Shown here: in pieces, positions 1-64,000 of the stretch
How the letters are laid out: the number at the start of each line of letters is the position of its first letter
How positions within the stretch are numbered: position 1 is the first letter of the stretch
Source: Pseudonocardia sp. C8
Lineage (GTDB): Bacteria; Actinomycetota; Actinomycetes; Mycobacteriales; Pseudonocardiaceae
Direction: 5' to 3'
DNA: 64,000 nt
Assembly (NCBI RefSeq): GCF_014267175.1
Contig: NZ_JACMTR010000002.1
Span: forward strand, 384,001 to 448,000
Translations under genes and position numbers: made by a program
Notes under the pieces: generated by a model
What the model was told of the DNA's origin: nothing
The model's database searches: none
The model's input: only the letters and a program-made list of their open reading frames with translations

Positions 1-1890
1 CGCGCCCTCCTCGACGTGCTGGCCGGCCTGCGCGGCGACCCGGACGACGGTGCCGGGCATGGGCGCGAGCAACGACCCCGGCGCGGCGTCGAGGCCGGGT
101 TCGGGGAGCCGCGGCCGCTCGACCAGCGCGGTGGCGCCCAGCACGCTGTCGACGTGGAAGGTGTCGCCGACGTGGTGCACCCGGATCGTGCGGCGCACGC
201 CCCCGACGCGCAGGTCGACGCCGTGCGCGTCGGCGCGGAGCACGGCGACGCCGTCCAGGGGGGTGCCGTTCACGGCGGCGTGGACGGTGCCGCGGCCGAA
301 CCGGTAGGCCACGTCGACGTCGGTGTCCCCGAGCCGGTACCCGGCGTGCTGGTCCGCGCCCGGCACGTTCCGCCAGCCGGTGGGCACGACCGGCTGGACC
401 CGGGCGGTGGCCCGCCGGGACGCCTGGTCGGCCAGCGCCGCCGCGAGCGCGTGCACGGCGACGGTCGCCTCGTCCGGGGTCCCGACGAGCGCGGCGGGCT
501 CGTGCCGGGTGAGGTAGCCGGTGTCGGTGTGCCCGGCGAGGAACTCCGGCTCCCGCAGGATCGCGACGAGCAGGTCACGGTTCGTGGTGAGGCCGTGGAG
601 CTCGGCCTCGGCCAGCGCGCGGGCCAGCCTGCGGGCCGCCTCGGTCCGGGTGCGGCCGTGCGCGATCACCTTGGCGAGCATCGGGTCGTAGCTGGTGCCG
701 ATCACCGAGCCGTCCCGGACACCGGTGTCGACCCGGATCCCGGGCAGGTCCGGGATGTGGAAGCGGTGCAGGGTGCCGGACCCGGGCAGGTAGTCCGCGG
801 CCGGGTCCTCGGCGTAGAGCCGGGCCTCGACGGCGTGCCCGGTGATCCGGGCCTGGCGGACCTCGGCGGGCAGCGGCTCGCCCTCGGCCACCGCGATCTG
901 CAACGCCACCAGGTCGAGCCCGGTGACCTCCTCGGTGACCGGGTGCTCGACCTGCAACCGGGTGTTGACCTCGAGGAAGAAGAACTCGCCGTCGGGTGCC
1001 ATCACGAACTCGACGGTCCCGGCGCCGGTGTAGCCGATCGCCGCACCGGCGGCGACCGCCGCGTCCCCGAGCCGGCTGCGGAGCGCGTCGTCGACCGCGG
1101 GGGAGGGGGCCTCCTCGATGATCTTCTGGTAGCGGCGCTGGATGGAGCACTCGCGTTCGAACAGGTGCACGACCGTGCCGTGGGTGTCGCCGAAGATCTG
1201 CACCTCGACGTGGCGCGGGTTCTCCACGAGGCGCTCGAGGAACACCGTGCCGTTGCCGAACGCGGACGCGGCCTCGCGGCGCGCCGCGGTGACCGCGTCG
1301 ACGATCTCGCCGGCGGAGCGGACGATCCGCATGCCGCGCCCGCCGCCGCCGAAGGCCGCCTTCACCAGCAGCGGGTAGCCGACCCCGTCGGCCATCGCGG
1401 TGACAGCAGCGGCGTCGATCTCCCCTGTGCCGATCTCTCCTGTGTCGGTCTCCGCTGTGTCGTCGACGGTCGCGCCGGGGAGCACCGGCACGCCCGCCTT
1501 CTCCATCAGCTCCTTCGCGGCGATCTTGGAGCCCATCGCCTCGATGGCGTCGGCGGGCGGGCCGACGAAGACGATCCCGGCCGCGGCGCAGGCCCTGGCG
1601 AACTCGGCGCTCTCCGAGAGGAACCCGTATCCGGGGTGGACGGCGTCCGCCCCGGTCAGCCGGGCGGCCTCGATGATCAGGTCGGCCCGCAGGTAGGTGT
1701 CCGACGGGGCGGCGCCGGGGAGTCGCACCGCCTCGTCGGCCGCCTCGACGAACGGGGCGTCGGCGTCGGGATCGGAGTGGACGGCGACGGTGGCGATGTC
1801 CAGCGCGCGGGCGGAGCGGATGATCCGCTCGGCGATCTCGCCCCGGTTGGCCACCAGGAGCTTGTGGATGGTCGGCTTGTGGGTGGTCAC
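1..1890 (-). CDS. Acyl-CoA carboxylase alpha chain (biotin carboxylase), C-terminus cut by window start
   Basis: The reverse-strand reading frame gives a biotin carboxylase: N-terminal LLVANRGEIAERI, an ATP-grasp glycine loop (GGGGRGMRIV), the EVNTRLQVEHPVTE signature, and the start of a biotinyl carrier domain (LAPMPGTVV) at the cut end. It would carboxylate its own biotin for transfer to an acyl-CoA. The lysine carrying biotin lies beyond position 1. I place the start at the GTG at 1890, which has GAGG about 8 nt upstream; an in-frame GTG at 1902 overlapping the upstream stop is possible. It follows the carboxyltransferase gene almost without gap, so the two form one enzyme. Which acyl-CoA is used (acetyl, propionyl, methylcrotonyl, geranyl) cannot be told. 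Confidence 0.93.
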   Translation of the reverse strand, partial: MTTHKPTIHKLLVANRGEIAERIIRSARALDIATVAVHSDPDADAPFVEAADEAVRLPGAAPSDTYLRADLIIEAARLTGADAVHPGYGFLSESAEFARACAAAGIVFVGPPADAIEAMGSKIAAKELMEKAGVPVLPGATVDDTAETDTGEIGTGEIDAAAVTAMADGVGYPLLVKAAFGGGGRGMRIVRSAGEIVDAVTAARREAASAFGNGTVFLERLVENPRHVEVQIFGDTHGTVVHLFERECSIQRRYQKIIEEAPSPAVDDALRSRLGDAAVAAGAAIGYTGAGTVEFVMAPDGEFFFLEVNTRLQVEHPVTEEVTGLDLVALQIAVAEGEPLPAEVRQARITGHAVEARLYAEDPAADYLPGSGTLHRFHIPDLPGIRVDTGVRDGSVIGTSYDPMLAKVIAHGRTRTEAARRLARALAEAELHGLTTNRDLLVAILREPEFLAGHTDTGYLTRHEPAALVGTPDEATVAVHALAAALADQASRRATARVQPVVPTGWRNVPGADQHAGYRLGDTDVDVAYRFGRGTVHAAVNGTPLDGVAVLRADAHGVDLRVGGVRRTIRVHHVGDTFHVDSVLGATALVERPRLPEPGLDAAPGSLLAPMPGTVVRVAAQAGQHVEEGA

Positions 1891-1898
1891 TGTGTCCC

Positions 1899-3500
<1,602 letters not shown>

Positions 3501-3746
3501 GTCGGAACCCTTCGATCGGCTCCAGTGCATCATGGTTCACTAGTGCGGTCCTCGGCAAGAGCATCCTGCCCGGACGTCCGGAGCGGCCCATATCGGGGAA
3601 GAATGCACGGGTGGCGGGCTCACGACGAGCGCCGGTCCACCGACCTCCCTCGGCGACAAACGTGAATCGCTGGTGACTAGGGGGTTGTCCTCTGCCCCGC
3701 CGCCCGAGATGCTGTGACCCGTCACGCGGACAGCGAGGAGGCTGGT

Positions 3747-5414
3747 GTGGACGCACTCGGGAACGTCGACGTCACGCGGCTGCGGGGGCGGCGGGCCGTC
3801 AACCGCTGGGAGCGAACCTCGGTCGGCGACGTGTTCGAACGGCTGACCTGGAGCTACCCGGACAAGATCGCCATCACCGGCCGCGCCGGCGCGTACGGGG
3901 AGGAGCGGTTCGCCTCGGTCACCTACCGGCAGGCCGACGAGATCGCCAACCAGGTCGCGCACGCGCTGGCGGCCCGTGGCCTCGAGCCCGGCGACCGGGT
4001 CGTCCTGTTCTGCGAGAACTCCGTGGAGGCGTTCCTCGCGAAGATCGGGATCGCCAAGGCGGGCATGGTGGCCGTGCCGATCAACCCGGCGGTCGCGCCG
4101 GACGTCCTGGAGTACCTGATCGACCGGGCCGAGCCCGGGGTGGCGATCGTCGACGCCGAGCTGTGGCCGCGCGCCGAGGCGTCGTTCGCCTCCCGCGGCC
4201 TGCCGGTCGCCGCCGCGGTCGCGGTCGGTGGCGTGATTGCGGGCGTCCCGTCGTTCGGCGAGTTCGTCGAGGGCCACGACCGGACCGAACCCGATGTGGA
4301 GATCCACGGCGACGACATCTGGCAGCTGCTGTTCACCTCGGGGACCACGGCGATGCCCAAGGGCGTGATGGTCTCCCACAGCGGCAGCCACCTGGCGGCG
4401 CTCAACTTCTCGGTCTCGCTGACCCGCCGGCTCCCGGTCGAGGCCGAGCTCGAGGTCGCCACGTTCCTGCCGATGATCTACCACGTCGGTGACCAGATCT
4501 TCACGTTCCCGGCGTTCCTCGCGGGTGGCTCGCTGGTCCTCGGGCGCCGGCCCGTCCCGGACCAGGTCGTGGCCGCGGTCGCCGAGGAGCGGCCGACCGC
4601 GCTCTGGGCGGGTTCGCCGCAGTTCGTGTCCGCCCTGGTCGGCGAGGCGGACCGGACCGGCGCGGACCTGTCGAGCCTCACCGTGCTCGTGTACGGCTGG
4701 GGTGCGCTCGCCCCCGAGGTGTACTCGTCGCTGCAGGACAAGGCGCCCGGGCTCGTCGCGCTCGGCATCTTCGGCCAGACCGAGTCGATCGCCTGCCACC
4801 GGTTCTGGCCGCTCGCCTGGCCGGAGGTCCACGAGCGCACCGCGCCCGCGGTCAACTACGTCGGCGTTCCCAGCCCGATGCTGGCCTCCGACGTCGTCGA
4901 CGAGTCGGGGGCGTCGCTGCGGGACACGCCGCACGTCCCGGGCGAGGCCGTCTACCGGAGCCCGATCGTCACCCCCGGCTACTACCTCGACGAGGAGGCC
5001 ACGCGCGAGGCCTTCCGCGGCGGCTGGTTCCACTCGGGCGACAGCGTCGCCGTCGACGAGGACGGGCTGCGGATCATGGTCGACCGGTTCAAGGACATCG
5101 TGAAGTCCGGCGGGGAGAACGTCTCCAGCCTGCGTGTGGAGTCCGTCCTCCACGGCCATCCCGCCGTCGAGAAGGCCGCGGTCGTCGGCCTGCCGCACGA
5201 GCACTGGGGCGAGGCCGTGACCGCCGTCGTGGTGCCGCGGCCCGGTGCCGAACCCGACGAGGCCTCGATCCTCGCGCACTGCCGGGACCGGCTCGGCGGG
5301 TACGAGACCCCCAAGGCCGTCGTGTTCACCGACGCCCTTCCCGAGACGGTCGGCGGGAAGGTCCTCAAGTACAAGCTGCGCCAGCGGCACGCGGACCTCT
5401 TCGAGAAGGCCTGA
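3747..5414 (+). CDS. AMP-dependent acyl-CoA synthetase/ligase (ANL superfamily)
   Basis: A 555-residue adenylate-forming enzyme. The phosphate-binding loop LLFTSGTTAMPKG, the A5 region GIFGQTESI, the hinge FHSGD...DRFKDIVKSGGENVSS and a C-terminal lysine context (GGKVLKYKLR) are all present. It should activate a carboxylic acid to acyl-CoA via an acyl-adenylate. The start is the GTG at 3747, preceded by GAGGAGG with a 5-nt gap; an upstream GTG at 3714 lacks such a site. It diverges from the carboxylase operon, so the two may act on one acid: activation, then carboxylation. Substrate not deducible. Confidence 0.92.
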   Translation: MDALGNVDVTRLRGRRAVNRWERTSVGDVFERLTWSYPDKIAITGRAGAYGEERFASVTYRQADEIANQVAHALAARGLEPGDRVVLFCENSVEAFLAKIGIAKAGMVAVPINPAVAPDVLEYLIDRAEPGVAIVDAELWPRAEASFASRGLPVAAAVAVGGVIAGVPSFGEFVEGHDRTEPDVEIHGDDIWQLLFTSGTTAMPKGVMVSHSGSHLAALNFSVSLTRRLPVEAELEVATFLPMIYHVGDQIFTFPAFLAGGSLVLGRRPVPDQVVAAVAEERPTALWAGSPQFVSALVGEADRTGADLSSLTVLVYGWGALAPEVYSSLQDKAPGLVALGIFGQTESIACHRFWPLAWPEVHERTAPAVNYVGVPSPMLASDVVDESGASLRDTPHVPGEAVYRSPIVTPGYYLDEEATREAFRGGWFHSGDSVAVDEDGLRIMVDRFKDIVKSGGENVSSLRVESVLHGHPAVEKAAVVGLPHEHWGEAVTAVVVPRPGAEPDEASILAHCRDRLGGYETPKAVVFTDALPETVGGKVLKYKLRQRHADLFEKA

Positions 5415-5420
5415 GGCGGG

Positions 5421-5999
5421 GTGGGGCTCGCGGACGCGTGGGTGGTCGCCGGGCCGCCCGGGTCGGGCAAGAGCACCGTCACCGACCACCTGCTGGCGCT
5501 GCTCTCGCCGGTGCCGGCGCTGCTGGACAAGGACACCCTCTACGGGTCGTTCGTCGCGGCGACGCTGGCCGCCGCCGGTCGTCACCCCGGTGAGCGGGAG
5601 GGCGACTGGTACGACGAGCACGTCAAGCGCCACGAGTACGCGGGCATGACCGCCGTGGCCCGGGAGATCCGCGAGCACGGCTGCCCGGTGCTGCTGACCG
5701 CGCCGTTCACCGGCCAGATCCACGATCCCGAGCGCTGGCGGGCGTGGGTCGGGGAGCTGGGCGGCGAGCCGGTCCGGCTGGTCTGGGTGCGCTCGGACGC
5801 GGCGACGCTGCGGAGCCGGCTCGAGCGCCGCGGGCTGCCGCGCGACCACGGCAAGCTGGAGGCGTTCGACGCCTTCGTCGGCCGGATGCGCCCGGACGTC
5901 GCACCACCGGTGCCGCACCTCGCCGTGGACAACCGGCTCGGCGCCCGGGAACCGCTCGCCGACCAGCTCCGCGCCGGGCTCGCCGCCGTCACCACATGA
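5421..5999 (+). CDS. P-loop kinase-like ATP-binding protein (AAA_33 type)
   Basis: A 192-residue protein with an N-terminal Walker A ([12 protein letters not shown]), a second conserved acidic region ([11 protein letters not shown]) and a C-terminal [23 protein letters not shown] stretch typical of small nucleotide or sugar kinases of the zeta-toxin/AAA_33 group. Start is GTG 6 nt after the acyl-CoA synthetase stop, so it is probably co-transcribed. It ends just before a large perfect palindrome. Phosphoryl acceptor unknown. Confidence 0.8.
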
Positions 6000-6001
6000 T
6001 G

Positions 6002-6060
6002 ATCGACGGTCGTGGAGTGGAACGTTCGCGACGCGAACGCTGCACTCCACGACCGTCGAT
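6002..6060. repeat. Long perfect palindrome, probable bidirectional terminator or REP-like element
   Basis: An 18-nt arm, ATCGACGGTCGTGGAGTG (6002-6019), is repeated exactly inverted at 6043-6060. The 23-nt centre continues the stem with only two mismatches (GTTCGC against GCGAAC around a 3-nt loop), so the hairpin is about 28 bp long. It lies 3 nt after the kinase stop codon and before the DUF2267 gene. There is no T-run; actinobacterial terminators often lack one. Confidence 0.75.
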
Positions 6061-6136
6061 CACCGAGCTGCATGGTGCGTCCCGCGCCGGGTACGCCTAC
6101 GGCCACGATGTCGTCGACACAGGCTGGGGAGTCCTG

Positions 6137-6532
6137 ATGCAGGAGCACGAGATCGTCTCGGCGGTACAGCAGAGCGCGGCGATCGCGGAGCCCGGGCAGG
6201 CGCAGCAGGCGGTCCGCGCGACGCTGGACGTGCTGGGGCACCGGCTGCGGGGCGGGGAGACCGCAGACCTGGCGTCGCAGCTGCCGGATGCGCTCGCCGA
6301 CGTGCTGCCCGCGAGCGGGCCCGGTGAGCGATTCGGGATCGAGGAGTTCTACGACCGGGTGCGTGACCGTGAAGGCGGGGACACGACCCCGCAGCAGGCC
6401 CGCCAGCACGCGCGGGCCGTCGGGGTCGCGTTGAAGGTCGCGCTGTCGGAGGGCGAGTTCACGCAGCTGGTCGCCCAGCTGCCCGACGAGTACCGCGACC
6501 TGTTCGGCACGGAGCCGGTGCAGCACCACTGA
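6137..6532 (+). CDS. DUF2267 family protein
   Basis: A 131-residue soluble acidic protein with the two-part helical arrangement of DUF2267: AVRATLDVLGHRLRGGETADLASQLPDALADVLP, then VGVALKVALSEGEFTQLVAQLPDEYRDLF. The family has no agreed biochemical role. The ATG at 6137 has GGGGAG upstream and is preferred over longer in-frame extensions that run through the palindrome. It is followed after 2 nt by a small membrane protein gene, so the two are probably co-transcribed. Confidence 0.85.
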   Translation: MQEHEIVSAVQQSAAIAEPGQAQQAVRATLDVLGHRLRGGETADLASQLPDALADVLPASGPGERFGIEEFYDRVRDREGGDTTPQQARQHARAVGVALKVALSEGEFTQLVAQLPDEYRDLFGTEPVQHH

Positions 6533-6534
6533 CC

Positions 6535-6978
6535 GTGATGCGGGCACGACACGGACGGGTGCTGCGCCGCGCGGCCGGTGCGTGGGCCGGGCTGCGGGTC
6601 GGCCTGGGGCTGGCCGCGCTGGCCGCGCCCCGCGCCGCGGGCCGGTTCTGGGTCGGGCCGGTGGCGGAGACGCCGGGCGGTGCGGTGCTCGGCCGCGCAC
6701 TCGGGGCCCGGGATCTCGCCCTCGGCGCCGGCACGCTGCACGCCGTCCGGTCCGGCGCGCCGCTGCGGACCTGGGTCGTGACGGCGGGGTGCGCCGACGC
6801 GCTCGACGCCCTGGTCACCGCCGGTGCACGTCCCGCGCTCCCACCCGGCCGCCGGGACCTGGTCGTGGCCGCGTCCGCCGGTTCGGCGGTGCTGGCGGCC
6901 GTGCTGGGCGTGGCCATGGGGCCGGACCGTCGATCGGACGGCCGCGGTGCGTGGACGCCCGCGCGGCGCCGTGGGTGA
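6535..6978 (+). CDS. Small hydrophobic protein of unknown function (DUF4267-like)
   Basis: A 147-residue protein with Ala/Gly/Leu-rich hydrophobic segments (GLRVGLGLAALAAP, VVTAGCADALDALVTAG, LVVAASAGSAVLAAVLGVAMG), compatible with three to four membrane helices. The spacing and the RALGARDLALGAG motif resemble DUF4267-type proteins. The GTG start lies 2 nt after the DUF2267 stop. No function can be assigned. Confidence 0.7.
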   Translation: MMRARHGRVLRRAAGAWAGLRVGLGLAALAAPRAAGRFWVGPVAETPGGAVLGRALGARDLALGAGTLHAVRSGAPLRTWVVTAGCADALDALVTAGARPALPPGRRDLVVAASAGSAVLAAVLGVAMGPDRRSDGRGAWTPARRRG

Positions 6979-7122
6979 CCCGGTCGCCGTCCGCGACCTC
7001 GCACCTGCTCGTGCCGCGGCCGATCGTCGAGAGGACGATGCACTGCGCGCGATCCCGCCATCGGTGCGCTGCTGGCCGGTCCGCCGCGCCCTGTGCTATC
7101 TGTTGCGTCGAGGTGAGAACGG

Positions 7123-7905
7123 GTGGCGACACTGCCGGGACTGCTGGTCGACATCGACGGCGTGCTGACCGTGTCCTGGCAGCCACTGGACGGTGCGACG
7201 GAGGCGTTCGCGCAGCTCAGGGCCGCCGGGCACCCGATCAAGCTGGTCACCAACACGACGTCGAGGTCGCGAGCCTGGATCGCCGATGCGCTGCGCCGCG
7301 GTGGTTTCGAGGTCGCCGAGGACGACATCGTCACCGCTCCGGTGGCCACCGCCGCCCACGTCGCGCAGCAGTACCCGGACGCCGGGGTGCTGCTGCTCAA
7401 CAGCGGCGACATCCGTGACGACCTGGGCGACCTCCGGCTGGTCGACGACGAGGCACCGGACGTCGTGGTGGTCGGTGGCGCGGGCCCGGAGTTCGACTAC
7501 GCCGCGCTGAACCGGGCGTTTGCCCACCTGCAGCGCGGCGTGCCGCTGATCGCGATGCAGCGCAACCTGTTCTGGCGCACCGACGACGGGCTGCAGCTCG
7601 ACTCGGGCGCGTTCGTCACCGGGCTGGAAGCGGCCGCCGGGGTACGGGCAGAGGTGGTCGGCAAGCCCGCCGAGAGCTTCTTCGCCAGCGCGCTGCGGCT
7701 GCTCGGGGTGACGGCCGCCGACGCCGTGATGGTCGGCGACGACGTGGAGTCCGACGTGCTGGCCGCACAGCGGGCCGGCATCACCGGCGTGCTGGTGCGC
7801 ACCGGGAAGTTCCTCCCGCGCACCCTGGAGGAGGCGTCCGGTACTCCCGACGCGGTGCTGGACTCGTTCGCCGACCTGCCGGCATGGCTGGGGCAGCGGG
7901 CGTAA
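7123..7905 (+). CDS. HAD-superfamily subfamily IIA phosphatase (LHPP/HDHD2-like)
   Basis: A 260-residue HAD hydrolase. Motif I is LLVDIDGVLT with nucleophile Asp10 and Asp12, motif II is the LVTNTTS threonine region, and motif IV is VMVGDDVESDVLAAQRAG. The cap sits between motifs II and III, as in subfamily IIA (NagD-like). The architecture matches bacterial relatives of phospholysine phosphohistidine inorganic pyrophosphate phosphatase. A start at 7123 (GTG) follows GAGAACGG. It stands alone between membrane-protein genes. Confidence 0.85.
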   Translation: MATLPGLLVDIDGVLTVSWQPLDGATEAFAQLRAAGHPIKLVTNTTSRSRAWIADALRRGGFEVAEDDIVTAPVATAAHVAQQYPDAGVLLLNSGDIRDDLGDLRLVDDEAPDVVVVGGAGPEFDYAALNRAFAHLQRGVPLIAMQRNLFWRTDDGLQLDSGAFVTGLEAAAGVRAEVVGKPAESFFASALRLLGVTAADAVMVGDDVESDVLAAQRAGITGVLVRTGKFLPRTLEEASGTPDAVLDSFADLPAWLGQRA

Positions 7906-8030
7906 CGGGTCGGCTGCCGGCCGCCCGGCCGGCGAATTCCTCGCGGGCACACCGAACAGTTCCGGGCCCGCTCGGGGTCGGAATGGGAGAGACCGGCGCC
8001 GGGCCGGTCGGCTCACCACCGGAGGCCACC

Positions 8031-8453
8031 ATGTCCACCACCCACATCACCGCCGCCCCCGCCCGCACGATCGCCGCGCCGTCGGCGGGGTCGTTGCTGC
8101 GGGACGGGGCCCTGGCCACCGTCGTCGCCGCGGCCGCCACCGCGGTGGTCGCCGCCGCCGGCCAGGCGGCCGGGATCAGCCTCGCCATCGCCGGCACCCC
8201 GATCCCGCCGTCCGGGTTCGCGACGATGACGGTCATCTTCTCGGTCCTCGGGCTGGTCATCGCCCTGGGGCTGCGCCGGTTCGCCCGCAGCCCGCGCACC
8301 GCGTGGATCCGCACCACCGTCGTCCTGACCGTGTTGTCGTTCGTGCCCGACGTGATCGCCGACGCCGCCGTGGCCACGAAGGTGTTTCTCATGCTGACCC
8401 ACGTCGTGGCGGCGGCGATCGTGATTCCCGCGGTCGCCCGCCGGTTGTCCTGA
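8031..8453 (+). CDS. DUF6069-like four-helix membrane protein
   Basis: A 140-residue integral membrane protein: four hydrophobic stretches (ALATVVAAAATAVVAAAG, MTVIFSVLGLVIALGL, TTVVLTVLSFVPDVIADA, VFLMLTHVVAAAIVIPAVA) separated by short loops with a FARSPRTAWIR cytoplasmic turn. This layout matches actinobacterial DUF6069. The ATG at 8031 has GGAGG 6 nt upstream, so the longer frame from 7884 is not used. Function unknown. Its stop converges on the oxidoreductase stop at 8478. Confidence 0.75.
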   Translation: MSTTHITAAPARTIAAPSAGSLLRDGALATVVAAAATAVVAAAGQAAGISLAIAGTPIPPSGFATMTVIFSVLGLVIALGLRRFARSPRTAWIRTTVVLTVLSFVPDVIADAAVATKVFLMLTHVVAAAIVIPAVARRLS

Positions 8454-8477
8454 GGCGACCTCGCACGAGGGTCTCCC

Positions 8478-10280
8478 TCAGACCGGATGTCCGACCGACC
8501 CACCGAGCGTCTCGACCGTCTTCCGGAGTTCCACCAGGTGGTCGTCGCAGAGCTCGCTCGGCGTGACGCCGTACTCGAGACAGAGCTTGGCTGCGGCTGC
8601 CGTGGCGATCGCGTGCTGGCCCCCGTTGCCCATGAACTTGGTGACGGAACCGGCGATGTGGGTCACGCTGATGTGCTTCCCGGCCATCATCAGGTTGTCG
8701 AGGTGGGCCGAGTACAGGCACCGGAAGGGCACCTCGAAGGGCCTGTCGTCGCGGGTGTCCCACGTCCAGTCCCGGAGGCGGAAGTCGTACTTCTCGTGGC
8801 CCGGGTGGTGCAGGCAGAACGCGCCGGAGTTCCAGGCGACCGTGTCGTCGAACCGACGGTGTTCCCGGATGTCGTTCTCGGTCAGGACGTAGGCGCCCCT
8901 GTATCGACGGAACTCGCCTTGTCCGGGGACGAAGGCGACCCAGTCGAGTGCGAGATTCGCATGGGTCTCGGGTTCGAAGGTCTTGACGTTGGAGAACGTG
9001 CCGTAGACCGCCCGCAGGAGGTGGTCACGGATGTGCTCGGCGTCGGTGTACGGGTCGAGGTCCTGGCCGTACTCCCAGAAGTGGGTGAACGGCTTGAGCA
9101 TCCGCCGGCGGATGCTCGGGTCAGGAGTTCGGGCCGGCCCGGCGACCGGTCCTGCAACGTTGTCGATGCCCGGACGTTCGAGCTGTCCGCCCAGGTCGGC
9201 GTAGTCCTGGGCGACCTCGATCGCCCACGGAACATCCGGGAAGCCGCACGGGTGGTTCTCTTCACGGGTCCGGAAGAACAGGGTGTTTCCGTGGTGCGAC
9301 TCGACACGCTCCTCCGGAGCGAGTGGTTCGCCGAACTCACCCCGGCTCTCGTACCCGAACATCGTCTCGACGCCGGCGAGCAGGCCGAGGATCGCGGTAC
9401 CGGTGCAGTCGATGAACATCGCGCCACGGAACCGGGTCTCGCGTCCGGAGCGAGTGTCGCGGGCGACGACCGAGACGATCCGGTCGCCGTCACGGGCGAC
9501 GTCGAAGATCTGGTGCTCGAGGAACACCGACACGGTCGGTTCCGCACGCAGGAGATCGAGAGCCGCAAGATCGCCGTCCGCGGACCGCGCGGAGAGTGCC
9601 TTGACGAGTGCCCCCGTCTCCCCGCGGGGAGTGAGCCCGATCTCGGTGCTCGCGTTGCCACCCAGGACCGGGCGGTTCTGGACGAGTGCGACCGTCAGGC
9701 CGAGACGACCTGCGGCGAGCGCGGCCGCCGAGCCGGTGACGCCCCCGCCGGCGACCACCACGTCGAACGATCCGCCCTCGACCGGCTGGTCCGGCAGCCC
9801 ACGGAGCCGTCGTCTCCAGGCACGAGTGCCGGGATCGACCCCGTCGGGTGGCTCGGCGTCGCCGGTGGTCAGGTAGACGGCGTCACATCGGCCGTCGAAA
9901 CCGGTCAGGTCGGTGAGGACGATCGTGGCTCGGCCTTCGGCCAGGTCGATCCGTCCGGCGTTCTCCCAGGTCCAGTCGCGACCGTTCGCGCCGAACTCGA
10001 CCGGCAGCCGCTCGCCGTTGATCGACACGGCGAAGCGGCCGGGATGGTGGGAGGGCACCCAGTCCTTGGCACGCACCCAGACGCGATAGGAACCGGCCCG
10101 TTCGACGTCGATCGTCGTGGTGGCATCGGCGACGGGGACACCGAGACCGTGGGCGAGGAGGTACGGCGACCCCATCTCCACCTCGAACTGGGAGTCCAGC
10201 GTCCACCCACCGAAGTCGTCGAACTCCTCGGCCTCGACGAGGATGTGATGGCCGGCGGCCACGGGCTGGTTCCCTGTCAT
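8478..10280 (-). CDS. FAD-dependent oxidoreductase (FAD_oxidored type) with N-terminal jelly-roll-like domain
   Basis: A 600-residue protein with two parts. Residues about 10-150 (ILVEAEEFDDFGGW ... YRVWVRAKDW ... CDAVYLTTG) resemble a CBM6/CBM35-type beta-sandwich. From about residue 190 it has a Rossmann FAD site (FDVVVAGGGVTGSAAAL), GGNASTEIGL, an FIDCTGTAILGLLAG active-site region and a C-terminal NLMMAGKHISVTH...MGNGGQHAIATAAA FAD-closing motif. No signal peptide is seen. Start at the ATG 10280 with GGGAGAG upstream, in a 4-bp ATGA overlap with the SDR gene. It is the last gene of the minus-strand catabolic operon; substrate unknown. Confidence 0.85.
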   Translation of the reverse strand: MTGNQPVAAGHHILVEAEEFDDFGGWTLDSQFEVEMGSPYLLAHGLGVPVADATTTIDVERAGSYRVWVRAKDWVPSHHPGRFAVSINGERLPVEFGANGRDWTWENAGRIDLAEGRATIVLTDLTGFDGRCDAVYLTTGDAEPPDGVDPGTRAWRRRLRGLPDQPVEGGSFDVVVAGGGVTGSAAALAAGRLGLTVALVQNRPVLGGNASTEIGLTPRGETGALVKALSARSADGDLAALDLLRAEPTVSVFLEHQIFDVARDGDRIVSVVARDTRSGRETRFRGAMFIDCTGTAILGLLAGVETMFGYESRGEFGEPLAPEERVESHHGNTLFFRTREENHPCGFPDVPWAIEVAQDYADLGGQLERPGIDNVAGPVAGPARTPDPSIRRRMLKPFTHFWEYGQDLDPYTDAEHIRDHLLRAVYGTFSNVKTFEPETHANLALDWVAFVPGQGEFRRYRGAYVLTENDIREHRRFDDTVAWNSGAFCLHHPGHEKYDFRLRDWTWDTRDDRPFEVPFRCLYSAHLDNLMMAGKHISVTHIAGSVTKFMGNGGQHAIATAAAAKLCLEYGVTPSELCDDHLVELRKTVETLGGSVGHPV

Positions 10281-11134
10281 CCGACTCTCCCTCGTGTGCG
10301 GGTCGCGCCTCCCGGGGGCGGGTCGACGAAGATGTCGTAGGCCAGGTCGCCGTTTCCGCCGTACGGCGACAGGTCGGTCGTCCCGGCGTCGCGGAGCACG
10401 TCCACGTCGAGGAAGGTGTTGCCGGTGCACTCGCGCGCCGGCCGCTCGAGGATCGCCACGGCGGCATCGGCGACGATCTCGGGCGAGCGTGACCTCTCCA
10501 TCGCGGCGTCGCCGCCGAGGATGTTCTTCACGGCGTCCGTGGCGATGTAGGTCTCGGGCCACAGGCAGTTGGCGGCGACGCCGTGTTCGGCGAACTCCGC
10601 GGCCCACCCGAGCGTCAGGAGGGTCATGCCGTACTTGGCCACCGTGTACGCCGGGTGAGCGCCGAGCCACGCCGGCGACAGGTTGAGGGGCGGGCTGAGC
10701 GAGAGGACGTGCGGGTTGCTCCCCTTGCGCAGGTGCGGGAGCGCCTTGCTGGTGAGCAGGTACGTGCCGCGCAGCTGGATCGCGGTCATCAGGTCGAACC
10801 GCTTCATGGGCAGCGTGTCGGTGCCGTCGACGGCCAGTGCGGAGGCGTTGTTGACGACGACGTCGATGCCGCCGAACCTCTCCACCGCCTGCTCGACGGC
10901 GCGCTCCACCGAGGCTTCGTCGCGGACGTCGCCCACCACGGGCAGCGCGTTGCCGCCGGCGGCCTCGATCTCGGCTGCGGCGGTGTGGATGGTGCCCGAG
11001 AGCCGCGGGTCGGGCGTGCCGGTCTTCGCCAGCAGGACGACGTCGGCGCCGCGCCGGGCGGCCGCGACCGCGATGGACAGCCCGATGCCGCGGCTGCCGC
11101 CGGACATGAGCAGGGTGCGCCCGGCGAGGCTCAT
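10277..11134 (-). CDS. Short-chain dehydrogenase/reductase (HSDL2-like)
   Basis: A 285-residue SDR with the NAD(P) glycine motif (LLMSGGSRGIGL), the NNA segment (VVVNNASAL), and YTVAKYGM carrying catalytic Tyr and Lys. The usual Ser is in the segment LSLSPPLNL. The long acidic C-terminal tail (FLDVDVLRDAGTTDLSPYGG) is typical of HSDL2-related enzymes. It overlaps both neighbours by 4 bp (ATGA), so it is translationally coupled to the acyl-CoA dehydrogenase and the FAD oxidoreductase. Its probable role is oxidation or reduction of a 3-hydroxy/3-oxo intermediate. Confidence 0.9.
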   Translation of the reverse strand: MSLAGRTLLMSGGSRGIGLSIAVAAARRGADVVLLAKTGTPDPRLSGTIHTAAAEIEAAGGNALPVVGDVRDEASVERAVEQAVERFGGIDVVVNNASALAVDGTDTLPMKRFDLMTAIQLRGTYLLTSKALPHLRKGSNPHVLSLSPPLNLSPAWLGAHPAYTVAKYGMTLLTLGWAAEFAEHGVAANCLWPETYIATDAVKNILGGDAAMERSRSPEIVADAAVAILERPARECTGNTFLDVDVLRDAGTTDLSPYGGNGDLAYDIFVDPPPGGATRTRGRVG

Positions 11135-12363
11135 CCGGTGAGGTCCTTCCCGAAGATGGTGCGGGCGACGACCCACTTGAGGATCTCGTTGGCGCCCTCG
11201 TAGATCTCGCCGATCTTGCTGTCGCGGTAGATCGCCTCGACCGGCCCGGGCGTGCCGTCGGCGCTGAGCTCGCGTGCGAAGCCGAGGCCGCCGAACGCCT
11301 GCACGGCGTCACGGGCCATGTCGACCGCCAGCCGGCTGCCGTAGAACTTCGCCATCGAGGCCTCGGGCTCGGGGAAGGTCTCGCCGGCGTCGCGCCGCAG
11401 GGCCGCCTTGAGGTAGAGGGTGCGCGCGTTCTCGATCTCGGTCGCCCGCTCGGCCATGAGGAACTGCCAGTGCTGGTTGGCGGCCAGCGTGCGGCCGAAC
11501 GCCTCGCGGGTCGAGAGGTGCGCGACCGCGTGGTCGAACGCGGCCTGCGCCATGCCGACGCCCGCGGCCGCGATGCCGACGCGGCCCAGGGTGAGGGTGG
11601 CGAGCGCGTGGCGAAGTCCCTGCCCGTGGTCACCGCCGAGCAGCGCGTCGTCGGTCAGCTCGACGTCGTCGAACCAGACGTCGGCGGTGAGCTGGCCCCG
11701 GTTGCCCATCTTCCGGTCGGGCTCGCCCACGCGAACGCCCGGCAGGGAGGTGTCGACGATGAACATCGACAGCCGGTCCTCGGTGCGGGCGAGCGTGACG
11801 ATGAAGCCGGCGACCGGCGAGTTGGAGATCCAGCGCTTGCGGCCGTTGAGCACCCAGGTGTCGCCGTGCCGGACGGCCACGGTCCGCACGGCCTGCGGGC
11901 TCAGGTCGGAGGAGGCCTCCGGCTCGGTGGTGGCGAAGGCCCCGACCAGGCTGCCCTTGGCCACTGGTCGCAGCCAACGCTGCTGCTGGGCCTCGGTGCC
12001 GTGCGTGAGCACGTTGCCGGCGAGGATGCAGTGCACGTCGAAGACCGCCGCGACGCTGCTGGAGTGGTAGGCGAGCTCCTCGATCGCGACCGCGGTGGCG
12101 GTGACCGGGTGGGCCAGCCCGTCGCCGCCCACCTCGGCGGCGAAGGGCACGCGGAAGAGGCCCGCGGTGGCGAGGCCGTCGAAGACGTCGCGGGGGAAGC
12201 CGTCGACGCGCTCGTCGCCGTTCGCGATCCGGCGGGCCGCCGGCGCCACCACGTCGGCGGCGATCTTCCGCGCCCGCTCCCGGACCTCGACGGTCTCGGC
12301 GGGGGACAGCAGGTCGTGGTAGAGCCGATCGGCCTGACGCGTGGGGGTTCGTGCGTGGGACAT
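11131..12363 (-). CDS. Acyl-CoA dehydrogenase
   Basis: A 410-residue flavoprotein with a full acyl-CoA dehydrogenase fold: N-terminal helical domain, FAD-binding FATTEPEASSDLS and WVLNGRKRWISNSPVA in the middle, and the C-terminal QAFGGLGFARE...YRDSKIGEIYEGANEI region. The GANEI segment near the C-terminus lies where many family members place the catalytic base (YEG[TA]NEI). It introduces an alpha,beta double bond in an acyl-CoA. It lies 20 nt after the amine oxidase stop and overlaps the SDR start. Confidence 0.94.
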   Translation of the reverse strand: MSHARTPTRQADRLYHDLLSPAETVEVRERARKIAADVVAPAARRIANGDERVDGFPRDVFDGLATAGLFRVPFAAEVGGDGLAHPVTATAVAIEELAYHSSSVAAVFDVHCILAGNVLTHGTEAQQQRWLRPVAKGSLVGAFATTEPEASSDLSPQAVRTVAVRHGDTWVLNGRKRWISNSPVAGFIVTLARTEDRLSMFIVDTSLPGVRVGEPDRKMGNRGQLTADVWFDDVELTDDALLGGDHGQGLRHALATLTLGRVGIAAAGVGMAQAAFDHAVAHLSTREAFGRTLAANQHWQFLMAERATEIENARTLYLKAALRRDAGETFPEPEASMAKFYGSRLAVDMARDAVQAFGGLGFARELSADGTPGPVEAIYRDSKIGEIYEGANEILKWVVARTIFGKDLTG

Positions 12364-12383
12364 GGGGACCTTTCGTCGAGGGA

Positions 12384-13742
12384 TCAGGTGTCCAGGCCGG
12401 CCAGGACGCGGTGGGCGGCCTGCTCACCGGAGGCCGCGGCGTCGGCGAGCGAGGGCATGTCGAGCTGGTAGTCGCCGGCGAGGTGGACGGGTCCGAGTGG
12501 GGTGCGCAGTGTCGGCAGGGTGGCGCGGCCACCGGGGGCCCAGAACGGCACCACCCGAGGGTGGCGGCGGAGGATGCCGTTGTCGAGCTTCCCGTCGAGC
12601 TCGGGGTAGAGCCCGAGGAGGTCGGCGGTGAAGCGGGCGACGATCTCCTCGTCGGTGAGCCGGAACAGCTCGTCCGCCTCGGCTCCGCCGGCGAAGCAGG
12701 CCAGCGCTCCACCGGGCTTGCGCGGGCCGCCTCGCCGCAGCGCTGCCGCGTGGTTGAACACCGCCTGGAACGACAGCCCGGGGGTGGACACCGCGAGGTG
12801 GTCGTCCCACCGCTGGGGGCCGTCCTCGCGGGTGAAGAAGCCGACCACGACGTAGCGGCCGTAGCGGATCGCCTCGAACGCCTTCCGGTGCTCGGGCGGC
12901 AGGCCCGGCATGATCCTCAGAGCGATGTCGGCGGGCACCGCCACGATCGCCCGGCGGGCCGTCAGGCGGGCAGGGCCGTCCGCGTCCGCGTAGTCGACGA
13001 CGACGCCGTCGGCGGTCCACTCCAGGGTGGTCACCGGTGAGTTCAGCCGGATGCGGTCGCCGAGGTCCTCGGCCAGGACGTCGGTGAGGGTCTGGTTGCC
13101 GCCCTCGGGCAGGGTCAGGTTGGGCACCTTCTCCGGGTCCGTCAGCAGGATGCCCATGGAGATGACGAACTGCGTGGCGGCCGTCTCCTCCGGCTCGCAC
13201 CCCATCCACTGGCCGGACCAGGACCGGACCATGTCGCGGGCGAGCTCGGACGACACCCCGCGCAGCACGAAGTCGGCGCGACGGTGGTCGAGCCTCGCGC
13301 GCACCGACCGCGCGAGCCGGTTCTCCGGGTTCATCTCCAGGAACGGCACGTTCGCGAGGATGCGGGTCCCGACCGCCGCCAGGCCCAGCCGATCGCGCCA
13401 CGTCATCGCCGACCGGAACATGAGGCCGAACGGGTTGGAGGTGTCGACCTGCTTCCCGCCGAGCGAGAGGGCGACGGACTTCCCCTCCAGCGTCCCCAGG
13501 GGCACCTGGTGCCGGTGCAACGCATCGATCAACGGCCCCGTGCCCTCGGTGAACTGGGTGCCGAGGTTGATCCAGTAATCGCCCTGGCGAACCGAGTCCA
13601 CGCGTCCCCCGGACCGGCCGGACGCCTCCAGCACGACGACGTCCCGGCCGGCGAGGGTGGTCGCGGCTATCAGGCCGGCCATCCCTGCGCCGACCACGAC
13701 GACCTCGCAGGTCTCCTCGCGGATGCCGGATGGTGTGGACAT
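12384..13742 (-). CDS. Flavin-containing amine oxidase
   Basis: A 452-residue MAO-type flavoprotein: dinucleotide-binding VVVVGAGMAGLIAATTLAGRDVVVLEASGRSGGR at the N-terminus, central SWSGQWMGCEPEETAATQF, and the C-terminal FAD motif GPVHLAGDYQLDMPSLADAAASGEQAA. This family oxidises primary or secondary amines to imines, which hydrolyse to ketone or aldehyde plus ammonia; cyclohexylamine oxidase belongs to it. The start at ATG 13742 has GGGAG upstream; the longer frame from 13787 is not preferred. Its place between a Baeyer-Villiger monooxygenase and an acyl-CoA dehydrogenase suggests it makes the ketone the monooxygenase uses. Confidence 0.88.
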   Translation of the reverse strand: MSTPSGIREETCEVVVVGAGMAGLIAATTLAGRDVVVLEASGRSGGRVDSVRQGDYWINLGTQFTEGTGPLIDALHRHQVPLGTLEGKSVALSLGGKQVDTSNPFGLMFRSAMTWRDRLGLAAVGTRILANVPFLEMNPENRLARSVRARLDHRRADFVLRGVSSELARDMVRSWSGQWMGCEPEETAATQFVISMGILLTDPEKVPNLTLPEGGNQTLTDVLAEDLGDRIRLNSPVTTLEWTADGVVVDYADADGPARLTARRAIVAVPADIALRIMPGLPPEHRKAFEAIRYGRYVVVGFFTREDGPQRWDDHLAVSTPGLSFQAVFNHAAALRRGGPRKPGGALACFAGGAEADELFRLTDEEIVARFTADLLGLYPELDGKLDNGILRRHPRVVPFWAPGGRATLPTLRTPLGPVHLAGDYQLDMPSLADAAASGEQAAHRVLAGLDT

Positions 13743-13841
13743 GTCGGGCCTACTCCCGTTCCTCGGCGATCCGCGCGGGAACGACACCCGTTCCGCGCGC
13801 CCTGGTGGCGACGATGGGCTCGTACCGCTGGTGGACGACCT

Positions 13842-15563
13842 TCATCCGCCGACGACGGTGGCGACCTCCGCGTGCACCTCCCCGGACGCCGTGGCGATGT
13901 CGGTGTGGTCGACCTCCTCGTCGATGCGGCCGATGCGCGGCGCGACGGCCCGTCCGTCGAGGGCGACGCCGGGGTAACCGCGCCGGGCGATCTCCTCGCA
14001 GATGCGGCGGTAATGGCCGACGCCGCCGACATAGCCCATGAAGGTCGTCGGCTTGCCGGCGACGTTGGACCCGCGGTACCAGGAGTCGGTGGCGGCGTAC
14101 AACGTCTGGCCGACCGTCCGCTCGGTGATCTCCACCCAGTCGTCCTGGGCCTCGGGGGTGGTCTCGATGACATCGTGACCGGTTGCGCGGGCGTGGGCGA
14201 TCAGGTCGGCGATCCAGTCCACGGCCTGCTCGATGGTCATGACGACGTTGCTGGCGAGCGCGGGGCTCTGCGGGCCGGCGATCATGAAGAAGTTGGGGAA
14301 CCCGGCGGTCATCAGGCCGAGGAACGTCCGGGGTCCCTGAGCCCAGACGTCCTGCAGCCGGCCGTGGTCGGGCGTGGTGACGTTCAGCCCGAAGAGCGGG
14401 CCGGTGAAGGCGTCGAAGCCGATCGCGAGCACGATGGCGTCGACCTCGTAGGTGCCGCCCTCGGTGACGATGCCGGTCTCGGTCATCGTGGTGAGCGGCT
14501 CCTCGCGCAGCGAGACCAGCGAGACGTTCGGGCGGTTGAACGTCTCGTAGTAGTCGGTGCCGAAACAGCTCCGCTTGGCGCCGAGCGGGAAGCGGGGCTC
14601 CAGCAGGGTCGCGGTCCGCTGGTCGTGCACGATCTCGTGGATCTTCCCGCGGAAGAACTCGGCGGCCGTCTCGTTGGCCTCGAGGTCGAACAGCAGGTCG
14701 GCGAACTCGGCTCCGACCCCCAGGAAACCGCTCCTCTCGTACGCCGCCTCGTAGCGACGGCGGCGCTCCTCGTCGTCGACGTCGAACGCCCGGTCGGTCA
14801 CCGGTCGGTCCGGGATCCCGCCGGGGGAGTACCGGCACTCCTCGCGGATGTCCGGGTACCTGCTCTTGACCTCGTCGACGACCTCGGGAGCCAACGGGGC
14901 GTTGCGCGCCGGGAAGACGTAGTTGGGGGTCCGCTGGAAGACCGTGAGGTGGTCGGCCACCTCGGCGATCAACGGGATGCACTGCACCCCCGACGATCCG
15001 GTCCCGATCACGGCGACGCGCTTGCCGGTGAGGTCGTCCAGCGAGATGTTCCACCGGCTCGTCGACACGGTCGTTCCGGTGAAGTTCTCCAGGCCGGGAA
15101 CGTCGACCTCCTTGGGTGTCGACAGGCCGCCCGAGCCGGCCAGCAGGTAGCGACCGCGCCGGGTCTCACCGGAGTCGAGCGTCAGTTCCCAGACCTGCTC
15201 GTCCGGGAGCCAGGTCGAGGCCACCACGGTGCTGGTGAACCGGAAGTACCGACGGAGGTCGAAGCGGTCGGCGACGTGGTTGATGTAGCGGAGGATCTCG
15301 GCCTGGGGCGCGAAGCGCTCGCTCCAGGTCCATTCCTTCTGGAGCTCCTCGCTGAACGAGTACGAGTAGTAGATGCTCTCGACGTCGCAGCGCGCGCCCG
15401 GGTAGGTGTTCCAGTACCAGGTGCCACCGACGTCCGGGGCCTTCTCGAAGCCTGCGAACGTCCAACCTCGCTCGCGAGCCTGGTAGGCGGTGTACAGGCC
15501 GGAGAAGCCGGCCCCGACGCACAGAACGTCGACGACTTCGCGGGGTGAGTTCGGGTCGGTCAT
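13842..15563 (-). CDS. Baeyer-Villiger-type flavin monooxygenase with altered fingerprint
   Basis: A 573-residue class B flavin monooxygenase. It has two Rossmann motifs (LCVGAGFSGLYTAYQARERG near residue 14; VAVIGTGSSGVQCI near 182) and the first BVMO fingerprint GGTWYWNTYPGARCD (46-60). The second fingerprint, normally FxGxxxHxxxW, reads FTGTTVSTSRW (161-171), with Ser167 where His is expected. Such enzymes insert oxygen next to a ketone to give an ester or lactone with NADPH. It is the first gene of the minus-strand operon, behind a strong promoter and operator-like motif, with the esterase gene just upstream. The changed fingerprint leaves room for another flavin oxygenase activity. Confidence 0.87.
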   Translation of the reverse strand: MTDPNSPREVVDVLCVGAGFSGLYTAYQARERGWTFAGFEKAPDVGGTWYWNTYPGARCDVESIYYSYSFSEELQKEWTWSERFAPQAEILRYINHVADRFDLRRYFRFTSTVVASTWLPDEQVWELTLDSGETRRGRYLLAGSGGLSTPKEVDVPGLENFTGTTVSTSRWNISLDDLTGKRVAVIGTGSSGVQCIPLIAEVADHLTVFQRTPNYVFPARNAPLAPEVVDEVKSRYPDIREECRYSPGGIPDRPVTDRAFDVDDEERRRRYEAAYERSGFLGVGAEFADLLFDLEANETAAEFFRGKIHEIVHDQRTATLLEPRFPLGAKRSCFGTDYYETFNRPNVSLVSLREEPLTTMTETGIVTEGGTYEVDAIVLAIGFDAFTGPLFGLNVTTPDHGRLQDVWAQGPRTFLGLMTAGFPNFFMIAGPQSPALASNVVMTIEQAVDWIADLIAHARATGHDVIETTPEAQDDWVEITERTVGQTLYAATDSWYRGSNVAGKPTTFMGYVGGVGHYRRICEEIARRGYPGVALDGRAVAPRIGRIDEEVDHTDIATASGEVHAEVATVVGG

Positions 15564-15608
15564 GTCCCTGCCTTCTCGTCTCGCTTCGTCGAGGTGAGCG
15601 CCCGATCT

Positions 15609-15668
15609 CTTGATCAGACGACTGAGGCGAATGACTAAGAAGGTATCCCCGGATGTGACCTGCGTCAA
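15609..15668 (-). promoter_or_regulatory. Promoter and operator of the monooxygenase operon
   Basis: On the minus strand a -35 TTGACG (15668-15663), a 17-nt spacer and a -10 TACCTT (15645-15640) lie about 80-105 nt upstream of the monooxygenase start. Immediately downstream of the -10 is an operator-like stretch. Read on the plus strand it has CTTGATCA (15609), CTGAG (15622) and CTAAG (15635) spaced exactly 13 bp apart, containing the near-palindrome TCAGACGACTGA (15614-15625). The same motif recurs upstream of the SCP2/ligase operon and the PhyH operon. A TetR-type repressor site is inferred. Confidence 0.6.
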
Positions 15669-15705
15669 TGCCTCAGTGGTGATCAGCTGGGAGGGCCGCC
15701 GTCGT

Positions 15706-16671
15706 CTACCGGCCGATGGCCCGGAGGTACCGGACCACGTCGGTGATCGCCGCCTCGGTCTTCGCGAAGGTGCCGATCTCGGTGAAGAAGCCGTGGAAGA
15801 CGCCCAGGTGCCGGACCGAGGTGACGGGGACACCGTCGTGGCGCAGGCGGTCGGCATAGGCTTCGGCGTCGTCCCGCACGGGGTCGACCTCGGCGGTGAG
15901 GATCAGAGCCGGCGGCAGGCCGCGCAGGGACCTGGCGTTGAGGGGTGCTGCGTACTCGTCGCTGCCGGGCTGGTGACCGGTGCCCACGTACTGCTCCCAG
16001 AGCCAGCGCGCGTCCGCCGCGGTCAGCAACGGGGCATCGGCGAACTCGCGCCACGACGGTGTCGAGAACTGGTCGTCGACCGCCGGGTAGACCAGGACCT
16101 GGGCGACCGGCAACGGACGTCCGTGGTTCCGGCGGTGCAGGCAGATGGCGGCGGCGAGGTTGCCGCCGGCGGAGTCGCCGCCGACGGCGATCCTGCCCGC
16201 GTCGATCCCCAGGTCGCCTGCCGACCGGCGGAGCCAGGCGAGCGCGTCGAGCGCGTCCTCGAGCGCTGCCGGGTAGGGGTGCTCCGGTGCGAGCCGGTAC
16301 TCCAGGGACAGCACGTCCCAGCCCGAACGAGTGGCGAGGGCGCGGCAGGCCTCGTCCACCCCGTCGAGGGTCCCGAGCACGAAACCGCCCCCGTGCAGGT
16401 ACAGGAGGGCGGGTCTCGGGATCGCGCCGGCCGGTTCCCGCGCGTGGTAGCGCCGCACGCGGAGCCCTCCGGCGCGGGTCGGGACGACGAGCTCCTCCAC
16501 CCGGCGCAGTGGGGTGAGGGGGCGATCGGACGGTGGGGTCGCCAGGAGCTCCCGAGCCCGTGCGGCACCCAGTTCACGAACGGGAACGGGCATCGACCCG
16601 GCGATCAGCTGTGCGACCTGCAGGGCGTCGCTGTCGAGGCGGTCCCAGCAGCGCGGGACGGGTGCGGTCAT
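15706..16671 (-). CDS. Alpha/beta hydrolase, HSL-family esterase/lactonase
   Basis: A 321-residue hormone-sensitive-lipase-type hydrolase. It has the oxyanion HGGGFVLG, the nucleophile elbow GGDSAGGN, the Asp context AEVDPVRDDAEAYADRL and the catalytic His in HLGVFHGFF. In cycloalkanone pathways this enzyme class hydrolyses the lactone made by the Baeyer-Villiger enzyme. It lies upstream of the monooxygenase on the same strand but is separated by a promoter. Start ATG 16671. It is divergent from the SCP2/glutamine-synthetase-like operon, sharing the 16672-16844 regulatory region. Confidence 0.92.
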   Translation of the reverse strand: MTAPVPRCWDRLDSDALQVAQLIAGSMPVPVRELGAARARELLATPPSDRPLTPLRRVEELVVPTRAGGLRVRRYHAREPAGAIPRPALLYLHGGGFVLGTLDGVDEACRALATRSGWDVLSLEYRLAPEHPYPAALEDALDALAWLRRSAGDLGIDAGRIAVGGDSAGGNLAAAICLHRRNHGRPLPVAQVLVYPAVDDQFSTPSWREFADAPLLTAADARWLWEQYVGTGHQPGSDEYAAPLNARSLRGLPPALILTAEVDPVRDDAEAYADRLRHDGVPVTSVRHLGVFHGFFTEIGTFAKTEAAITDVVRYLRAIGR

Positions 16672-16707
16672 GTGCGGGCGCCTTTCGGGGTGGTTCCGCG
16701 TCAGGTG

Positions 16708-16767
16708 TTGACACGGTGTGACCTGGGCCGCACTATCATAGTCATGCGTTTGAGTCAGTCGACTAAG
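16708..16767 (+). promoter_or_regulatory. Promoter and operator of the plus-strand amine operon
   Basis: TTGACA (16708-16713), a 17-nt spacer and CACTAT (16731-16736) form a plausible plus-strand promoter about 110 nt before the SCP2-like gene. A TATGAT on the opposite strand (16733-16738) could serve the divergent esterase. Directly downstream lies TTGAGTCAGTCGACTAAG (16750-16767), containing the near-palindrome TCAGTCGACTAA (16755-16766), matching the motif at the monooxygenase promoter. Its position after the -10 suggests repression by a local regulator. Confidence 0.6.
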
Positions 16768-16844
16768 AAGCGCCCGGGGCCACTGACAACGAGGTGTGGC
16801 GCCACCGTGTCGCGCGAAGGCGCGCAAGCCGAAAGGACCGAACG

Positions 16845-17507
16845 ATGACCGAGACCATGACGGCCGCCGCGCCGACGTCCGCCGGTGCTGCGGACGTCGA
16901 CGTCCGGATCGAGGACGATGCGACACCCCTCGTTCGGTTGCTCGGCCGCACGCTGCGTGACGCCGTCCGCGCCGGACATGCGCTCGAGACCCTGACCAGG
17001 TCGAGCGGCGCGGTCGCCGTGCGCTCCCACGACACCCCGCAGGCCGCGACCATCCGCTTCGGCGAGACCGGCGTCGACATCTCGGACGGGGTCCTGGTCG
17101 AGCCGGATGCCGTGGTCACGGTCGACCTCCACGCACGCTTCGCGTCGACCACGGAGCCTGACGGTGACGCCGATCTGGCCGCAGGAGTCCTGCATGCGCT
17201 CACCCCGCCGGTGCCCTGGTGGCGCGAGGCGGCCCAGCGGTTCTGGGACCTGACCCGGACGCTGCCCGGCATGCCCGAGACGCTCGTCGTCGTCACCGAG
17301 GGGCCGGAGGGCGTCGAGCAGCTCGTCCTCGGCGAGGGGCCCTCGCAGTACCTGGTCGCCTCGGACCCCGACTCGCTCGCGGGCATCTTCTCCGGCGCCG
17401 ACGACCTCTTCGCAGTTCTGTCCTCCGGTGCGCTGGGCCTCCAGGGCACCCTCTCCCAGCTGTCGGTCATGACCGGCGCCTCCTGGAAGGTTCGCTTCGA
17501 TGCCTGA
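16845..17507 (+). CDS. SCP2-like protein of unknown function
   Basis: A 220-residue soluble protein that I only partly recognise. The second half (SDPDSLAGIFSGADDLFAVLSSGALGLQGTLSQLSVMTG) has the pattern of SCP2 sterol-transfer-like domains; the first half (IRFGETGVDISDGVLVEPDAVVTVDLHARF) could be a second, degenerate copy. The ATG at 16845 has GAAAGGA upstream; an earlier in-frame ATG at 16794 would run through the leader. The stop overlaps the ligase gene by 8 bp, so the two are coupled. It may bind a hydrophobic substrate or intermediate; this is inference. Confidence 0.7.
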   Translation: MTETMTAAAPTSAGAADVDVRIEDDATPLVRLLGRTLRDAVRAGHALETLTRSSGAVAVRSHDTPQAATIRFGETGVDISDGVLVEPDAVVTVDLHARFASTTEPDGDADLAAGVLHALTPPVPWWREAAQRFWDLTRTLPGMPETLVVVTEGPEGVEQLVLGEGPSQYLVASDPDSLAGIFSGADDLFAVLSSGALGLQGTLSQLSVMTGASWKVRFDA

Positions 17508-18870
17508 ACCCACCACCGTCACGAGCACCCCCGGCGGACGCTCCGTCAGGCTCGAGGCGACGAACCCCGAGGGGTGCTTCCTCGGCAAGAACGTGTCGCA
17601 GAAGAAGTTCGAGTCCGGTAACGCCGACGCCGGGTTCCCCGGGTTTCCCTTCGCCGACCTTCTCTTCGGGCTCGACCTCGGCAACGCCCCCGTCCTCGGA
17701 GCGCCCTACCCCGCCTGGCGCGGACACCTCGACGACGTCTACCTGCGCCCCGACATGTCGACCCTCGTCGAGTGGGAGCCCGGCCTGGACTCGGTGATCG
17801 GCGACTACTGGCTCAAGGACGGCACACCGGTGCCGCTGTGTCCGCGCAACCTGGTCCGCAAGATGGTCGAGCGCCTCGCCGCGCACGGATACACCGCGAC
17901 CGTGGCCGTCGAGATCGAGGCCACCGTCTTCGAGGAGTCCATCCACGAGGCCCGTGCCCGCGGATACCGGGACCTCACGCCACTGGGCGGCACGGCGGGG
18001 ACGGCCTACCACCTCGCCAAGTCCAAGGACTGGGTCTCCTACATGAAGGCCGTGGCCCACCGCCTCGACGAGGTCGGCATCGAGTGGGACGCGTGGAGCG
18101 ACGAGGACGCCGCGGGTCAGATCGAGCTCAACCTCGCGATGGGTGACCCGATCAAGGTCGGCGACGACTGGGCGCGCACGCGCCAGGTGATGCGCGAAGT
18201 GGCCTTCGAGCTCGGGCACAGCGTGACGTTCATGGCCAAGCCCACCGCCGGCTACGGGCAGGCCTCCCACATCAACATCTCGCTGCAACGCGACGGGGCC
18301 AACGCCTTCCACGCCGAGCACGGCCCCTCGGAGACGATGCTGCACGCCATCGGCGGGCTGCTGGCGACGCTCGCGGGCACCACCTCGATCGTGCTGCCGC
18401 AGATCACCTCCTACCGGCGGCTGGTGGACCTCAGCGGCCCGCCGGTCACCATCAGCTGGGGGATCAGCAACAAGACCACCGCGGTGCGTGCGGTCGTCGG
18501 CCACCCGAAGTACTCGCGTCTGGAGTACCGCCTCCCCGGCGCGGACGCCAACCTCTACCTCGCGCTGGCCGGTGTGCTCGCCGGGATCATCGCGGGCCTC
18601 GAGCACAAGATCGATCCGCCGGAGCCGGTCAGCGACATGGCGTGGTGCATGCCGCCCGGCCTCGGGATCGAGCGCATCCCCGACAGCATCACGAAGGCGG
18701 CGGCGGCCCTGGACGCCGACCCGCTGCTGCGGGAACTTCTCGGTGACGAGTTCGTCGACTGCTGGATCGCCTCGCGCAAGTGGGAGTGGATGCAGTTCCA
18801 CACCGCCGGGGGCGACCGGTACGCCGAGCTCTCCGAGTGGGAGTCGGCCCGCTACTTCGAGCTGCCGTGA
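17500..18870 (+). CDS. Glutamine-synthetase-like gamma-glutamyl-amine ligase
   Basis: A 456-residue member of the glutamine synthetase superfamily. Catalytic-domain signatures are present: metal-binding VAVEIEATVF, KPTAGYGQASHINISL in place of the usual GxGxHxH, and YSRLEYRLPGADANLYLALAGVLAG carrying the conserved Arg/Glu. The start has GGAAGG 9 nt upstream. Relatives used in amine catabolism (gamma-glutamylanilide, gamma-glutamylisopropylamide and gamma-glutamylpolyamine synthetases) join an amine to glutamate with ATP. The very next gene encodes an amidotransferase-like hydrolase, the usual partner in such pathways, which favours an amine ligase over true ammonia assimilation. Confidence 0.87.
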   Translation: MPEPTTVTSTPGGRSVRLEATNPEGCFLGKNVSQKKFESGNADAGFPGFPFADLLFGLDLGNAPVLGAPYPAWRGHLDDVYLRPDMSTLVEWEPGLDSVIGDYWLKDGTPVPLCPRNLVRKMVERLAAHGYTATVAVEIEATVFEESIHEARARGYRDLTPLGGTAGTAYHLAKSKDWVSYMKAVAHRLDEVGIEWDAWSDEDAAGQIELNLAMGDPIKVGDDWARTRQVMREVAFELGHSVTFMAKPTAGYGQASHINISLQRDGANAFHAEHGPSETMLHAIGGLLATLAGTTSIVLPQITSYRRLVDLSGPPVTISWGISNKTTAVRAVVGHPKYSRLEYRLPGADANLYLALAGVLAGIIAGLEHKIDPPEPVSDMAWCMPPGLGIERIPDSITKAAAALDADPLLRELLGDEFVDCWIASRKWEWMQFHTAGGDRYAELSEWESARYFELP

Positions 18871-18893
18871 CGGCCGGTGCGGAGGGCGTTCCG

Positions 18894-19676
18894 GTGCGAC
18901 CGCTGGTCGGCATCACCGGACGGCGCTACCGGCTGGGGCTGCTGCAGGGAGCCGACGAGCGGTACGGCGACCGTTGCCTGGACAGCTACATGTCCGACTT
19001 CGCGACCCGGGTCGCGGAGGCCGGCGGGCTGCCGGTGCACCTGTCCTACGACACCGACGCGTCGTCCGTCTGCGACTGGCTGGCCGGCGTCGTGATCACC
19101 GGTGGGCAGGACGTGCATCCGTCCTGCTGGGGCGGCGATCCCGGCGTGGTCCGCGACGTCGACCCCCGGACCGATCCCATGGTCCACGACCTCGCCCGGG
19201 ACGAGTACGAGATCGCGCTGGTGCGGGCCGCCCTGGACCGGGGCATCCCCGTGCTCGGTGTCTGCCGGGGGTTGCAGGTGCTCAACGTCGCCCTCGGCGG
19301 CACCCTCGTCGCCCATCTCGAGCCCGGCACCGTGAGCCATCTGTCCGCCGAGACCGCGCCCACCGACGGCACCGCCGACCACCTCGTCACCTTCGAGCAG
19401 GGGTCGCTCGCGGCCGAGCTCCTCGGCCCGAGCGCGACGACCAACTCCTGGCACCACCAGGCGGTCGACCGCTGCGGCGCCGGGCTGGTCGTGACCGGCC
19501 GGACGAGTGACGGCGTGATCGAGGCCGTCGAGCTCCCCGGCGCCCAGGTGCTCGGGGTCCAGTGGCACCCCGAGTGGATGAAGGGCGCGGACCCGACGCT
19601 GGCGTGGATCGTGCACGCCGCCAGGTCCTACCTGGCGGCCACGCGTCACGCCGAGACCGCGAGGAGCATGTCGTGA
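18894..19676 (+). CDS. Class-I glutamine amidotransferase-like hydrolase (peptidase C26)
   Basis: A 260-residue C26 hydrolase: VVITGGQDVHP, nucleophile Cys124 in LGVCRGLQVLN, and His225/Glu227 in GVQWHPEW. Family members (PuuD type, and homologues in aniline and alkylamine pathways) hydrolyse gamma-glutamyl amides. The GTG at 18894 has GGAGGG 7 nt upstream; an alternative GTG at 18867 overlaps the ligase stop. It could release an oxidised product from glutamate, or trim a gamma-glutamyl amide made by the preceding ligase. Confidence 0.9.
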   Translation: MRPLVGITGRRYRLGLLQGADERYGDRCLDSYMSDFATRVAEAGGLPVHLSYDTDASSVCDWLAGVVITGGQDVHPSCWGGDPGVVRDVDPRTDPMVHDLARDEYEIALVRAALDRGIPVLGVCRGLQVLNVALGGTLVAHLEPGTVSHLSAETAPTDGTADHLVTFEQGSLAAELLGPSATTNSWHHQAVDRCGAGLVVTGRTSDGVIEAVELPGAQVLGVQWHPEWMKGADPTLAWIVHAARSYLAATRHAETARSMS

Positions 19677-21262
19677 CTCCGACCGTGACGCACGAGCAGG
19701 CCGGCGAAGCGCCGACCGTCCGCACCCTGACCGCGCTGCTGGCGCAGCGAGCCCGGGACTCGGCGGACCGCGAGTTCCTGCGCTTCGGCGAGACCTCCTG
19801 GACCTTCGGCCAGGTCGACGCGTGGACCTCCCGGCTCGCCCACCGGTTCGTCGAGGTCGACGGCATCGCGCCGGGCGACCGGGTGGCGATCATGCTGCCG
19901 AACGTCGTGCACTGGCCGGTGACCTGGCTCGCCGCCCAGAAGGCGGGCGCGACCGTGGTCCCGGTCAACTCCTCCTACCGGCGCGCCGATCTCGCGTTCG
20001 TCCTGCGTGACTCGGGTGCGCACGTCGTCGTCACCGACGGCGAGCACGCCGGGTTGGTCACCGACGTCCTGGAGGCCGAGGACCGGCTCGGCGACGTCCG
20101 CGTCGTCGACGTCGCCGACGACGGGTCGGAGCCCTTCCCGGGCACCGCTCCGGCCGTGCGGGTCGACGCCACCACGCTGGCGAACCTGCAGTACACCTCG
20201 GGCACCACCGGGTTCCCGAAGGCCTGCATGCTCACCCACGACTACTGGGTCCGGCTCGGGTGGCTGTGCGCCGGCGCCACCGGCCTCGGCGGCGACGACG
20301 TCCTGCTCACGGCCCAGCCGTTCTCCTACATGGACCCGCAGTGGAACGTCGCGCTGGCCCTCACGGTCGGCGCCCCGCTCGTGGTACTGCCGCGGTTCTC
20401 GGCGTCGACCTTCATGGCCGACGTACGCCGTCACCGCGCCACCTTCTTCTACGTCCTCGGGTCGATGCCGACGCTGCTCGTCAAGCAGCCGCCGGCACCG
20501 GACGACCGGGAGAACGCCCTCCGCGTGGTCTTCTGCTCGGGCATCCCGGTCAGCCTGCATGTCCAGCTGGAGGAGCGGTGGGGTGCACCGTGGCGCGAGG
20601 TCTACGGGATGACCGAGACCGGGATCGACCTGTTCAGCCCGTTCGGTGACACCGCCGCCGTAGGGAGCGGGAACCTGGGGCACCCGGTCGCCACCAAACG
20701 GGTCCGCGTCGTCGCGCCCGATGGAACCGACGTTCCCCACGGCGATCCCGGGGAGCTGGTGGTCTCGGGGGTCCCGATGATGAGCGGTTACTGGAACCGG
20801 CCCGAGGCGACGGCCGAGGTGCTGCGCGACGGTTGGCTGCACACCGGCGACCTCGCGGTCCGCCGACCCGACGGCGGCATCCAGCTGGTCGGGCGGATCA
20901 AGGACATGGTGCGCCGCGGCGGCGAGAACGTCGCCTGCGTCGAGGTCGAGGCCGCCCTCGAACGTGACGAACGGGTGGTCGGCGCCGCGGTCGTCGCCGA
21001 ACCCGACGACACCCTCGGCGAGGAGGTCAAGGCGTTCGTCCAGCTGGCTCCCGGTGTACCGGAGGGCCGGGAGACCGCCCGGAGCATCGTCGAGCGGGCC
21101 GGCTCGCAGCTGGCCCGGTTCAAGGTGCCCAGGTACGTCGCGTTCGTCGCCGACCTCCCGCGGACCCCTTCCGAGCGGGTCTCCAAGCCCGCCCTCAAGG
21201 CCCGGGCGAAGGAGAACCCCGGCGTCACCCACGACTTCGCCGTCCGGAGGAGCCAGGCATGA
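19673..21262 (+). CDS. AMP-dependent acyl-CoA synthetase
   Basis: A 529-residue ANL-superfamily ligase: LQYTSGTTGFPKACML phosphate loop, EVYGMTETGI, the GWLHTGDLAVRRPDG core, IKDMVRRGGENVACVEVE hinge and a C-terminal RVSKPALK lysine region. The GTG start overlaps the upstream stop (GTGA) and follows GAGGAGC. In operon context it would activate the carboxylic acid produced by the alcohol and aldehyde dehydrogenases downstream. Confidence 0.93.
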   Translation: MTPTVTHEQAGEAPTVRTLTALLAQRARDSADREFLRFGETSWTFGQVDAWTSRLAHRFVEVDGIAPGDRVAIMLPNVVHWPVTWLAAQKAGATVVPVNSSYRRADLAFVLRDSGAHVVVTDGEHAGLVTDVLEAEDRLGDVRVVDVADDGSEPFPGTAPAVRVDATTLANLQYTSGTTGFPKACMLTHDYWVRLGWLCAGATGLGGDDVLLTAQPFSYMDPQWNVALALTVGAPLVVLPRFSASTFMADVRRHRATFFYVLGSMPTLLVKQPPAPDDRENALRVVFCSGIPVSLHVQLEERWGAPWREVYGMTETGIDLFSPFGDTAAVGSGNLGHPVATKRVRVVAPDGTDVPHGDPGELVVSGVPMMSGYWNRPEATAEVLRDGWLHTGDLAVRRPDGGIQLVGRIKDMVRRGGENVACVEVEAALERDERVVGAAVVAEPDDTLGEEVKAFVQLAPGVPEGRETARSIVERAGSQLARFKVPRYVAFVADLPRTPSERVSKPALKARAKENPGVTHDFAVRRSQA

Positions 21263-22032
21263 ACGACCCGACGACCGGCCCCGGGGTCATCGACGTCGAC
21301 ATCGACCGGGATGTCGCCGTCCTGACCCTGCGCCGTCCCGACAAGCTCAACGCCCTCGACGTCGCCACCCGGGTCCAGCTCGCGCAGGCACTGCGCGAGC
21401 ACGGCACGGGCGAGACCGCCCGCGGGATCGTGCTCACCGGCGAGGGCCGCGCCTTCTCGGCGGGGCAGGACCTGCGGCGGACGCCGACCACCGAGGCCGA
21501 GTTCCTCGAGGAGTTCGCGAGCTTCCACGACATCACCCGCGCGATCCTGGAGACCCGGGTTCCGGTGGTCGCCGCGGTCAACGGCATCGCGGTCGGGGGA
21601 GCCTCCGAGATCACCCTCTGCTGCGACGCGCGCATCGGCACCCCGGCGACCGTGTACTACCAGCCGGAGAACGGCCGGGGCATCACGATCTCCAACGCCT
21701 CGAGCGTGCTGCTGCGGCGCCTCGTCGGCAACCATGCGATGCGCATCGTCCTCGGCTCCCCGCGGATCGGTGCCGAGGAGGCGCTCCGTATCGGGCTCAT
21801 CGACGAGGTGGTCGAGCCCGAGGCCCTGGTCGACCGGGCCATCGAGACGGTCCATGCGTGGACGCCCGAGTCCAACACCACCGCCCTGCACCTCACGCTG
21901 CTGCGCCCGCTCGCCGAGGAGGTCGAGGCGGCCTTCGCCCGCGAGGACGTCGCCGCCAAGGCCTCCTGGGAGAGCGGCGTGTTCACGGCCGGTGTCGCCG
22001 GCTTCTGGACGACCAAGGAGACGACATCATGA
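21259..22032 (+). CDS. Enoyl-CoA hydratase/isomerase family protein
   Basis: A 257-residue crotonase. The CoA-binding and oxyanion segments are LTGEGRAFSAGQDL and VPVVAAVNGIAVGGASEITLCCDARI. The start overlaps the synthetase stop by ATGA and the stop overlaps the alcohol dehydrogenase start in the same way. It would hydrate or isomerise an enoyl-CoA, or cleave a ring, following the acyl-CoA dehydrogenase step. Exact reaction not deducible. Confidence 0.9.
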   Translation: MNDPTTGPGVIDVDIDRDVAVLTLRRPDKLNALDVATRVQLAQALREHGTGETARGIVLTGEGRAFSAGQDLRRTPTTEAEFLEEFASFHDITRAILETRVPVVAAVNGIAVGGASEITLCCDARIGTPATVYYQPENGRGITISNASSVLLRRLVGNHAMRIVLGSPRIGAEEALRIGLIDEVVEPEALVDRAIETVHAWTPESNTTALHLTLLRPLAEEVEAAFAREDVAAKASWESGVFTAGVAGFWTTKETTS

Positions 22033-23126
22033 TCGAGACCCGAGCCGCCGTACTGACGGAGATCGGCGAGCCGCTCGAGCTCACCACCATCCGGGTCGAC
22101 GAGCCGGAGCCGCACGAGGTGCGCGTCGCGGTCACCCATGTCGGCCTGTGCCACAGCGACCTCCACTACATGACCGGCACGGTGCCGACCGGCCTCCCCG
22201 TCGTGGTCGGCCACGAGGTGGCCGGCGTGGTCGAATCCGTCGGCTCCGACGTCACCTCGCTGCGCCCGGGCGACCGCGTCACGGGCGCGCTGACGCCCTC
22301 GTGCGGTCGCTGTTCCTACTGCGAGGCCGGCCGGTCGACGCAGTGCCTGCGCCTGGACGAGGTACGGCGCCGGAACCGCGCCGCCTTCGAGACCACCGAC
22401 GGGCGGCCCATCGAGCGCCTTGCCGCCATCGGTGCCTTCTCCCGCCACATCCTGCTGCGGGAGAACGCCCTGGTGAAGCTGCCCGACGACGTGCCGCTGC
22501 ACGTCGGTTGCCTCCTGTCCTGCTGCATCATCACCGGCGTCGGAGCGGTGTTCCGCGGCGCCGAGGTGCGGCCCGGCAGCACCGTCGCGGTCGTCGGATG
22601 CGGCGGTGTCGGATCCGCGATCATCCAGGGCGCGCGGCTCGCCGGTGCCTCGGCCATCGTCGCCGTCGACCTGGACGATGACCGGCTCAAAGCCGCCCGC
22701 GGCTACGGCGCCACCCACGTCGTCAACGGCGGCGCGGGCGACACCGTCGAGGAGCTCCACCGTCTGCTCGGCGACGGAGTCGACTACGCCTTCGAGGCGG
22801 TCGGGTCCGCCCGTACCGCGCAGCTGGCGATGGCACTGGTGCGGCCCGCCGGCACCGCCTGCCTCGTCGGCATCGCGCCGGCCGGCACGGAGCTGAGCGT
22901 GCCGGCCCTCGACTTCTTCTTCGCCGAGAAGCGGCTGATCGGCTCCTACATGGGGTCGGGCCAGGCCCGCGAGGACATCGCCCAGTTCGCCCGCCTCTAC
23001 CAGCAGGGCCGCCTGCTGCTCGACGAGATGGTCACCCGCGTCATCCCGTTCGCCGAGATCAACGAGGGCTTCGAGCTCATGAAGTCCGGCGACGTCACCC
23101 GCGTCGTCGTCGACCTCCGGTCCTGA
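22029..23126 (+). CDS. Zinc-dependent alcohol dehydrogenase
   Basis: A 365-residue medium-chain dehydrogenase with both zinc sites: catalytic CHSDLH and GHE, and the structural four-cysteine loop CGRCSYCEAGRSTQC. The NAD site is VAVVGCGGVGSAIIQGARLAGA. The FAEINEGFELMKSGDVTRVVV ending is typical of class III-like ADHs. It overlaps the hydratase gene by 4 bp. In a lactone pathway it would oxidise the omega-hydroxy acid to the aldehyde acid. Confidence 0.93.
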   Translation: MIETRAAVLTEIGEPLELTTIRVDEPEPHEVRVAVTHVGLCHSDLHYMTGTVPTGLPVVVGHEVAGVVESVGSDVTSLRPGDRVTGALTPSCGRCSYCEAGRSTQCLRLDEVRRRNRAAFETTDGRPIERLAAIGAFSRHILLRENALVKLPDDVPLHVGCLLSCCIITGVGAVFRGAEVRPGSTVAVVGCGGVGSAIIQGARLAGASAIVAVDLDDDRLKAARGYGATHVVNGGAGDTVEELHRLLGDGVDYAFEAVGSARTAQLAMALVRPAGTACLVGIAPAGTELSVPALDFFFAEKRLIGSYMGSGQAREDIAQFARLYQQGRLLLDEMVTRVIPFAEINEGFELMKSGDVTRVVVDLRS

Positions 23127-23164
23127 CCGTGCCCGACCAACGAGATCCTGCAGAGGTGAGCTCC

Positions 23165-24628
23165 ATGCCCGGCCACGACACCGCAGGGCCGCAGCCGGTG
23201 AACTACATCGCCGACGAGTGGTGCGCGTGCGCGACCGTCCCCGACAGCTGGAACCTAAACCCCAACACGCGCGAGCCGGTCCATCGAACGGTGACGACCA
23301 CGCCCGACGACGTCGAACGAGCGCTCCGGCACGCCGAGCGGTCGTACGACGTGGGCCGCTGGGACGAGGAGTCCCGCCGGGAGCGCGCCGCGATGCTCGA
23401 CCGCGTCGCGACGCTCCTGGACGGCCGCGCCGAGGACATCGCCCGCACGGACGCCCTCACCAGCGGCACACCCATCGGCGTCACGCGAACGGTCGCGGCG
23501 TTCCTGCCTCACCGGATCCGGGCCGCCGCTGCCGACCTGGTCGGCATCCCGCGCGTCACCGCCCTGGACGCCGGCGGCCGCGATGTCCGGCTCTACAAGG
23601 TTCCCTGGGGGCCGGCGGCGATCCTCACCCCGTGGAACGGGCCGAGCTTCATCCCCGCCGCCAAGGTGGTCAGCGCGATCGCCGCCGGCTGCCCGGTGAT
23701 CCTCAAGCCGTCCGAGCACGCGCCCGCCAGCGCGCAGATCGTCGCCGAGTGCTTCGTCGAGGCCGGCCTGCCGAGCGGCGCCCTGCAGCTCGTGCACGGC
23801 GCGGGTGACGTCGGCGCGCGCCTGACCTCCGACCCCCGGATCAAGGTCGTCTCGTTCACGGGCGGCCCGGGTGCCGGTCGTGCCATCGCGCGCGCCGGCG
23901 CGGAGGACTTCAAGGTCCTGCAGCTCGAGCTCGGCGGGAACAACCCGGTGATCGTGCTCGACGACGCCGACATCGACGTCGCCGCGGACGGGATCCTCGA
24001 GGGAATGACCAAGATCAACGGCCAGTGGTGCGAGGGCCCGGGCAAGGTGCTGGCGCCCCGCAGCCTGGTCGACCCGCTGGTCGAGGCACTGACCGAGCGG
24101 ATCTCGAAGGTCGTCGTGGGTCACTCGCTGGACGAGGACTCGCAGGTCGGGCCGATCTCCAACGCGCCGCACTTCGCGACCCTCCGGAGCCGGCTCGACC
24201 GGCTCCGCGAGCTCGGCGCCGTCATCCACCAGCCGGCGCAGCTGCCGGAGCTCGACGGCTTCTTCATGTCGCCGACGGTCGCGGCCGGCGCCGACCCGCG
24301 GGAGGCCACCGCGGAGCTCTTCGGTCCGCTCGTCTCGCTGCACGCGGTCGACTCCACGGACGAGGCGCTGCGCATCGCGAACGTCGCCCCGTCCGGTCTC
24401 GACGCCTACGTGTTCGGCAGTGACACCGACCGGGCCATCGAGGTCGGCTCGCGGATGGTGGCGGGGGAGGTGCGTGTCAACGGCGCCAAGCTCGCGGACC
24501 TCGGCGACGACTCCGCCCAGAGCTTCTGGGGTCCGGCCGGTCTCGGTGGACATGGTCCGGCGGAGTCCGTGCGCGTGTTCTGCGGCGACCGGGTGGTGGG
24601 AGTGGACTCGCCCGACCTGCCGCTGTGA
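23165..24628 (+). CDS. Aldehyde dehydrogenase
   Basis: A 487-residue ALDH: TPWNGPSFIPAAKVV, KPSEHAP, FTGGPGAGRAIA, catalytic Glu255 in LQLELGGNN and Cys289 in KINGQWCEGPGKV. The start is ATG 23165 with GAGGTGA upstream, rather than the in-frame GTG at 23129. It would oxidise the aldehyde made by the preceding dehydrogenase to a carboxylate. The C-terminal WGPAGLGGHGPAESVRVF replaces the common ESG-R-E pattern. Confidence 0.92.
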   Translation: MPGHDTAGPQPVNYIADEWCACATVPDSWNLNPNTREPVHRTVTTTPDDVERALRHAERSYDVGRWDEESRRERAAMLDRVATLLDGRAEDIARTDALTSGTPIGVTRTVAAFLPHRIRAAAADLVGIPRVTALDAGGRDVRLYKVPWGPAAILTPWNGPSFIPAAKVVSAIAAGCPVILKPSEHAPASAQIVAECFVEAGLPSGALQLVHGAGDVGARLTSDPRIKVVSFTGGPGAGRAIARAGAEDFKVLQLELGGNNPVIVLDDADIDVAADGILEGMTKINGQWCEGPGKVLAPRSLVDPLVEALTERISKVVVGHSLDEDSQVGPISNAPHFATLRSRLDRLRELGAVIHQPAQLPELDGFFMSPTVAAGADPREATAELFGPLVSLHAVDSTDEALRIANVAPSGLDAYVFGSDTDRAIEVGSRMVAGEVRVNGAKLADLGDDSAQSFWGPAGLGGHGPAESVRVFCGDRVVGVDSPDLPL

Positions 24629-24655
24629 CACCCCAGGCCAAAGGAGAGTTGGCGC

Positions 24656-25600
24656 ATGAAGGCATGGCAGCTGGTGGGAAAGCGCCGGCCGTTGGTCCTC
24701 GACCGGGAGTTGCCGGACCCTGCGCCGACCTGGGGAGAAGTGGTCATCGACGTTCGCGCTGCGGGCCTGTGTCACTCCGACATCGGCTTCATCGAGCATG
24801 ACGGGTTCCGGCCGCCGCACCTGCCCTTCATCCTGGGCCACGAGATCGCGGGGGTGATCTCGCAGATCGGACCGGGCGTTGCCGGCTGGTGCCCGGGGGA
24901 TCGGGTCAGCGTGTCGGGGCCCGGCGATGACTTGCCTGGACTCGACCGTGACGGCGGATACGCCGAGCAGGTCGTCGTCAGAGCGGACCATGTCATGGGT
25001 CTGCCGGGCTCGCTACCGTTCGAGCTCGCGGCGGTTGCCATGGACGCGGGCGCCACCTCACATGCGGCTGTGATGACCGGGGCGCAAGCCGCCGCGGGAA
25101 AGAAGATCGGAATCATCGGCTTCGGCGGATTGGGACAGTTCGGCGTACGCCTCGCTCGTCATGCCGGTGCCGAGGTGTACGTGTCCGAGATTCGTCAGGA
25201 CGTGTGGCCGAGCGCGCTGGCGGCAGGTGCCGTGGCAGTCGCTCCACGCATCACCGACTTCGCCGACCGGGATCTCGATGCGATCGTCGATTTCGCCGGG
25301 TTCGGCACGACAACGACGGACGCGATGAAAGCGGTGCGTCGTCATGGCCGAGTCGTGCAGGTGGGGCTCGGTGTGACTGAGGCGACGTTGAGCATGCTGG
25401 ACCTGACGCTGGGCCGGATCACGCTCGTCGGGATCATGGGTGGTGAACGCGAGGACAGTCGGAGAGTCTGCGACCTGCTGGCGACGAGAGACATCCACGT
25501 CGATGTTCAGCGCGTTCGCTTCGACGAGATCCCGCGTGCCTTGGACCGATTGCGCCGCGGAGACGTGGTCGGCCGTGTGGTGGCAATGATGGACGGTTGA
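24656..25600 (+). CDS. Alcohol dehydrogenase-like MDR protein without structural zinc loop
   Basis: A 314-residue medium-chain dehydrogenase/reductase. The catalytic zinc motifs CHSD and GHEIAG are intact, but the segment that normally carries four structural cysteines reads SVSGPGDDLPGLDRDGG, so that lobe is shortened. The NAD site is IGIIGFGGLGQFGVRLARHAGA. AAAGGAGAG precedes the ATG. It lies 27 nt after the aldehyde dehydrogenase and is the last gene of the run; its base composition is slightly lower in GC than the preceding genes. Probably a second alcohol or secondary-alcohol dehydrogenase. Confidence 0.85.
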   Translation: MKAWQLVGKRRPLVLDRELPDPAPTWGEVVIDVRAAGLCHSDIGFIEHDGFRPPHLPFILGHEIAGVISQIGPGVAGWCPGDRVSVSGPGDDLPGLDRDGGYAEQVVVRADHVMGLPGSLPFELAAVAMDAGATSHAAVMTGAQAAAGKKIGIIGFGGLGQFGVRLARHAGAEVYVSEIRQDVWPSALAAGAVAVAPRITDFADRDLDAIVDFAGFGTTTTDAMKAVRRHGRVVQVGLGVTEATLSMLDLTLGRITLVGIMGGEREDSRRVCDLLATRDIHVDVQRVRFDEIPRALDRLRRGDVVGRVVAMMDG

Positions 25601-25628
25601 ACGAGTCCCGAGCCTCTCACCGGATCCA

Positions 25629-26240
25629 TCAGGCTGTGACGGCCTCGTGCCGGAGCCGAACCGCGAGCCACGAGGCGAGCACGGACTGGGCGATCTCCAT
25701 CTGCTGCTGCGCGGCCGCCTTGTCGCTGTAGGTGAGCCAGTTCACGGCGAACCCGTCTGCCAGCGTGGCCACGACGTAGGCGATCTCGTCGACGGTCGAC
25801 GGCTCGACCGGGTGGTCGGGGTCGGCGGCGGCTCGCAGCGCCCCACGCACCGCGTCGAGGGCTTGGTCGAAGACCGCGATGCCGCGATCTCCGTGCTGGC
25901 GTCGCGCCCAGTTGACCAGTTCGACGGTGGCGGCGGTGAAGCTGGGGGAGTCGACGTACCACTGCATCACTCCGTGCAGGATCTGGCGGGCAGCGTCGGC
26001 CACGGTCGTGTGCGGATCGCTGCCCTCGACGACCTCTCGGTACTTGCCGGCGACGTACTCGTAGACGTCGGCGAAGAGGTCCTCCTTCGAGTCGTAGCAG
26101 TAGTGCAACATTGCCAGGTTGGCCTCGGCCTGGTCCGCGATCCGGCGGGTGGTGGCGCCGTCGATGCCGTGGGTGGCGATCACCTCGACGGCGGCCTGGA
26201 TGAAGTCACTGCGGCGCTGGGCGGCAGGGATCCGTGGCAT
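25629..26240 (-). CDS. TetR/AcrR family transcriptional regulator
   Basis: A 203-residue TetR regulator: N-terminal HTH (QAAVEVIATHGIDGATTRRIADQAEANLAMLHYCYDSKEDLF) and an all-helical ligand domain. It converges on the alcohol dehydrogenase and diverges from the 26453 gene. Two CTTAATCAA repeats exactly 13 bp apart lie 30-50 nt upstream of its start, so autoregulation is likely. Related repeats stand at the other promoters of the cluster, making this or the TetR at 29353 the likely local repressor. Confidence 0.93.
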   Translation of the reverse strand: MPRIPAAQRRSDFIQAAVEVIATHGIDGATTRRIADQAEANLAMLHYCYDSKEDLFADVYEYVAGKYREVVEGSDPHTTVADAARQILHGVMQWYVDSPSFTAATVELVNWARRQHGDRGIAVFDQALDAVRGALRAAADPDHPVEPSTVDEIAYVVATLADGFAVNWLTYSDKAAAQQQMEIAQSVLASWLAVRLRHEAVTA

Positions 26241-26269
26241 GACGCGGTCCTCCCCGATACGGCGTCCCG

Positions 26270-26291
26270 TTGATTAAGACGTTTGATTAAG
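26270..26291 (-). promoter_or_regulatory. Tandem operator-like repeats upstream of the TetR gene
   Basis: TTGATTAAG occurs at 26270-26278 and again at 26283-26291, 13 bp apart; on the minus strand these read CTTAATCAA. The spacing and the sequence CTTAATCAAACGT closely match CTTGGTCAAACAT at the PhyH promoter (30262). A further TGACTAGG and two TGACCAA words lie at 26344-26381, before the gene at 26453. A TetR binding site is inferred. Confidence 0.5.
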
Positions 26292-26452
26292 TCATCGCCA
26301 CCCTAGCAGTGGGCACCTCGGCCTGGAAGCCGCGGATACCTGTTGACCAAAGTAGGTCATGTGACTAGGTTTGCTGACCAACACTCAGCACGTCGGCGGC
26401 CCCAGCGGCAGCACGTGGTCTGGACGCGCCGATGCGCACGACAAGGAGCACG

Positions 26453-26812
26453 ATGAACCTCGCTCGCAAGGACGTCTTCGCCACGGTCGTGGCTCGCGTC
26501 AAGGTCCCGAATGCCGACGACCTGCCCCGATTCCGCAGATTGGTCGCCGAGTACGACGAGGCAGCCGGCCGCTATCCGGAGATGATCCTGTTCACCGCCA
26601 CCTACGCGGCGACCGACGACGAGTTCCGGTTCCTGGAGGTGCTCGCCCACCGCGATCACTGGCCGCCAGAGGGTACGCCGGAGACCGACGCGATCACCGA
26701 GCAGATCATGGCCATCAGCACCTGGCACGACGTCGAGGTGCTCGGTGACGCCGATGCGGAGTACCTCGACGCCTATTCGGAGCTGGCCGCGGTGCACCGT
26801 CCCTACCTGTAG
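26453..26812 (+). CDS. Small protein, antibiotic-biosynthesis-monooxygenase-like fold
   Basis: A 119-residue protein: FATVVARVKVPNADDLPRFRRLVAEYDEAAGRYPEMILFTATYAATDDEFRFLEVLAHRDHW. The beta-alpha-beta-beta pattern suggests a dimeric alpha/beta-barrel (ABM-like) protein. AAGGAG precedes the ATG. No catalytic residues can be named. It diverges from the TetR gene and precedes the SIS-domain gene by about 210 nt. Confidence 0.65.
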   Translation: MNLARKDVFATVVARVKVPNADDLPRFRRLVAEYDEAAGRYPEMILFTATYAATDDEFRFLEVLAHRDHWPPEGTPETDAITEQIMAISTWHDVEVLGDADAEYLDAYSELAAVHRPYL

Positions 26813-27020
26813 CCGCGGATCCGTAGCCCGGCTTCTTCTTCCGGCCCCTGCGCCCGACCGCGATCGTCCTGCTGGCCACCACGGGTGCCCGTCCTCGGAG
26901 GAAGGCTCCACGGAGGACCGCGAGAACGCAGAGCGCGCCGAACGTCGCCGACCGGCGATGAATGACCACCAGGCGTCCGTGAGCGACGCCGCCGAATCGA
27001 ATCGAAGGGTAACCGTCACC

Positions 27021-28058
27021 ATGTCACTCCGGTCAGCCCAAGGAGTCGCGCCGGTGTGGACCGAGCAACGTGAGCAGGTCGCCGCGCACTTGCTCGGACA
27101 GTTCCACCGCCTGGCCGAAGAGATCAAGGCGTCCGCCAACGGCGTCTCCAACGTCTTCCTCGTCGCGTCCGGCGGTACTTGGGCAGGGATGATCTCCCTG
27201 AAGTACCTGCTCGACCGGCAGAGCCCCGTGCCCGTGTACCACGTTCAGGCCGAGGAGTTCCTGGCCAACGTGCCGCCCCTGGTCGGTCGGGGGAGTCTGG
27301 TATTCGTCACCTCCTACGGCGGTACGTCGGCCGGGATCGAGGCGGCACGACACTGCGCCGACGCGGGGGCCACGGTGCTGGGCATGGCCGGGGACGCGTC
27401 CAGTCCGCTGTACTCGATCTGTCAGGAGTGCGTCACGATCGACGCCCCGATCGGTGGCTTCCTCATGGATGCCACCGCCTTGGTGTTCAACCTGTTCGGC
27501 TACACCTTGCTCGACGCGTTGAACGGCAGCAACGACCATGCACCCCACCTGGATGTCGTCCGCCGCTCGCCGGAGGTGATTCGCCATGTCCGTGAGGAGG
27601 CGGACGAGACCGCACGCCAGATCGCCGAGAATGTCGCGGACCTGGACATCGTCTACCTGGTGGCCTCCGGCCCGAACTACGGCGTTGCCTACTCGGGTGC
27701 GATGTGCCTGTTCGAGGAGTCCCTCTGGCGTCACGCCTCCAGCCGTCAGGCGGGCGAGTTCTTCCACGGCACGCTGGAGATCGTGACGCCCGACTTCCCG
27801 ATCTTGACCTTCATCGGCGAGGACGAGACGCGGCCGTTGTCCGAACGAGTGGTGCGGTTCGCCGAGCGCTTCTCGCCGCAGTCCCTCGTCGTCGACACCC
27901 GCGATCTGACCCTCCCCGGCGTGCCGCAGGATCTGCGGGCCGTGCTCTCCCCTGCGCTCCTGGGATCGATCATGAGCAGGATCGGCGAGCACCTTGCTTC
28001 GTTCACCGGTCACGACCTGCTCGAGCGCCGCTACATGTGGGGCAAGGAGGATTACTGA
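27021..28058 (+). CDS. SIS-domain sugar isomerase/deglycase (FrlB-like)
   Basis: A 345-residue protein with two SIS domains: NVFLVASGGTWAGMISLKYLL and SLVFVTSYGGTSAGIEAARHCADAGATVLGMAG in the first, and DIVYLVASGPNYGVAYSGAMCLFEESLWRHASSRQAGEFFHGTLEIV in the second. The EFFHG segment is typical of GlmS/FrlB-type isomerases. The next gene is a FrlD-like kinase in a TGATG overlap, so the pair probably handles a phosphorylated amino-sugar or Amadori compound. The ATG at 27021 is my choice (GAAGGG upstream); an in-frame ATG at 26958 lacks a ribosome site. Confidence 0.82.
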   Translation: MSLRSAQGVAPVWTEQREQVAAHLLGQFHRLAEEIKASANGVSNVFLVASGGTWAGMISLKYLLDRQSPVPVYHVQAEEFLANVPPLVGRGSLVFVTSYGGTSAGIEAARHCADAGATVLGMAGDASSPLYSICQECVTIDAPIGGFLMDATALVFNLFGYTLLDALNGSNDHAPHLDVVRRSPEVIRHVREEADETARQIAENVADLDIVYLVASGPNYGVAYSGAMCLFEESLWRHASSRQAGEFFHGTLEIVTPDFPILTFIGEDETRPLSERVVRFAERFSPQSLVVDTRDLTLPGVPQDLRAVLSPALLGSIMSRIGEHLASFTGHDLLERRYMWGKEDY

Positions 28059-28900
28059 TGTGGATCAACGCTTTCGGAGACTGCTGCGTCGACCGGTATC
28101 GCGACATCGGACGGCAGTTCCCGGGCGGAGGCTCTCTCAACGTGGCTCTCCACCTGGCCAGGCTCGGAGCGACGACGCGGTGGATCGGCAGGCTCGGCAA
28201 CGACGACAACGCCGAGATCGTCGCCCGCGCGTTCGTCGAGCCGCGCCTGGATACCTCACGAGTCCAGCGAGTGAACGGTGAGACGACCGTGGTCGACGTC
28301 GACCTGGTCGATGGCGAGCGCACCTTCACCGGCTGGGTCGAGGGCGTCGGCCTCGGCGTCGAGCTCACCGACGAGGATCTCCGCTTCCTGTTCGCCGATG
28401 CCGACCTGGTCCACACTGCCTGGTCCGCCGAGTTCAGTACGCAGCCTGTGCCCTGGTGCAGCGGAGGAGCGGGTCTGTCGGTCGACTTCGTCAAGGACCA
28501 GTTCGCCGACGCCCGGCCCGTGCTGGAGACCGTGCCGGTCACCGTGGCGACCTTCTCGCGGACCAGCGAGGACCAGCCGAAGCTCGACCGGTTGATCGCC
28601 GACGTGCATTCACTCGGCGTGCCGTGGGTCCTCGTCGGGATGGGAGAGTCCGGCGCCGTGGTCTCGCACCGTGGCGCCAGGTGTTTCCAGCCGGCCGAGT
28701 CGATCGAGGTCGTCGACACGCTGGGTGCCGGTGACTCCTTCATCGCTGCGGCCCTGACCGAGATCGTCAAAGGCTCGGAACCGCCGACCGTCGCGCGTGT
28801 GGCGAGCCAGTACGCGGCGCGAACCTGCCTGAGCTACGGCGGCGGCGCCGAAGGTCTGCCGCTCACCGACGTGAACGAACCGAGGCCGACCGAGCGATGA
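28058..28900 (+). CDS. PfkB-family sugar kinase, fructoselysine-6-kinase (FrlD)-like
   Basis: A 280-residue ribokinase-family enzyme. The N-terminal GDCCVDRY...FPGGGSLNVALHLARLGATTRWIGRLGNDDNAE and the C-terminal VVDTLGAGDSFIAAAL (catalytic Asp in GAGD) are clear. The CVD(I/R)Y opening, short length and position next to an FrlB-like gene resemble FrlD, which phosphorylates fructoselysine so that FrlB can cleave it to an amine and glucose-6-phosphate. That assignment is inference from E. coli FrlB/FrlD; other ketose-amines are equally possible. Confidence 0.85.
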   Translation: MWINAFGDCCVDRYRDIGRQFPGGGSLNVALHLARLGATTRWIGRLGNDDNAEIVARAFVEPRLDTSRVQRVNGETTVVDVDLVDGERTFTGWVEGVGLGVELTDEDLRFLFADADLVHTAWSAEFSTQPVPWCSGGAGLSVDFVKDQFADARPVLETVPVTVATFSRTSEDQPKLDRLIADVHSLGVPWVLVGMGESGAVVSHRGARCFQPAESIEVVDTLGAGDSFIAAALTEIVKGSEPPTVARVASQYAARTCLSYGGGAEGLPLTDVNEPRPTER

Positions 28901-28910
28901 GGGGAAGGGC

Positions 28911-29324
28911 ATGACCACCGGATCCACCGCCGAAGAGGACTGGGCCTACCTGGCCGAACCACACATCGGGATCCTTTCCATCCACCGCAAGGACAAGCCC
29001 CCGCTGACCTCGCCGATCTGGTATCGCGTGGTCGACCGAACCATCGAGTTCACCGTCAAGGAGACCTCGCTCAAGGGCAGGTTGCTCCGCGACGGAGCAC
29101 CCGTCTCGCTCGCGGTGAACGACGACCACTTCCCCTACCGCTACCTCGTCGCCCAGGGAACAGCCAGGATCGTCGGCGCTCCGGAACCGGACGCCGGTCT
29201 CAAGATGTCGGTTCGGTACCTTGGTACGAAGATGGGGGAGAGCTTCGCGCCGACGTTGACGGGCTACGGTGCGCTGGTCCGGCTGGAGGTCGATCGGCTG
29301 AACGGCGTGAACTTCCGGTCGTGA
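28911..29324 (+). CDS. Pyridoxamine 5'-phosphate oxidase-like split-barrel protein
   Basis: A 137-residue protein: LAEPHIGILSIHRKDKPPLTSPIWYRVVDRTIEFTVKETSLKGRLLRDGAPVSLAVND, followed by RYLVAQGTARIV. This is the FMN/F420-binding split-barrel fold common in actinobacteria, where many members are F420-dependent reductases or ligand-binding proteins. It lies 10 nt after the kinase gene with a GGGGAAGGG site, so it belongs to the same operon. Cofactor and substrate unknown. Confidence 0.82.
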   Translation: MTTGSTAEEDWAYLAEPHIGILSIHRKDKPPLTSPIWYRVVDRTIEFTVKETSLKGRLLRDGAPVSLAVNDDHFPYRYLVAQGTARIVGAPEPDAGLKMSVRYLGTKMGESFAPTLTGYGALVRLEVDRLNGVNFRS

Positions 29325-29352
29325 GCCCCGCCCACACCGGGCAGGACAGGGA

Positions 29353-29985
29353 ATGCGAGCGGGCATGACGTACATGTCGAGCGGCGAGCGTCGTGCTCGC
29401 CTCGTCGAAGCGGCTGTGCTGGTGATCGCTGAGGTCGGCGTCAGCGCTGCGACGACCCGGAAGATCGCCGAGCGTGCAGAGTCGCCGTTGGCGGCAGTGC
29501 ACTACTGCTTCGGGTCCAAGGCCAACCTGCTCTCAGCTGTTCAGCGACATCTGACCACGACCGGTCTGGCGGACATCTCGGAGTCGGAGGCCGATGCCCC
29601 GACGCTCGCCGAGGCAGCCACCGGGATTCTCACCGCGGCCATGCGAAGTGTCGTCGAGTCGCCCGAGCGGACACGAGCGACCATCGCCATCTCGTCGTGG
29701 GCCAACCGACACGATCCTGCCCTGGCCGTCCGGCTCGCCGACGACTTCATCAGCCGGTGGCAATCGCAGCTGGCCAGGTCCGCGCCCGAGTTGGCGGCCG
29801 ATCAGTTGGAATCGACGACCCGTCTGCTGGTGGCGCTCGCTGACGGTCTGGTTGAGCAGTGGCGTGTCTATGACAACGCGGAGCGGCTGCTCCATGACAC
29901 CGAACGGGCTTGCGAGATGGTGGAGGCGTATCTCTCGAGCCCGGAAGCCTCCGCCTGCAGCGCCGACCGCGCCCGCGACCGTTGA
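29353..29985 (+). CDS. TetR/AcrR family transcriptional regulator
   Basis: A 210-residue TetR regulator. The HTH reads RLVEAAVLVIAEVGVSAATTRKIAERAESPLAAVHYCFGSKANLLSAV, close in sequence to the HTH of the TetR at 25629 (both have TTRKIA/TTRRIA and a HYC-SK motif), so the two may recognise similar sites. Start codon uncertain among 29353, 29365 and 29374. It ends the SIS/PfkB/split-barrel operon. Confidence 0.9.
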   Translation: MRAGMTYMSSGERRARLVEAAVLVIAEVGVSAATTRKIAERAESPLAAVHYCFGSKANLLSAVQRHLTTTGLADISESEADAPTLAEAATGILTAAMRSVVESPERTRATIAISSWANRHDPALAVRLADDFISRWQSQLARSAPELAADQLESTTRLLVALADGLVEQWRVYDNAERLLHDTERACEMVEAYLSSPEASACSADRARDR

Positions 29986-30261
29986 GCCCGTCCCGGTTCC
30001 GTCCTATCGGGTGACAAGCGTCGAGTTCGACACCGACACCGACCGTGCCGTCGATGGCGGATGGTGGCGGTGGAGTCCGTGTCGACGGCGCCGAACAGCC
30101 GGGCCGATGCCACATCGAGCCCGGGGAGCATGTTCCGGGCCCCCAGCGGTTGGAGGTTGCCCGTGGAGGTCGGGCTGTCGCGCCATGTCGATCGCCTCCG
30201 ACGGGGCGAGGCGCTGGCAACGGAGGAGCCGGCACCGGGTCGTGCGAGGCGAGGGCGGCAA
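29986..30261. other. Gene-free stretch before the PhyH operon
   Basis: No convincing gene is seen: reading frames here have poor codon bias and no ribosome sites. The sequence becomes less GC-rich toward 30260, where the regulatory repeats begin. Confidence 0.5.
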
Positions 30262-30318
30262 CTTGGTCAAACATCTTGGTCATAAATCTTGATCGGATGA
30301 CTAAGTTCGGGTTAGCAT
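30262..30318 (+). promoter_or_regulatory. 13-bp direct repeats and promoter of the PhyH operon
   Basis: Four words begin at exact 13-bp steps: CTTGGTCA (30262), CTTGGTCA (30275), CTTGATCG (30288) and CTAAG (30301). The last two contain TCGGATGACTAA (30293-30304), the same core as at the monooxygenase and amine-operon promoters. A -35 TTGATC (30289-30294), 18-nt spacer and -10 TAGCAT (30313-30318) overlap them, so a bound regulator would block polymerase. Confidence 0.6.
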
Positions 30319-30380
30319 GACCCGGATCACATGCCTGGGCTCGCGAACGGCGCGACCCAGCAAGTCCTCGGAGGACGAAC

Positions 30381-31280
30381 ATGACCCAGAGCCAACTCGC
30401 CCGGCTCGCCCCCGACGCCACGCCGGAAGCCGTGGTCGAGGTGATCATGCGGGACGGCGGCGTCGTCATCGAAGGCCTGTTCGGCGACTCGACCATCGAA
30501 GGCATCAAGAAGGACCTGGACCCCGTCCTGGACGAGGTCGACAACGGTCACGACGAGGTCTTCGCCGGCAACAGGACCAAGCGTGCGAGCGGCCTGTTCG
30601 CGCGCACTGAGCACATGGCGACCATCGCGCTGAATCCGCTGTACCGAAGCGTCGCGGAGCGCATCCTCAACAAGCCGATCAACATCTTCTTCGGTGAGGA
30701 GTCGGTCCCCAACCCGACGGGAATGCATGTCGGCGCCACGATGGCGATCAAGATCGGCCCCGGACAGGGTGCGCAGCCGCTCCACCGCGACGACTCGGTC
30801 TGGTTGTGGCGACACCCCACCTACCAGCGGGAAGCGCGGGTCCAGATCATGGTGGCGGTCAGTGACTTCACCGCCGGGAACGGCGGCACCCTCGTCATCC
30901 CCGGCTCGCACCTGTGGGACGACGAACGACCGCCGCGCCTCGACGAGGCCGTGCCGACCGAGATGAAGGCGGGCTCGGCGCTCATCTGGATCGGGTCCAC
31001 CTACCACGGTGGCGGTCGGAACACCACCGCAGACCAGTACCGGTTCGGACTGTCGATGGGGTACGACCTGGCCTTCCTGCGCCCCGAGGAGAACCCGTTC
31101 CTCACCTACACCCTCGACCAGATCCGGTCGTTCCCCGAGGAGATCCAGCGAGCCCTCGACTGGTCCTCGGAACACTACGTCGGCTGGGTCGAGGTCGACG
31201 GGCAGATGTCCGACCCGATGGACCTGCTCGGCCGCGACGACTACACCGCCATCGGCGCCGGGTTGCCCGGTCGCGCCTGA
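30381..31280 (+). CDS. PhyH-family Fe(II)/2-oxoglutarate-type dioxygenase
   Basis: A 299-residue phytanoyl-CoA-dioxygenase-like protein. The iron triad is His135-x-Asp137 (PLHRDD) and His209 (STYHGGG), with Arg221 in a DQYRFGLS segment placed to bind 2-oxoglutarate. Family members hydroxylate small lipophilic or acyl substrates. It is the first gene of an operon with a membrane protein and a DAO-type oxidoreductase, under the 13-bp repeat motif. Substrate unknown. Confidence 0.88.
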   Translation: MTQSQLARLAPDATPEAVVEVIMRDGGVVIEGLFGDSTIEGIKKDLDPVLDEVDNGHDEVFAGNRTKRASGLFARTEHMATIALNPLYRSVAERILNKPINIFFGEESVPNPTGMHVGATMAIKIGPGQGAQPLHRDDSVWLWRHPTYQREARVQIMVAVSDFTAGNGGTLVIPGSHLWDDERPPRLDEAVPTEMKAGSALIWIGSTYHGGGRNTTADQYRFGLSMGYDLAFLRPEENPFLTYTLDQIRSFPEEIQRALDWSSEHYVGWVEVDGQMSDPMDLLGRDDYTAIGAGLPGRA

Positions 31281-31298
31281 GATCAGGAGAGAACGGAC

Positions 31299-32054
31299 AT
31301 GAGGGACGACATATACGCGCTGGCGTTCTTGATCGGCGACGTGATCATGATCGTCGGCGGTTACTGGGCCGGCTGGAAGTTCATCAAGCAGTACCGCAAC
31401 TACCTGCTCGGCATCGAGTGGTTCATCATCGCCACTTCGGGCGTGAACTTCCTCGTCTGGGCGCTCCGATTCCCCGAGGACAAGGAGGCCGGCCAGGCCA
31501 GCCTGCAGTACTCGGTCGCCTTCTTCCTCGATGCCTTCTCGCGCTCGGTCGGCATCACCCTGTTGCTCGTCGTCGGGTTCATGGCGGTGACCCACCGCTA
31601 CAAGTCGAGCATCGCGGTTGACGCCGTCATCTTCACCGTGGGTATCGGCGCGGGCCTCTACCTGGGGCAGTCGAAGTTCCAGGACCATGTCGACGACGCC
31701 GGCCACCACATTCTCCACCCCGGTCCGGCAACGATCTATCTCGTCGTCAACCTGCTGACGCTGATCTTCCTGCTGTACCTCACCAAGCGGCTGTGGGACA
31801 TCGGTGCGACGAAGGTCGGCATCGCCACCCTGCTGGTCAGCCTGGCGGCCACGGGGATCGCTCTGATCTACGACTTCTTCCCGTTCCCGGACGCCGTCGA
31901 CCCGCTCGAGGATCGTCCGCTGTTCTACGCGCTGGCGCTCACGGTGTGGGGCCTGCAGATGATCACCTATCTGTTCGCCTACCGCGCGTTGCACGACCAC
32001 AACGTGCGAACCGGTCCGGAGCCGGCCCACCGCGGGGCAGGAGCGGCGAGGTGA
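31299..32054 (+). CDS. Multi-pass membrane protein of unknown function
   Basis: A 251-residue protein with about seven hydrophobic segments, including IYALAFLIGDVIMIVGGYWAG, LLGIEWFIIATSGVNFLVWAL, SVGITLLLVVGFMAVTH, AVIFTVGIGAGLYLG and ATIYLVVNLLTLIFLLYL. Charged loops carry RFPEDKEAGQ and SKFQDHVDDAGHH. I do not recognise a family. AGGAGAG lies upstream and the stop overlaps the next gene (GTGA), so it is made with the dioxygenase and oxidoreductase. It could be a transporter or sensor for their substrate. Confidence 0.8.
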   Translation: MRDDIYALAFLIGDVIMIVGGYWAGWKFIKQYRNYLLGIEWFIIATSGVNFLVWALRFPEDKEAGQASLQYSVAFFLDAFSRSVGITLLLVVGFMAVTHRYKSSIAVDAVIFTVGIGAGLYLGQSKFQDHVDDAGHHILHPGPATIYLVVNLLTLIFLLYLTKRLWDIGATKVGIATLLVSLAATGIALIYDFFPFPDAVDPLEDRPLFYALALTVWGLQMITYLFAYRALHDHNVRTGPEPAHRGAGAAR

Positions 32055-33397
32055 CGACCGCCAACGTGCAGTACACCGACTTCACCGGATGGGTGGACCC
32101 GCCCACCGACCTGCTCCCGGCCCTGGCCGAGGACCTGACGTGTGAGGTCGCGGTCGTCGGAGGTGGACTCAACGGCATGTCCACCGCCCTACGGCTGGCC
32201 GAGCGTGGGCAGGACGTGGTGCTCCTGGAAGCCGAGTTCTGCGGACACGGGGCCAGCTCCCGCAACGCGGGTCAGCTGGCGGGCGCGCCGGGCGGTGACC
32301 TGCAACTGATCAACCTGCTGTTCCCGAAGAAGATGCCCGGCATGGTGCGGCTGGCCGAGCGTGCCGCGCACTTCGTGGAAGGCCTCATCACGACACACGA
32401 CATCGACTGCGAGTACGAGCCGACGGGCAACGTCTTCGCGGCGGTGTCGCGCGGGCAGATGGGGCGGGTGCGTCGGGTCGCCAAGATCCTCCGTCGCGTC
32501 GGCGGTCACGTCGAGCTCGGCTCGAGCGCGGAGCTCGGCATCCCGCACGGGTTCCTCGGCGGGATGCGCGAGCAGGTCGGGGGCATCATGAACCCGGGTA
32601 GGTTCACGCTCGGGCTGCGTCGAGCCATGCTGGCCTCGTCCGCCCGGGTCTTCGAACGGACCCGGATCACCGACATCACGCGCGGGCCGGGCCAGGTCGT
32701 CCTGTCCACGTCGCAGGGCGAGGTGCGCGCGGACAAGGTCGTCATCGCCACCAACGCGTTCGCCGGTGAATGGGGGATCACCCCCGACCGGCTCGCCGTG
32801 CCGATCTGGGTCGTCGAGGTCGAGACCGAGCCGGTCGACCCGGAGCGCCTGGCGGCACTCGGCTGGACGAGCCGGGCGGGGCTCGTGACCCAGCACAACA
32901 TCATGGAGAACTACCGGCTGACCTCCCGCAACACGATCGTCTTCGGAGTCCGCCGGCTGGAACGGGGAACCTCGTACCCGCTTCCGCAGAAGCAACCGGA
33001 CCCGGACCTGGTCGCGGAACTGGCGGAGGCCTTCGCGACCCGGTTCCCCGACCTCGCCGACGTCGCCGTCGAACGCGCCTGGGGTGGCTGGATCGCGATC
33101 ACGCCGTCATGGCTCCCGGTGGCCGGGCAGATCGGGGACGACGTCTTCTACTCGATCGCGTGCAACGGGCACGGGCTGGCGCAGGCCCCATACGTCGGAT
33201 CGCTGATCGCCGATCTGGTCGTCGACGGTGAACGCCCCGAGGACCTGGAGGTCCTGTGGGCGAAGGAGCCGCGGTTCCCTCGTCCGATGCTGATGGGGCG
33301 GCTGGGACTGCGCTTCATCTGGGCCGTCGACCGGTTCAACGACCGTGTGAACGGAAGCCGGCGCCAGGCCCGGCGAGCGGCGACATCCGCGCACTGA
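32051..33397 (+). CDS. FAD-dependent oxidoreductase, DAO (DadA/GlpD-like) family
   Basis: A 448-residue flavoprotein: CEVAVVGGGLNGMSTALRLAERGQDVVLLEAEFCGHGASSRNAGQLAG at the N-terminus, VIATNAFAGEW in the middle, and WGGWIAITPSWLPVAGQIGDDVFYSIACNGHGLAQAPYVGSLIADLV at the C-terminus. The SSRNAG segment is typical of amino-acid and amine oxidoreductases with covalent or tight FAD. The GTG start overlaps the membrane-protein stop. Probable role: oxidation of an amine or amino acid. Confidence 0.9.
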   Translation: MTTANVQYTDFTGWVDPPTDLLPALAEDLTCEVAVVGGGLNGMSTALRLAERGQDVVLLEAEFCGHGASSRNAGQLAGAPGGDLQLINLLFPKKMPGMVRLAERAAHFVEGLITTHDIDCEYEPTGNVFAAVSRGQMGRVRRVAKILRRVGGHVELGSSAELGIPHGFLGGMREQVGGIMNPGRFTLGLRRAMLASSARVFERTRITDITRGPGQVVLSTSQGEVRADKVVIATNAFAGEWGITPDRLAVPIWVVEVETEPVDPERLAALGWTSRAGLVTQHNIMENYRLTSRNTIVFGVRRLERGTSYPLPQKQPDPDLVAELAEAFATRFPDLADVAVERAWGGWIAITPSWLPVAGQIGDDVFYSIACNGHGLAQAPYVGSLIADLVVDGERPEDLEVLWAKEPRFPRPMLMGRLGLRFIWAVDRFNDRVNGSRRQARRAATSAH

Positions 33398-33418
33398 GTC
33401 GCCCGGGGATGCGTTCGA

Positions 33419-33463
33419 GGGCCGGACCCGGAGGTTCGGCCCGTGCCGATGTCCTGAGACATC
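33419..33463 (+). terminator. Two hairpins after the oxidoreductase operon
   Basis: GGGCCGGAC (33419-33427) pairs with GTTCGGCCC (33434-33442) with one mismatch over a 6-nt loop. A second hairpin, GATGTC/GACATC with loop CTGA (33448-33463), follows directly. Both lie between the operon's last stop and the tRNA remnant. No T-run. Confidence 0.5.
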
Positions 33464-33465
33464 AC

Positions 33466-33539
33466 TGGTGCCCCCGGCAGGATTCGAACCTGCGACACCC
33501 GCTTTAAGGAGTCCTGGTGGAGGTTGGTTCTACGGGGAC
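33466..33539 (-). pseudogene. tRNA 3'-half remnant, probable attachment site (tRNA-Arg(CCU)-like)
   Basis: On the minus strand the 3' end is a normal tRNA: T-stem GCAGG, loop TTCGAAT, stem CCTGC, acceptor strand CGGGGGC, then ACCA ending at 33466. The variable region and adjoining bases resemble actinobacterial tRNA-Arg(CCU), but the anticodon loop is disturbed (CTCCTTAA) and no D-arm consensus exists. A GTCCCCG at 33539-33533 lies at tRNA distance and could pair with the acceptor. A 3' fragment of this kind is what integration into a tRNA gene leaves at the distal end. The intact tRNA should lie to the right, outside the window. Confidence 0.65.
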
Positions 33540-33634
33540 CTACCAGGGACGGAACTGTCATCAACGGTTCTGACGGTGGCTCCACGGTGCCTGAACTTCT
33601 CCAGTTCGCTCCACGACTGGCTCCACGAACAGCC

Positions 33635-34147
33635 CTACCGCCCGACCCGGGCGACCGCCTGACCGTGTTCGAGGTAACCCGGGCCGTCCTGCGCGGTCGT
33701 GCGCAGCCGTCGGGCGAGCCGCGGGATGACGTAGGACTCAAGGTCGTCGAGCGCGACCCACTCCCAGCGATCAAGCTCGTTGGTCGCCAGCCGGATCCGC
33801 TCGGCATCGTCGCCGAGCCGGCCGCAGTCGAAGACGAACAGCAGCTTGTCGCCCTCCTTGTCGCTGGGTGCCCAGTCCACGGAGAGCAGTGCCACCGGCG
33901 CACGATCGAGGTTGAGCTCCTCAGCAACCTCGCGCCGGCAAGCTGTCGCGGGCGACTCGCCGCGCTCGACGTACCCCCCGGGGATATCCCAGGTGTCCTT
34001 GTAGGTGGGGTGCACGAGGAGGATCCGGCCGGCGTCGTCGAGGAAGAGCGCGCCTGCGGCGACGCGGGGGGTGGCGAATGCTTCGCTCGAATCTGGCACA
34101 TCGCGGAGTTTACGGCCGCGAAGTGGGAGCGAGCGGATCGTGCCCAA
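33635..34147 (-). CDS. Nudix hydrolase
   Basis: A 170-residue Nudix protein with a complete Nudix box (GYVERGESPATACRREVAEEL) and an N-terminal strand AAGALFLDDAGRILLVHPTYKDTWDIPGG. It would hydrolyse a nucleoside diphosphate linked to another moiety. The frame opens with TTG at 34147; a GTG at 34099 is an alternative and neither has a strong ribosome site. It shares its strand with the aminotransferase upstream, 64 nt away. Confidence 0.85.
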   Translation of the reverse strand: MGTIRSLPLRGRKLRDVPDSSEAFATPRVAAGALFLDDAGRILLVHPTYKDTWDIPGGYVERGESPATACRREVAEELNLDRAPVALLSVDWAPSDKEGDKLLFVFDCGRLGDDAERIRLATNELDRWEWVALDDLESYVIPRLARRLRTTAQDGPGYLEHGQAVARVGR

Positions 34148-34211
34148 CCGGCTGCGACCGCCGCATGTCTCAGTCTGGGGCCGAAACCAGCGCGGCGAGA
34201 GTGGGAGAGGT

Positions 34212-35009
34212 TCACAGCTGCTCGGGGGCCTCGACGTCGAAGGCGTTTCGCAGCCGTCGTTCGAACTCCGGGTCGGGGGTGAGGGTCCGGTCCCCGATGC
34301 TCGTGACCGGCACGGCGGGTGTCCAGGAGTTCATGAGGACGGCGGACAGGCCGCCGAGGTCCGCCGGACGGACCTCGCGCTCGTCCTGGGGGACGCCGGC
34401 GCGGTGCAACTGTCGGCGCACGACCTGCATGGTGGTTCCGGTGAGCAGGTCGGCCCGGGGCCAAATCACGGTGTCGCCGTCGGAGAACGCGAGGTTCCAG
34501 ATGGTCCCCTCGCTGATCCGGCCGGTCCTGTCGAGGAACACGGCGTCGTCGAACCCGTGGTGCCTCGCCCGTCGCAGGTAGTAGGTCTTCGCGCCTTCCC
34601 CCACGTGCTTGACGTGGGGGAGGAACCGTTCGTGCTCGACGACGTCGAGCCGCAGCGGCCCGCTCGGACCGTCCGACGGGGCACCGGTCTGCACGGTCAC
34701 GTCCAGTGGGCGGCCGACTTCGGCGGGGACGAACTCGCCTTCGGCTGCTCGTATCGTCACCACGAGCGACAGGGACCGGGGACCGGTGGCGGCTGCCTGA
34801 CGCATCCGGTCGCGGAGCAGTCGGTTGTCGACCTCGCGTCCGAACAGGTCGCGTGAGGCGCTCTGCAAGCGGGTCAGGTGCAGGTCGAGCCCGCGCACCG
34901 CGCCGTCGCGGACCTGCATCGCGGTGAAGTGCGCGAACCCGGCGAACGCCAGGTCCCTCGCGTCGTCGGAGGTGAGGGGCTTGCCGTTTCGCCACAGTCT
35001 CGATGCCAT
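34212..35009 (-). CDS. Class IV aminotransferase-like PLP enzyme
   Basis: A 265-residue fold-type IV PLP protein (branched-chain aminotransferase/ADC lyase group). KHVGEGAKTYYLRRARHHGFDDAVFLDRTGRISEGTIWNLAF includes the candidate lysine (GAKTYYLRRA) and the conserved Glu in the SEGT segment. Start taken at the ATG 35009; ATGs at 35033 and 35048 would put the start inside the MerR operator palindrome. It diverges from the MerR gene, which probably controls it. Confidence 0.85.
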   Translation of the reverse strand: MASRLWRNGKPLTSDDARDLAFAGFAHFTAMQVRDGAVRGLDLHLTRLQSASRDLFGREVDNRLLRDRMRQAAATGPRSLSLVVTIRAAEGEFVPAEVGRPLDVTVQTGAPSDGPSGPLRLDVVEHERFLPHVKHVGEGAKTYYLRRARHHGFDDAVFLDRTGRISEGTIWNLAFSDGDTVIWPRADLLTGTTMQVVRRQLHRAGVPQDEREVRPADLGGLSAVLMNSWTPAVPVTSIGDRTLTPDPEFERRLRNAFDVEAPEQL

Positions 35010-35022
35010 GGCCTCGACCGTA

Positions 35023-35046
35023 GAATCTGACATCGTTGTCAGATTC
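35023..35046. promoter_or_regulatory. Perfect MerR-type operator palindrome
   Basis: GAATCTGACA (35023-35032), a TCGT spacer and TGTCAGATTC (35037-35046) form an exact 10-bp inverted repeat between the divergent aminotransferase and MerR starts. It is AT-richer than its surroundings, as expected for a promoter. Confidence 0.75.
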
Positions 35047-35073
35047 AACCCGGCAGGCGGAGAGGCGAGTCAC

Positions 35074-35421
35074 ATGCGGATCGGGGAGCTATCCCGTGTG
35101 ACCGGGGCCAGTCCCCGGTCACTGCGGTACTACGAGGAGCAGGGACTGTTGCGGGCCCACCGCGACGACTCCGGGCACGGACATCGCCGCTACGACGACG
35201 ACGCGGTCGACACGGTCCACGCGATCAGGGCCCTCCTCGCAGCAGGGGTGCCGACCGGGTTGATCTACGATCTGTTGCCCTGCGCGCAGGGGCCGGGACC
35301 ACGGTTGGAGCGCTGCGCCGCGCCGATGTTGCAGGAGCAGCTCGCACGAGTCGACGCCCAGGTCGTGGCCCTGACCGAGGCCCGTGACCGGCTGCGCACG
35401 GTCCTCGACATGGTCGGATAG
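35074..35421 (+). CDS. MerR family transcriptional regulator
   Basis: A 115-residue MerR protein: MRIGELSRVTGASPRSLRYYEEQGLL winged helix, RRYDDDAVDTVHAIRALLAAGVP, and a C-terminal dimer helix (LARVDAQVVALTEARDRLRTVL). GGAGAGG precedes the ATG. Two cysteines (LLPCAQGPGPRLERCAAP) stand where an effector or redox site could be. Its divergent partner is the aminotransferase, with a perfect palindrome between them. Confidence 0.92.
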   Translation: MRIGELSRVTGASPRSLRYYEEQGLLRAHRDDSGHGHRRYDDDAVDTVHAIRALLAAGVPTGLIYDLLPCAQGPGPRLERCAAPMLQEQLARVDAQVVALTEARDRLRTVLDMVG

Positions 35422-35502
35422 CTCGTCCTCGGAGCACTGCGCGCCGGCAGAGCTCCAACCCCTGGACGCTGACCGGCCATGGTCGTGCGGCCAGGCACCA
35501 GT

Positions 35503-36732
35503 TCACACCAGCCGCAGGCGACCAGCGAGGCCGTCGAGAGCCGGGTCTCGGTGCGAACGGTTGCCCTTGACCCAGCCGAGGACGAGCTGCCGGCTCAGGG
35601 CGTGGTGCCGGACCTGCTCCGGAGCGACTTGCTCGGCCTGCAACAGCACTGCCAGAGCTTCATCCCGCCGGTTCCGTGCCGTGTACGCGCGAGCCGTCTC
35701 GATGGCGTGGCGAACCTGCCGTTCGACCGGGAGGCCCGAGACGTCGATCGACGGGGCGAGGTCGACCGCTACCTGGACGTCGCCGAGTTCGAGAGCTGTC
35801 GTCATGCGGTGCAAGGACACGTTCGTCGGGCCGAAGGCGGTCCACATCGCATTGGTGTCCCGGCCGACCCGGTGCGCACTGTCCTCCGCCTCCCGGAGGA
35901 ACGTGGTCACTGACGCACGGTCCTCGGCGCGCGCGGCCGCCACCGCCCCGGTGAGGAACAGCGTGCCGTAGACAGCGAGGAACGATTCGTCCGACCGGGT
36001 GCTGAGGTGCGTTTCGAGCACGCCGGCCGCTGTCCGCACCAGGTCGACCCCTGCGGCGAATCGGCCGGTCGAGTGCAGCGCGTACGCGACGGATCGGAAC
36101 AGCGACCCCAGCACCACGGGATTCTCGGACTCCTGCGCAGCGGTCAGACCGCGCTCGGAGGCGATCCAGGCGAGATCGGTCTCTCCGAGCTTGGTGAGGA
36201 CGGAGACCGCGACCTGGTAGGTCAACGCGAGCAGTGCGAGAGCCCGGTGGCGGTCGCCTGGTCCAGCGTTTCGAGTCGCGTTCAGCGCGTCGGACAGCAC
36301 GAGCGGTGTCCGACCGGTGACGTAGCCGTAGCGACTCGCCTGGTAGGCCTCGAAGATCGCAGAGACATCCGCTTCCAGTGAGTTGATCTCGACCGCGTCA
36401 CCGGCGGCCGCGGACGACGCCAGCAGCGGAGTGATCTGCCGATAGTCCATCAGCGCAGCACGGAGCGCCGGGACGGTCTGCACGCCGCTGTCCGCTGTCC
36501 ACTCCAAGAGCGTCGGCTCGCCGACGAGGTCGCTGATGGTGATGTCCAGGGCCTCGGCGACCCGCCGGATAACCGACAGCCGGTCGAGGTCGATGCGTCC
36601 GTTCTCGACCTTGCTGAGCCAGTCCTCGGTCCGGCCGACGAGGCCGGCGAGCACGAGCTGCGACAGTCCACGCCTGCGCCGGTAGAAGGCAATCCGTTCG
36701 CCGATGGTCATCGCCGGTGTCATTCCACGCAT
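35503..36732 (-). CDS. XRE-family regulator with helical-repeat C-terminal domain
   Basis: A 409-residue protein: N-terminal HTH (MTIGERIAFYRRRRGLSQLVLAGLVGRTEDWLSKVENGRIDLDRLSVIRRVAEALD) followed by about 330 residues of Ala-rich helices with TPR-like periodicity. Such proteins are frequent regulators in actinobacterial mobile elements and secondary metabolism. The ATG 36732 has GGGGAGA upstream with a 9-nt gap. It diverges from the excisionase-like gene across a region with two inverted repeats, suggesting a maintenance/excision switch. Confidence 0.88.
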   Translation of the reverse strand: MRGMTPAMTIGERIAFYRRRRGLSQLVLAGLVGRTEDWLSKVENGRIDLDRLSVIRRVAEALDITISDLVGEPTLLEWTADSGVQTVPALRAALMDYRQITPLLASSAAAGDAVEINSLEADVSAIFEAYQASRYGYVTGRTPLVLSDALNATRNAGPGDRHRALALLALTYQVAVSVLTKLGETDLAWIASERGLTAAQESENPVVLGSLFRSVAYALHSTGRFAAGVDLVRTAAGVLETHLSTRSDESFLAVYGTLFLTGAVAAARAEDRASVTTFLREAEDSAHRVGRDTNAMWTAFGPTNVSLHRMTTALELGDVQVAVDLAPSIDVSGLPVERQVRHAIETARAYTARNRRDEALAVLLQAEQVAPEQVRHHALSRQLVLGWVKGNRSHRDPALDGLAGRLRLV

Positions 36733-36766
36733 GACAACCACTCTCCCCGACTGCTCCGTACGTACC

Positions 36767-36837
36767 CCGGAATTTCCTTCCGGGCTCCTCGTCCGGACTG
36801 CACTCAGGCTAGCTGCACTGACCGACAGAGGTCAGTG
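36767..36837. promoter_or_regulatory. Inverted repeats between XRE regulator and excisionase-like gene
   Basis: CCGGAA/TTCCGG with a 5-nt spacer (36767-36783), and CACTGACC/GGTCAGTG with a 6-nt spacer (36816-36837), both perfect. The second ends 19 nt before the excisionase-like ATG and overlaps its ribosome-site region. Likely operators for the divergent XRE protein. Confidence 0.5.
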
Positions 36838-36856
36838 GTTCCGAGGGGAGAGCGGC

Positions 36857-37129
36857 ATGAACATCTCATCTACCAGGGAAGGCGGCGCCGGTCCGGAGGC
36901 GCGCGTTCCGATCTTCTACAGCGTTCCCGAAGCGGCGAAGTTGATCGGGACTTCGTCGGTCACGCTCTACCGCGCAATTCGCGATGGCGAATTCCCGGCC
37001 CTCCGAGTCCGTGGTCGACTGATCATTCCTGCACGAGTGCTGGACGAGATGGTGAGCACCGCTGTCGGCCAGCAGAGCGTCGTCGATGTGGCTGCTTGGG
37101 TGCCGAGCCCGCGTCGGAGTGCGGACTGA
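36857..37129 (+). CDS. Small HTH protein, excisionase-like
   Basis: A 90-residue protein whose core, PIFYSVPEAAKLIGTSSVTLYRAIRDGEFPALRVRGRLIIPARVLDEMV, is a classic helix-turn-helix 17/excisionase-family domain. GAGGGGAG precedes the ATG. In integrative elements such proteins act as Xis or as small regulators. It starts the plus-strand run of element genes and is coupled to the next gene by TGATG. Confidence 0.85.
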   Translation: MNISSTREGGAGPEARVPIFYSVPEAAKLIGTSSVTLYRAIRDGEFPALRVRGRLIIPARVLDEMVSTAVGQQSVVDVAAWVPSPRRSAD

Positions 37130-37395
37130 TGGGCAGCGTCGGGGTGCTGATTCTTGGGGCGGCGCTCGGGGCGTTCATCTGTGCCAAGGCGCGGTCGGCG
37201 GGTGGTGCGGTGGTGTTCTCGCTGCTGGCGTTGGTGTTGTTCCTGACGACGCCGGTTGGGCAGGGGGCGCCGGAGGCGTTCGCCAAGGTCGTGTCGGCGT
37301 TCGACCGGGCGGCCACGCCGGCCCTGAACGGCGAGCAACCGGCCGCGGACTCGGGCGAGGGACTGCGGGCCGAGTCGGGTGGTGGTGACCGGTGA
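37129..37395 (+). CDS. Small membrane protein of the element
   Basis: An 88-residue protein with two hydrophobic helices (VGVLILGAALGAFICAKA and GGAVVFSLLALVLFLTTPVG) and a soluble acidic tail. The start overlaps the upstream stop (TGATG). Small two-helix proteins of this kind are common in actinobacterial conjugative elements; function unknown. Confidence 0.65.
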   Translation: MGSVGVLILGAALGAFICAKARSAGGAVVFSLLALVLFLTTPVGQGAPEAFAKVVSAFDRAATPALNGEQPAADSGEGLRAESGGGDR

Positions 37396-37430
37396 GACCG
37401 GCCGCCGGCGAGGGCTGTGAGGGGTGTGCG

Positions 37431-37682
37431 CTCAAGGCCGCGCAGGGCCAAGACCTGGTTGGTCCCGCCTTCGGCGGGGCGGAGGGCCGTCCGGTCCGAG
37501 TTTGGCCCGGCCTCACTCCCCATCAAGGGCGCTGCGCGTCGCCTTCGGCGACCGGACTTCGTCCGGCCCTTGACGGCGAGCCTCGGAGGCCGTGCGCGCT
37601 GCGCGCGAGGTGGCGGGGCGAGCGCCCGCCACCCGTGGGCCGGACCGGCCGACCCTCCTCTCTATCGATCTCGGAGGCCAGC
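37431..37682 (+). ncRNA. Structured leader, copy 1 of a duplicated element
   Basis: A 252-nt stretch ending at the ATG of the next gene, matched by a second copy at 55795-56050. Stems: CCCGCC/GGCGGG around TTC (37464-37478); long-range TCAAGGGC (37523-37530) with GCCCTTGA (37566-37573), enclosing GTCGCC/GGCGAC (37538-37552) and CCGGAC/GTCCGG (37552-37566); GGTGGCGGG/CCCGCCACC further down; then an AGGCCAGC ribosome-site region. The order of elements is the same in copy 2. Role unknown: structured mRNA leader, small RNA or DNA recognition element. Confidence 0.55.
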
Positions 37683-37919
37683 ATGAACGCAAGCGTGGTG
37701 CAGGACCCGCCGGTGGTGGATCTGGCGGACGACCAGAGTGATCTCGTCGACGTGACGACCCTGGTGTGCCCGGGGTGCCGGGGCCCGGTGGTGGACGTTC
37801 CGCCGTCGGGGTGGCCGGCCCGCGCCGGTGTGGTGCCGGAGTTCTCGCACCCGGACGGGTCGGTGCTGTGCCCGGATGAGCTGGGGCGGGTTCCGGAGCC
37901 GGTCGAGGTGCGGTTGTGA
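37683..37919 (+). CDS. Small protein with zinc-ribbon-like CPGC motif
   Basis: A 78-residue acidic protein with TLVCPGCRGPVVDVP and a later single Cys (GSVLCPDELGRVP). GGAGG precedes the ATG. Its leader is the duplicated structured element. No family recognised; overlaps the next gene by 4 bp. Confidence 0.65.
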   Translation: MNASVVQDPPVVDLADDQSDLVDVTTLVCPGCRGPVVDVPPSGWPARAGVVPEFSHPDGSVLCPDELGRVPEPVEVRL

Positions 37920-38305
37920 CCCGGCGGACGGCGGTGGAGTGGAGGGTTCCGGACCGGCGCCCGCAGGCCACCGAGCTGGATGCGCGGCTGTTGGAGCCGA
38001 CCGGGCGGACGGGCCGGTTACAGGTGCTGGTGGATCACGACTCCCCGGCGGCCGGGCGCTGCCCCGGCTGCGGGTGGGTGTCGACGTCACGCCGGGGGGA
38101 CTGCCCGTCGCGGGTGATCGCCCTGTCCCTGTTGGAGCGCAAGCCGTTGCCGGCGTGGCTGGCGCACCTGGTCGGGGTGGTGCCGGGGGCGCGGGTCAAG
38201 CGCGACAGCGCCGTGGATCGGCGGGCCGAGCGTGAGGCGCTGGACGGGTGGCCGGGGTTGTTCGAGGCCCCGGTGCGGGTCCCGGAGCCGCGGAGGCCGC
38301 GATGA
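37916..38305 (+). CDS. Hypothetical element protein with CPGC motif
   Basis: A 129-residue basic protein. GRCPGCGWVSTSRRGDCPSRVIALSLLE suggests a small metal site; the rest is Arg-rich. GTG start overlapping the upstream stop. Unrecognised; its place in an overlapping run supports it being real. Confidence 0.65.
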   Translation: MTRRTAVEWRVPDRRPQATELDARLLEPTGRTGRLQVLVDHDSPAAGRCPGCGWVSTSRRGDCPSRVIALSLLERKPLPAWLAHLVGVVPGARVKRDSAVDRRAEREALDGWPGLFEAPVRVPEPRRPR

Positions 38306-38418
38306 GCAGCAAGAACAGCGGGAGCAGCAGCGGGATGGTGCGGCCCGGCGACGGGATCTTGGCGGACACACGACGCCGGGCCGCTCTCCCCACCAACAAG
38401 CATGTGGAGGCAGGAGAG

Positions 38419-38901
38419 ATGACGAGGATAGAGCGCCGGCCGCGGGTCGGCGAGGGTCGGGGCTGGCGCGCCGACGCGGCGTGCCGGGGCACCGACCCGG
38501 AGACGTTCTTCCCGGTCGCCGAGGCCGGTCCGGCCCGGGAGCGGGCCGAGGCGGCGGCGAAGGCGGTGTGCGCGGGCTGCCCGGTGCGAGCCGAGTGTCT
38601 GGCCTGGGCCCTGGAGTCGTTGCCGTTCGGGGTGGCCGGCGGGATGGGCGAGGACGAGCGGGCTGCCCTGCGGCGCCGTCCGCGGGGCGGGCACCGGCCG
38701 AGGCCGATGACCCCGGCGCCGGCTCGACGTGGGAGCGGGCCGGTGTCGCCGGCCCGCGACGCCGGCTACGCCGCGCTGGCAGCGGGTCGAGACCGGACGA
38801 CGATCGCCGCCGAGTGCGGGGTGACCCGGCGGACGGTGGACCGCTGGGCCGCCGACCTGCGCGCCGCCCAGATGCACGCGCCGGTCGGGGGTGCGCGATG
38901 A
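38419..38901 (+). CDS. WhiB-like regulator with C-terminal HTH extension
   Basis: A 160-residue WhiB-like protein. Four cysteines expected to ligate a [4Fe-4S] cluster are in AACRG, VCAGC and AEC, followed by FGVAGGMGEDERAALRR, the family's G-rich turn and basic tail. After residue about 110 there is an extra helix-turn-helix-like segment (LAAGRDRTTIAAECGVTRRTVDRWAADL), unusual for the family. The ATG 38419 sits just after GGAGGCAGGAGAG; an in-frame ATG at 38302 that overlaps the upstream stop and has its own GGAGG is also possible. Confidence 0.85.
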   Translation: MTRIERRPRVGEGRGWRADAACRGTDPETFFPVAEAGPARERAEAAAKAVCAGCPVRAECLAWALESLPFGVAGGMGEDERAALRRRPRGGHRPRPMTPAPARRGSGPVSPARDAGYAALAAGRDRTTIAAECGVTRRTVDRWAADLRAAQMHAPVGGAR

Positions 38902-39455
38902 ACCGCAGCGAGCAGGACGAGCGTGAGCGGTTGTTCGCGGCGCAGGTGCGTGCCCTGGTGTGGTCCGGTGCGGTGGAGGCGTTCGGCGCGGTCCGCCACG
39001 AGGACCCGATCGAGGGCTATCAGGTCCTGACCCGCTCGCGCCTGGATAACCCGCTCGCCGGAGTGACGGCGGCGCTGGTGGCCCGCAACGCCGCGGCCCG
39101 CCAGCTCGCAGAGTTCGCGGAGTCAGCGCGTGCGGCGGGTCGGTCGTGGGACGAGATCGGCGCCGCCCTCGGCCTGGACAGCGCGGGCGACGGCGGGGGC
39201 CGGTCACGGGCCGAGCTGGCGTTCGAGTGGCTCGTGGAGGGCCGCGAACCCCAGCCGGAGCCGGATCGGTGGCCCTCGTTCCGGGCGCCGACGACGTCGT
39301 GGCGGTGCGCCACCTGTGGGCAGCGGGTGACCGACCGGGGCCCGTACGAGTCACACCCCGACGACAACGAGGACGGCCACGCCGAGGCGTGCGCCCGCCA
39401 CCGCGCCGACGTCAGAGCGTGGGTGCGCCGGACCGGATGGGAGGACGATCAGTGA
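38898..39455 (+). CDS. Hypothetical element protein with HTH and zinc-binding tail
   Basis: A 185-residue protein. A middle segment, SARAAGRSWDEIGAALGLD, resembles an HTH; the C-terminus, WRCATCGQRVTDRGPYESHPDDNEDGHAEACARH, has Cys/His spaced for zinc. It overlaps both neighbours by 4 bp (ATGA, GTGA) and immediately precedes the coupling protein. Function unknown. Confidence 0.7.
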   Translation: MNRSEQDERERLFAAQVRALVWSGAVEAFGAVRHEDPIEGYQVLTRSRLDNPLAGVTAALVARNAAARQLAEFAESARAAGRSWDEIGAALGLDSAGDGGGRSRAELAFEWLVEGREPQPEPDRWPSFRAPTTSWRCATCGQRVTDRGPYESHPDDNEDGHAEACARHRADVRAWVRRTGWEDDQ

Positions 39456-41347
39456 TCACCGTGTTGGCTTCTCTGGGTGCCACGCTGGTGGTGCTGCTGG
39501 TGTTCGCCGCCGGCGCCGCGCTGGCCTGGGGGCGCGGGGCCCGTTTCCTCGCGGTCGGGCTCGGGGTGATTGCGGTGTTGCCGGCGGCGACGTTGCTGCA
39601 GGCGTTGTCGTGGCCGGCGTTCGCCCTCGCCGCGCTGATCGTGGTGGCGGTGGTGTGGCACCGGTGGTCGCGGTCGTCGGCGACGGTGCACCGGTGGGCG
39701 GCCCGTAGCCGTCGCAAGGTCGGCGTTGCCTCGTCGCTGGACATCGTCCGCCACGCCGGCACCCTCGCGGTCCGCCGCAAGGCCACGACGGTGCGTCCGT
39801 CGCTGGCTGCGCTGTCGCGGTGGGAGCGTCTGCGGTTGCCGACCGCGGCGGCGGGTACGGAGTTGTGCCGGACCGGTGGGTTGCGGGTGTGGTCCTCCAC
39901 CGAGGACGTCGTGATCGTGGTCGGCGGGCCGCGGACCGGCAAGACCGGCTGGCTGGCCGGCCGGGTCCTGGACGCGCCGGGCGCGGCGCTGGTGACCTCG
40001 ACCCGTACCGATCTCGTGGAGCTGTGCGGGCCGTTGCGGGCCGGGCGGGGCTCGGTGTTCGTGTTCAACCCCGCCGGCCTGGGTGGGCGGGCGTCGTCGA
40101 TCACCTTCGACCCGCTGACTGGCTGCACGGATGCGGTGACCGCGACCGAGCGGGCCACGGACATGATCGCCGCTGTCTCGCGCGGTTCGGGTGGGGATCG
40201 GGCGTTCTGGGACGGTCAGGCCCGTCGTGTGCTGGCCGCGTTGCTGCACGCTGCGGCCCTCGGCGACAAGCGGATGCCGGACGTGCTGGGCTGGGTGGCT
40301 GACCCGGATCTGGCCGGCCGGGAGGTTCCGGCTCTGCTCCGTAGGTCGGGGGTGGAGGCGTTCGAGCAGGACGCGATGCAGTTCATCACCACCAACGACC
40401 GCACCCGCTCGTCGATCACCTCGTCGGTGATGCCCGCGCTCGGGTGGCTGACCCACCCGGCCGCCGCCGCGGCCGCGGAGCCCGGCCAGGGCTTCGACGT
40501 CGCCCGCCTGCTCGACCAGCGGGCCACGGTGTTCCTGCTCGGCGCCGAGGAGGCCCAAACCGCACCGCTGGTGTGCGCGCTGACCGGCCACATCGCCCGT
40601 GAGGCCCGCCGGCTGGCCGCGTACCAGCCCAAGGGTCGTCTGGATCCGCCGCTGGGGTTGTTCCTTGACGAGGCCGCTCTCATCTCACCCGTGCCGCTCG
40701 AGAGCTGGACGGCGGACATGGGTGGTCGGGGTGTGAACATCGTCGCGGCGTTCCAGTCCCGCGCCCAGATCCTGGGGCGGTGGGGTGAGCACGGGGCGGC
40801 GACGATCCTGAACAACACCGCCGCCCTGATGATCTTCGGTGGGACCCGCGACAAGGCGGACCTGGAGTTCTGGTCCACCCTGGCCGGGGAGCGGGACGAG
40901 CGGATCACCACCACCGACACGAACGGCAAGGTGGCCTCTCGCACTGTGCGCAAGGTTCCCGTTCTGGCTCCGGCGCAGATCGCGAACCTGCCCGCCGGGC
41001 GGGTCGTGGTGATCCGCCGCGGGATCGCGCCGGTGATCGGCCGCACCCGCATGGCGTGGCGGCGGCGCGACGTGCGCCGCCGGGTGCGACTGCTCGCGCG
41101 GATCGAGGCCGAAACCCGGTGGCGTCGGCGCGTGGATCGGTGGGCGACCTGGCGCGACCACCAGATCGAATGGGTCCTGGTCGTGTTGGCGCGGCGGTGG
41201 CCGGCCCGGTTCGCCGAACCCGCCCGGCGAGCCGCGGAGGCCAACGCGATGTTCGCCGAGCTGCGCCGTATCCACACCAGCACCGACCCCACGGTGGCCG
41301 CGCTACCGGCCGGCCGGGACGACGTCGCGGGTGGTGAGCCGCGGTGA
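39452..41347 (+). CDS. VirD4/TraD-like type IV coupling protein
   Basis: A 631-residue protein. Two to three N-terminal membrane helices (residues about 1-70) are followed by a cytoplasmic ATPase: Walker A VVGGPRTGKT (to residue 165), Walker B GLFLDEAAL, and AAFQSRAQILGRWGEHGAATILNNTAALMIFGGTRD typical of TraG/VirD4 C-termini. It should bring the relaxase-DNA complex to a secretion channel. GGAGG lies 7 nt before the GTG start. It is coupled to the preceding and following genes. Confidence 0.9.
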   Translation: MITVLASLGATLVVLLVFAAGAALAWGRGARFLAVGLGVIAVLPAATLLQALSWPAFALAALIVVAVVWHRWSRSSATVHRWAARSRRKVGVASSLDIVRHAGTLAVRRKATTVRPSLAALSRWERLRLPTAAAGTELCRTGGLRVWSSTEDVVIVVGGPRTGKTGWLAGRVLDAPGAALVTSTRTDLVELCGPLRAGRGSVFVFNPAGLGGRASSITFDPLTGCTDAVTATERATDMIAAVSRGSGGDRAFWDGQARRVLAALLHAAALGDKRMPDVLGWVADPDLAGREVPALLRRSGVEAFEQDAMQFITTNDRTRSSITSSVMPALGWLTHPAAAAAAEPGQGFDVARLLDQRATVFLLGAEEAQTAPLVCALTGHIAREARRLAAYQPKGRLDPPLGLFLDEAALISPVPLESWTADMGGRGVNIVAAFQSRAQILGRWGEHGAATILNNTAALMIFGGTRDKADLEFWSTLAGERDERITTTDTNGKVASRTVRKVPVLAPAQIANLPAGRVVVIRRGIAPVIGRTRMAWRRRDVRRRVRLLARIEAETRWRRRVDRWATWRDHQIEWVLVVLARRWPARFAEPARRAAEANAMFAELRRIHTSTDPTVAALPAGRDDVAGGEPR

Positions 41348-41988
41348 CCGGCCCTATGCACCCGGAACCGCCGGAGGCGACGGATCGGTCGGTGTTGGCG
41401 GGACTGGCCCGTGAACTCGACGCCCTGCGCCGTGCGGTGGCCGAGCTGGAACCGGTCCCCGGGCAGGTCGAGGCGCTGGCGAAGCTGGTCGGCGAACTCT
41501 CCCAGGCCCTGGCTGCGGTGACCGCGCGCCGGCGGATCCCGGCAGCACCGTCCTGGCTACTGGCCCCCACCGACCCCGACCACGTCGCGCGGCTGCTCGA
41601 CGAGCTGTGCGCCTGGCTGGAGACGGTTTTCCTCCGGTATCCGGACGGGGCGCAGGTGCTGCCCGAGTGCTGGCTGTGGCACCCCGAGGTCGTCGAGGAA
41701 CTCCTGTGGCTGATGCACGCCTGGTGCGCCGCCTACCAAGGCCCCGGCGCCTCGGTCGGAGCAGCAGGCGACTGGCACGACCGCCAACGCCCCGGCGTCG
41801 TCGCCCGGGTCAAGAAGCAGGCCGGCGGCTGCTCATCCGAGCGACACCAGACCCGCCCGGGCTGGAGCAGCGCCCCGAGCGGCCCGATCGAGGTGCCCGG
41901 CCGGGGCGCGGTCGAGGCGATCACCCAGTGGTGGGCCCACGACCGCGACGCCGCCGCGCCCGAGCCGGTCGGAGGTGGCCGGCGATGA
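41344..41988 (+). CDS. Hypothetical element protein with N-terminal coiled coil
   Basis: A 214-residue protein. The N-terminus (LARELDALRRAVAELEPVPGQVEALAKLVGELSQAL) is a predicted coiled coil; the middle (WLETVFLRYPDGAQVLPECWLWHPEVVEELLWLMHAWCAAYQGPGAS) is Trp-rich and helical. It resembles proteins often found between coupling-protein and DUF2637 genes in actinobacterial elements. No function known. Confidence 0.7.
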   Translation: MTGPMHPEPPEATDRSVLAGLARELDALRRAVAELEPVPGQVEALAKLVGELSQALAAVTARRRIPAAPSWLLAPTDPDHVARLLDELCAWLETVFLRYPDGAQVLPECWLWHPEVVEELLWLMHAWCAAYQGPGASVGAAGDWHDRQRPGVVARVKKQAGGCSSERHQTRPGWSSAPSGPIEVPGRGAVEAITQWWAHDRDAAAPEPVGGGRR

Positions 41989-42941
41989 GCACCGGGCAGA
42001 CGACGAACCTGTGGGGCAGCGACGCCCCCGTGACCGAGCCCGCGACGGCGCGGTCGGGGCGGTGGTCGCGGGCCGGGCTGTGGCTACCCGGCCTGGCGGT
42101 GGCAGTCGGTGCCGCGGTCGCGACCGCCCACGGCCTCTACGAGGTCGCCGTGGCTGCGCGGGTCCCGGCCGGGATCGCGTGGCTGTACCCGTTGATCACC
42201 GATGGGCTCGCGCTGGTCGCCTACACCGCCACAGCGCGGCTGTCCGGTCGGGCGGCGCGCTACGCGTGGGCGGTTGTGATCGTCGCCGCCGGGCTGTCGG
42301 GGGTCGCACAGGCGGTGTTCCTAGCCGGGCCGGCGCCGGTGCCGGGTGCGCCAGCGGTAGAGGCGGCGGCGATGCTGCGGTTCGGGGTCGGCGCGTGGCC
42401 CGCGATCGCTGCCGCGGTCGTGGCGCACCTGCTCTACCTACTCGCCGCCGACGATCACGCCCGCCGCACCACCACGCCCAGCTCCACGGTCGCCACGCCG
42501 GCCTCCTCCGGTGGTCTGGTGCCGGCCGTGGCAGAGGTGGCGCTGCGCAGTCGTGAGCCGGTGGTGTCGGGCCGGGCGGGCTGGGACACGGGACAGCCTG
42601 ACCGTCCCGCCCTGGACACGCCGGGTGTCCCAGCGCTGTCCCGCCCGGTGTCCCACCCCGGGCCGTCCCAGCGTCCCGAGCTGTCCCAGCCGGTGCCGGA
42701 CGGCGGCGGGGTGGGGGAGGCCGGGGCGGTCGCCCCGGCTCAGGACCGCGCCCGCGACACCGCCCGCGCCCACCAGCAGCGCCACGGGGACCTACCCACC
42801 GTGCGCGAGCTACAGGACCTCGCCGACGTCGGCCGGGGAACCGCAGCACGGGCTCTCCAGCAGCTCCGCGAACAGCCCCAGCAGGCCACCACCGGCCTGC
42901 ACCTCGTCACCACCGAGCAGACCACCAGGACCCAGACATGA
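41985..42941 (+). CDS. DUF2637 membrane protein with C-terminal HTH-like region
   Basis: A 318-residue protein. Four hydrophobic helices in residues about 28-155 (LPGLAVAVGAAVATAHGLYEVAVAARV, PLITDGLALVAYTATARL, YAWAVVIVAAGLSGVAQAV, AWPAIAAAVVAHLLYLLA) fit DUF2637. The tail ends in a winged-helix-like DLPTVRELQDLADVGRGTAARALQQLREQ. Such proteins accompany transfer genes in Streptomyces and relatives. ATGA overlap with the previous gene. Confidence 0.8.
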   Translation: MSTGQTTNLWGSDAPVTEPATARSGRWSRAGLWLPGLAVAVGAAVATAHGLYEVAVAARVPAGIAWLYPLITDGLALVAYTATARLSGRAARYAWAVVIVAAGLSGVAQAVFLAGPAPVPGAPAVEAAAMLRFGVGAWPAIAAAVVAHLLYLLAADDHARRTTTPSSTVATPASSGGLVPAVAEVALRSREPVVSGRAGWDTGQPDRPALDTPGVPALSRPVSHPGPSQRPELSQPVPDGGGVGEAGAVAPAQDRARDTARAHQQRHGDLPTVRELQDLADVGRGTAARALQQLREQPQQATTGLHLVTTEQTTRTQT

Positions 42942-43088
42942 CCACCAGCAGCGAGACCACCCAGCAGACCAGCACCACGAGGACCGCGACCGAGCACATC
43001 ACCAGCAGCGAGAGCGACTACACCGAACAGACCAAGAGCACCCCAAGATCCAAGGCCTCACACCGAGGCATCACGATCCGAGGGGGCG

Positions 43089-43157
43089 GGCCGGCCTCCG
43101 GCCGGCCACGCCGAACCGCCCGCGTTGTCGATCTTGACGGGGCCGGTCGGAAGATCG
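43089..43157. other. Hairpins before the relaxase gene, candidate oriT
   Basis: GGCCGGCC (43089-43096), TCC, GGCCGGCC (43100-43107) is a perfect 8-bp hairpin. CGATCTT (43129-43135) and AAGATCG (43151-43157) form a 7-bp hairpin with a 15-nt loop. Both lie within 80 bp of the relaxase start, where MobF elements usually carry oriT. No nic consensus was recognised. Confidence 0.4.
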
Positions 43158-43164
43158 TTTCGGG

Positions 43165-46100
43165 GTGGTCGGGGTGTTGAGGATCGCGACGGGCTACTCG
43201 CCGGACTACCTGTTGAAGGAGGTCGCGACCGGGCGGGAGAACTACTACACCGGAGCGGTCGCCGAGGGCGAGCCACCGGGCCGGTGGTGGGGTGCCGGCG
43301 CCGAGCGGCTCGGTCTGGCCGGTCTGGTCGATGCCCAGGACATGCGCGCGCTCTACGAGCGGTTCCTCGACCCCCGGGACGAGGGGTTCGGTGATCCGTC
43401 CCGGTGGGACGAGGTTGGGACGCTGGGACACACCGGACGCAGGTACCTGTCCGAGGACGATCTGTATGTCCAGGCGTTGGAACGGGAGCCGGACGCGGCG
43501 GCGGAACGCCGCGCCGAGCTGCGGACCGAGGCCGGGAAGGCGGCCCGGCACAACGTGGCGTTCCTGGACGCCACGTTCAGCGTGCAGAAGTCGGTGACGC
43601 TGCTGCACACCGCGTTCGAGGCCCGCGAGGTCGCCGCCCGTAAGGCTGGCGAGGAGGAGACGGCGGCGGCGTGGGGCGAGTTCCGGCAGGCGGTCGAGGA
43701 CGCGATCTGGGCGGGGAACAACGCCGCGCTTGCCTATCTGGAGGACAAGGCCGGCTACGCCCGTATCGGCCATCATGGCGGTGCGGCGGGGCGGTGGGTG
43801 GACGCGCACGCGTTCACCGTGGCGTCGTTTTTCCAGCACGACTCCCGGGATCGGGACCCGCAGCTGCACGTCCACAACGCGATCCTGAACCGGGTGATGG
43901 GCCCGGACGGGGTCTGGCGGACCCTGGACTCGCGGGCGATCCACCGCTGGCGGGCGGGTGCGGGGGCGGTGGGGGAGCGCACGACCGAGGAGCGGCTCGC
44001 CGCGACGATCGGGGCCCTGGTCGCCACGCGCCCGGACGGGAAGTCCCGCGAGGTCGTCGGCGTGAGCGCCGAGGCGATGTCGCTGGTCAGTACCCGGCGG
44101 CATGCGGTGACGGCGAAGGCGGCCGAGCTGATCGGGGCGTTCGAGGCCCGCTACGGCCGCGCCCCGAACGGTGTCGAGCGCGACCGCCTGTCCCAGCAGG
44201 CCACCCTCGCCACGCGGGCGGCGAAGTCCCACGACGGCGAGAGCCGCGAGCAGCTCCTCGACCGTGTCGCGGACCGGCTGCAGGCCGACATCGCCGGCGG
44301 TCTGGCCGGGATCGCGGACACCGCGCTCGCCGCGCGGCGGGAGGGCGTGGCCCCGCAGGCGTTCAACCCCCAAGCGGTGATCGAGATAGCCCTGGAGGAC
44401 GTCGCGTCGCGCAAGTCCGGGTGGACCCGCTCGGACCTGGTCCGCGCGGTGAACGCGGCGCTGCCGGACTATCTCGGTTGCCCCGACGGCGGCGACGTCG
44501 CGGCGCTGCTCGATCAGCTCACCGACCACGCACTCGAGTACGCGGTCGCGCTGGAGGCCGACAACCCCGCGACGGAGGTGCTGCCCGACGAACTGCGCCG
44601 CGCCGATGGCGAGTCGGTGTATTCCGCCCCGGGCGGGAAGGTCTTCTGCACCCCGGAGCAGGTCCGCTCCGAGCGGATCCTGCTCGCCGCCACCCAGTCC
44701 CGTGACGGGGCGGCGCTCACCACGGCCCAGGCCGACCGGTTCCTGGGCACGCTTCGGGGCGAGGGGATCGAACTCGGCGTCGACCAGGCGACGGCGGTGC
44801 GCGGGATCCTGACCTCCGGCGCGCGGGTCGAGACCCTCGTCGGGCCGGCGGGCACCGGGAAGTCGTTCGTGGTCGGGACCCTCGCCCGCGCCTGGACCGA
44901 CCCCACCCTGCACCCACCAGGCGGCCCAACAAAGGGACCGGGGCGGGTGTTCGGGCTGGCGACCAGCCAGCAGGCGACCGAGGTCCTGACCGCGGAGGGG
45001 CTGGCCGCGTCGAACATCGCCCGGTGGCTCGTCACGCAGGACCGGCTCGCCGCCGCACCCGCCGAGCGGCGGGCAGCCGACGGGGACGAGGCGTGGCGGC
45101 TGGGTGAGGGGGACCTGGTGGTGATCGACGAATCCGGCATGACCGACACCGCTGCGCTGGCGGCGATCCACCGACGAGCGGACCAGGCGGGGGCGAAGCT
45201 GCTGCTGGTCGGCGACCACCGGCAGCTGTCCGCGGTGGGTGCCGGCGGCGGGATGGACCTGCTCGCCGCGGCCGGGTCACGCTACGAGCTGGCCGACGCC
45301 CGCCGGTTCAACGCCGAGTGGGAACGCACCGCGTCGTTGCGGCTGCGTGACGGCGACGAGGCCGTGCTGCGCACGTACCACCAGCAGGGCCGGCTCCTCG
45401 ACTCCGGCACCCGCGAGGCCGCCGAGGCCTCGGCGGCGCGCGGGTGGCTGGCCGACCACCTCGCCGGGCGTCGGTCGCTGCTGCTGGTCGACACCAACGA
45501 GCAGGCCGCCCGCGTCTCGGCCGCGATCCGCACTGAACTCGTCGCGCTCGGCCGGGTCGCCGAGGATGGTGTTCGGCTCGGGTTCGACGGCACCACCGCC
45601 GGGATCGGGGACCTGGTCGAGGCCCGGGACAACAACTGGGACCTGGCCGGCTACGAGGGCAACCGCCGCGGCCCGCTCAACCGCGACCTCTACCGGGTCA
45701 CCGCCGTCCGCGACGACGGCGCCCTGGAGGTCACCACCGACACCCACGGCGAGGGCATCGGCGTCCGGATGGTCCTGCCCGCCTCGTATGTCAGCGAGCA
45801 CCTGGCCCTCGGTTATGCCGGGACCACCTACGCCGGGCAGGGCGCCACCGTGCACACCACCCACACCGTCGTCACCCCGACGACCCGGGCGAACTCCCTG
45901 TATGTCGCCATGTCCCGCGGGCGGGACCGCAACACCGCTCACGTCACGACCCGGGTCGCGCCCGAGGACCCCGCGGACGGCAGCGCCGAGCGGCACGAGC
46001 TGCACCGCGACCCGGTCGCGGTACTCGCCGGGATCCTCGACACCGCCGACCTGGCCCTCGACCGGTCGGCGTCGGCGATCGAGGCCGAGTCCGCCGAGTA

Positions 46101-47547
46101 CGCCGGCAGCGCCCGGACGGCGGTCGAGCTGCTCGCCGACGCCGCCCAGCTCGCCGCCACCGAACGCACCGGCGCGTCACTGGACCGCCTCGTGCACGAC
46201 GGTGCCCTCACGGACGAACAGCGCGCCCGGATCGCCGCCGAGGACGGCACCGCCGCCCTCACCCGGGTCCTGCGCCGCGCCGAGCTGGCCGGGCACGACC
46301 CGCACACGGTGCTCACCGAGGCCGTCGAACGCGGCCCCCTGACCGGGGCCCGGAACCTCAGCAACGTCGTCTACTCCCGCATCCGCGACAGCCACCGCCT
46401 CGACCCAGTCGGGGAACGGTGGACCGACTGGATCCCACGCACCGACAACCCCGAGTGGAACACCTACCTGCACCGCTTGGCCGAGGCCGCCGACCAGCGC
46501 GCCGACCAGCTCGGCACGGCCGCGGCCGACGAGCCGCCCACGTGGGCGATCGAGGCGTTCGGCGCGGTCCCGACCGAACCGCTGGCCCGGCAGCAGTGGT
46601 GCGACGACGTCGGGCGGGTCGCCGCCTACCGTGAGGTCCGCGACCACCACGACCAGGCCGACGCGCTGGGCCCAGCGCCGAAGCCCGGGCAGGCGGAGGA
46701 GTTCGCGGCTCACCGCGCGGCGTGGCGGGCGCTCGGGCGGCCGGAGATCGACCGCGAGCACCTGGAGCTGTCCAACGGCCAGCTCCGCATGAGGGTGCGC
46801 GCCTACGAGCGGGAACTCGCCGCGGCACCGCGCTACGTCGCCAACGAACTCGCCGGCACCCGCCAGGCCGCCGAAGCCCAGCGCCAGAACGCCGCAGTCA
46901 CCCGCGCCACCATCGACACCACCCCCGACCACGCGGAGCGGGACCGGCTCGCCGAGCAGGCCGCCGACGCCGAGGCAATGGCCACGGTCCTGGAGCAGCG
47001 AGCTGCCCAGCTCCAGGAGATCGACGACGCCCGCAGCGCCTGGCTCGCCCACACCGCCCAGACCCGCGTGCAGGCCGAACTGTCCAAGGCCGAGCTGTCC
47101 GCCCGCGATGCAGCCGACGACCCCGACGACCGGGTCACCGCCGCGCAGTGGAAGGCCGCCCACGACGCCGCGATGGCTGAGGATGAGCAGCACCGCGAGG
47201 TCACAGAGGACGACGTCCACGACGCTCCTGAGGACGTTGAGGCCGTTGGGTGGTGCGAGGACGAGGCCGGCGAGGTGGCCGACAGTCTCCGCGAGGACGT
47301 CCGCGGCATCGCTGATAGCCGCCCGGCGCCGGTGCTGGAGGACGCGGTCCGGGTCCCTGAGGCAGCCGAGACGACCGACCACCTCAACCACGCCGGCCGC
47401 ATCCTCGACGAGATCCGCTACCGCGACACCGCCGTGGACGACCAAGAAGAGCGGGCCGCCGAACTGGCCCGCTGGCACACCGACCAGCACATCGACGTCA
47501 ACGACACCGCCGACGACTACGACGAACCAGCACTCGCCGACACCTGA
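43165..47547 (+). CDS. MobF-family conjugative relaxase/helicase (TraA/TrwC-like)
   Basis: A 1460-residue protein. The N-terminal TrwC relaxase domain has an early Tyr (IATGYSPDYLL) and a metal site QLHVHN (residues about 233-238). A RecD-like SF1 helicase follows with Walker A VGPAGTGKSFV (about 558-565), Walker B LVVIDESGMTD and a C-terminal GYAGTTYAGQGATVHTTHTVV. The last 500 residues are helical, acidic and coiled-coil-like. It would nick at oriT and unwind the transferred strand. Exact start uncertain (GTG 43165 or 43174). Confidence 0.93.
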   Translation: MVGVLRIATGYSPDYLLKEVATGRENYYTGAVAEGEPPGRWWGAGAERLGLAGLVDAQDMRALYERFLDPRDEGFGDPSRWDEVGTLGHTGRRYLSEDDLYVQALEREPDAAAERRAELRTEAGKAARHNVAFLDATFSVQKSVTLLHTAFEAREVAARKAGEEETAAAWGEFRQAVEDAIWAGNNAALAYLEDKAGYARIGHHGGAAGRWVDAHAFTVASFFQHDSRDRDPQLHVHNAILNRVMGPDGVWRTLDSRAIHRWRAGAGAVGERTTEERLAATIGALVATRPDGKSREVVGVSAEAMSLVSTRRHAVTAKAAELIGAFEARYGRAPNGVERDRLSQQATLATRAAKSHDGESREQLLDRVADRLQADIAGGLAGIADTALAARREGVAPQAFNPQAVIEIALEDVASRKSGWTRSDLVRAVNAALPDYLGCPDGGDVAALLDQLTDHALEYAVALEADNPATEVLPDELRRADGESVYSAPGGKVFCTPEQVRSERILLAATQSRDGAALTTAQADRFLGTLRGEGIELGVDQATAVRGILTSGARVETLVGPAGTGKSFVVGTLARAWTDPTLHPPGGPTKGPGRVFGLATSQQATEVLTAEGLAASNIARWLVTQDRLAAAPAERRAADGDEAWRLGEGDLVVIDESGMTDTAALAAIHRRADQAGAKLLLVGDHRQLSAVGAGGGMDLLAAAGSRYELADARRFNAEWERTASLRLRDGDEAVLRTYHQQGRLLDSGTREAAEASAARGWLADHLAGRRSLLLVDTNEQAARVSAAIRTELVALGRVAEDGVRLGFDGTTAGIGDLVEARDNNWDLAGYEGNRRGPLNRDLYRVTAVRDDGALEVTTDTHGEGIGVRMVLPASYVSEHLALGYAGTTYAGQGATVHTTHTVVTPTTRANSLYVAMSRGRDRNTAHVTTRVAPEDPADGSAERHELHRDPVAVLAGILDTADLALDRSASAIEAESAEYAGSARTAVELLADAAQLAATERTGASLDRLVHDGALTDEQRARIAAEDGTAALTRVLRRAELAGHDPHTVLTEAVERGPLTGARNLSNVVYSRIRDSHRLDPVGERWTDWIPRTDNPEWNTYLHRLAEAADQRADQLGTAAADEPPTWAIEAFGAVPTEPLARQQWCDDVGRVAAYREVRDHHDQADALGPAPKPGQAEEFAAHRAAWRALGRPEIDREHLELSNGQLRMRVRAYERELAAAPRYVANELAGTRQAAEAQRQNAAVTRATIDTTPDHAERDRLAEQAADAEAMATVLEQRAAQLQEIDDARSAWLAHTAQTRVQAELSKAELSARDAADDPDDRVTAAQWKAAHDAAMAEDEQHREVTEDDVHDAPEDVEAVGWCEDEAGEVADSLREDVRGIADSRPAPVLEDAVRVPEAAETTDHLNHAGRILDEIRYRDTAVDDQEERAAELARWHTDQHIDVNDTADDYDEPALADT

Positions 47548-47572
47548 TCGTGACGGTGGCCGACAGCGGGGC

Positions 47573-47998
47573 CTACCCCGCCGCCGACCACCCCGAGACA
47601 TCGACCGGCGGTGGGCCCTCGCGCCGCCAGGCCCACCGCAGCGTCGCCCGCGCCCCATCACCCCAACCCGGAGCACGATCCGCCCTACCGGGGTACAGCT
47701 CCTCGAACCGCTCCGCGGCGAGATACTCGGCCTCGATCAGCTCCTCGTACGCCGACGCTCGCGTGCGAGTCACCGGCGCCTCCGCCGGATGCGGCCGGCC
47801 CCACGGCGGCCGGTAGATCGCACACGCCATCCAATTGCACGTCGCCACCACCGCCGCGGCGTACCAGTCCAGGAGGCCACGGTCGGACTGCTCGGATGAG
47901 CGGCACTCCGCCGCTGCCCAGACCGCGGCGAACTCAGCACGCGGCACCCGAATATTCCCCACTGGAATCCGCGCGACCTGCTCAGCCGTAGTCGCCAT
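47573..47998 (-). CDS. Hypothetical protein opposite the relaxase
   Basis: A 141-residue protein: IPVGNIRVPRAEFAAVWAAAECRSSEQSDRGLLDWYAAAVVATCNWMACAIYRPPWGR, then ASAYEELIEAEYLAAERFEELYPGRADRAPGWGDGARATLRWAWR. Codon usage is good on this strand and the protein looks conserved, but I do not recognise the family. It converges on the relaxase with a 25-nt gap. Longer in-frame starts exist upstream; 47998 is the most compact. Confidence 0.65.
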   Translation of the reverse strand: MATTAEQVARIPVGNIRVPRAEFAAVWAAAECRSSEQSDRGLLDWYAAAVVATCNWMACAIYRPPWGRPHPAEAPVTRTRASAYEELIEAEYLAAERFEELYPGRADRAPGWGDGARATLRWAWRREGPPPVDVSGWSAAG

Positions 47999-48202
47999 GC
48001 ACCCCAGGGTGACAGCAACCTCCGACAACAACGACGCATGAATCGCCCCGGACTCCGGGCTGACCAGGAAAGCGGCGCGACGAGGGCTCATAGCCAGATG
48101 TTGATCGTGGCGCGGTCGGCGGCGTTGAGTCGGTCGTGTCGATCGGGTCCCGCTGCTCGGGACCCGACGGTGGACCGGGTGCCCGTGTCGTCTCGTCACT
48201 CG

Positions 48203-49543
48203 ATGTGCAACAAGAAGACGGTGAGGCGCGACGTATCCGGGGTGGGTGATCAGGTGTCGGCACGGGTGACGCGCTGGGTCGCCGTGGCCGGACTCGTGCT
48301 GGGCGTGGCGCTGGGGGTGGGCGTGGCGGTGTGGGGGTGGGTATCGGTGCCCGCCCTCTACCCGCCGCTCCCACCGAGCGCGACCGAGTCGGTGGACGCG
48401 ACTCGGGAGGCGACCCGCTCGCAGGCAATCGTGACCACCCGGGCGAGCGTGCTGGCGGCGTTGGCCGGGCTCGGGGCGCTGGTCACGATCGGGATCAACT
48501 ACCGGAATTCGCGCACCGCCGCGCAGAGCCTTCAGGTGGCGAACCGGACCTTCGAGATCACCGCACGTGGGCATCTCACCGACCGCTACGCCAAGGCAAT
48601 CGAACACCTCGGCACGACGGAGGGGGAGGGCTCACTGGCGATCCGGCTCGGCGGGATCTACGCCCTGCAGCAGTTCGCCGTCGAGGCCGCCAACCCCGAG
48701 GACCAGACCACCGTAGTCGAGGTGCTCAGCGCGTTCGTGCGCACCAACCTGCCCCGACGCGGCACCCCGCTTGATCCACTGTCCGGCCCGCTGCCGGACG
48801 GGACACCGGACGCCCCGTCTGGCAGCGCACCCGCGCCTGCACCACGGCCGGCTGCGGGGGGACCGGTGGAACCGCCCCCGGACGTGCTCGCGGCCGTCTC
48901 CGTATTGGCCCAGCTCCCGGACCGGATCGAGCTGCGTGCCGATTTCGCCGGTGTCGATTTCACCGGTCTACATCTGGGCCGGGTCCGCCTGTATGCGGCC
49001 AATCTCGGCGGCGTCAACCTCGGCGGCGCCGTCCTCAGCCGTGCCGTCCTCAGCAACGCCGTCCTCCGCGACGCCGTCCTCCGGGACGCCGACCTCGGCC
49101 TCGCCAACCTCAACGACGTCACACTCAGCCACGCCGACCTCCGCGGCGCCGACCTCCGCGGTGCCGTCCTCCGCGGCGCCGTCCTCAACGGCGCCAAACT
49201 CAGCGGCGCCAAACTCAGCAGCGCCGTCCTCCGCGGAGCCGACCTTCGCCGCGCCGACCTCGGCCTCGCAGACCTCCGCCGCGCCAAACTCCGCGACGCC
49301 GACCTCCGCGACGCCGACCTCAGCGGCGCCGACCTCAGCGGCGCTAAACTGAGCGACGCCGACCTCAGCGGCGCCAGACTCAGCGGGGTGCGCGGGCTGG
49401 AGACCTCCCAACTCAGCGGCGCCAACCTCAGCGGGGTGCGCGGGCTGGAACCCGCTCAGCTGTCAGAGCTGGCAGAGTTCCAGCGCGCGGCATGGCGAGA
49501 TGTGCCGGCAGGGTGGGGCAGGCCGGGGCCGGGCGCGGGCTGA
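48203..49543 (+). CDS. Membrane-anchored pentapeptide-repeat protein
   Basis: A 446-residue protein with two membrane helices (VAVAGLVLGVALGVGVAVWGWV; TRASVLAALAGLGALVTIGI), a linker domain (RGHLTDRYAKAIEHLGTTEGEGSLAIRLGGIYALQQFA), a Pro-rich spacer, then about 30 pentapeptide repeats of the A(D/N/K)Lxx type from residue about 250 to 430 (LRGADLRGAVLRG, LRDADLSGADLSGAKL). Pentapeptide repeats fold as a right-handed beta helix; in some families they mimic DNA and protect gyrase, but membrane-anchored ones have no known role. Start codon uncertain. Confidence 0.82.
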   Translation: MCNKKTVRRDVSGVGDQVSARVTRWVAVAGLVLGVALGVGVAVWGWVSVPALYPPLPPSATESVDATREATRSQAIVTTRASVLAALAGLGALVTIGINYRNSRTAAQSLQVANRTFEITARGHLTDRYAKAIEHLGTTEGEGSLAIRLGGIYALQQFAVEAANPEDQTTVVEVLSAFVRTNLPRRGTPLDPLSGPLPDGTPDAPSGSAPAPAPRPAAGGPVEPPPDVLAAVSVLAQLPDRIELRADFAGVDFTGLHLGRVRLYAANLGGVNLGGAVLSRAVLSNAVLRDAVLRDADLGLANLNDVTLSHADLRGADLRGAVLRGAVLNGAKLSGAKLSSAVLRGADLRRADLGLADLRRAKLRDADLRDADLSGADLSGAKLSDADLSGARLSGVRGLETSQLSGANLSGVRGLEPAQLSELAEFQRAAWRDVPAGWGRPGPGAG

Positions 49544-49710
49544 GCCGCTCGGGGGCCACCGGCGGGTGCATCAGACACGGGTGCCCCGCAGGCCACCACA
49601 GCCCCTCCTCCTGGCTGATCGCCGGGAGCAGAGCCGGGCCGACACACGACCGACCATCGCGGCCCAGCGGTGTCCGGGATTCCGGCGACCACCCCAAGAG
49701 GGTGGGTCGA

Positions 49711-49890
49711 TCACTGGCTGGCCGCGATGTGGATCCGGGTGTCGCTCGGGGCCGGTGTCTCGAGATCGGTCATGACCTCGCCGTCGAGCCGGAGCGTGCC
49801 TCGCTCCAGATGCTCGGCGAGCCGCTCCTCGGACATGCCGAAGGCGAGAGCGCGGCTCCGAACGGTCGGGGTCGGGTCTTCGGCGGTCAC
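49711..49890 (-). CDS. Small hypothetical protein, 59 aa
   Basis: GTG at 49890 overlaps the upstream stop (GTGA) and the frame runs VTAEDPTPTVRSRALAFGM, SEERLAEHLERGTLRLDGE, VMTDLETPAPSDTRIHIAASQ. Codon bias is strong and the two-gene overlap supports a real gene. Helical N-terminal half; no family recognised. Confidence 0.6.
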   Translation of the reverse strand: MTAEDPTPTVRSRALAFGMSEERLAEHLERGTLRLDGEVMTDLETPAPSDTRIHIAASQ

Positions 49891-50273
49891 GGGATCAGCC
49901 CTTCCGCTGCTTCGGCGTGGGCGGCAGCCCAGCGCAGCGCCTTCGCGTGCAGCTCCCTGGCGTCCCGGCCGAGCGCCAACGGCTGCGGGCGGGTGTAGGG
50001 CCGACCCGACCGCGCGGCCTGCTCGTTCCTGTGTCTCTCGTCCCGCGCCGCCTCATCCCGCGGCAGCATCCGCCGCGGTGCGTCGAGCTGATCGGCGTGC
50101 TCCGCGCAGGCGAACGCCAGCCACAACATCTGCTTCTGCTCCGTGGCAAACATGACGACGCCGGCGTACGTCGCGCCCCCCGTGCAGCGGCCCGGCGGGC
50201 CCCCGAACCCGCTGACCCTCGCACCGCACCCGGAACCTGCGACATAGAACGGCTCGCGTCGCTGCTGGTCCAT
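49887..50273 (-). CDS. Hypothetical protein with Cys-containing N-terminus
   Basis: A 128-residue protein: MDQQRREPFYVAGSGCGAR, GGPPGRCTGGATYAGVV, MLWLAFACAEHADQLDAPRRMLPRD. Three cysteines and a CAEH motif suggest a small metal site. GGGAGG lies 5 nt before the ATG, a strong start signal. It overlaps the following 59-aa gene, so the two form an operon. Unknown function. Confidence 0.65.
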   Translation of the reverse strand: MDQQRREPFYVAGSGCGARVSGFGGPPGRCTGGATYAGVVMFATEQKQMLWLAFACAEHADQLDAPRRMLPRDEAARDERHRNEQAARSGRPYTRPQPLALGRDARELHAKALRWAAAHAEAAEGLIP

Positions 50274-50351
50274 GTCGACCTCCCGGAAGCGTGTCACGCA
50301 CGGGCCGATAGCCCGGCCAGCCAGGATAATCGTACAACTGTTCGAGCTGTC

Positions 50352-50750
50352 CTACAGTCCCAGGTTGGTCGCGGCTTTCTTCCCCCAGGCCGTGGCGACC
50401 CGCACGTACCCTCCGACCGAGGCCAAGGAACGGTGCCGGGTCTGGGCGGCGATCTCGCGATCCGACGCTCCGCGCAGATGGGCCCAGGTGACGAAGCCCG
50501 CGCGCAGCGAGTGCGGGCTGTAGTTCGGCTTGTTCGGGAGCTGGTCGAGCCCGGCAGCCGACACGAGCGCGGTGATCCGGCGGTGCACGAGGCCCGATGG
50601 CGCCCGCCCGGAGTGGCCCGGTTCCCGGTGGAGACCCGGCGCAGCACCGGCCTGTCTGTGACGCCGGCCAGCTCGAGCCACGTGTCGAGAGCCCTCACCG
50701 GGCAGGCGTCGGGATGCGTGGCATAGGGCAGGATCGCGGAACTGCTTGAG
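50352..50750 (-). pseudogene. Tyrosine recombinase (integrase) remnant, frameshifted and truncated
   Basis: Frame ending at 50352 encodes HSLRAGFVTWAHLRGASDREIAAQTRHRSLASVGGYVRVATAWGKKAATNLGL, carrying the catalytic Arg, the second Arg/His and the Tyr nucleophile of phage-type integrases. The preceding segment, ATHPDACPVRALDTWLELAGVTDRPVLRRVSTGNRATPG, is in another frame; the shift falls near 50600. The N-terminal core-binding domain is missing. It is therefore a broken integrase. Confidence 0.8.
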
Positions 50751-50908
50751 CTCAGCAAGGAGCCCTGTCGCTCCGGGGGCCGGCGGTCGCACCGCGTGCG
50801 GTGTGAGTCGCGTGCGTGGGGCGTTAGGGGCTGTGGTGGTGTTCGCGTTCGCGAATGAGTGGCGGCGATCCGGCCTGTGGATCCGGCGGGGCGCGCATCC
50901 TCGCGGAC

Positions 50909-51298
50909 ATGCGTGCTGTTCGGTTGTGGTTCGTCGTGGGGGTGACCTGCGTGCTCGTTGTGGTGTTCCCGGCCGGCGTGGCGTGCGCTCAGGAGATCGG
51001 GGAGCCCGACCTGGGCAGTCATCCGGGCTGGTATTTGGTCGATTCGGCGATCTATGCCGACTCGGTTGACGGCTGGGGCTGTCATTTTGTCGACGACTGT
51101 CGCAGCGATGAGCGGTTCCGTGGTGATCCGTTGCCGATCGCGGAGCCGGCCCGCGGTGAGCGGGTGGAGGTGTCGTGCCGGTTCGGGGCCTACTACCTGG
51201 TCACGACCGAGCGTGGGGTGCGCGGCTGGTCCCCGGCCCGCGAGGTCAACTCGCCGTGGCGGCAGTGGACCTGCACCGCTCTCGACTGGATGTGGTGA
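50909..51298 (+). CDS. Small secreted protein
   Basis: A 129-residue protein with a Sec signal peptide (MRAVRLWFVVGVTCVLVVVFPAGVACA, probable cleavage before QE). The mature part has four cysteines (WGCHFVDDC, VSCRFG, WTCTALDWMW) that could form two disulfides and an SH3-like YLVTTERGVRGWSPAREV strand pattern. No family recognised. The start has no clear ribosome site; an in-frame ATG lies at 50855. Confidence 0.6.
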   Translation: MRAVRLWFVVGVTCVLVVVFPAGVACAQEIGEPDLGSHPGWYLVDSAIYADSVDGWGCHFVDDCRSDERFRGDPLPIAEPARGERVEVSCRFGAYYLVTTERGVRGWSPAREVNSPWRQWTCTALDWMW

Positions 51299-51443
51299 GA
51301 CACCCCGGAGGTGCCCGCCCGCGCGCGGCGCGGGGCGGCCATGCACGGGAGCGCCGCGACCGTGACGGCGCCGCCGGTGGCCGGCTCCGGCCGTCCAGCC
51401 GGGCGAGGTGTTCTGTCCTGGCGGTACCGACCGGGGCCGAAGA

Positions 51444-51478
51444 GGCCGGCCGGGAGCGCTGGCGCGCGCGGGCCGGCC
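51444..51478. terminator. GGCCGGCC inverted repeat between convergent genes
   Basis: GGCCGGCC (51444-51451) and GGCCGGCC (51471-51478) flank a 19-nt GC-rich loop between the convergent secreted-protein and 51491 genes. A bidirectional terminator is plausible. Confidence 0.4.
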
Positions 51479-51490
51479 GGCCAGGGGGTG

Positions 51491-51697
51491 TCAGTCGGCG
51501 AGCTTGGCGATGGCCTGGGCCCAGAGGAAGTACTTGTTGGTGCCCAGCTCGCGGATGGTGGTGATGTTGAAGGCGTCCTTGAGGTGCTGGGCATCTGAAG
51601 CCGAGACGCCCTGGAGCGCGTCCACCGGTGCGTCGGCGAGCTCGGCGAGCGGCTTGTCCTCGTAGGCCTTGTCGAGCTTGCTGGCGATGTCGCCCAC
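51491..51697 (-). CDS. Small helix-hairpin-helix-like protein
   Basis: A 68-residue protein: MGDIASKLDKAYEDKPLAELA, DAPVDALQGVSASDAQHLKDAF, NITTIRELGTNKYFLWAQAI. The ALQGVSASDAQHLKDAFNITTIRELG pattern resembles an HhH/DNA-binding hairpin as in RNA-polymerase alpha or DUF4332-type domains. GGAGGAGA lies before the GTG start. Function unknown, but this is a well-formed gene. Confidence 0.75.
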   Translation of the reverse strand: MGDIASKLDKAYEDKPLAELADAPVDALQGVSASDAQHLKDAFNITTIRELGTNKYFLWAQAIAKLAD

Positions 51698-51950
51698 TGT
51701 GTCTCCTCCGAATCGGGGGCGGCCCCTGCAGGGGTCGCGCCGGGTCGCGTGCGGTCACCACCCTGGCAGGAGCCGGGACGCGAGTCCGGCGGCGACACCC
51801 GGGGCTCGGCGAGCGGTCGCGGCCCGGCCGGTGATCGGCCAAGGCCTGGGCGGTGATCACCAGTGTTGACGACGCACCCGGGCCCGACGGTTGTCTAGGC
51901 TTGTCGCGGCTGACCACTCATGTGCCTGGTGTTCGGACTCGGGAAAGTCG

Positions 51951-52832
51951 GTGCCCGCTGTGGCTGAGATCGCGTTCGGTTTCCGGCCCGAGACCCGGCG
52001 GGTCTATGACGCGCCGCTGCTGCGCGGCGTCGACGGGGACACGGTCAACATCGACCAGTCGGTGCGGATGGTCTCGATCGACACCCCCGAGACGCATGTC
52101 GGCGGCAGCGCACCGACCGCGCAGTCCACCCTCGATCGGTGTCGGCAGCGGCTCGCAGACGGCGTCTACGACGCGATCGGGCCGGGGCTACGCGCGCATC
52201 TGCTCAACCGGCTCACTGCGGACGCGGCGGCCCGGCACCTGGGCGCCGGCGCCCGGGCCGGGCAGGAGTTCGCCCGGATGCGCGCCGAACGCCTGACCAT
52301 CGACCCCGTCAGTGGGGTGGGGAAGGTCGGGATTGTGGTGACCGGGGAGGTCATCGAGGAGAACGGGCGGCTGCTGGCCTACGTGACTCCGTGGCTCACG
52401 GCACCGCTGCCACCGCCGGATGACCCGCAGCGGCGAACGTTCAACCTGCAGCTGGTCGAAACCGGCTGGGCGGCATTGTTCCCGATCTACCCGTCGCTGC
52501 CGCGCGACGCCGACCTCGCCCGCGCCGTCCACGCCGCCGAGACCGCGTGGGAGCAGAAGCTGGGTGCGTGGGCGGAGTTCGGGGCGGACCTGCTGCTGGG
52601 CTACGAGTACCGGGCCTGTATCAAGCTGGGCGCCGCCGACCGGCCGAACGAGGCCCCGGTCCCACCGGGCGAGCGGATCGATCAAGCCTTCCGGCGGGTC
52701 TGTATCGACGTCCGCACTCGCACCATCCTGGGGCGCTTCAGCTACCACCAGATCGACCCGCCGTACCGGCTCTGGGTGTGGCAGGACGACCTCGACGAGG
52801 CCCGCAGGGTTTTGCAGCTCGTCGACCCCTGA
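51951..52832 (+). CDS. Thermonuclease (SNase)-like protein
   Basis: A 293-residue protein whose N-terminus matches staphylococcal nuclease: VDGDTVNI with Asp28/Asp30, then VRMVSIDTPET with Arg39, Asp44, Thr45 and Glu47, the metal and catalytic set. The rest (AYVTPWLTAPLPPP, LVETGWAALFPIYPSLP) keeps the SNase strand order but carries insertions. No signal peptide, so it would act inside the cell. Start taken at GTG 51951; GTG 51960 is an alternative. It stands alone after a 253-nt gap. Confidence 0.78.
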   Translation: MPAVAEIAFGFRPETRRVYDAPLLRGVDGDTVNIDQSVRMVSIDTPETHVGGSAPTAQSTLDRCRQRLADGVYDAIGPGLRAHLLNRLTADAAARHLGAGARAGQEFARMRAERLTIDPVSGVGKVGIVVTGEVIEENGRLLAYVTPWLTAPLPPPDDPQRRTFNLQLVETGWAALFPIYPSLPRDADLARAVHAAETAWEQKLGAWAEFGADLLLGYEYRACIKLGAADRPNEAPVPPGERIDQAFRRVCIDVRTRTILGRFSYHQIDPPYRLWVWQDDLDEARRVLQLVDP

Positions 52833-53195
52833 GCGCGCGCCGGAGCCTGACCGACGCGCGCGTGCTGGCGCCGCGACACGCACCGGCGTTAGGTCTCGAG
52901 CAACTCCGATGCCTGCGACCGCCCGTGTCCGGGCGACCCGTGCAGCCTCGTCGTCGAGGTTGTCGGCCGGCGCACCGAGCTGGTCGTCGGTAGCACCGGG
53001 AGGGCCAGCCGCGCTGGCAGGGCCCCTGCGGCGCGCGCGGGTCGCGATATCCGCGGCGGGGCGCCCTCGACGCCGCCATGGCCAGCGGCGTCGACTACGC
53101 ACGCGCGTCGACGACTGCGTCCGGCGAGTGGGCCGGCGGGGATGGGTGCCCTGGGTCGACCGCACCCCGCCTGTGTCTGCGATGTCCGCATGTTA
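52833..53195. other. Gene-free stretch before the 53232 operon
   Basis: About 360 nt without a supported gene; frames here show poor bias. The last 60 nt become AT-richer and run into the operator palindrome at 53196. Confidence 0.5.
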
Positions 53196-53210
53196 TTGCG
53201 ATCATCGCAA
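53196..53210. promoter_or_regulatory. Perfect operator palindrome TTGCGAT-C-ATCGCAA
   Basis: Seven-bp arms around one central base, 22 nt before the start of the 53232 gene, in a locally AT-rich segment. TATCGT (53218) follows as a possible -10. The HTH product of the first gene could bind it. Confidence 0.65.
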
Positions 53211-53231
53211 ATCTGGGTATCGTTCGGAGCC

Positions 53232-53651
53232 ATGAACAACGACGTGTTCGATGCCCTCGCGGCGTTGGCGTGCGCGGACCCGGTCTCGGTGGATCCGCCG
53301 GAGGCGTGGGCCGATGTGGCCGACGAGCTGGCTCGGGAGCGGGCCGAGTTGGCCGACGAGCTGCGGCACCAGTGGGAGGTCGCGCCGGAGCCGGAGGATC
53401 CGTTGTTGGCCGAGTTGGCGGGGGCGCGGGCGCGGGAGTTGGCGGCGCAGCGGCACAAGCGACGGTTGTTGGCCTATGCGCGGGAGTTCAGTTCGCCGGG
53501 CCGGACTCGGCCGTACACGCTCGAGCAGCTCGCCGCCGCGGCCGGGCTGTCGATCTCGGGGGTGCGGACGGCCTACGACGGTGATGACGTCGACACCGTG
53601 GCCCGCGCCACCGGGGCCCGGCGGCACCCGAGCGCCCGGGACGGCTCGTGA
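53232..53651 (+). CDS. Small HTH protein, first gene of an unknown operon
   Basis: A 139-residue protein. The acidic helical N-half (ADVADELARERAELADELRHQWEVAPEPEDPLLAEL) is followed by ARELAAQRHKRRLLAYAREFSS and a C-terminal HTH (TRPYTLEQLAAAAGLSISGVRTAYDGDDVDTVARATGA). GGAGC lies before the ATG. It probably regulates its own operon through the palindrome 22 nt upstream. Confidence 0.75.
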   Translation: MNNDVFDALAALACADPVSVDPPEAWADVADELARERAELADELRHQWEVAPEPEDPLLAELAGARARELAAQRHKRRLLAYAREFSSPGRTRPYTLEQLAAAAGLSISGVRTAYDGDDVDTVARATGARRHPSARDGS

Positions 53652-54097
53652 ACCGCGCCCCGTCCGACACGACCAGCCCGCCGGCGCGGCCGGGTTCGTT
53701 GACATTGGAGGAGTTGCGGGCTCGGCGTGACCGGCTGCGTGGCGAGCTGGCCGAGGTGATCGCGCGGCGCCGGCAGGCCGAGGCGACCGCGGCGCGTGGG
53801 GTGGGGTGGGAGCGGGCGATCGCGGTCGTGCGTCGGGACCGCGATTCGGGCCGGTCGCCGGTGCTGCTGCGGCAGCGCGCGGTGTTCGAGCAGGTCATGG
53901 ACCAGTTCGAGCAGGTCGACTATTTGATCGCCCGTCTGGCCACCCGCCTCTCCGACGCGGACGCGGACGCGGGGGAGCGGCGCCGTGGTCAGGCGGCGTG
54001 CGAGCGCGGCCTGGCCGCGATCCAGGGTCTCGCCGACGCACTCCGCGCCAGCGCGCGCGAGGACGCCGACACCGTGCGGGGGAGGGGTGGGTGGTGA
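53648..54097 (+). CDS. Coiled-coil protein of unknown function
   Basis: A 149-residue protein with long charged helices: LTLEELRARRDRLRGELAEVIARRRQAEATAARGVGWERAIAVVRRDRDSG, then LLRQRAVFEQVMDQFEQVDYLIARLATRLSDADADAG. No family recognised. Overlaps both neighbours by 4 bp (GTGA), so it is translationally coupled. Confidence 0.7.
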   Translation: MNRAPSDTTSPPARPGSLTLEELRARRDRLRGELAEVIARRRQAEATAARGVGWERAIAVVRRDRDSGRSPVLLRQRAVFEQVMDQFEQVDYLIARLATRLSDADADAGERRRGQAACERGLAAIQGLADALRASAREDADTVRGRGGW

Positions 54098-55713
54098 GTC
54101 GGGGCAAGCACGCCCGCCGCCGCGTCAACCGGGACCGGGCTGCGCTGGAGGGCGAGATCGCAACGCTGGCGGCACAGCTGGTGCGGGAACGGGACCGCCT
54201 GGACCGGGCCCAGGCCGGGGTGCGGCGCGCCGACACCGCACAGGCTCGGCTGGCCGCTGAGACCGCCGCGGCGGCGCGGGTGATGGCCCCGGTCGAGGCT
54301 GAGGTCACGCGGGCCGCGGCCGGGTTGGGGGAGGCGTGCGCGGCGTTGACCGAGGCGCAGATCGAGCTGGGCCGCTGTGATGCCCGGCTGTCCCGTATCG
54401 CGGGGCGCAGCGCGGACCCGGCGCGGTTGCGCACGGCCCTGAACACGGGGGTGCGCGCGAATCTCGACTCCGTGCACCGCAGCGCGCCGCTGGCGTACCA
54501 TCACCTGGCGTTTCGGCGCCGGGCAGGCGCCGACACCCCACTGTGTCGCACCCTCGAGGTGGGTGGGTGGATCCCGCCCGAGGTCCCCGCCACCGACCAC
54601 GACCGGATCGCGGCGCACATGGCGTCGCGGGCCGGCGAGCACAGCCGCGCCGCGCTGTGGTGCTGGGCGGTGCCGCCGTGGATGGGCCTGCCCGACGGCA
54701 CCGACGCCGCCGAGCTGCGCGCCGAGCTCGGCGCGACCACGACCGGCGCCCCCGACCTCCCGCACGGGGACTTCCCTGCGCGGCCGCGGGCCCACCCGGT
54801 GGTGAGTACACCGTGGCGGCACCGCCCCCTGCTCTCCCTGCCCGAGGACGCGGTGGATCTGGCGTACTGGTATCGGCGCAGCGCCTGGACCCAGAACTGG
54901 CACTCCGAGAGCCGGGCGGTGCCGTTGTGGCTCGGCAACGAGCACGCGAACGGGTTCCCCCGCTCCCAACCGTTGCCGGCCGGCACCGACCGGCGGCTGC
55001 CCTTCCCCACGGTGATCGTGGTCTTCGAGTCCGGGTGGGAGCTTCCCGCCCGACACCCCGACCCGCCCGACACCCGCGCCCCGGTCGAGATCTTCTACGC
55101 CCGCGGCCGCGCCACCGCGGCACCGCTGCTGGAGGAACCGCTCTACCGGCTGGCCCCTGGTACCCGCCGCGCCGACCTCGCCACCCCACTGCAGCTCGTC
55201 GAGCGCTACGGCGCCACCGTGGAAGGGCTGATCTTTACCGCCGACCCCGACGGCCACCCCGCCGACGAGTTCGCCTGGTGCCTGGCCATCCACCACCCCT
55301 GGGGCCTGCCCCTGGGCCGGATCACCGTGCCCGCCTCCCGCTGGGCCACCCACTGGACGACCGCCATCGACAACACCCTCGCCGGGGTGTGCCTGGCCCA
55401 CTTCCACCCCACCGCGACCAGCACCCGCATTCCCGGCACGGACCCGCGGCCCACCGACGCCGAGCTATCCGAGCATGACGACGCCGGCGTGCACGTCCTC
55501 GACATCGCCACCACATCACCCACCACCGGCCCGCACCGGACAACAACACGATCACCGGCCGGGCGGGCGGCCCACCTGCGTCGCGCGACCTGGCGCTACC
55601 AGCCGGTCGGCCCCGGCCGGCAGCAACGACGCTGGACCTGGGTCCGCGCCACCATCGTCGGAAACCGATCCACGCCGACCCGCTCGACGGTTTACCGACT
55701 CACCGACCAGTAG
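54094..55713 (+). CDS. Large uncharacterised protein with N-terminal coiled coil
   Basis: A 539-residue protein. Residues about 1-120 form a charged coiled coil (RDRAALEGEIATLAAQLVRERDRLDRAQAGVRRADTAQARL). The remainder is mixed alpha/beta, Trp- and His-rich: YHHLAFRRRAGADTPLCRTLEVGGWIPPEV, LPFPTVIVVFESGWELPARHP, VEGLIFTADPDGHPADEFAWCLAIHHPWGLPLGRITVPASRW. I do not recognise a domain. Coupled to the two preceding genes, it ends just before the second structured leader. Confidence 0.75.
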   Translation: MSRGKHARRRVNRDRAALEGEIATLAAQLVRERDRLDRAQAGVRRADTAQARLAAETAAAARVMAPVEAEVTRAAAGLGEACAALTEAQIELGRCDARLSRIAGRSADPARLRTALNTGVRANLDSVHRSAPLAYHHLAFRRRAGADTPLCRTLEVGGWIPPEVPATDHDRIAAHMASRAGEHSRAALWCWAVPPWMGLPDGTDAAELRAELGATTTGAPDLPHGDFPARPRAHPVVSTPWRHRPLLSLPEDAVDLAYWYRRSAWTQNWHSESRAVPLWLGNEHANGFPRSQPLPAGTDRRLPFPTVIVVFESGWELPARHPDPPDTRAPVEIFYARGRATAAPLLEEPLYRLAPGTRRADLATPLQLVERYGATVEGLIFTADPDGHPADEFAWCLAIHHPWGLPLGRITVPASRWATHWTTAIDNTLAGVCLAHFHPTATSTRIPGTDPRPTDAELSEHDDAGVHVLDIATTSPTTGPHRTTTRSPAGRAAHLRRATWRYQPVGPGRQQRRWTWVRATIVGNRSTPTRSTVYRLTDQ

Positions 55714-55794
55714 CTGCCCATCGGCGGCGGTGGGCATCTGCGCCAACAGACTGGGCGGTCGTGGCCTGAACCGGGCCGCGACACGCAAGACCCG

Positions 55795-56050
55795 CTCAAG
55801 GCCGCGCGGCCGAGAACACCAGTGGAGCGCCTTCGGCGCGGCCTGACGGCCCGGTGGCTTCGCACGGCCGGTCTCCCGGTCAAGGGCGCTCCGCTGGCGC
55901 TGCGCGTCGCTGCGCGACCGGACTGCGTCCGGCCCTTGACCGCGAGCCTCGCCGGCCGTGCCCGGACGCCTTGCGGCGGCGGGGAACAGCGCCCCGCCAC
56001 CCCAAAGGGGTACCCGGGCCGACAGGCCCGACGACGATCGGGAGGCCAGC
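55795..56050 (+). ncRNA. Structured leader, copy 2 of the duplicated element
   Basis: A 256-nt stretch that repeats copy 1 (37431-37682) from CTCAAGGCCGCGC to the AGGCCAGC just before the ATG. GCGCC/GGCGC around TTC (55827-55839) replaces copy 1's CCGCC/GGCGG, a compensatory change. TCAAGGGC (55880-55887) pairs with GCCCTTGA (55932-55939), enclosing GTCGC/GCGAC (55906-55918) and CCGGAC/GTCCGG (55918-55932). GGCGGGG/CCCCGCC follows near 55980. Substitutions concentrate in loops. Confidence 0.55.
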
Positions 56051-56614
56051 ATGGGCACCAGGACCACACCGACCACCGGCACCGGCACGGGCACGGGCAC
56101 GGCGATGAACCCCATCACCCCGGCCCCCGTCGAGCGGGGGCAGACCGCCTACGGCGCCGCGGCGGTGATGAGCATGGCCGTTCGGGTCGCCGGACAGGTC
56201 CCGACCCGCGTCGACCTGCAGAACGCCGGGACGGCCGAGCAGCAGCTCGGGCTGACCCTCGGCGCGGTCCTGGTCTACCTGCGCAGCAGCTTCACCGCCC
56301 GCATCGTCGAGCAGGGCTGGGCCCAGGCAGCACCTCTGGCCCGCTCGCTGGTGCCGGTGCTCGGTGGGCGGGCCCGCGGGGTGATGGCGACCGGGCCGTG
56401 GTCGGCGACGGCGCTGGTTCGGCTCGGCGGAACGCCGAAGGTCGACATCGCGTTGCTGCCGGTGCGGCCGGGCAGCGACCGGCCGTCGATCCTGCACATC
56501 GAGATCGGGCCGATCTCGTGGGAGATGTGCGACGCGAACTCGTACACCGCCCTGCTGCACGGGTGGCGTACCGCGGCGAACCTGCTGACGGTGCAGGAGG
56601 CACTCGACAAGTGA
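56051..56614 (+). CDS. Hypothetical element protein downstream of structured leader
   Basis: A 187-residue protein. A short GTGTGTGT simple repeat at the N-terminus (encoded by a (ACCGGC)n-like DNA run) is followed by helical GQTAYGAAAVMSMAVRVAGQVPTRVDLQNAGTAEQQLGLTLGAVLVYLRSSF and a strand-rich ILHIEIGPISWEMCDANSYTALLHGWRTAANLL. No family recognised. GGAGG precedes the ATG. A strong terminator follows. Confidence 0.7.
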   Translation: MGTRTTPTTGTGTGTGTAMNPITPAPVERGQTAYGAAAVMSMAVRVAGQVPTRVDLQNAGTAEQQLGLTLGAVLVYLRSSFTARIVEQGWAQAAPLARSLVPVLGGRARGVMATGPWSATALVRLGGTPKVDIALLPVRPGSDRPSILHIEIGPISWEMCDANSYTALLHGWRTAANLLTVQEALDK

Positions 56615-56627
56615 TCGACTTGTGGAT

Positions 56628-56663
56628 GGATCGGCCCGGCCGCTGGCGCGGCCGGGCCGATCC
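56628..56663 (+). terminator. Strong 16-bp terminator hairpin
   Basis: GGATCGGCCCGGCCGC (56628-56643), loop TGGC, and an exactly inverted arm (56648-56663), 13 nt after the stop codon of the 56051 gene. No T-run. Confidence 0.8.
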
Positions 56664-56680
56664 GCGCCAGTCTCACCGGC

Positions 56681-56941
56681 ATGGGTGTCGCATGGCGCGT
56701 CGGTGTCCTCCGCCGGGGGACCGAGAACGTCGCGTGGGAACGGGCGGGCGTCGCCGGTGGGTGGGCCGAGGCGCGCTCTTATGCCGTCGCGGTCCTCACC
56801 GACCTCGCCCGGTCGGAGGGGCGGCAGGAGTATCGCGTGGAGGTCGGTGACGTCGTCGGGATCGTCAACCCCGGCCTGGACGAGAACGGCGAGGTCGACA
56901 CAACCGACCTGGGAAGCGCACTACGGCTGCATCGCGAGTAG
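56681..56941 (+). CDS. Small hypothetical protein
   Basis: An 86-residue protein: MGVAWRVGVLRRGTENVAWE, AEARSYAVAVLTDLARSEGR, EYRVEVGDVVGIVNPGLDEN. Compact alpha/beta pattern; unrecognised. It starts 17 nt after the terminator and ends at a 7-bp hairpin, so it may be a single-gene unit. It lies between the element genes and the cas operon. Confidence 0.6.
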   Translation: MGVAWRVGVLRRGTENVAWERAGVAGGWAEARSYAVAVLTDLARSEGRQEYRVEVGDVVGIVNPGLDENGEVDTTDLGSALRLHRE

Positions 56942-56944
56942 ATA

Positions 56945-56962
56945 GAACACCACGCGGTGTTC
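56945..56962 (+). terminator. Small hairpin after the 56681 gene
   Basis: GAACACC/GGTGTTC with loop ACGC, starting 3 nt after the stop codon. It may end transcription before the cas operon. Confidence 0.5.
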
Positions 56963-57350
56963 AGCGTGAGCCGTAGTCAAACGCGCTACCTTGGCTACGC
57001 CAGGCTCTTCTGCCGTGCCGACGAGGTTCTGGCGCACAAGCGTCAGGTCACAACGCCTGAGCAGCGGGAGAGTTCGGTCAGCTCGCGTAACGTCGGCGGC
57101 GAAATTGTCATCTGTGGATCGGGGCTCCCGGACGATCGGTGCGCCGATGGTGGAGGCGGGCGAGCGTGTTTCCGCTATGCGGCAGGCCAACGATGAGTCC
57201 AGGATGAAGGGCCTGCCTCCGAGGGGAGAGTACAGCGCCGCGGGCGACATACCTCATAGTTGGACTGCCTCTACCCGATTTTGACGATGATGTTTCCGAG
57301 ACCGTATCGGATAGTTGGTGTCTTCACCGTTCACTGGGTTTGGAGTGCAG
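56963..57350 (+). promoter_or_regulatory. Upstream region of the cas operon with a possible promoter
   Basis: About 390 nt without a supported gene. The last part is AT-richer; TTGACG (57281-57286), an 18-nt spacer and TATCGG (57305-57310) could be a promoter 40 nt before csb1. No CRISPR repeats are seen here. Confidence 0.4.
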
Positions 57351-58589
57351 GTGTCCTCGATCATCGGCTTGGAAGATCTTTTGGCGGCGTGTCGAAGTGG
57401 CGGGGCCAGCTGTTTGACGTCGGTCACGGAGTTGGCGCCGGCGGCCGGGTCGCATGCGTCGGTGGCTCCGGCGAAGTTCGCGGTCAGAAATTCGGACGTC
57501 GGTACCTACGCGTACGAGACGAGATTCGACGGTGGCGTGGCGGCGGACGCGGTGGTGATCGATTCGAAGCAGTCCCAGAACAATCGTTGTGAGCAGGGGT
57601 TGGTTGCTGCGATCGTCGACGGCCACGACGTGCTCTCCCGGTTGCCGCGAGTGGCCGTCAGCTACCGGGTCGGTGATCGGGTCGTGGAGTTGTCGGATCT
57701 GGAGCTGCCCCATCGAGTGTTCGACGGGCACATCCGGGCGGCGACCATCAGCGGGGCGCCGCTGACTCAGGACGAGCGGTACCGACGTGTACGCGACGCG
57801 CACCCGGGTGACGCGTTCGCTCTGCTGCAGACCAGCCCGGCCAGCCTGGTGTTCGGTTCGTGGGATTCGAGTCGGGCCACCCGGCAGGGGCGCTGGCGCA
57901 GCGTCCTGGTGGGGGAGATCGTCGGGTTCTGTTCCGGTCGTCCCGAGCCGGAGGGCCCCGAACCGAAGGGCCCCGAGCTGAAGGGTGGGGCGCGGATCGA
58001 CCCGCTCGGGATGCGGATCGAGCTGACCGGGCCGGCTTTGAAGGAGCTCGCCGACCGTCAGCGTTCGGAGCTGAGCCGGGGAACCTACGACAAGATCGTG
58101 AAGTCTGCTGGTGCGGCGAAGGGGGAGCAGCGGGTCAAGGCGTCACCGGTGGGTTTGGGTGGTATTCCGCCGACGTTGGAGGCTCTCGCCGGTGTGGCCT
58201 GCAGCAAGATCGTGCGCTCGCACGTGCTGAGTTTCGCGGCTCTGCGCCAGGTCCGGTTCGGGAAGGGCGCCGAGGGTGATGCGGCGTGCCGGGCGCTGTT
58301 GGCGGCGCTGGCGCTGGCTGCGCTGGCACGGTCGGACGGCGAGCTGGTGCTGCGCGCGAACTGTGACCTCGTGGAATCCGGTCCGACCGCGGTGGTTCTG
58401 CACGGTCGCGGGGGGACCCAGACGCAGCTGTCCGCGCTGAGCGTTGAGGAAGCCGACGCGCTGCTGGCTGCGGCGTTGACCCGTGCCGAGCAGGAAGCCG
58501 GCGTCTCCTGGAACGGGGTCGTGCTCGCGGTCGACGGCGACCCGGCGATCCTGGCCGGCGCCGTCGAGGACGAGGCCGGAGGGAACTGA
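57351..58589 (+). CDS. csb1: Type I-G (I-U) CRISPR Cascade backbone protein Csb1/Cas7
   Basis: A 412-residue protein that I recognise as Csb1 (GSU0053 family, Cas7 of type I-G): SSIIGLEDLLAACRSGGASCLTSVTELAPAAGSHASVAPAKFAVRN, YAYETRF...VVIDSKQSQNNRCEQGL, RFGKGAEGDAACRALLAALALAALARSDGELVLRANCDL. It would line the crRNA. Start GTG 57351 with GGAG 5 nt upstream. Residues about 199-212 (EPEGPEPKGPELKG) are a three-unit tandem repeat, an odd low-complexity insert. First gene of the cas operon. Confidence 0.88.
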   Translation: MSSIIGLEDLLAACRSGGASCLTSVTELAPAAGSHASVAPAKFAVRNSDVGTYAYETRFDGGVAADAVVIDSKQSQNNRCEQGLVAAIVDGHDVLSRLPRVAVSYRVGDRVVELSDLELPHRVFDGHIRAATISGAPLTQDERYRRVRDAHPGDAFALLQTSPASLVFGSWDSSRATRQGRWRSVLVGEIVGFCSGRPEPEGPEPKGPELKGGARIDPLGMRIELTGPALKELADRQRSELSRGTYDKIVKSAGAAKGEQRVKASPVGLGGIPPTLEALAGVACSKIVRSHVLSFAALRQVRFGKGAEGDAACRALLAALALAALARSDGELVLRANCDLVESGPTAVVLHGRGGTQTQLSALSVEEADALLAAALTRAEQEAGVSWNGVVLAVDGDPAILAGAVEDEAGGN

Positions 58590-58590
58590 G

Positions 58591-60150
58591 GTGGTGTTCA
58601 CCTTGCGTGCTACTCCGCTACTCGGGACCTACCGGGGCCACCGGCCCGATGCGACCCCGGAGACGATCCCGTCGGTGGCGCGGCTGCATGCTGCGCTGCT
58701 GTGCGCGGCCGGGTTTGGTCCCCGGGCGGTGGCCGGAGAGGACGGGTGGGTGCCCTGCGAGGCCGACGAGGCGGCGCTGCGCTGGGTCGAGGAGAACCCG
58801 CCGACCGAGATGCGGATCCCGCAGCTTCGGGTGAGCCGGCAGGACGCGGTCGCCTATCGCAACGACGGCACGATCGGGCCGGTCGGCGGCGCACGTGGGA
58901 TCCGCACCCTGGCCAAGCACGAATCGGTCACCGCGGTGGATGGCCCGTTCACTTGGACCTGGCGGGAGCCGCCACCGGAACCGGTCGCCGAGGCGTTGCG
59001 GGCGTTGTGCCCGGACGTGCCGCATCTGGGCACCGCTGAATGCCCGGTGACGATGGAGGCCGCCGAGGACGATCCGGAGCCCACCCACGTTCTCGACCGG
59101 GAGGCGATGCCGTTCTCCGGTGGTCCCGGGACGATGCTGGACGTCCCGGCTCCCGGTCGGCTCGACGAGCTCGTCGAGGCCCACCGCCTGCGGCGCACGG
59201 GCCGGCTCGGGTCCGATCGCGCCGGTTCGAGCGAGCGCTCGGCCAGCCCGGTACCGCCGCGCGGGGCGGTGCGTCCCGCGATGTATCGGCCGGCCGGCCG
59301 CACCGTCGCCGAGGTGCCCTGGCCCGAGGTCCTGCTCGTTCCCCTCGATCGCCGGATCCATGAGCGGGACCGGGTGCGGTGGTGCGTAGCCGCGCACAAG
59401 GCGTTGATCAAGATGTTGGATGCGGCGGCGCCTCCGCTGCTGACCGGCGTGTATCCCGACCCGGGTACGCGTCCGGCGAACCGGTTGGCTCTGCAGATTC
59501 TCGACCGGGATGTGCCGGCGCGGCTGCCGGCCGGGGCCCGCAGCGCGCTCGCCGTGTTGTTGCCGCCGGCCGCGCCCAGCGAGTTGGAGCTGATCTACCG
59601 CGCTGTCGCGGCGTTGCGGAACCTGACTGTCGGGCGCCGCCGTGGCGAGGCGGGCGAGCACGCCCGTCAGGCTCGGGTGTCCGGAGCGGTGGAGGTCGTC
59701 CACGGGGACGCGCTGTGGCTGGAGCCGGCACCCGGGACGGTCCGGGTCTGGCGAAGCGACCCGCCGGCGGTACCGGACACCCGGGGGCAGCGAGGTTGGA
59801 CCTTCACCCACGCCGCGCTGTTGTCGCTGGGGTTCGTCTGGCAGGGCTCGGGCATTGCGCGGGTGCACGGTCGCGGGGCAGAGCGGGACCATGCGCTGGT
59901 CGATGCTGTGAATGCGGCCGGGGCGGTCGTGCTGCGCACCGATCCGGTGCGGCGCAGCACCGTCCAGCACTATGCCCATCACGTGCACCACGACGCCGTG
60001 GTCCGCCCGTACCGGGTGGCGCTCGGACTCGGTCAGCTCGGCGGACCGTGCACCGTGCAGGCGATCGGGCAGAGCCGCCATCTGGGCGGAGGCCTGCTGG
60101 TCCCGCTCGACGTCGCCGAGGGTTCGCCCGTTCCGGAGCACCCGTGGTGA
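58591..60150 (+). CDS. csb2: Type I-G CRISPR protein Csb2 (Cas5-Cas6-like)
   Basis: A 519-residue protein matching Csb2 (GSU0054/Balac_1305 family): N-terminal FTLRATPLLGTYRGHRPDATPETIPSVARLHAALLCAAGFG RAMP strand, EENPPTEMRIPQLRVSRQDAVAYRNDG, and the C-terminal glycine-rich loop IGQSRHLGGGLLVPLD expected of Cas6-type RAMPs. It probably caps the 5' handle and processes pre-crRNA. It starts at GTG 58591, one base after the csb1 stop, with GGAGGG upstream. Confidence 0.85.
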   Translation: MVFTLRATPLLGTYRGHRPDATPETIPSVARLHAALLCAAGFGPRAVAGEDGWVPCEADEAALRWVEENPPTEMRIPQLRVSRQDAVAYRNDGTIGPVGGARGIRTLAKHESVTAVDGPFTWTWREPPPEPVAEALRALCPDVPHLGTAECPVTMEAAEDDPEPTHVLDREAMPFSGGPGTMLDVPAPGRLDELVEAHRLRRTGRLGSDRAGSSERSASPVPPRGAVRPAMYRPAGRTVAEVPWPEVLLVPLDRRIHERDRVRWCVAAHKALIKMLDAAAPPLLTGVYPDPGTRPANRLALQILDRDVPARLPAGARSALAVLLPPAAPSELELIYRAVAALRNLTVGRRRGEAGEHARQARVSGAVEVVHGDALWLEPAPGTVRVWRSDPPAVPDTRGQRGWTFTHAALLSLGFVWQGSGIARVHGRGAERDHALVDAVNAAGAVVLRTDPVRRSTVQHYAHHVHHDAVVRPYRVALGLGQLGGPCTVQAIGQSRHLGGGLLVPLDVAEGSPVPEHPW

Positions 60151-62963
60151 GGCTCAATCGCGGTGACTTCGCCGCCTACTTCGCCGCGCTGCACGAGGGC
60201 AGCGCCCCGTATGCCTGGCAGGAACGGCTTCTGGACTCGGTGCTAGACGCCGGCCGCTGGCCCGAGGCCCTCGTGGCTCCGACCGGGGCGGGCAAGACTA
60301 GCGTCATCGACGTCCACGTGTTCGCGCACGCTCTCGCGGCCGCGCGGGGCCTGGCACGCCCGCCGCGGCGCCTGGCGATGATCGTCGCACGACGGGTGCT
60401 GGTCGACGACCAGTACCGCTACGCGTGCCGGCTCGCCGAGGAGCTCGACTCCGCGCAGGAGGGTGTGCTTGCCGAGGTGGCGCACCGTCTGCGAGCCGGA
60501 CGGGCCGGGGCGGACCAGGTCCCGCTGCTGGTTGCCCGGCTCCGCGGCGGGGAACCGCCGTCGCGGCGCTGGGTAGACCATCCGACCGCGGTGGCCGTTC
60601 TCTGCGCGACACCGGAGATGTGGGGAAGCCGCCTGCTCTTCCGCGGGTACGGCTCCTCCTCGCGTGCCTGGCCGCGCGAGGCCGGCCTGCTGGCCCTCGA
60701 CACGGTCGCCGTGCTCGACGAGGCCCACCTGTCACGCCAGCTGCTTTGCACCGCCAGACGCGTCGCCCAGCTGGTCCCGGTCGCCGACCACGCATGGGAA
60801 GGACCGCCGCCGCTGCAGGTGGTGGAGACGACCGCGACCCCGGCATCGGGGGAGGGGCGTCGTCTCGGGGTCGACGAGACCGATCTGGCTGACGGGTCGT
60901 CGCTGCGGGAACGGCTGTGCCGGCCGAAACCGATCTCGCTCGTGCCGCGGAAGGACTGGCGGACGACCCGCCCACGACACACCGTCGTCGACGAGATCGC
61001 GCGCCGCGCCGTCGAGCTGATCGCACAGGCAGATCGGGAACACCCGACCGTGGGATGTTTCGTCAACACCGTCGAGCGGGCGGTCGCCCTCACAGCGGCA
61101 CTGCGCGACAAGCGCATCGGTGAACGCCCGCTGAGGGTCGTCATGCTCTGCGGCCAGGTTCGCCCGGTCGACGTCGAGCTTCTCGAGACCCGCTATCCCC
61201 GGTTGCTGACCCCGGCCGGCAATTCCGACGTCGACGTCCTGGTGTCGACCCAGACCCTCGAGGTCGGAGCCGACCTGGACCTGCACGCGATCGTGACCGA
61301 ACTGGCCAGCGGTACCGCCCTGGTCCAGCGGGCCGGGCGGGCCAACCGGCGTGGACTCGCTGCGGCCGGGCCGGTCGTGGTGATTGTGCCGGACGGGGAC
61401 GTCTCCGCGCGGGACCGATCGGGTCCCTACGACTCCGACGACCTGAGCAGCGCCCTCGCCTGGCTGACCGGTCGGGCCGAGGATGAGCTGGGTCTGGCCC
61501 CGTGGGCCGTCCGGGGTGACCCGCCACCCCAGCAACGCCACACCCGACGACTGCTACAACGCCTCGAGCTCGGCCAGGTCTGGCACTGGGACCGCACGAG
61601 CGACCAGCTCGCCGCCGAACCCGAACTGGACCTGTGGCTCTCCGATGACCTCCGGCCCGAGACCTCGATCAGTCTCGTCGTCCGGGACGACCTGCCCACC
61701 GACAGCGCGGACGCGGTCGAGCAGATCCGCGTACTTCTCCCGCGCCGGCATGAGGCCTTCGGTGTCCCGATCCAGACCGCGGCCGAGATCCTGTCGGAGG
61801 AACTCGCACGCCTGCGCACCCACGACCGGCACGCGCAGCTCCCGGCCGTGCTCGTCCGGGGCGACGACGTCGGGCCGCTGACCTGGACCGGGCCATCGGA
61901 GCAGCAACGGGCGCGGATTCGCCCAGGTGACGTGGTCGTCCTCAGCGCGGACCTCGCCCTGTTCACCCCCGGCGAGCAGGGAAGCCCATCCGTCGCCGTG
62001 ACCGAGTCGAGCGGTATCCGACGTGCTCGGGCGACCGACGTGCTCGAAGCCATCGCCCACCGCGCCGGAGGGCCCCGCACCGGTGAGATCGTCCACCGCG
62101 TCACCCTCGCGGACCCGGCACTGATCGACCAACTGGCCCCCATCGACGACCCGGTCGACGACGCAGGCCCACCGGTCGACCCCTGGACGGTCGCCGAGAA
62201 ATGGCTCACCGACCACCAGACCGACAAGGACCCGATGGCGGCCGCGGCCGCCGGCCTGCTGGCCGCCGGCGACCGGCGTGCCGCCGACGTCGTGGTGCTG
62301 CCCAGCCACGGGCCACCGCGACAGCTCGTGGTGATCGACGGTCGCCGACGTGACGCCGACGACAGCATCCGCCAGGAGTGGACCCCGGCCTCGGGGCGGG
62401 TCACCCTCGCCGCGCACCAGCGCGACGTCGCCGAGCGTTCCGGGGAGCTCGCAGCAGCGGTCGGCCTGCCTGCGCCGCTGACATCGGCGCTCACCTCCGC
62501 GGCGCTCCACCACGACGACGGCAAGGCCGATCCGCGATTCCAGGTCCGCCTCGGTGGCCGGCCCGCGGGCCCGCCACTGGCCAAGAGCCATGGAGGTGTC
62601 GGTCCGGAAACCCAGCGACGCCGACAGGACCGCAGCGGCCTGCCGCCACGCTGGCGACACGAACAACGCAGTGTGATCGACGCGTGGCCGCACATCGGCG
62701 ACACCAACGAACGGGACCTCGTCGCGCGCCTGATCGGATCCACCCACGGGCACGGTCGTACCTCGTTCCCCCACACCGCATCCGAGCTCCTCGGTCCCGG
62801 CGCCGGACCGGTCCTCACCCGGCTTGCCGAGGAGCTGTTCGACGCGGGCGGGTGGGACGAGCTGATCGAGCGGACCCGGCTCCGTCACGGCGTCTGGTGC
62901 TGCGCCTACGTCGAGGCCTTGTTGCGCGCGGCTGACGGGCAGATCTCCGGGGAGGGGCGATGA
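60147..62963 (+). CDS. cas3: Type I-G Cas3 helicase-nuclease with C-terminal HD domain
   Basis: A 938-residue Cas3. Helicase motifs: Walker A APTGAGKTSVID (about 43-54), DEAH (about 191-194), ETTATPA, STQTLEVGADLDLHA and ALVQRAGRANRRG. The HD nuclease is C-terminal: LHHDDGKADPRFQ (about 787) with a later STHGHGRTSFPH, the arrangement characteristic of type I-G rather than other type I systems. It would unwind and degrade target DNA recruited by Cascade. GTGA overlap with csb2. Confidence 0.93.
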   Translation: MRLNRGDFAAYFAALHEGSAPYAWQERLLDSVLDAGRWPEALVAPTGAGKTSVIDVHVFAHALAAARGLARPPRRLAMIVARRVLVDDQYRYACRLAEELDSAQEGVLAEVAHRLRAGRAGADQVPLLVARLRGGEPPSRRWVDHPTAVAVLCATPEMWGSRLLFRGYGSSSRAWPREAGLLALDTVAVLDEAHLSRQLLCTARRVAQLVPVADHAWEGPPPLQVVETTATPASGEGRRLGVDETDLADGSSLRERLCRPKPISLVPRKDWRTTRPRHTVVDEIARRAVELIAQADREHPTVGCFVNTVERAVALTAALRDKRIGERPLRVVMLCGQVRPVDVELLETRYPRLLTPAGNSDVDVLVSTQTLEVGADLDLHAIVTELASGTALVQRAGRANRRGLAAAGPVVVIVPDGDVSARDRSGPYDSDDLSSALAWLTGRAEDELGLAPWAVRGDPPPQQRHTRRLLQRLELGQVWHWDRTSDQLAAEPELDLWLSDDLRPETSISLVVRDDLPTDSADAVEQIRVLLPRRHEAFGVPIQTAAEILSEELARLRTHDRHAQLPAVLVRGDDVGPLTWTGPSEQQRARIRPGDVVVLSADLALFTPGEQGSPSVAVTESSGIRRARATDVLEAIAHRAGGPRTGEIVHRVTLADPALIDQLAPIDDPVDDAGPPVDPWTVAEKWLTDHQTDKDPMAAAAAGLLAAGDRRAADVVVLPSHGPPRQLVVIDGRRRDADDSIRQEWTPASGRVTLAAHQRDVAERSGELAAAVGLPAPLTSALTSAALHHDDGKADPRFQVRLGGRPAGPPLAKSHGGVGPETQRRRQDRSGLPPRWRHEQRSVIDAWPHIGDTNERDLVARLIGSTHGHGRTSFPHTASELLGPGAGPVLTRLAEELFDAGGWDELIERTRLRHGVWCCAYVEALLRAADGQISGEGR

Positions 62964-63967
62964 CCGGGTTCGTCATGGCCGGCTCCGAGCCCTCCGTGCT
63001 CCTGCACCATCTCGCCTTCTACGGACTCGCCGACATCCTCGACGACGCCGGCGCCCACGAGGTCCGTCTGACATGGGAGGGATCCCGACCGACGGTGCAT
63101 GCCGAGGGACTTACCGCCCGCGTCGTCGATGACGCCGTGCGTGCCCACGTCGATGCGCGACGCAGCTGGGTGGACGTGGCTTCCGGCAAGGACCGGCGTG
63201 GCGTCATGAGCCCGCGGCTGAGCGCGTTCAAGGACGACGCGTCGTGGACCGCGCTCCAGCGTGCGCGGCACGGCGTCTTCGACGCCCTGATCGATGCACG
63301 CGCGTGGCCGGACCTGCGCTATCTGGCCGCGCTCGGTGAGCCCAGCTACTGGAGCTTCAACCAACGTGACGAGCCACTGCAGGACGACGGGGCGAGCCGG
63401 TGGGAGATGCAGCCGCGCAACCGCGGATCCGAGTTCGTCGGGAACCGCCTGCGGCCAGTGGCCGAGGCGGTCTCGGCCCGCGGCCCGGGAGGAATCGCTG
63501 CGGGAATCGACGGGTCGAAGCCCGTCGACGAGATCGGAGGCCGCTCCGACAGCGTCTCGGCGACCGGGCTCTCCACCCCCGGCCCGGTCGACAACGCCCT
63601 GGTGTGGTGCGCGTTGTGGGGACTCGGGTGGTTGCCGACCGCCTTGCGGGTCGCCGAGGCGGCCCTGAGCAGCGGCCACTTCGGCCGCCCGCACCAGGAG
63701 TACTTCTTCACCCCGTACTGGACGGGTGCTCTGCGGCCGGCGCGGGTCCGCTCCCTGCTGGCCTCGGAGCACCTGCGGGTCGCGGCCACCGACGGCGTCG
63801 AACGGTACGCGGCCGACCCGCTCGTGCGGCAGACCGCGCACACCTGGCTGCGGGCGCGACGGGTCGTCGGAGTGTTGCGCTTTCCCATCGGTCGCTTCGG
63901 CAGTGACAACGCTCCCGAGCGCCGCGCCCTGCGCGCGGAGGCCGTACAGATCGGGGACTCACCGTGA
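62960..63967 (+). CDS. csb3: Csb3-like type I-G CRISPR protein (large-subunit candidate)
   Basis: A 335-residue protein: SEPSVLLHHLAFYGLADILDDAGAHEVRLTWEGSRPTVHAEGL, then SPRLSAFKDDASWTALQRARHGVFDALI and NALVWCALWGLGWLPTALRVAEAAL. Position after cas3 and before the adaptation gene matches Csb3 in the Bifidobacterium (Balac) type I-G locus, where it is thought to replace Cas8. Sequence recognition is weaker than for csb1, csb2 and cas3. ATGA and GTGA overlaps on both sides. Confidence 0.7.
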   Translation: MTGFVMAGSEPSVLLHHLAFYGLADILDDAGAHEVRLTWEGSRPTVHAEGLTARVVDDAVRAHVDARRSWVDVASGKDRRGVMSPRLSAFKDDASWTALQRARHGVFDALIDARAWPDLRYLAALGEPSYWSFNQRDEPLQDDGASRWEMQPRNRGSEFVGNRLRPVAEAVSARGPGGIAAGIDGSKPVDEIGGRSDSVSATGLSTPGPVDNALVWCALWGLGWLPTALRVAEAALSSGHFGRPHQEYFFTPYWTGALRPARVRSLLASEHLRVAATDGVERYAADPLVRQTAHTWLRARRVVGVLRFPIGRFGSDNAPERRALRAEAVQIGDSP

Positions 63968-64000
63968 CCAGCGTCGACGAGCAACCGATTCCGATCCGCC
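63964..64000 (+). CDS. Start of next cas gene, probably cas4-cas1 (partial)
   Basis: GTG at 63964 overlaps the csb3 stop (GTGA) and opens VTSVDEQPIPIR before the window ends. Cas4 proteins often begin with a similar IPI segment before their first cysteine motif, and cas4-cas1 fusions follow csb3 in type I-G loci. Twelve residues are too few for certainty. Confidence 0.4.
   Translation, partial: MTSVDEQPIPIR

Follow-up and report, generated by a model that had tools for sequence, protein, structure and literature searches.

A multi-copy leader of actinobacterial MobF conjugative elements, with a fold apparently conserved on the DNA strand that is probably the first to reach the recipient

Two leader copies beside the genes of a conjugative element

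The window, by which we mean the whole 64-kb stretch of DNA analysed, carries genes of a conjugative element, including those for a TraG/TraD-type coupling protein (39146..41347, plus strand; PF02534 and PF12696) and a MobF (TrwC) relaxase-helicase (43165..47547, plus strand; PF08751, 3.5e-46). On the strand of the relaxase gene lie two segments of about 250 bp, which the original prediction had described as one structured leader present twice. Both were found in their places, and their full extents are 37429..37682 (copy A) and 55793..56050 (copy B). They can be aligned from the 5' box CGCTCAAGGCCGCG to GGAGGCCAGC-ATG with all elements in the same order, and both terminate in a Shine-Dalgarno (SD) sequence ahead of unrelated genes. 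The R1 core occupies 37495..37634 in copy A (123.8 bits) and 55852..56002 in copy B (115.2 bits). A search of the own genome with copy A recovered copy B with an E value of 7e-20 as well as four further clear copies, one of them on a 134.6-kb contig (C1) that also has a diverged second copy; thus the likeness is far above chance and is not confined to the window.

Copy A reaches from its 5' box to the last base before the start codon, with all elements on the plus strand. The 5' box CGCTCAAGGCCGCGC (37429..37443), recognised by a motif pattern, is followed by hairpin P0b (CCCGCC-TTC-GGCGGG, 37464..37478) and by stem P1 (left arm 37505..37514, right arm 37586..37595). Within P1, stem P3 (left arm TCAAGGGC, 37523..37530; right arm GCCCTTGA, 37566..37573) encloses inner hairpin 1 (GTCGCC-TTC-GGCGAC, 37538..37552) and inner hairpin 2 (CGGAC-TTC-GTCCG, 37553..37565). 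Downstream of P1 stand hairpin P6 (GGTGGCGGG / CCCGCCACC, 37609..37633), hairpin P7 (37638..37650) and the SD sequence GGAGG (37673..37677). In copy B, likewise on the plus strand, we located the 5' box (55793..55806), P0b (GCGCC-TTC-GGCGC, 55827..55839), the arms of P1 (GCACGGCCGG, 55862..55871; CCGGCCGTGC, 55952..55961) and of P3 (CGGTCAAGGGC, 55877..55887; GCCCTTGACCG, 55932..55942), and P7 (GGGCC-GACA-GGCCC, 56016..56029). The predicted compensatory change is present in P0b, where CCGCC-TTC-GGCGG of copy A (37465..37477) is replaced by GCGCC-TTC-GGCGC in copy B, and so is the loop change from TTC to TGC between CCGGAC and GTCCGG.

The gene following copy A, gene X (37683..37919, plus strand), encodes 78 aa with no Pfam match and a CPGC motif that looks zinc-ribbon-like by eye, and belongs to a cluster of 19 leader-linked ORFs; gene Y after copy B (56051..56614, plus strand) encodes 187 aa, also with no Pfam match, and belongs to a cluster of 29. 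The two products are unrelated, as had been claimed (BLASTP E value of 13), and a tblastn search of plasmids with protein X gave no match. Copy A precedes transfer genes, and no obvious establishment gene is seen there. Rfam gave no match at gathering score in the window, the region of copy A yielding only mir-542 with an E value of 0.9, and phage records searched with copy A gave no match.

A leader family with a covarying fold before start codons

Copies A and B belong to a family of leaders present in many copies on actinobacterial MobF conjugative plasmids and ICEs. At least 103 matches with E values below 1e-8 were found in Pseudonocardia genomes, and relatives occur in other actinobacterial genera. 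A strict DNA pattern applied to genome contigs found 13 stretches, all from Pseudonocardia, the pattern being too strict to prove absence elsewhere. For counting we took the best 106 of 122 matches, of which 102 leaders were distinct, and excluded weaker and antisense-overlapping matches. The 5' box pattern is present in 74 of the 102, at 58-71 nt ahead of the core, and with up to 4 mismatches allowed the P0b hairpin is found in 93/102 and a P7-like hairpin in 91/102.

The first model alignment (A3) comprised 38 of the 41 leaders extracted by then, from which L043 (a duplicate), L040 (broken in its 3' part) and L045 were left out. In the later alignment A5, 33 of the 41 model pairs change on both sides. 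The covariation amounts to 340 cells, compared with 95.2 (sd 7.2) after shuffling, and falls to 37 and 64 when the register is slid by one column. The fold consists of the nested stems P1, P3, the two inner hairpins, P6 and P7, and covariation is seen in every helix of A5: P1 (helix 1), whose 10 bp enclose a loop of at least 70 nt with the inner hairpins, has all 10 pairs changed on both sides, and it is joined by P3 (helices 2 and 3), inner hairpin 1 (helix 4), inner hairpin 2 (helix 5, in which GC, AU and CG are all used) and P6 (helix 6). The final model omits P5, a further stem between P1 and P6 whose pairs failed, and also base pairing between the 5' box and the right arm of P3, since to the eye the variable base of CTCANGG seems not to covary. 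With covarying helices in front of the unrelated genes X and Y, the view is borne out that a structured element has been duplicated, carries compensatory changes and does not owe its likeness to gene duplication.

The leaders have a fixed place in front of genes. A start codon with an SD sequence follows the core at 28-80 nt in 80/102 leaders, compared with 197 of 2040 random places. A downstream ORF was chosen for 99 of the 102 leaders (none for 3), and some of these choices, 97-252 nt away, have probably missed the true gene. The genes are diverse and include those for ParB, WhiB and SprT-like proteins; a diverged leader copy stands before a primase/polymerase gene. By eye, an unpaired GAGCCTC is kept in diverged copies.

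To look for promoters, we searched the leaders for TTGA[CT] and TANNNT spaced by 15-20 nt, a sigma-A-like pattern and the only one tried, and found the pair in 0/102. TTGA[CT] is present in 55 of the 102 cores, and the TTGAC of the right arm of P3 was considered as a -35 element; this is unsupported, no spaced TANNNT partner existing in the 102 leaders. TANNNT itself occurs in 1/102 leaders, compared with 37.5 after mononucleotide shuffling, which makes it improbable that the leader contains an ordinary sigma-A promoter. It is equally missing from the 68 nt before the leader region (0/102, compared with 18.4 after shuffling); a sense transcript is therefore also without a recognised promoter.

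Pair types, folding energies and orientation towards the relaxase gene

The original prediction offered a cis-regulatory RNA, a small RNA or a protein-binding DNA site of the mobile element. A cis-acting mRNA leader, in which the sense RNA would fold and control translation or termination downstream, perhaps by binding an element-encoded protein, agrees with the fixed place before SD sequence and start codon, with the covarying fold and with a sense RNA folding z of -2.4 for both copies A and B. It is also one possible reading of EGeRS1, the leader of pLS20-family plasmids of Bacillus, which in its native orientation stops readthrough from upstream promoters according to the portion of PMC8708921 available. 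The types of non-Watson-Crick pairs speak against it. In 4157 cells read on the sense strand, A·C occurs 163 times and G·U (G·T) 35 times, whereas the cobalamin riboswitch (RF00174) of the same genus, likewise structured, covarying and upstream of start codons, has 24 G·U and 2 A·C in 249 cells (5 sequences, from 5 of 10 alignments shown). The leaders thus largely lack the G·U intermediates expected of a cis-regulatory RNA, and they further differ from the riboswitch in having no Rfam match and in preceding unrelated genes on mobile elements.

A tree-based tally of single-step events in the lines listed gave 53 A·C and 16 G·T, compared with 150 and 132 for the matching loop substitutions; 34 of the 53 A·C events are clustered in columns 13, 38, 68 and 120. 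Inner hairpin 1 alone, located in 50/102 leaders, gave 26 A·C and 1 G·T. The P0b hairpin showed no strand bias (6:6). A separate count for inner hairpin 2 (G·T 28, A·C 11, other 92) was discarded for its wrong register. RNAalifold without G·U on MAFFT alignments gave G·T:A·C ratios of 55:51 for the riboswitch and 133:215 for the leaders, or 8:8 and 7:10 with stricter pairing; this strand test was set aside as too noisy because the known G·U excess of the riboswitch was not recovered.

Folding energies with DNA parameters, calculated for the first 97 of the 102 leaders, showed the antisense strand to be more stable in 84/97, with a mean difference of -4.35 kcal/mol compared with -0.43 kcal/mol after shuffling. 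When RNA parameters are used, composition accounts for most of the advantage of the antisense strand (-7.5 compared with -4.6 shuffled, sd 10.4). The control was the F plasmid, which carries a repeat of 552/554 nt, in two copies 89% alike, before ssb and one other gene; we take this repeat to be Frpo, PMC11541004 mentioning, in the portion available, an Frpo of F upstream of ssb. In DNA folding of Frpo the antisense strand was the more stable in 4/4 sequences (-4.3 to -10.4, compared with +0.2 to -3.8 shuffled).

The same antisense-strand bias was found in a second class of leaders, unrelated to the first, one copy of which precedes ssb. The antisense strand of class 2 is more stable in 12/12 (mean -10.1, shuffled -4.0) and 14/15 cases (-9.7, shuffled -1.7), and its A·C:G·T ratios are 9:1 and 13:3, although these come from the kind of RNAalifold pipeline without G·U that missed the riboswitch excess.

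The leaders are also co-oriented with the relaxase gene. Among the matches listed, 60 of the 103 Pseudonocardia leaders with E values below 1e-8 lie within 60 kb of a MobF/TrwC gene, the other 43 having no TrwC in that range on their contig, and all 60 have the orientation of the relaxase gene. This count covers most TrwC rows, with short fragments and several rows of G046, G003 and G058 omitted. In other genera, 8/8 leader matches within 60 kb of TrwC are co-oriented with it (G594 four, G578 one, G205 two, G215 one); G373 and G482, with TrwC on other contigs, and two weak matches in G594 at a distance of millions of bases (E values of 0.002 and 0.007, one per strand) were not counted. As a baseline, on two plasmid stretches 22/39 and 28/44 annotated genes share the orientation of mobF. 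The excess of A·C over G·U, the antisense DNA fold and the co-orientation all point away from an mRNA leader, which we consider unlikely; the sense-RNA part of the original prediction is disfavoured.

A priming or protein-binding site on the transferred strand, such as an ssi-like second-strand origin bound by a primase/polymerase or a relaxosome protein, lying between genes with no direct role in expression, would fit the antisense-strand fold of both leader classes, the co-orientation, and the diverged copy adjoining a primase/polymerase gene. Such a site has no need of the tight spacing to SD sequence and start codon, and we regard it as quite improbable. An antisense small RNA, made from the minus strand across each gene's SD region, would likewise give more A·C than G·U and a more stable antisense strand, but it does not predict the co-orientation with the relaxase gene and is very improbable. 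A double-stranded operator at which a regulator of the element would recognise inverted repeats, suggested by the many copies common to different operons, by the 5' box and by the GAGCCTC, is hardly tenable, as it predicts no strand bias and needs neither a 10-bp stem over so long a loop with two inner hairpins nor covariation in all helices. The DNA-site part of the original prediction is accordingly favoured as a single-strand fold and not as a double-strand protein site.

Likeness to single-stranded promoters and a proposed role

We think it moderately probable that the leaders are a regulatory element of single-stranded DNA, similar to Frpo, which acts on the transferred strand and drives establishment genes. 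The fold seems to be conserved on the strand that is probably the first to reach the recipient. By analogy with the nic polarity of F and of R388, the antisense (template) strand of the leaders would be the transferred one. This strand would enter the recipient single-stranded and fold into P1, P3, the inner hairpins, P6 and P7, and the folded strand might then switch on the gene whose start codon lies 28-80 nt past the core, before or during second-strand synthesis; the turn-on of expression, and the use of the fold by RNA polymerase or a primase, are what we infer. The targets would be early genes, for primase/polymerase, ParB, WhiB, SprT-like and other proteins with no assigned function, with SSB under class 2.

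Promoters of this type are described from F and ColIb-P9, plasmids of E. coli, and other leading regions hold homologues and candidates (PMC11541004 and PMC8708921, each in the portion available). Like Frpo in F, the leaders are repeated segments just before the start codons of unrelated genes, accompanied by a MobF relaxase, and their antisense-strand DNA fold is the more stable. In F, ssb, parB, psiB and the tra genes are on one strand; plasmid pPaSha1 has a similar order on one strand, namely parB, ssb, [leader] primase/polymerase, dprA, [leader] 275-aa gene and mobF. Besides these two class-1 leaders pPaSha1 has four of class 2, including the one before ssb, and by analogy with F this stretch may be its leading region, in which case several leader copies stand just upstream of leading-region-like genes. 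The leaders differ from Frpo in fold and length and in having no recognised -10 and -35 inside a folded stem, and there is no convincing sequence similarity (25 blastn matches with E values up to 1, the best among the matches listed being 0.044, over 15-23 bases).

EGeRS1 is likened to the leaders by arrangement. According to the portion of PMC8708921 available, each plasmid has several structured copies of it directly in front of the RBS in establishment operons, with no sigma-A promoter found, as in the leaders. It belongs to another phylum and plasmid family, is 400-600 bp long where the leaders are about 250 bp, and its transferred strand is the non-template strand according to its authors, opposite to what we infer for the leaders (PMC8708921, same portion). 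No single-stranded DNA promoter in Actinobacteria is described in the titles and abstract openings of the literature found, and PMC11541004, the only paper found that joins such promoters, conjugation and Streptomyces, uses no word in its main text that starts with 'Actino'.

If the single-stranded regulatory reading is true, the leaders mark the early genes of these elements, including the families of X and Y, and would thereby point to a set of proteins that are candidates for anti-defence or establishment functions. Counting A·C against G·U, combined with DNA folding energies, makes a cheap screen for folds conserved at the DNA level and not at the RNA level, and could be applied to EGeRS1-type leaders. 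More tentatively, actinobacterial MobF plasmids and ICEs may possess two or more unrelated families of DNA switches that act on the transferred strand and have no sigma-A -10/-35 elements. These would turn on establishment genes (SSB, primase/polymerase, ParB, WhiB, SprT-like, X and Y) solely during the single-stranded stage of the incoming DNA, and one family would have recruited a three-way-junction repeat that is also dispersed in actinobacterial chromosomes. Among the matches listed, dispersed repeats of the core junction are also present in genomes with no TrwC match (G048 and G021), which suggests some role outside conjugation too.

Leader copies, fold and family

Leader copies A (37429-37682) and B (55793-56050), both on the + strand and each running from the 5' box to the start codon, have a common 5' box, stem order and terminal GGAGGCCAGC-ATG; the original prediction had held that the two segments agree in stem order and ending. 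The compensatory stem change and the loop change that it described were both found in the sequence, and genes X (78 aa; 37683-37919, +) and Y (187 aa; 56051-56614, +), directly downstream of copies A and B, respectively, are without relationship, so its claim that the downstream proteins are unrelated stands. The interval from X to Y encodes, on the same strand as the leaders, the coupling protein of a T4SS (39146-41347) and a relaxase of the TrwC/MobF type (43165-47547). A pentapeptide-repeat protein (49004-49453, in the ORF 48038-49543) was observed 3' of the relaxase. Since Cas_GSU0053 (PF09617, 57315-58589) and a Cas3-like helicase (PF22590, 59379-62963) lie shortly 3' of leader B, a CRISPR-Cas locus is present in or beside the element. 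When the own genome was searched with copy A, copy B was retrieved with an E value of 7e-20, together with four other clear copies, three of them chromosomal and the fourth on contig C1 (134.6 kb). This contig also carries a diverged second copy, upstream of an ORF which by eye resembles the primase/polymerase of the plasmids.

The outer architecture comprises the 5' box, an outer stem P0a, a hairpin P0b and a closing stem P1; the inner one comprises P3 bearing two inner hairpins, a hairpin P6 and a hairpin P7 adjoining the SD. The GAGCCTC of the P3-P1 interval is, by eye, retained in many diverged copies too. In a structural alignment of 105 distinct sequences, 91.2% of the cells are paired. 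Covariation of the stems among homologues, which the original prediction had named as support, is present: both-side changes occur in 33 of 41 pairs, and both-side changed cells number 340, against 95.2 (sd 7.2) in shuffled alignments and 33-64 after sliding by 1-3 columns. These numbers are not probabilities, because the structure guided the alignment and similar sequences contribute to the counts more than once.

The leader was matched by blastn in at least 48 of 60 genus genomes (E<=1e-3), and R1, a covariance model of the leader core made from 38 copies, matched at least 46 of 62 (E<=1e-3), some of them only weakly and with matches resembling dispersed repeats. R1 matches occur in 15 of 296 genomes at class level, own genome counted, and in 11 of 298 at order level (E<=1e-5), three of the 11 being Pseudonocardia. 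Visual inspection revealed leaders with a downstream start codon, some with the 5' box, in two genomes of the same family (G594, G578), one of the same order (G373) and two from another family of the class (G205, G215). A strict pattern search of named genomes gave 13 stretches, all in Pseudonocardia and including pPSED01 of P. dioxanivorans. Eight plasmid records carry the leader, all from Pseudonocardia, and the six inspected are MOBF-typed; the search of phage records gave no match. Titles and abstract starts retrieved under Frpo and leading region, Pseudonocardia ICEs, ssDNA promoters with Actinobacteria or Streptomyces, Gram-positive Frpo, and EGeRS1 contained none with these leaders, and a literature search on structured RNA in Pseudonocardia found no paper.

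The inner three-way junction, TCAAGGGC...GCCCTTGA, is also present as dispersed repeats spanning several actinobacterial families (L081, L082, L084, L085, L087, L090 and other loci, and Pseudonocardia genomes G048 and G021). By eye, no SD and start follow the repeats in the loci read from other families, and a TrwC match is absent for G048 and G021 among the matches listed. Such a dispersed repeat may have been co-opted into the leader; alternatively, the repeats could be relics.

Downstream genes and orientation

The best 106 of 122 R1 matches contain 102 distinct leaders. In 80 of these, an SD-associated start codon (ATG or GTG) opens an ORF of 60 or more codons 28-80 nt past the core, against 197 of 2040 random places in the same loci; the commonest distances are 43, 60, 45 and 48 nt. 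The 99 predicted first ORFs, for which one representative per cluster was scanned for domains, fall into the Y family (29), the X family (19), a 275-aa family that adjoins mobF on annotated plasmids (14), a cluster with a DUF6459-matching representative (7), WhiB-like (3) and SprT-like (2, the match slightly below the Pfam cut-off) proteins, transposases beside broken leaders (3) and 22 singletons, one with a ParB_N domain. Transposase-like ORFs, presumably IS110-like, adjoin partial leaders in L146, L150 and L151, and such an IS may use the leader element as its insertion target. On pPaSha1, pPA12743CP and pLS2-2, an annotated bifunctional DNA primase/polymerase gene follows a diverged copy, and by eye similar ORFs do so on C1, G053:C67 and pPSED01. 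On our reading of the sequences, the G205 and G215 leaders precede SprT-like and ParB-like starts.

For 60 of 103 leader positions, a TrwC match lies on that contig no more than 60 kb away, and 60 of 60 are co-oriented with it; the other 43 have none among the matches listed. Within the same distance, 8 of 8 leaders in other genera are co-oriented (four in G594, one of them weak at 44 bits, one in G578, two in G205 and one in G215). Co-orientation with mobF is less uniform for genes at large, by our count 22/39 and 28/44 on two annotated stretches. The order on pPaSha1 is parB, ssb, leader, primase/polymerase, dprA, leader, 275-aa gene and mobF, with one intervening gene of the parB-mobF stretch on the opposite strand; on the F plasmid, the displayed tra genes are on one strand together with ssb, parB, psiB and an antirestriction gene.

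Strand preference of the fold

G·U pairs are tolerated in RNA, and the identical letters read as A·C on the complementary strand. Sense-strand mismatches of the leaders are 163 A·C vs 35 G·T, and 93 vs 30 in pairs at least 65% Watson-Crick. On a tree, departures from Watson-Crick pairing are 59 A·C and 32 G·T, or 53 and 16 without double changes (tallied by us from printed lines); four columns account for 34 of these 53. Mutation bias explains little of the A·C excess, because the matching substitutions in loops are 150 vs 132. Outside the core, A·C:G·T is 20:9 in P7, 42:14 in P0a and 6:6 in P0b. The control, cobalamin riboswitches of the same genus in their Rfam structure, gave 2 A·C vs 24 G·U (5 sequences); a blind RNAalifold variant failed to reproduce this.

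Folded as DNA, the antisense strand is stabler in 84 of 97 leaders, by a mean of 4.35 kcal/mol vs 0.43 in dinucleotide shuffles; with RNA parameters, composition accounts for most of the strand difference. For Frpo, the ssDNA promoter of F, and two relatives, all 4 sequences favour the antisense strand, by 4.3 to 10.4 kcal/mol (shuffle means +0.2 to -3.8). The positive control thus backs the energy test, and the negative control is weak, since the riboswitch sense preference barely exceeds that of shuffles (+4.2 vs +3.4 with RNA and +2.35 vs +2.25 with DNA parameters).

A second leader class and comparison with known systems

On pPaSha1 a repeated leader with unrelated sequence, here class 2, lies upstream of ssb and other genes. 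Copies in L223 (NZ_CP052772.1 255000-300000) are at 1987-2210, 4035-4246, 10165-10500 and 12836-13163, with a partial one at 9142, all in the mobF direction. Class 2 recurs on many of the other Pseudonocardia plasmid loci analysed, in the direction of the class-1 leaders wherever compared by eye; a search of the window with two class-2 motifs gave nothing beyond chance. Its antisense strand is stabler in 12/12 and 14/15 copies (differences -10.1 and -9.7 vs shuffled -4.0 and -1.7), and the A·C:G·T ratios are 9:1 and 13:3. The second ratio was obtained with the RNAalifold procedure, which did not reproduce the riboswitch control.

Family, fold, position, orientation, strand bias and the class-2 results together fit the reading that the leaders are like Frpo in kind, that is, folded ssDNA of the presumed transferred strand. 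The leader would work as folded single-stranded DNA of that strand and would act upstream of establishment genes. The main gap in this ssDNA-element reading is that a spaced -35/-10 pair was not found in the leaders; TANNNT occurs in 1 of 102, and in 37.5 once mononucleotides are shuffled, a procedure that would not preserve a low TA content. A different polymerase holoenzyme, a primase or a step at the RNA level may play a part. For EGeRS1, the establishment-gene leaders of Bacillus pLS20-family plasmids, the authors considered ssDNA promoters highly unlikely: the fold showed no promoter and, as the weightier reason, transfer involves the non-template strand (PMC8708921).

The F plasmid (L224) has two copies of a repeat which we take as Frpo (10071-10622 and 15459-16012), 89% identical over about 555 nt; about 20 nt separate their ends from start codons, and the window leaders are arranged in the same way.
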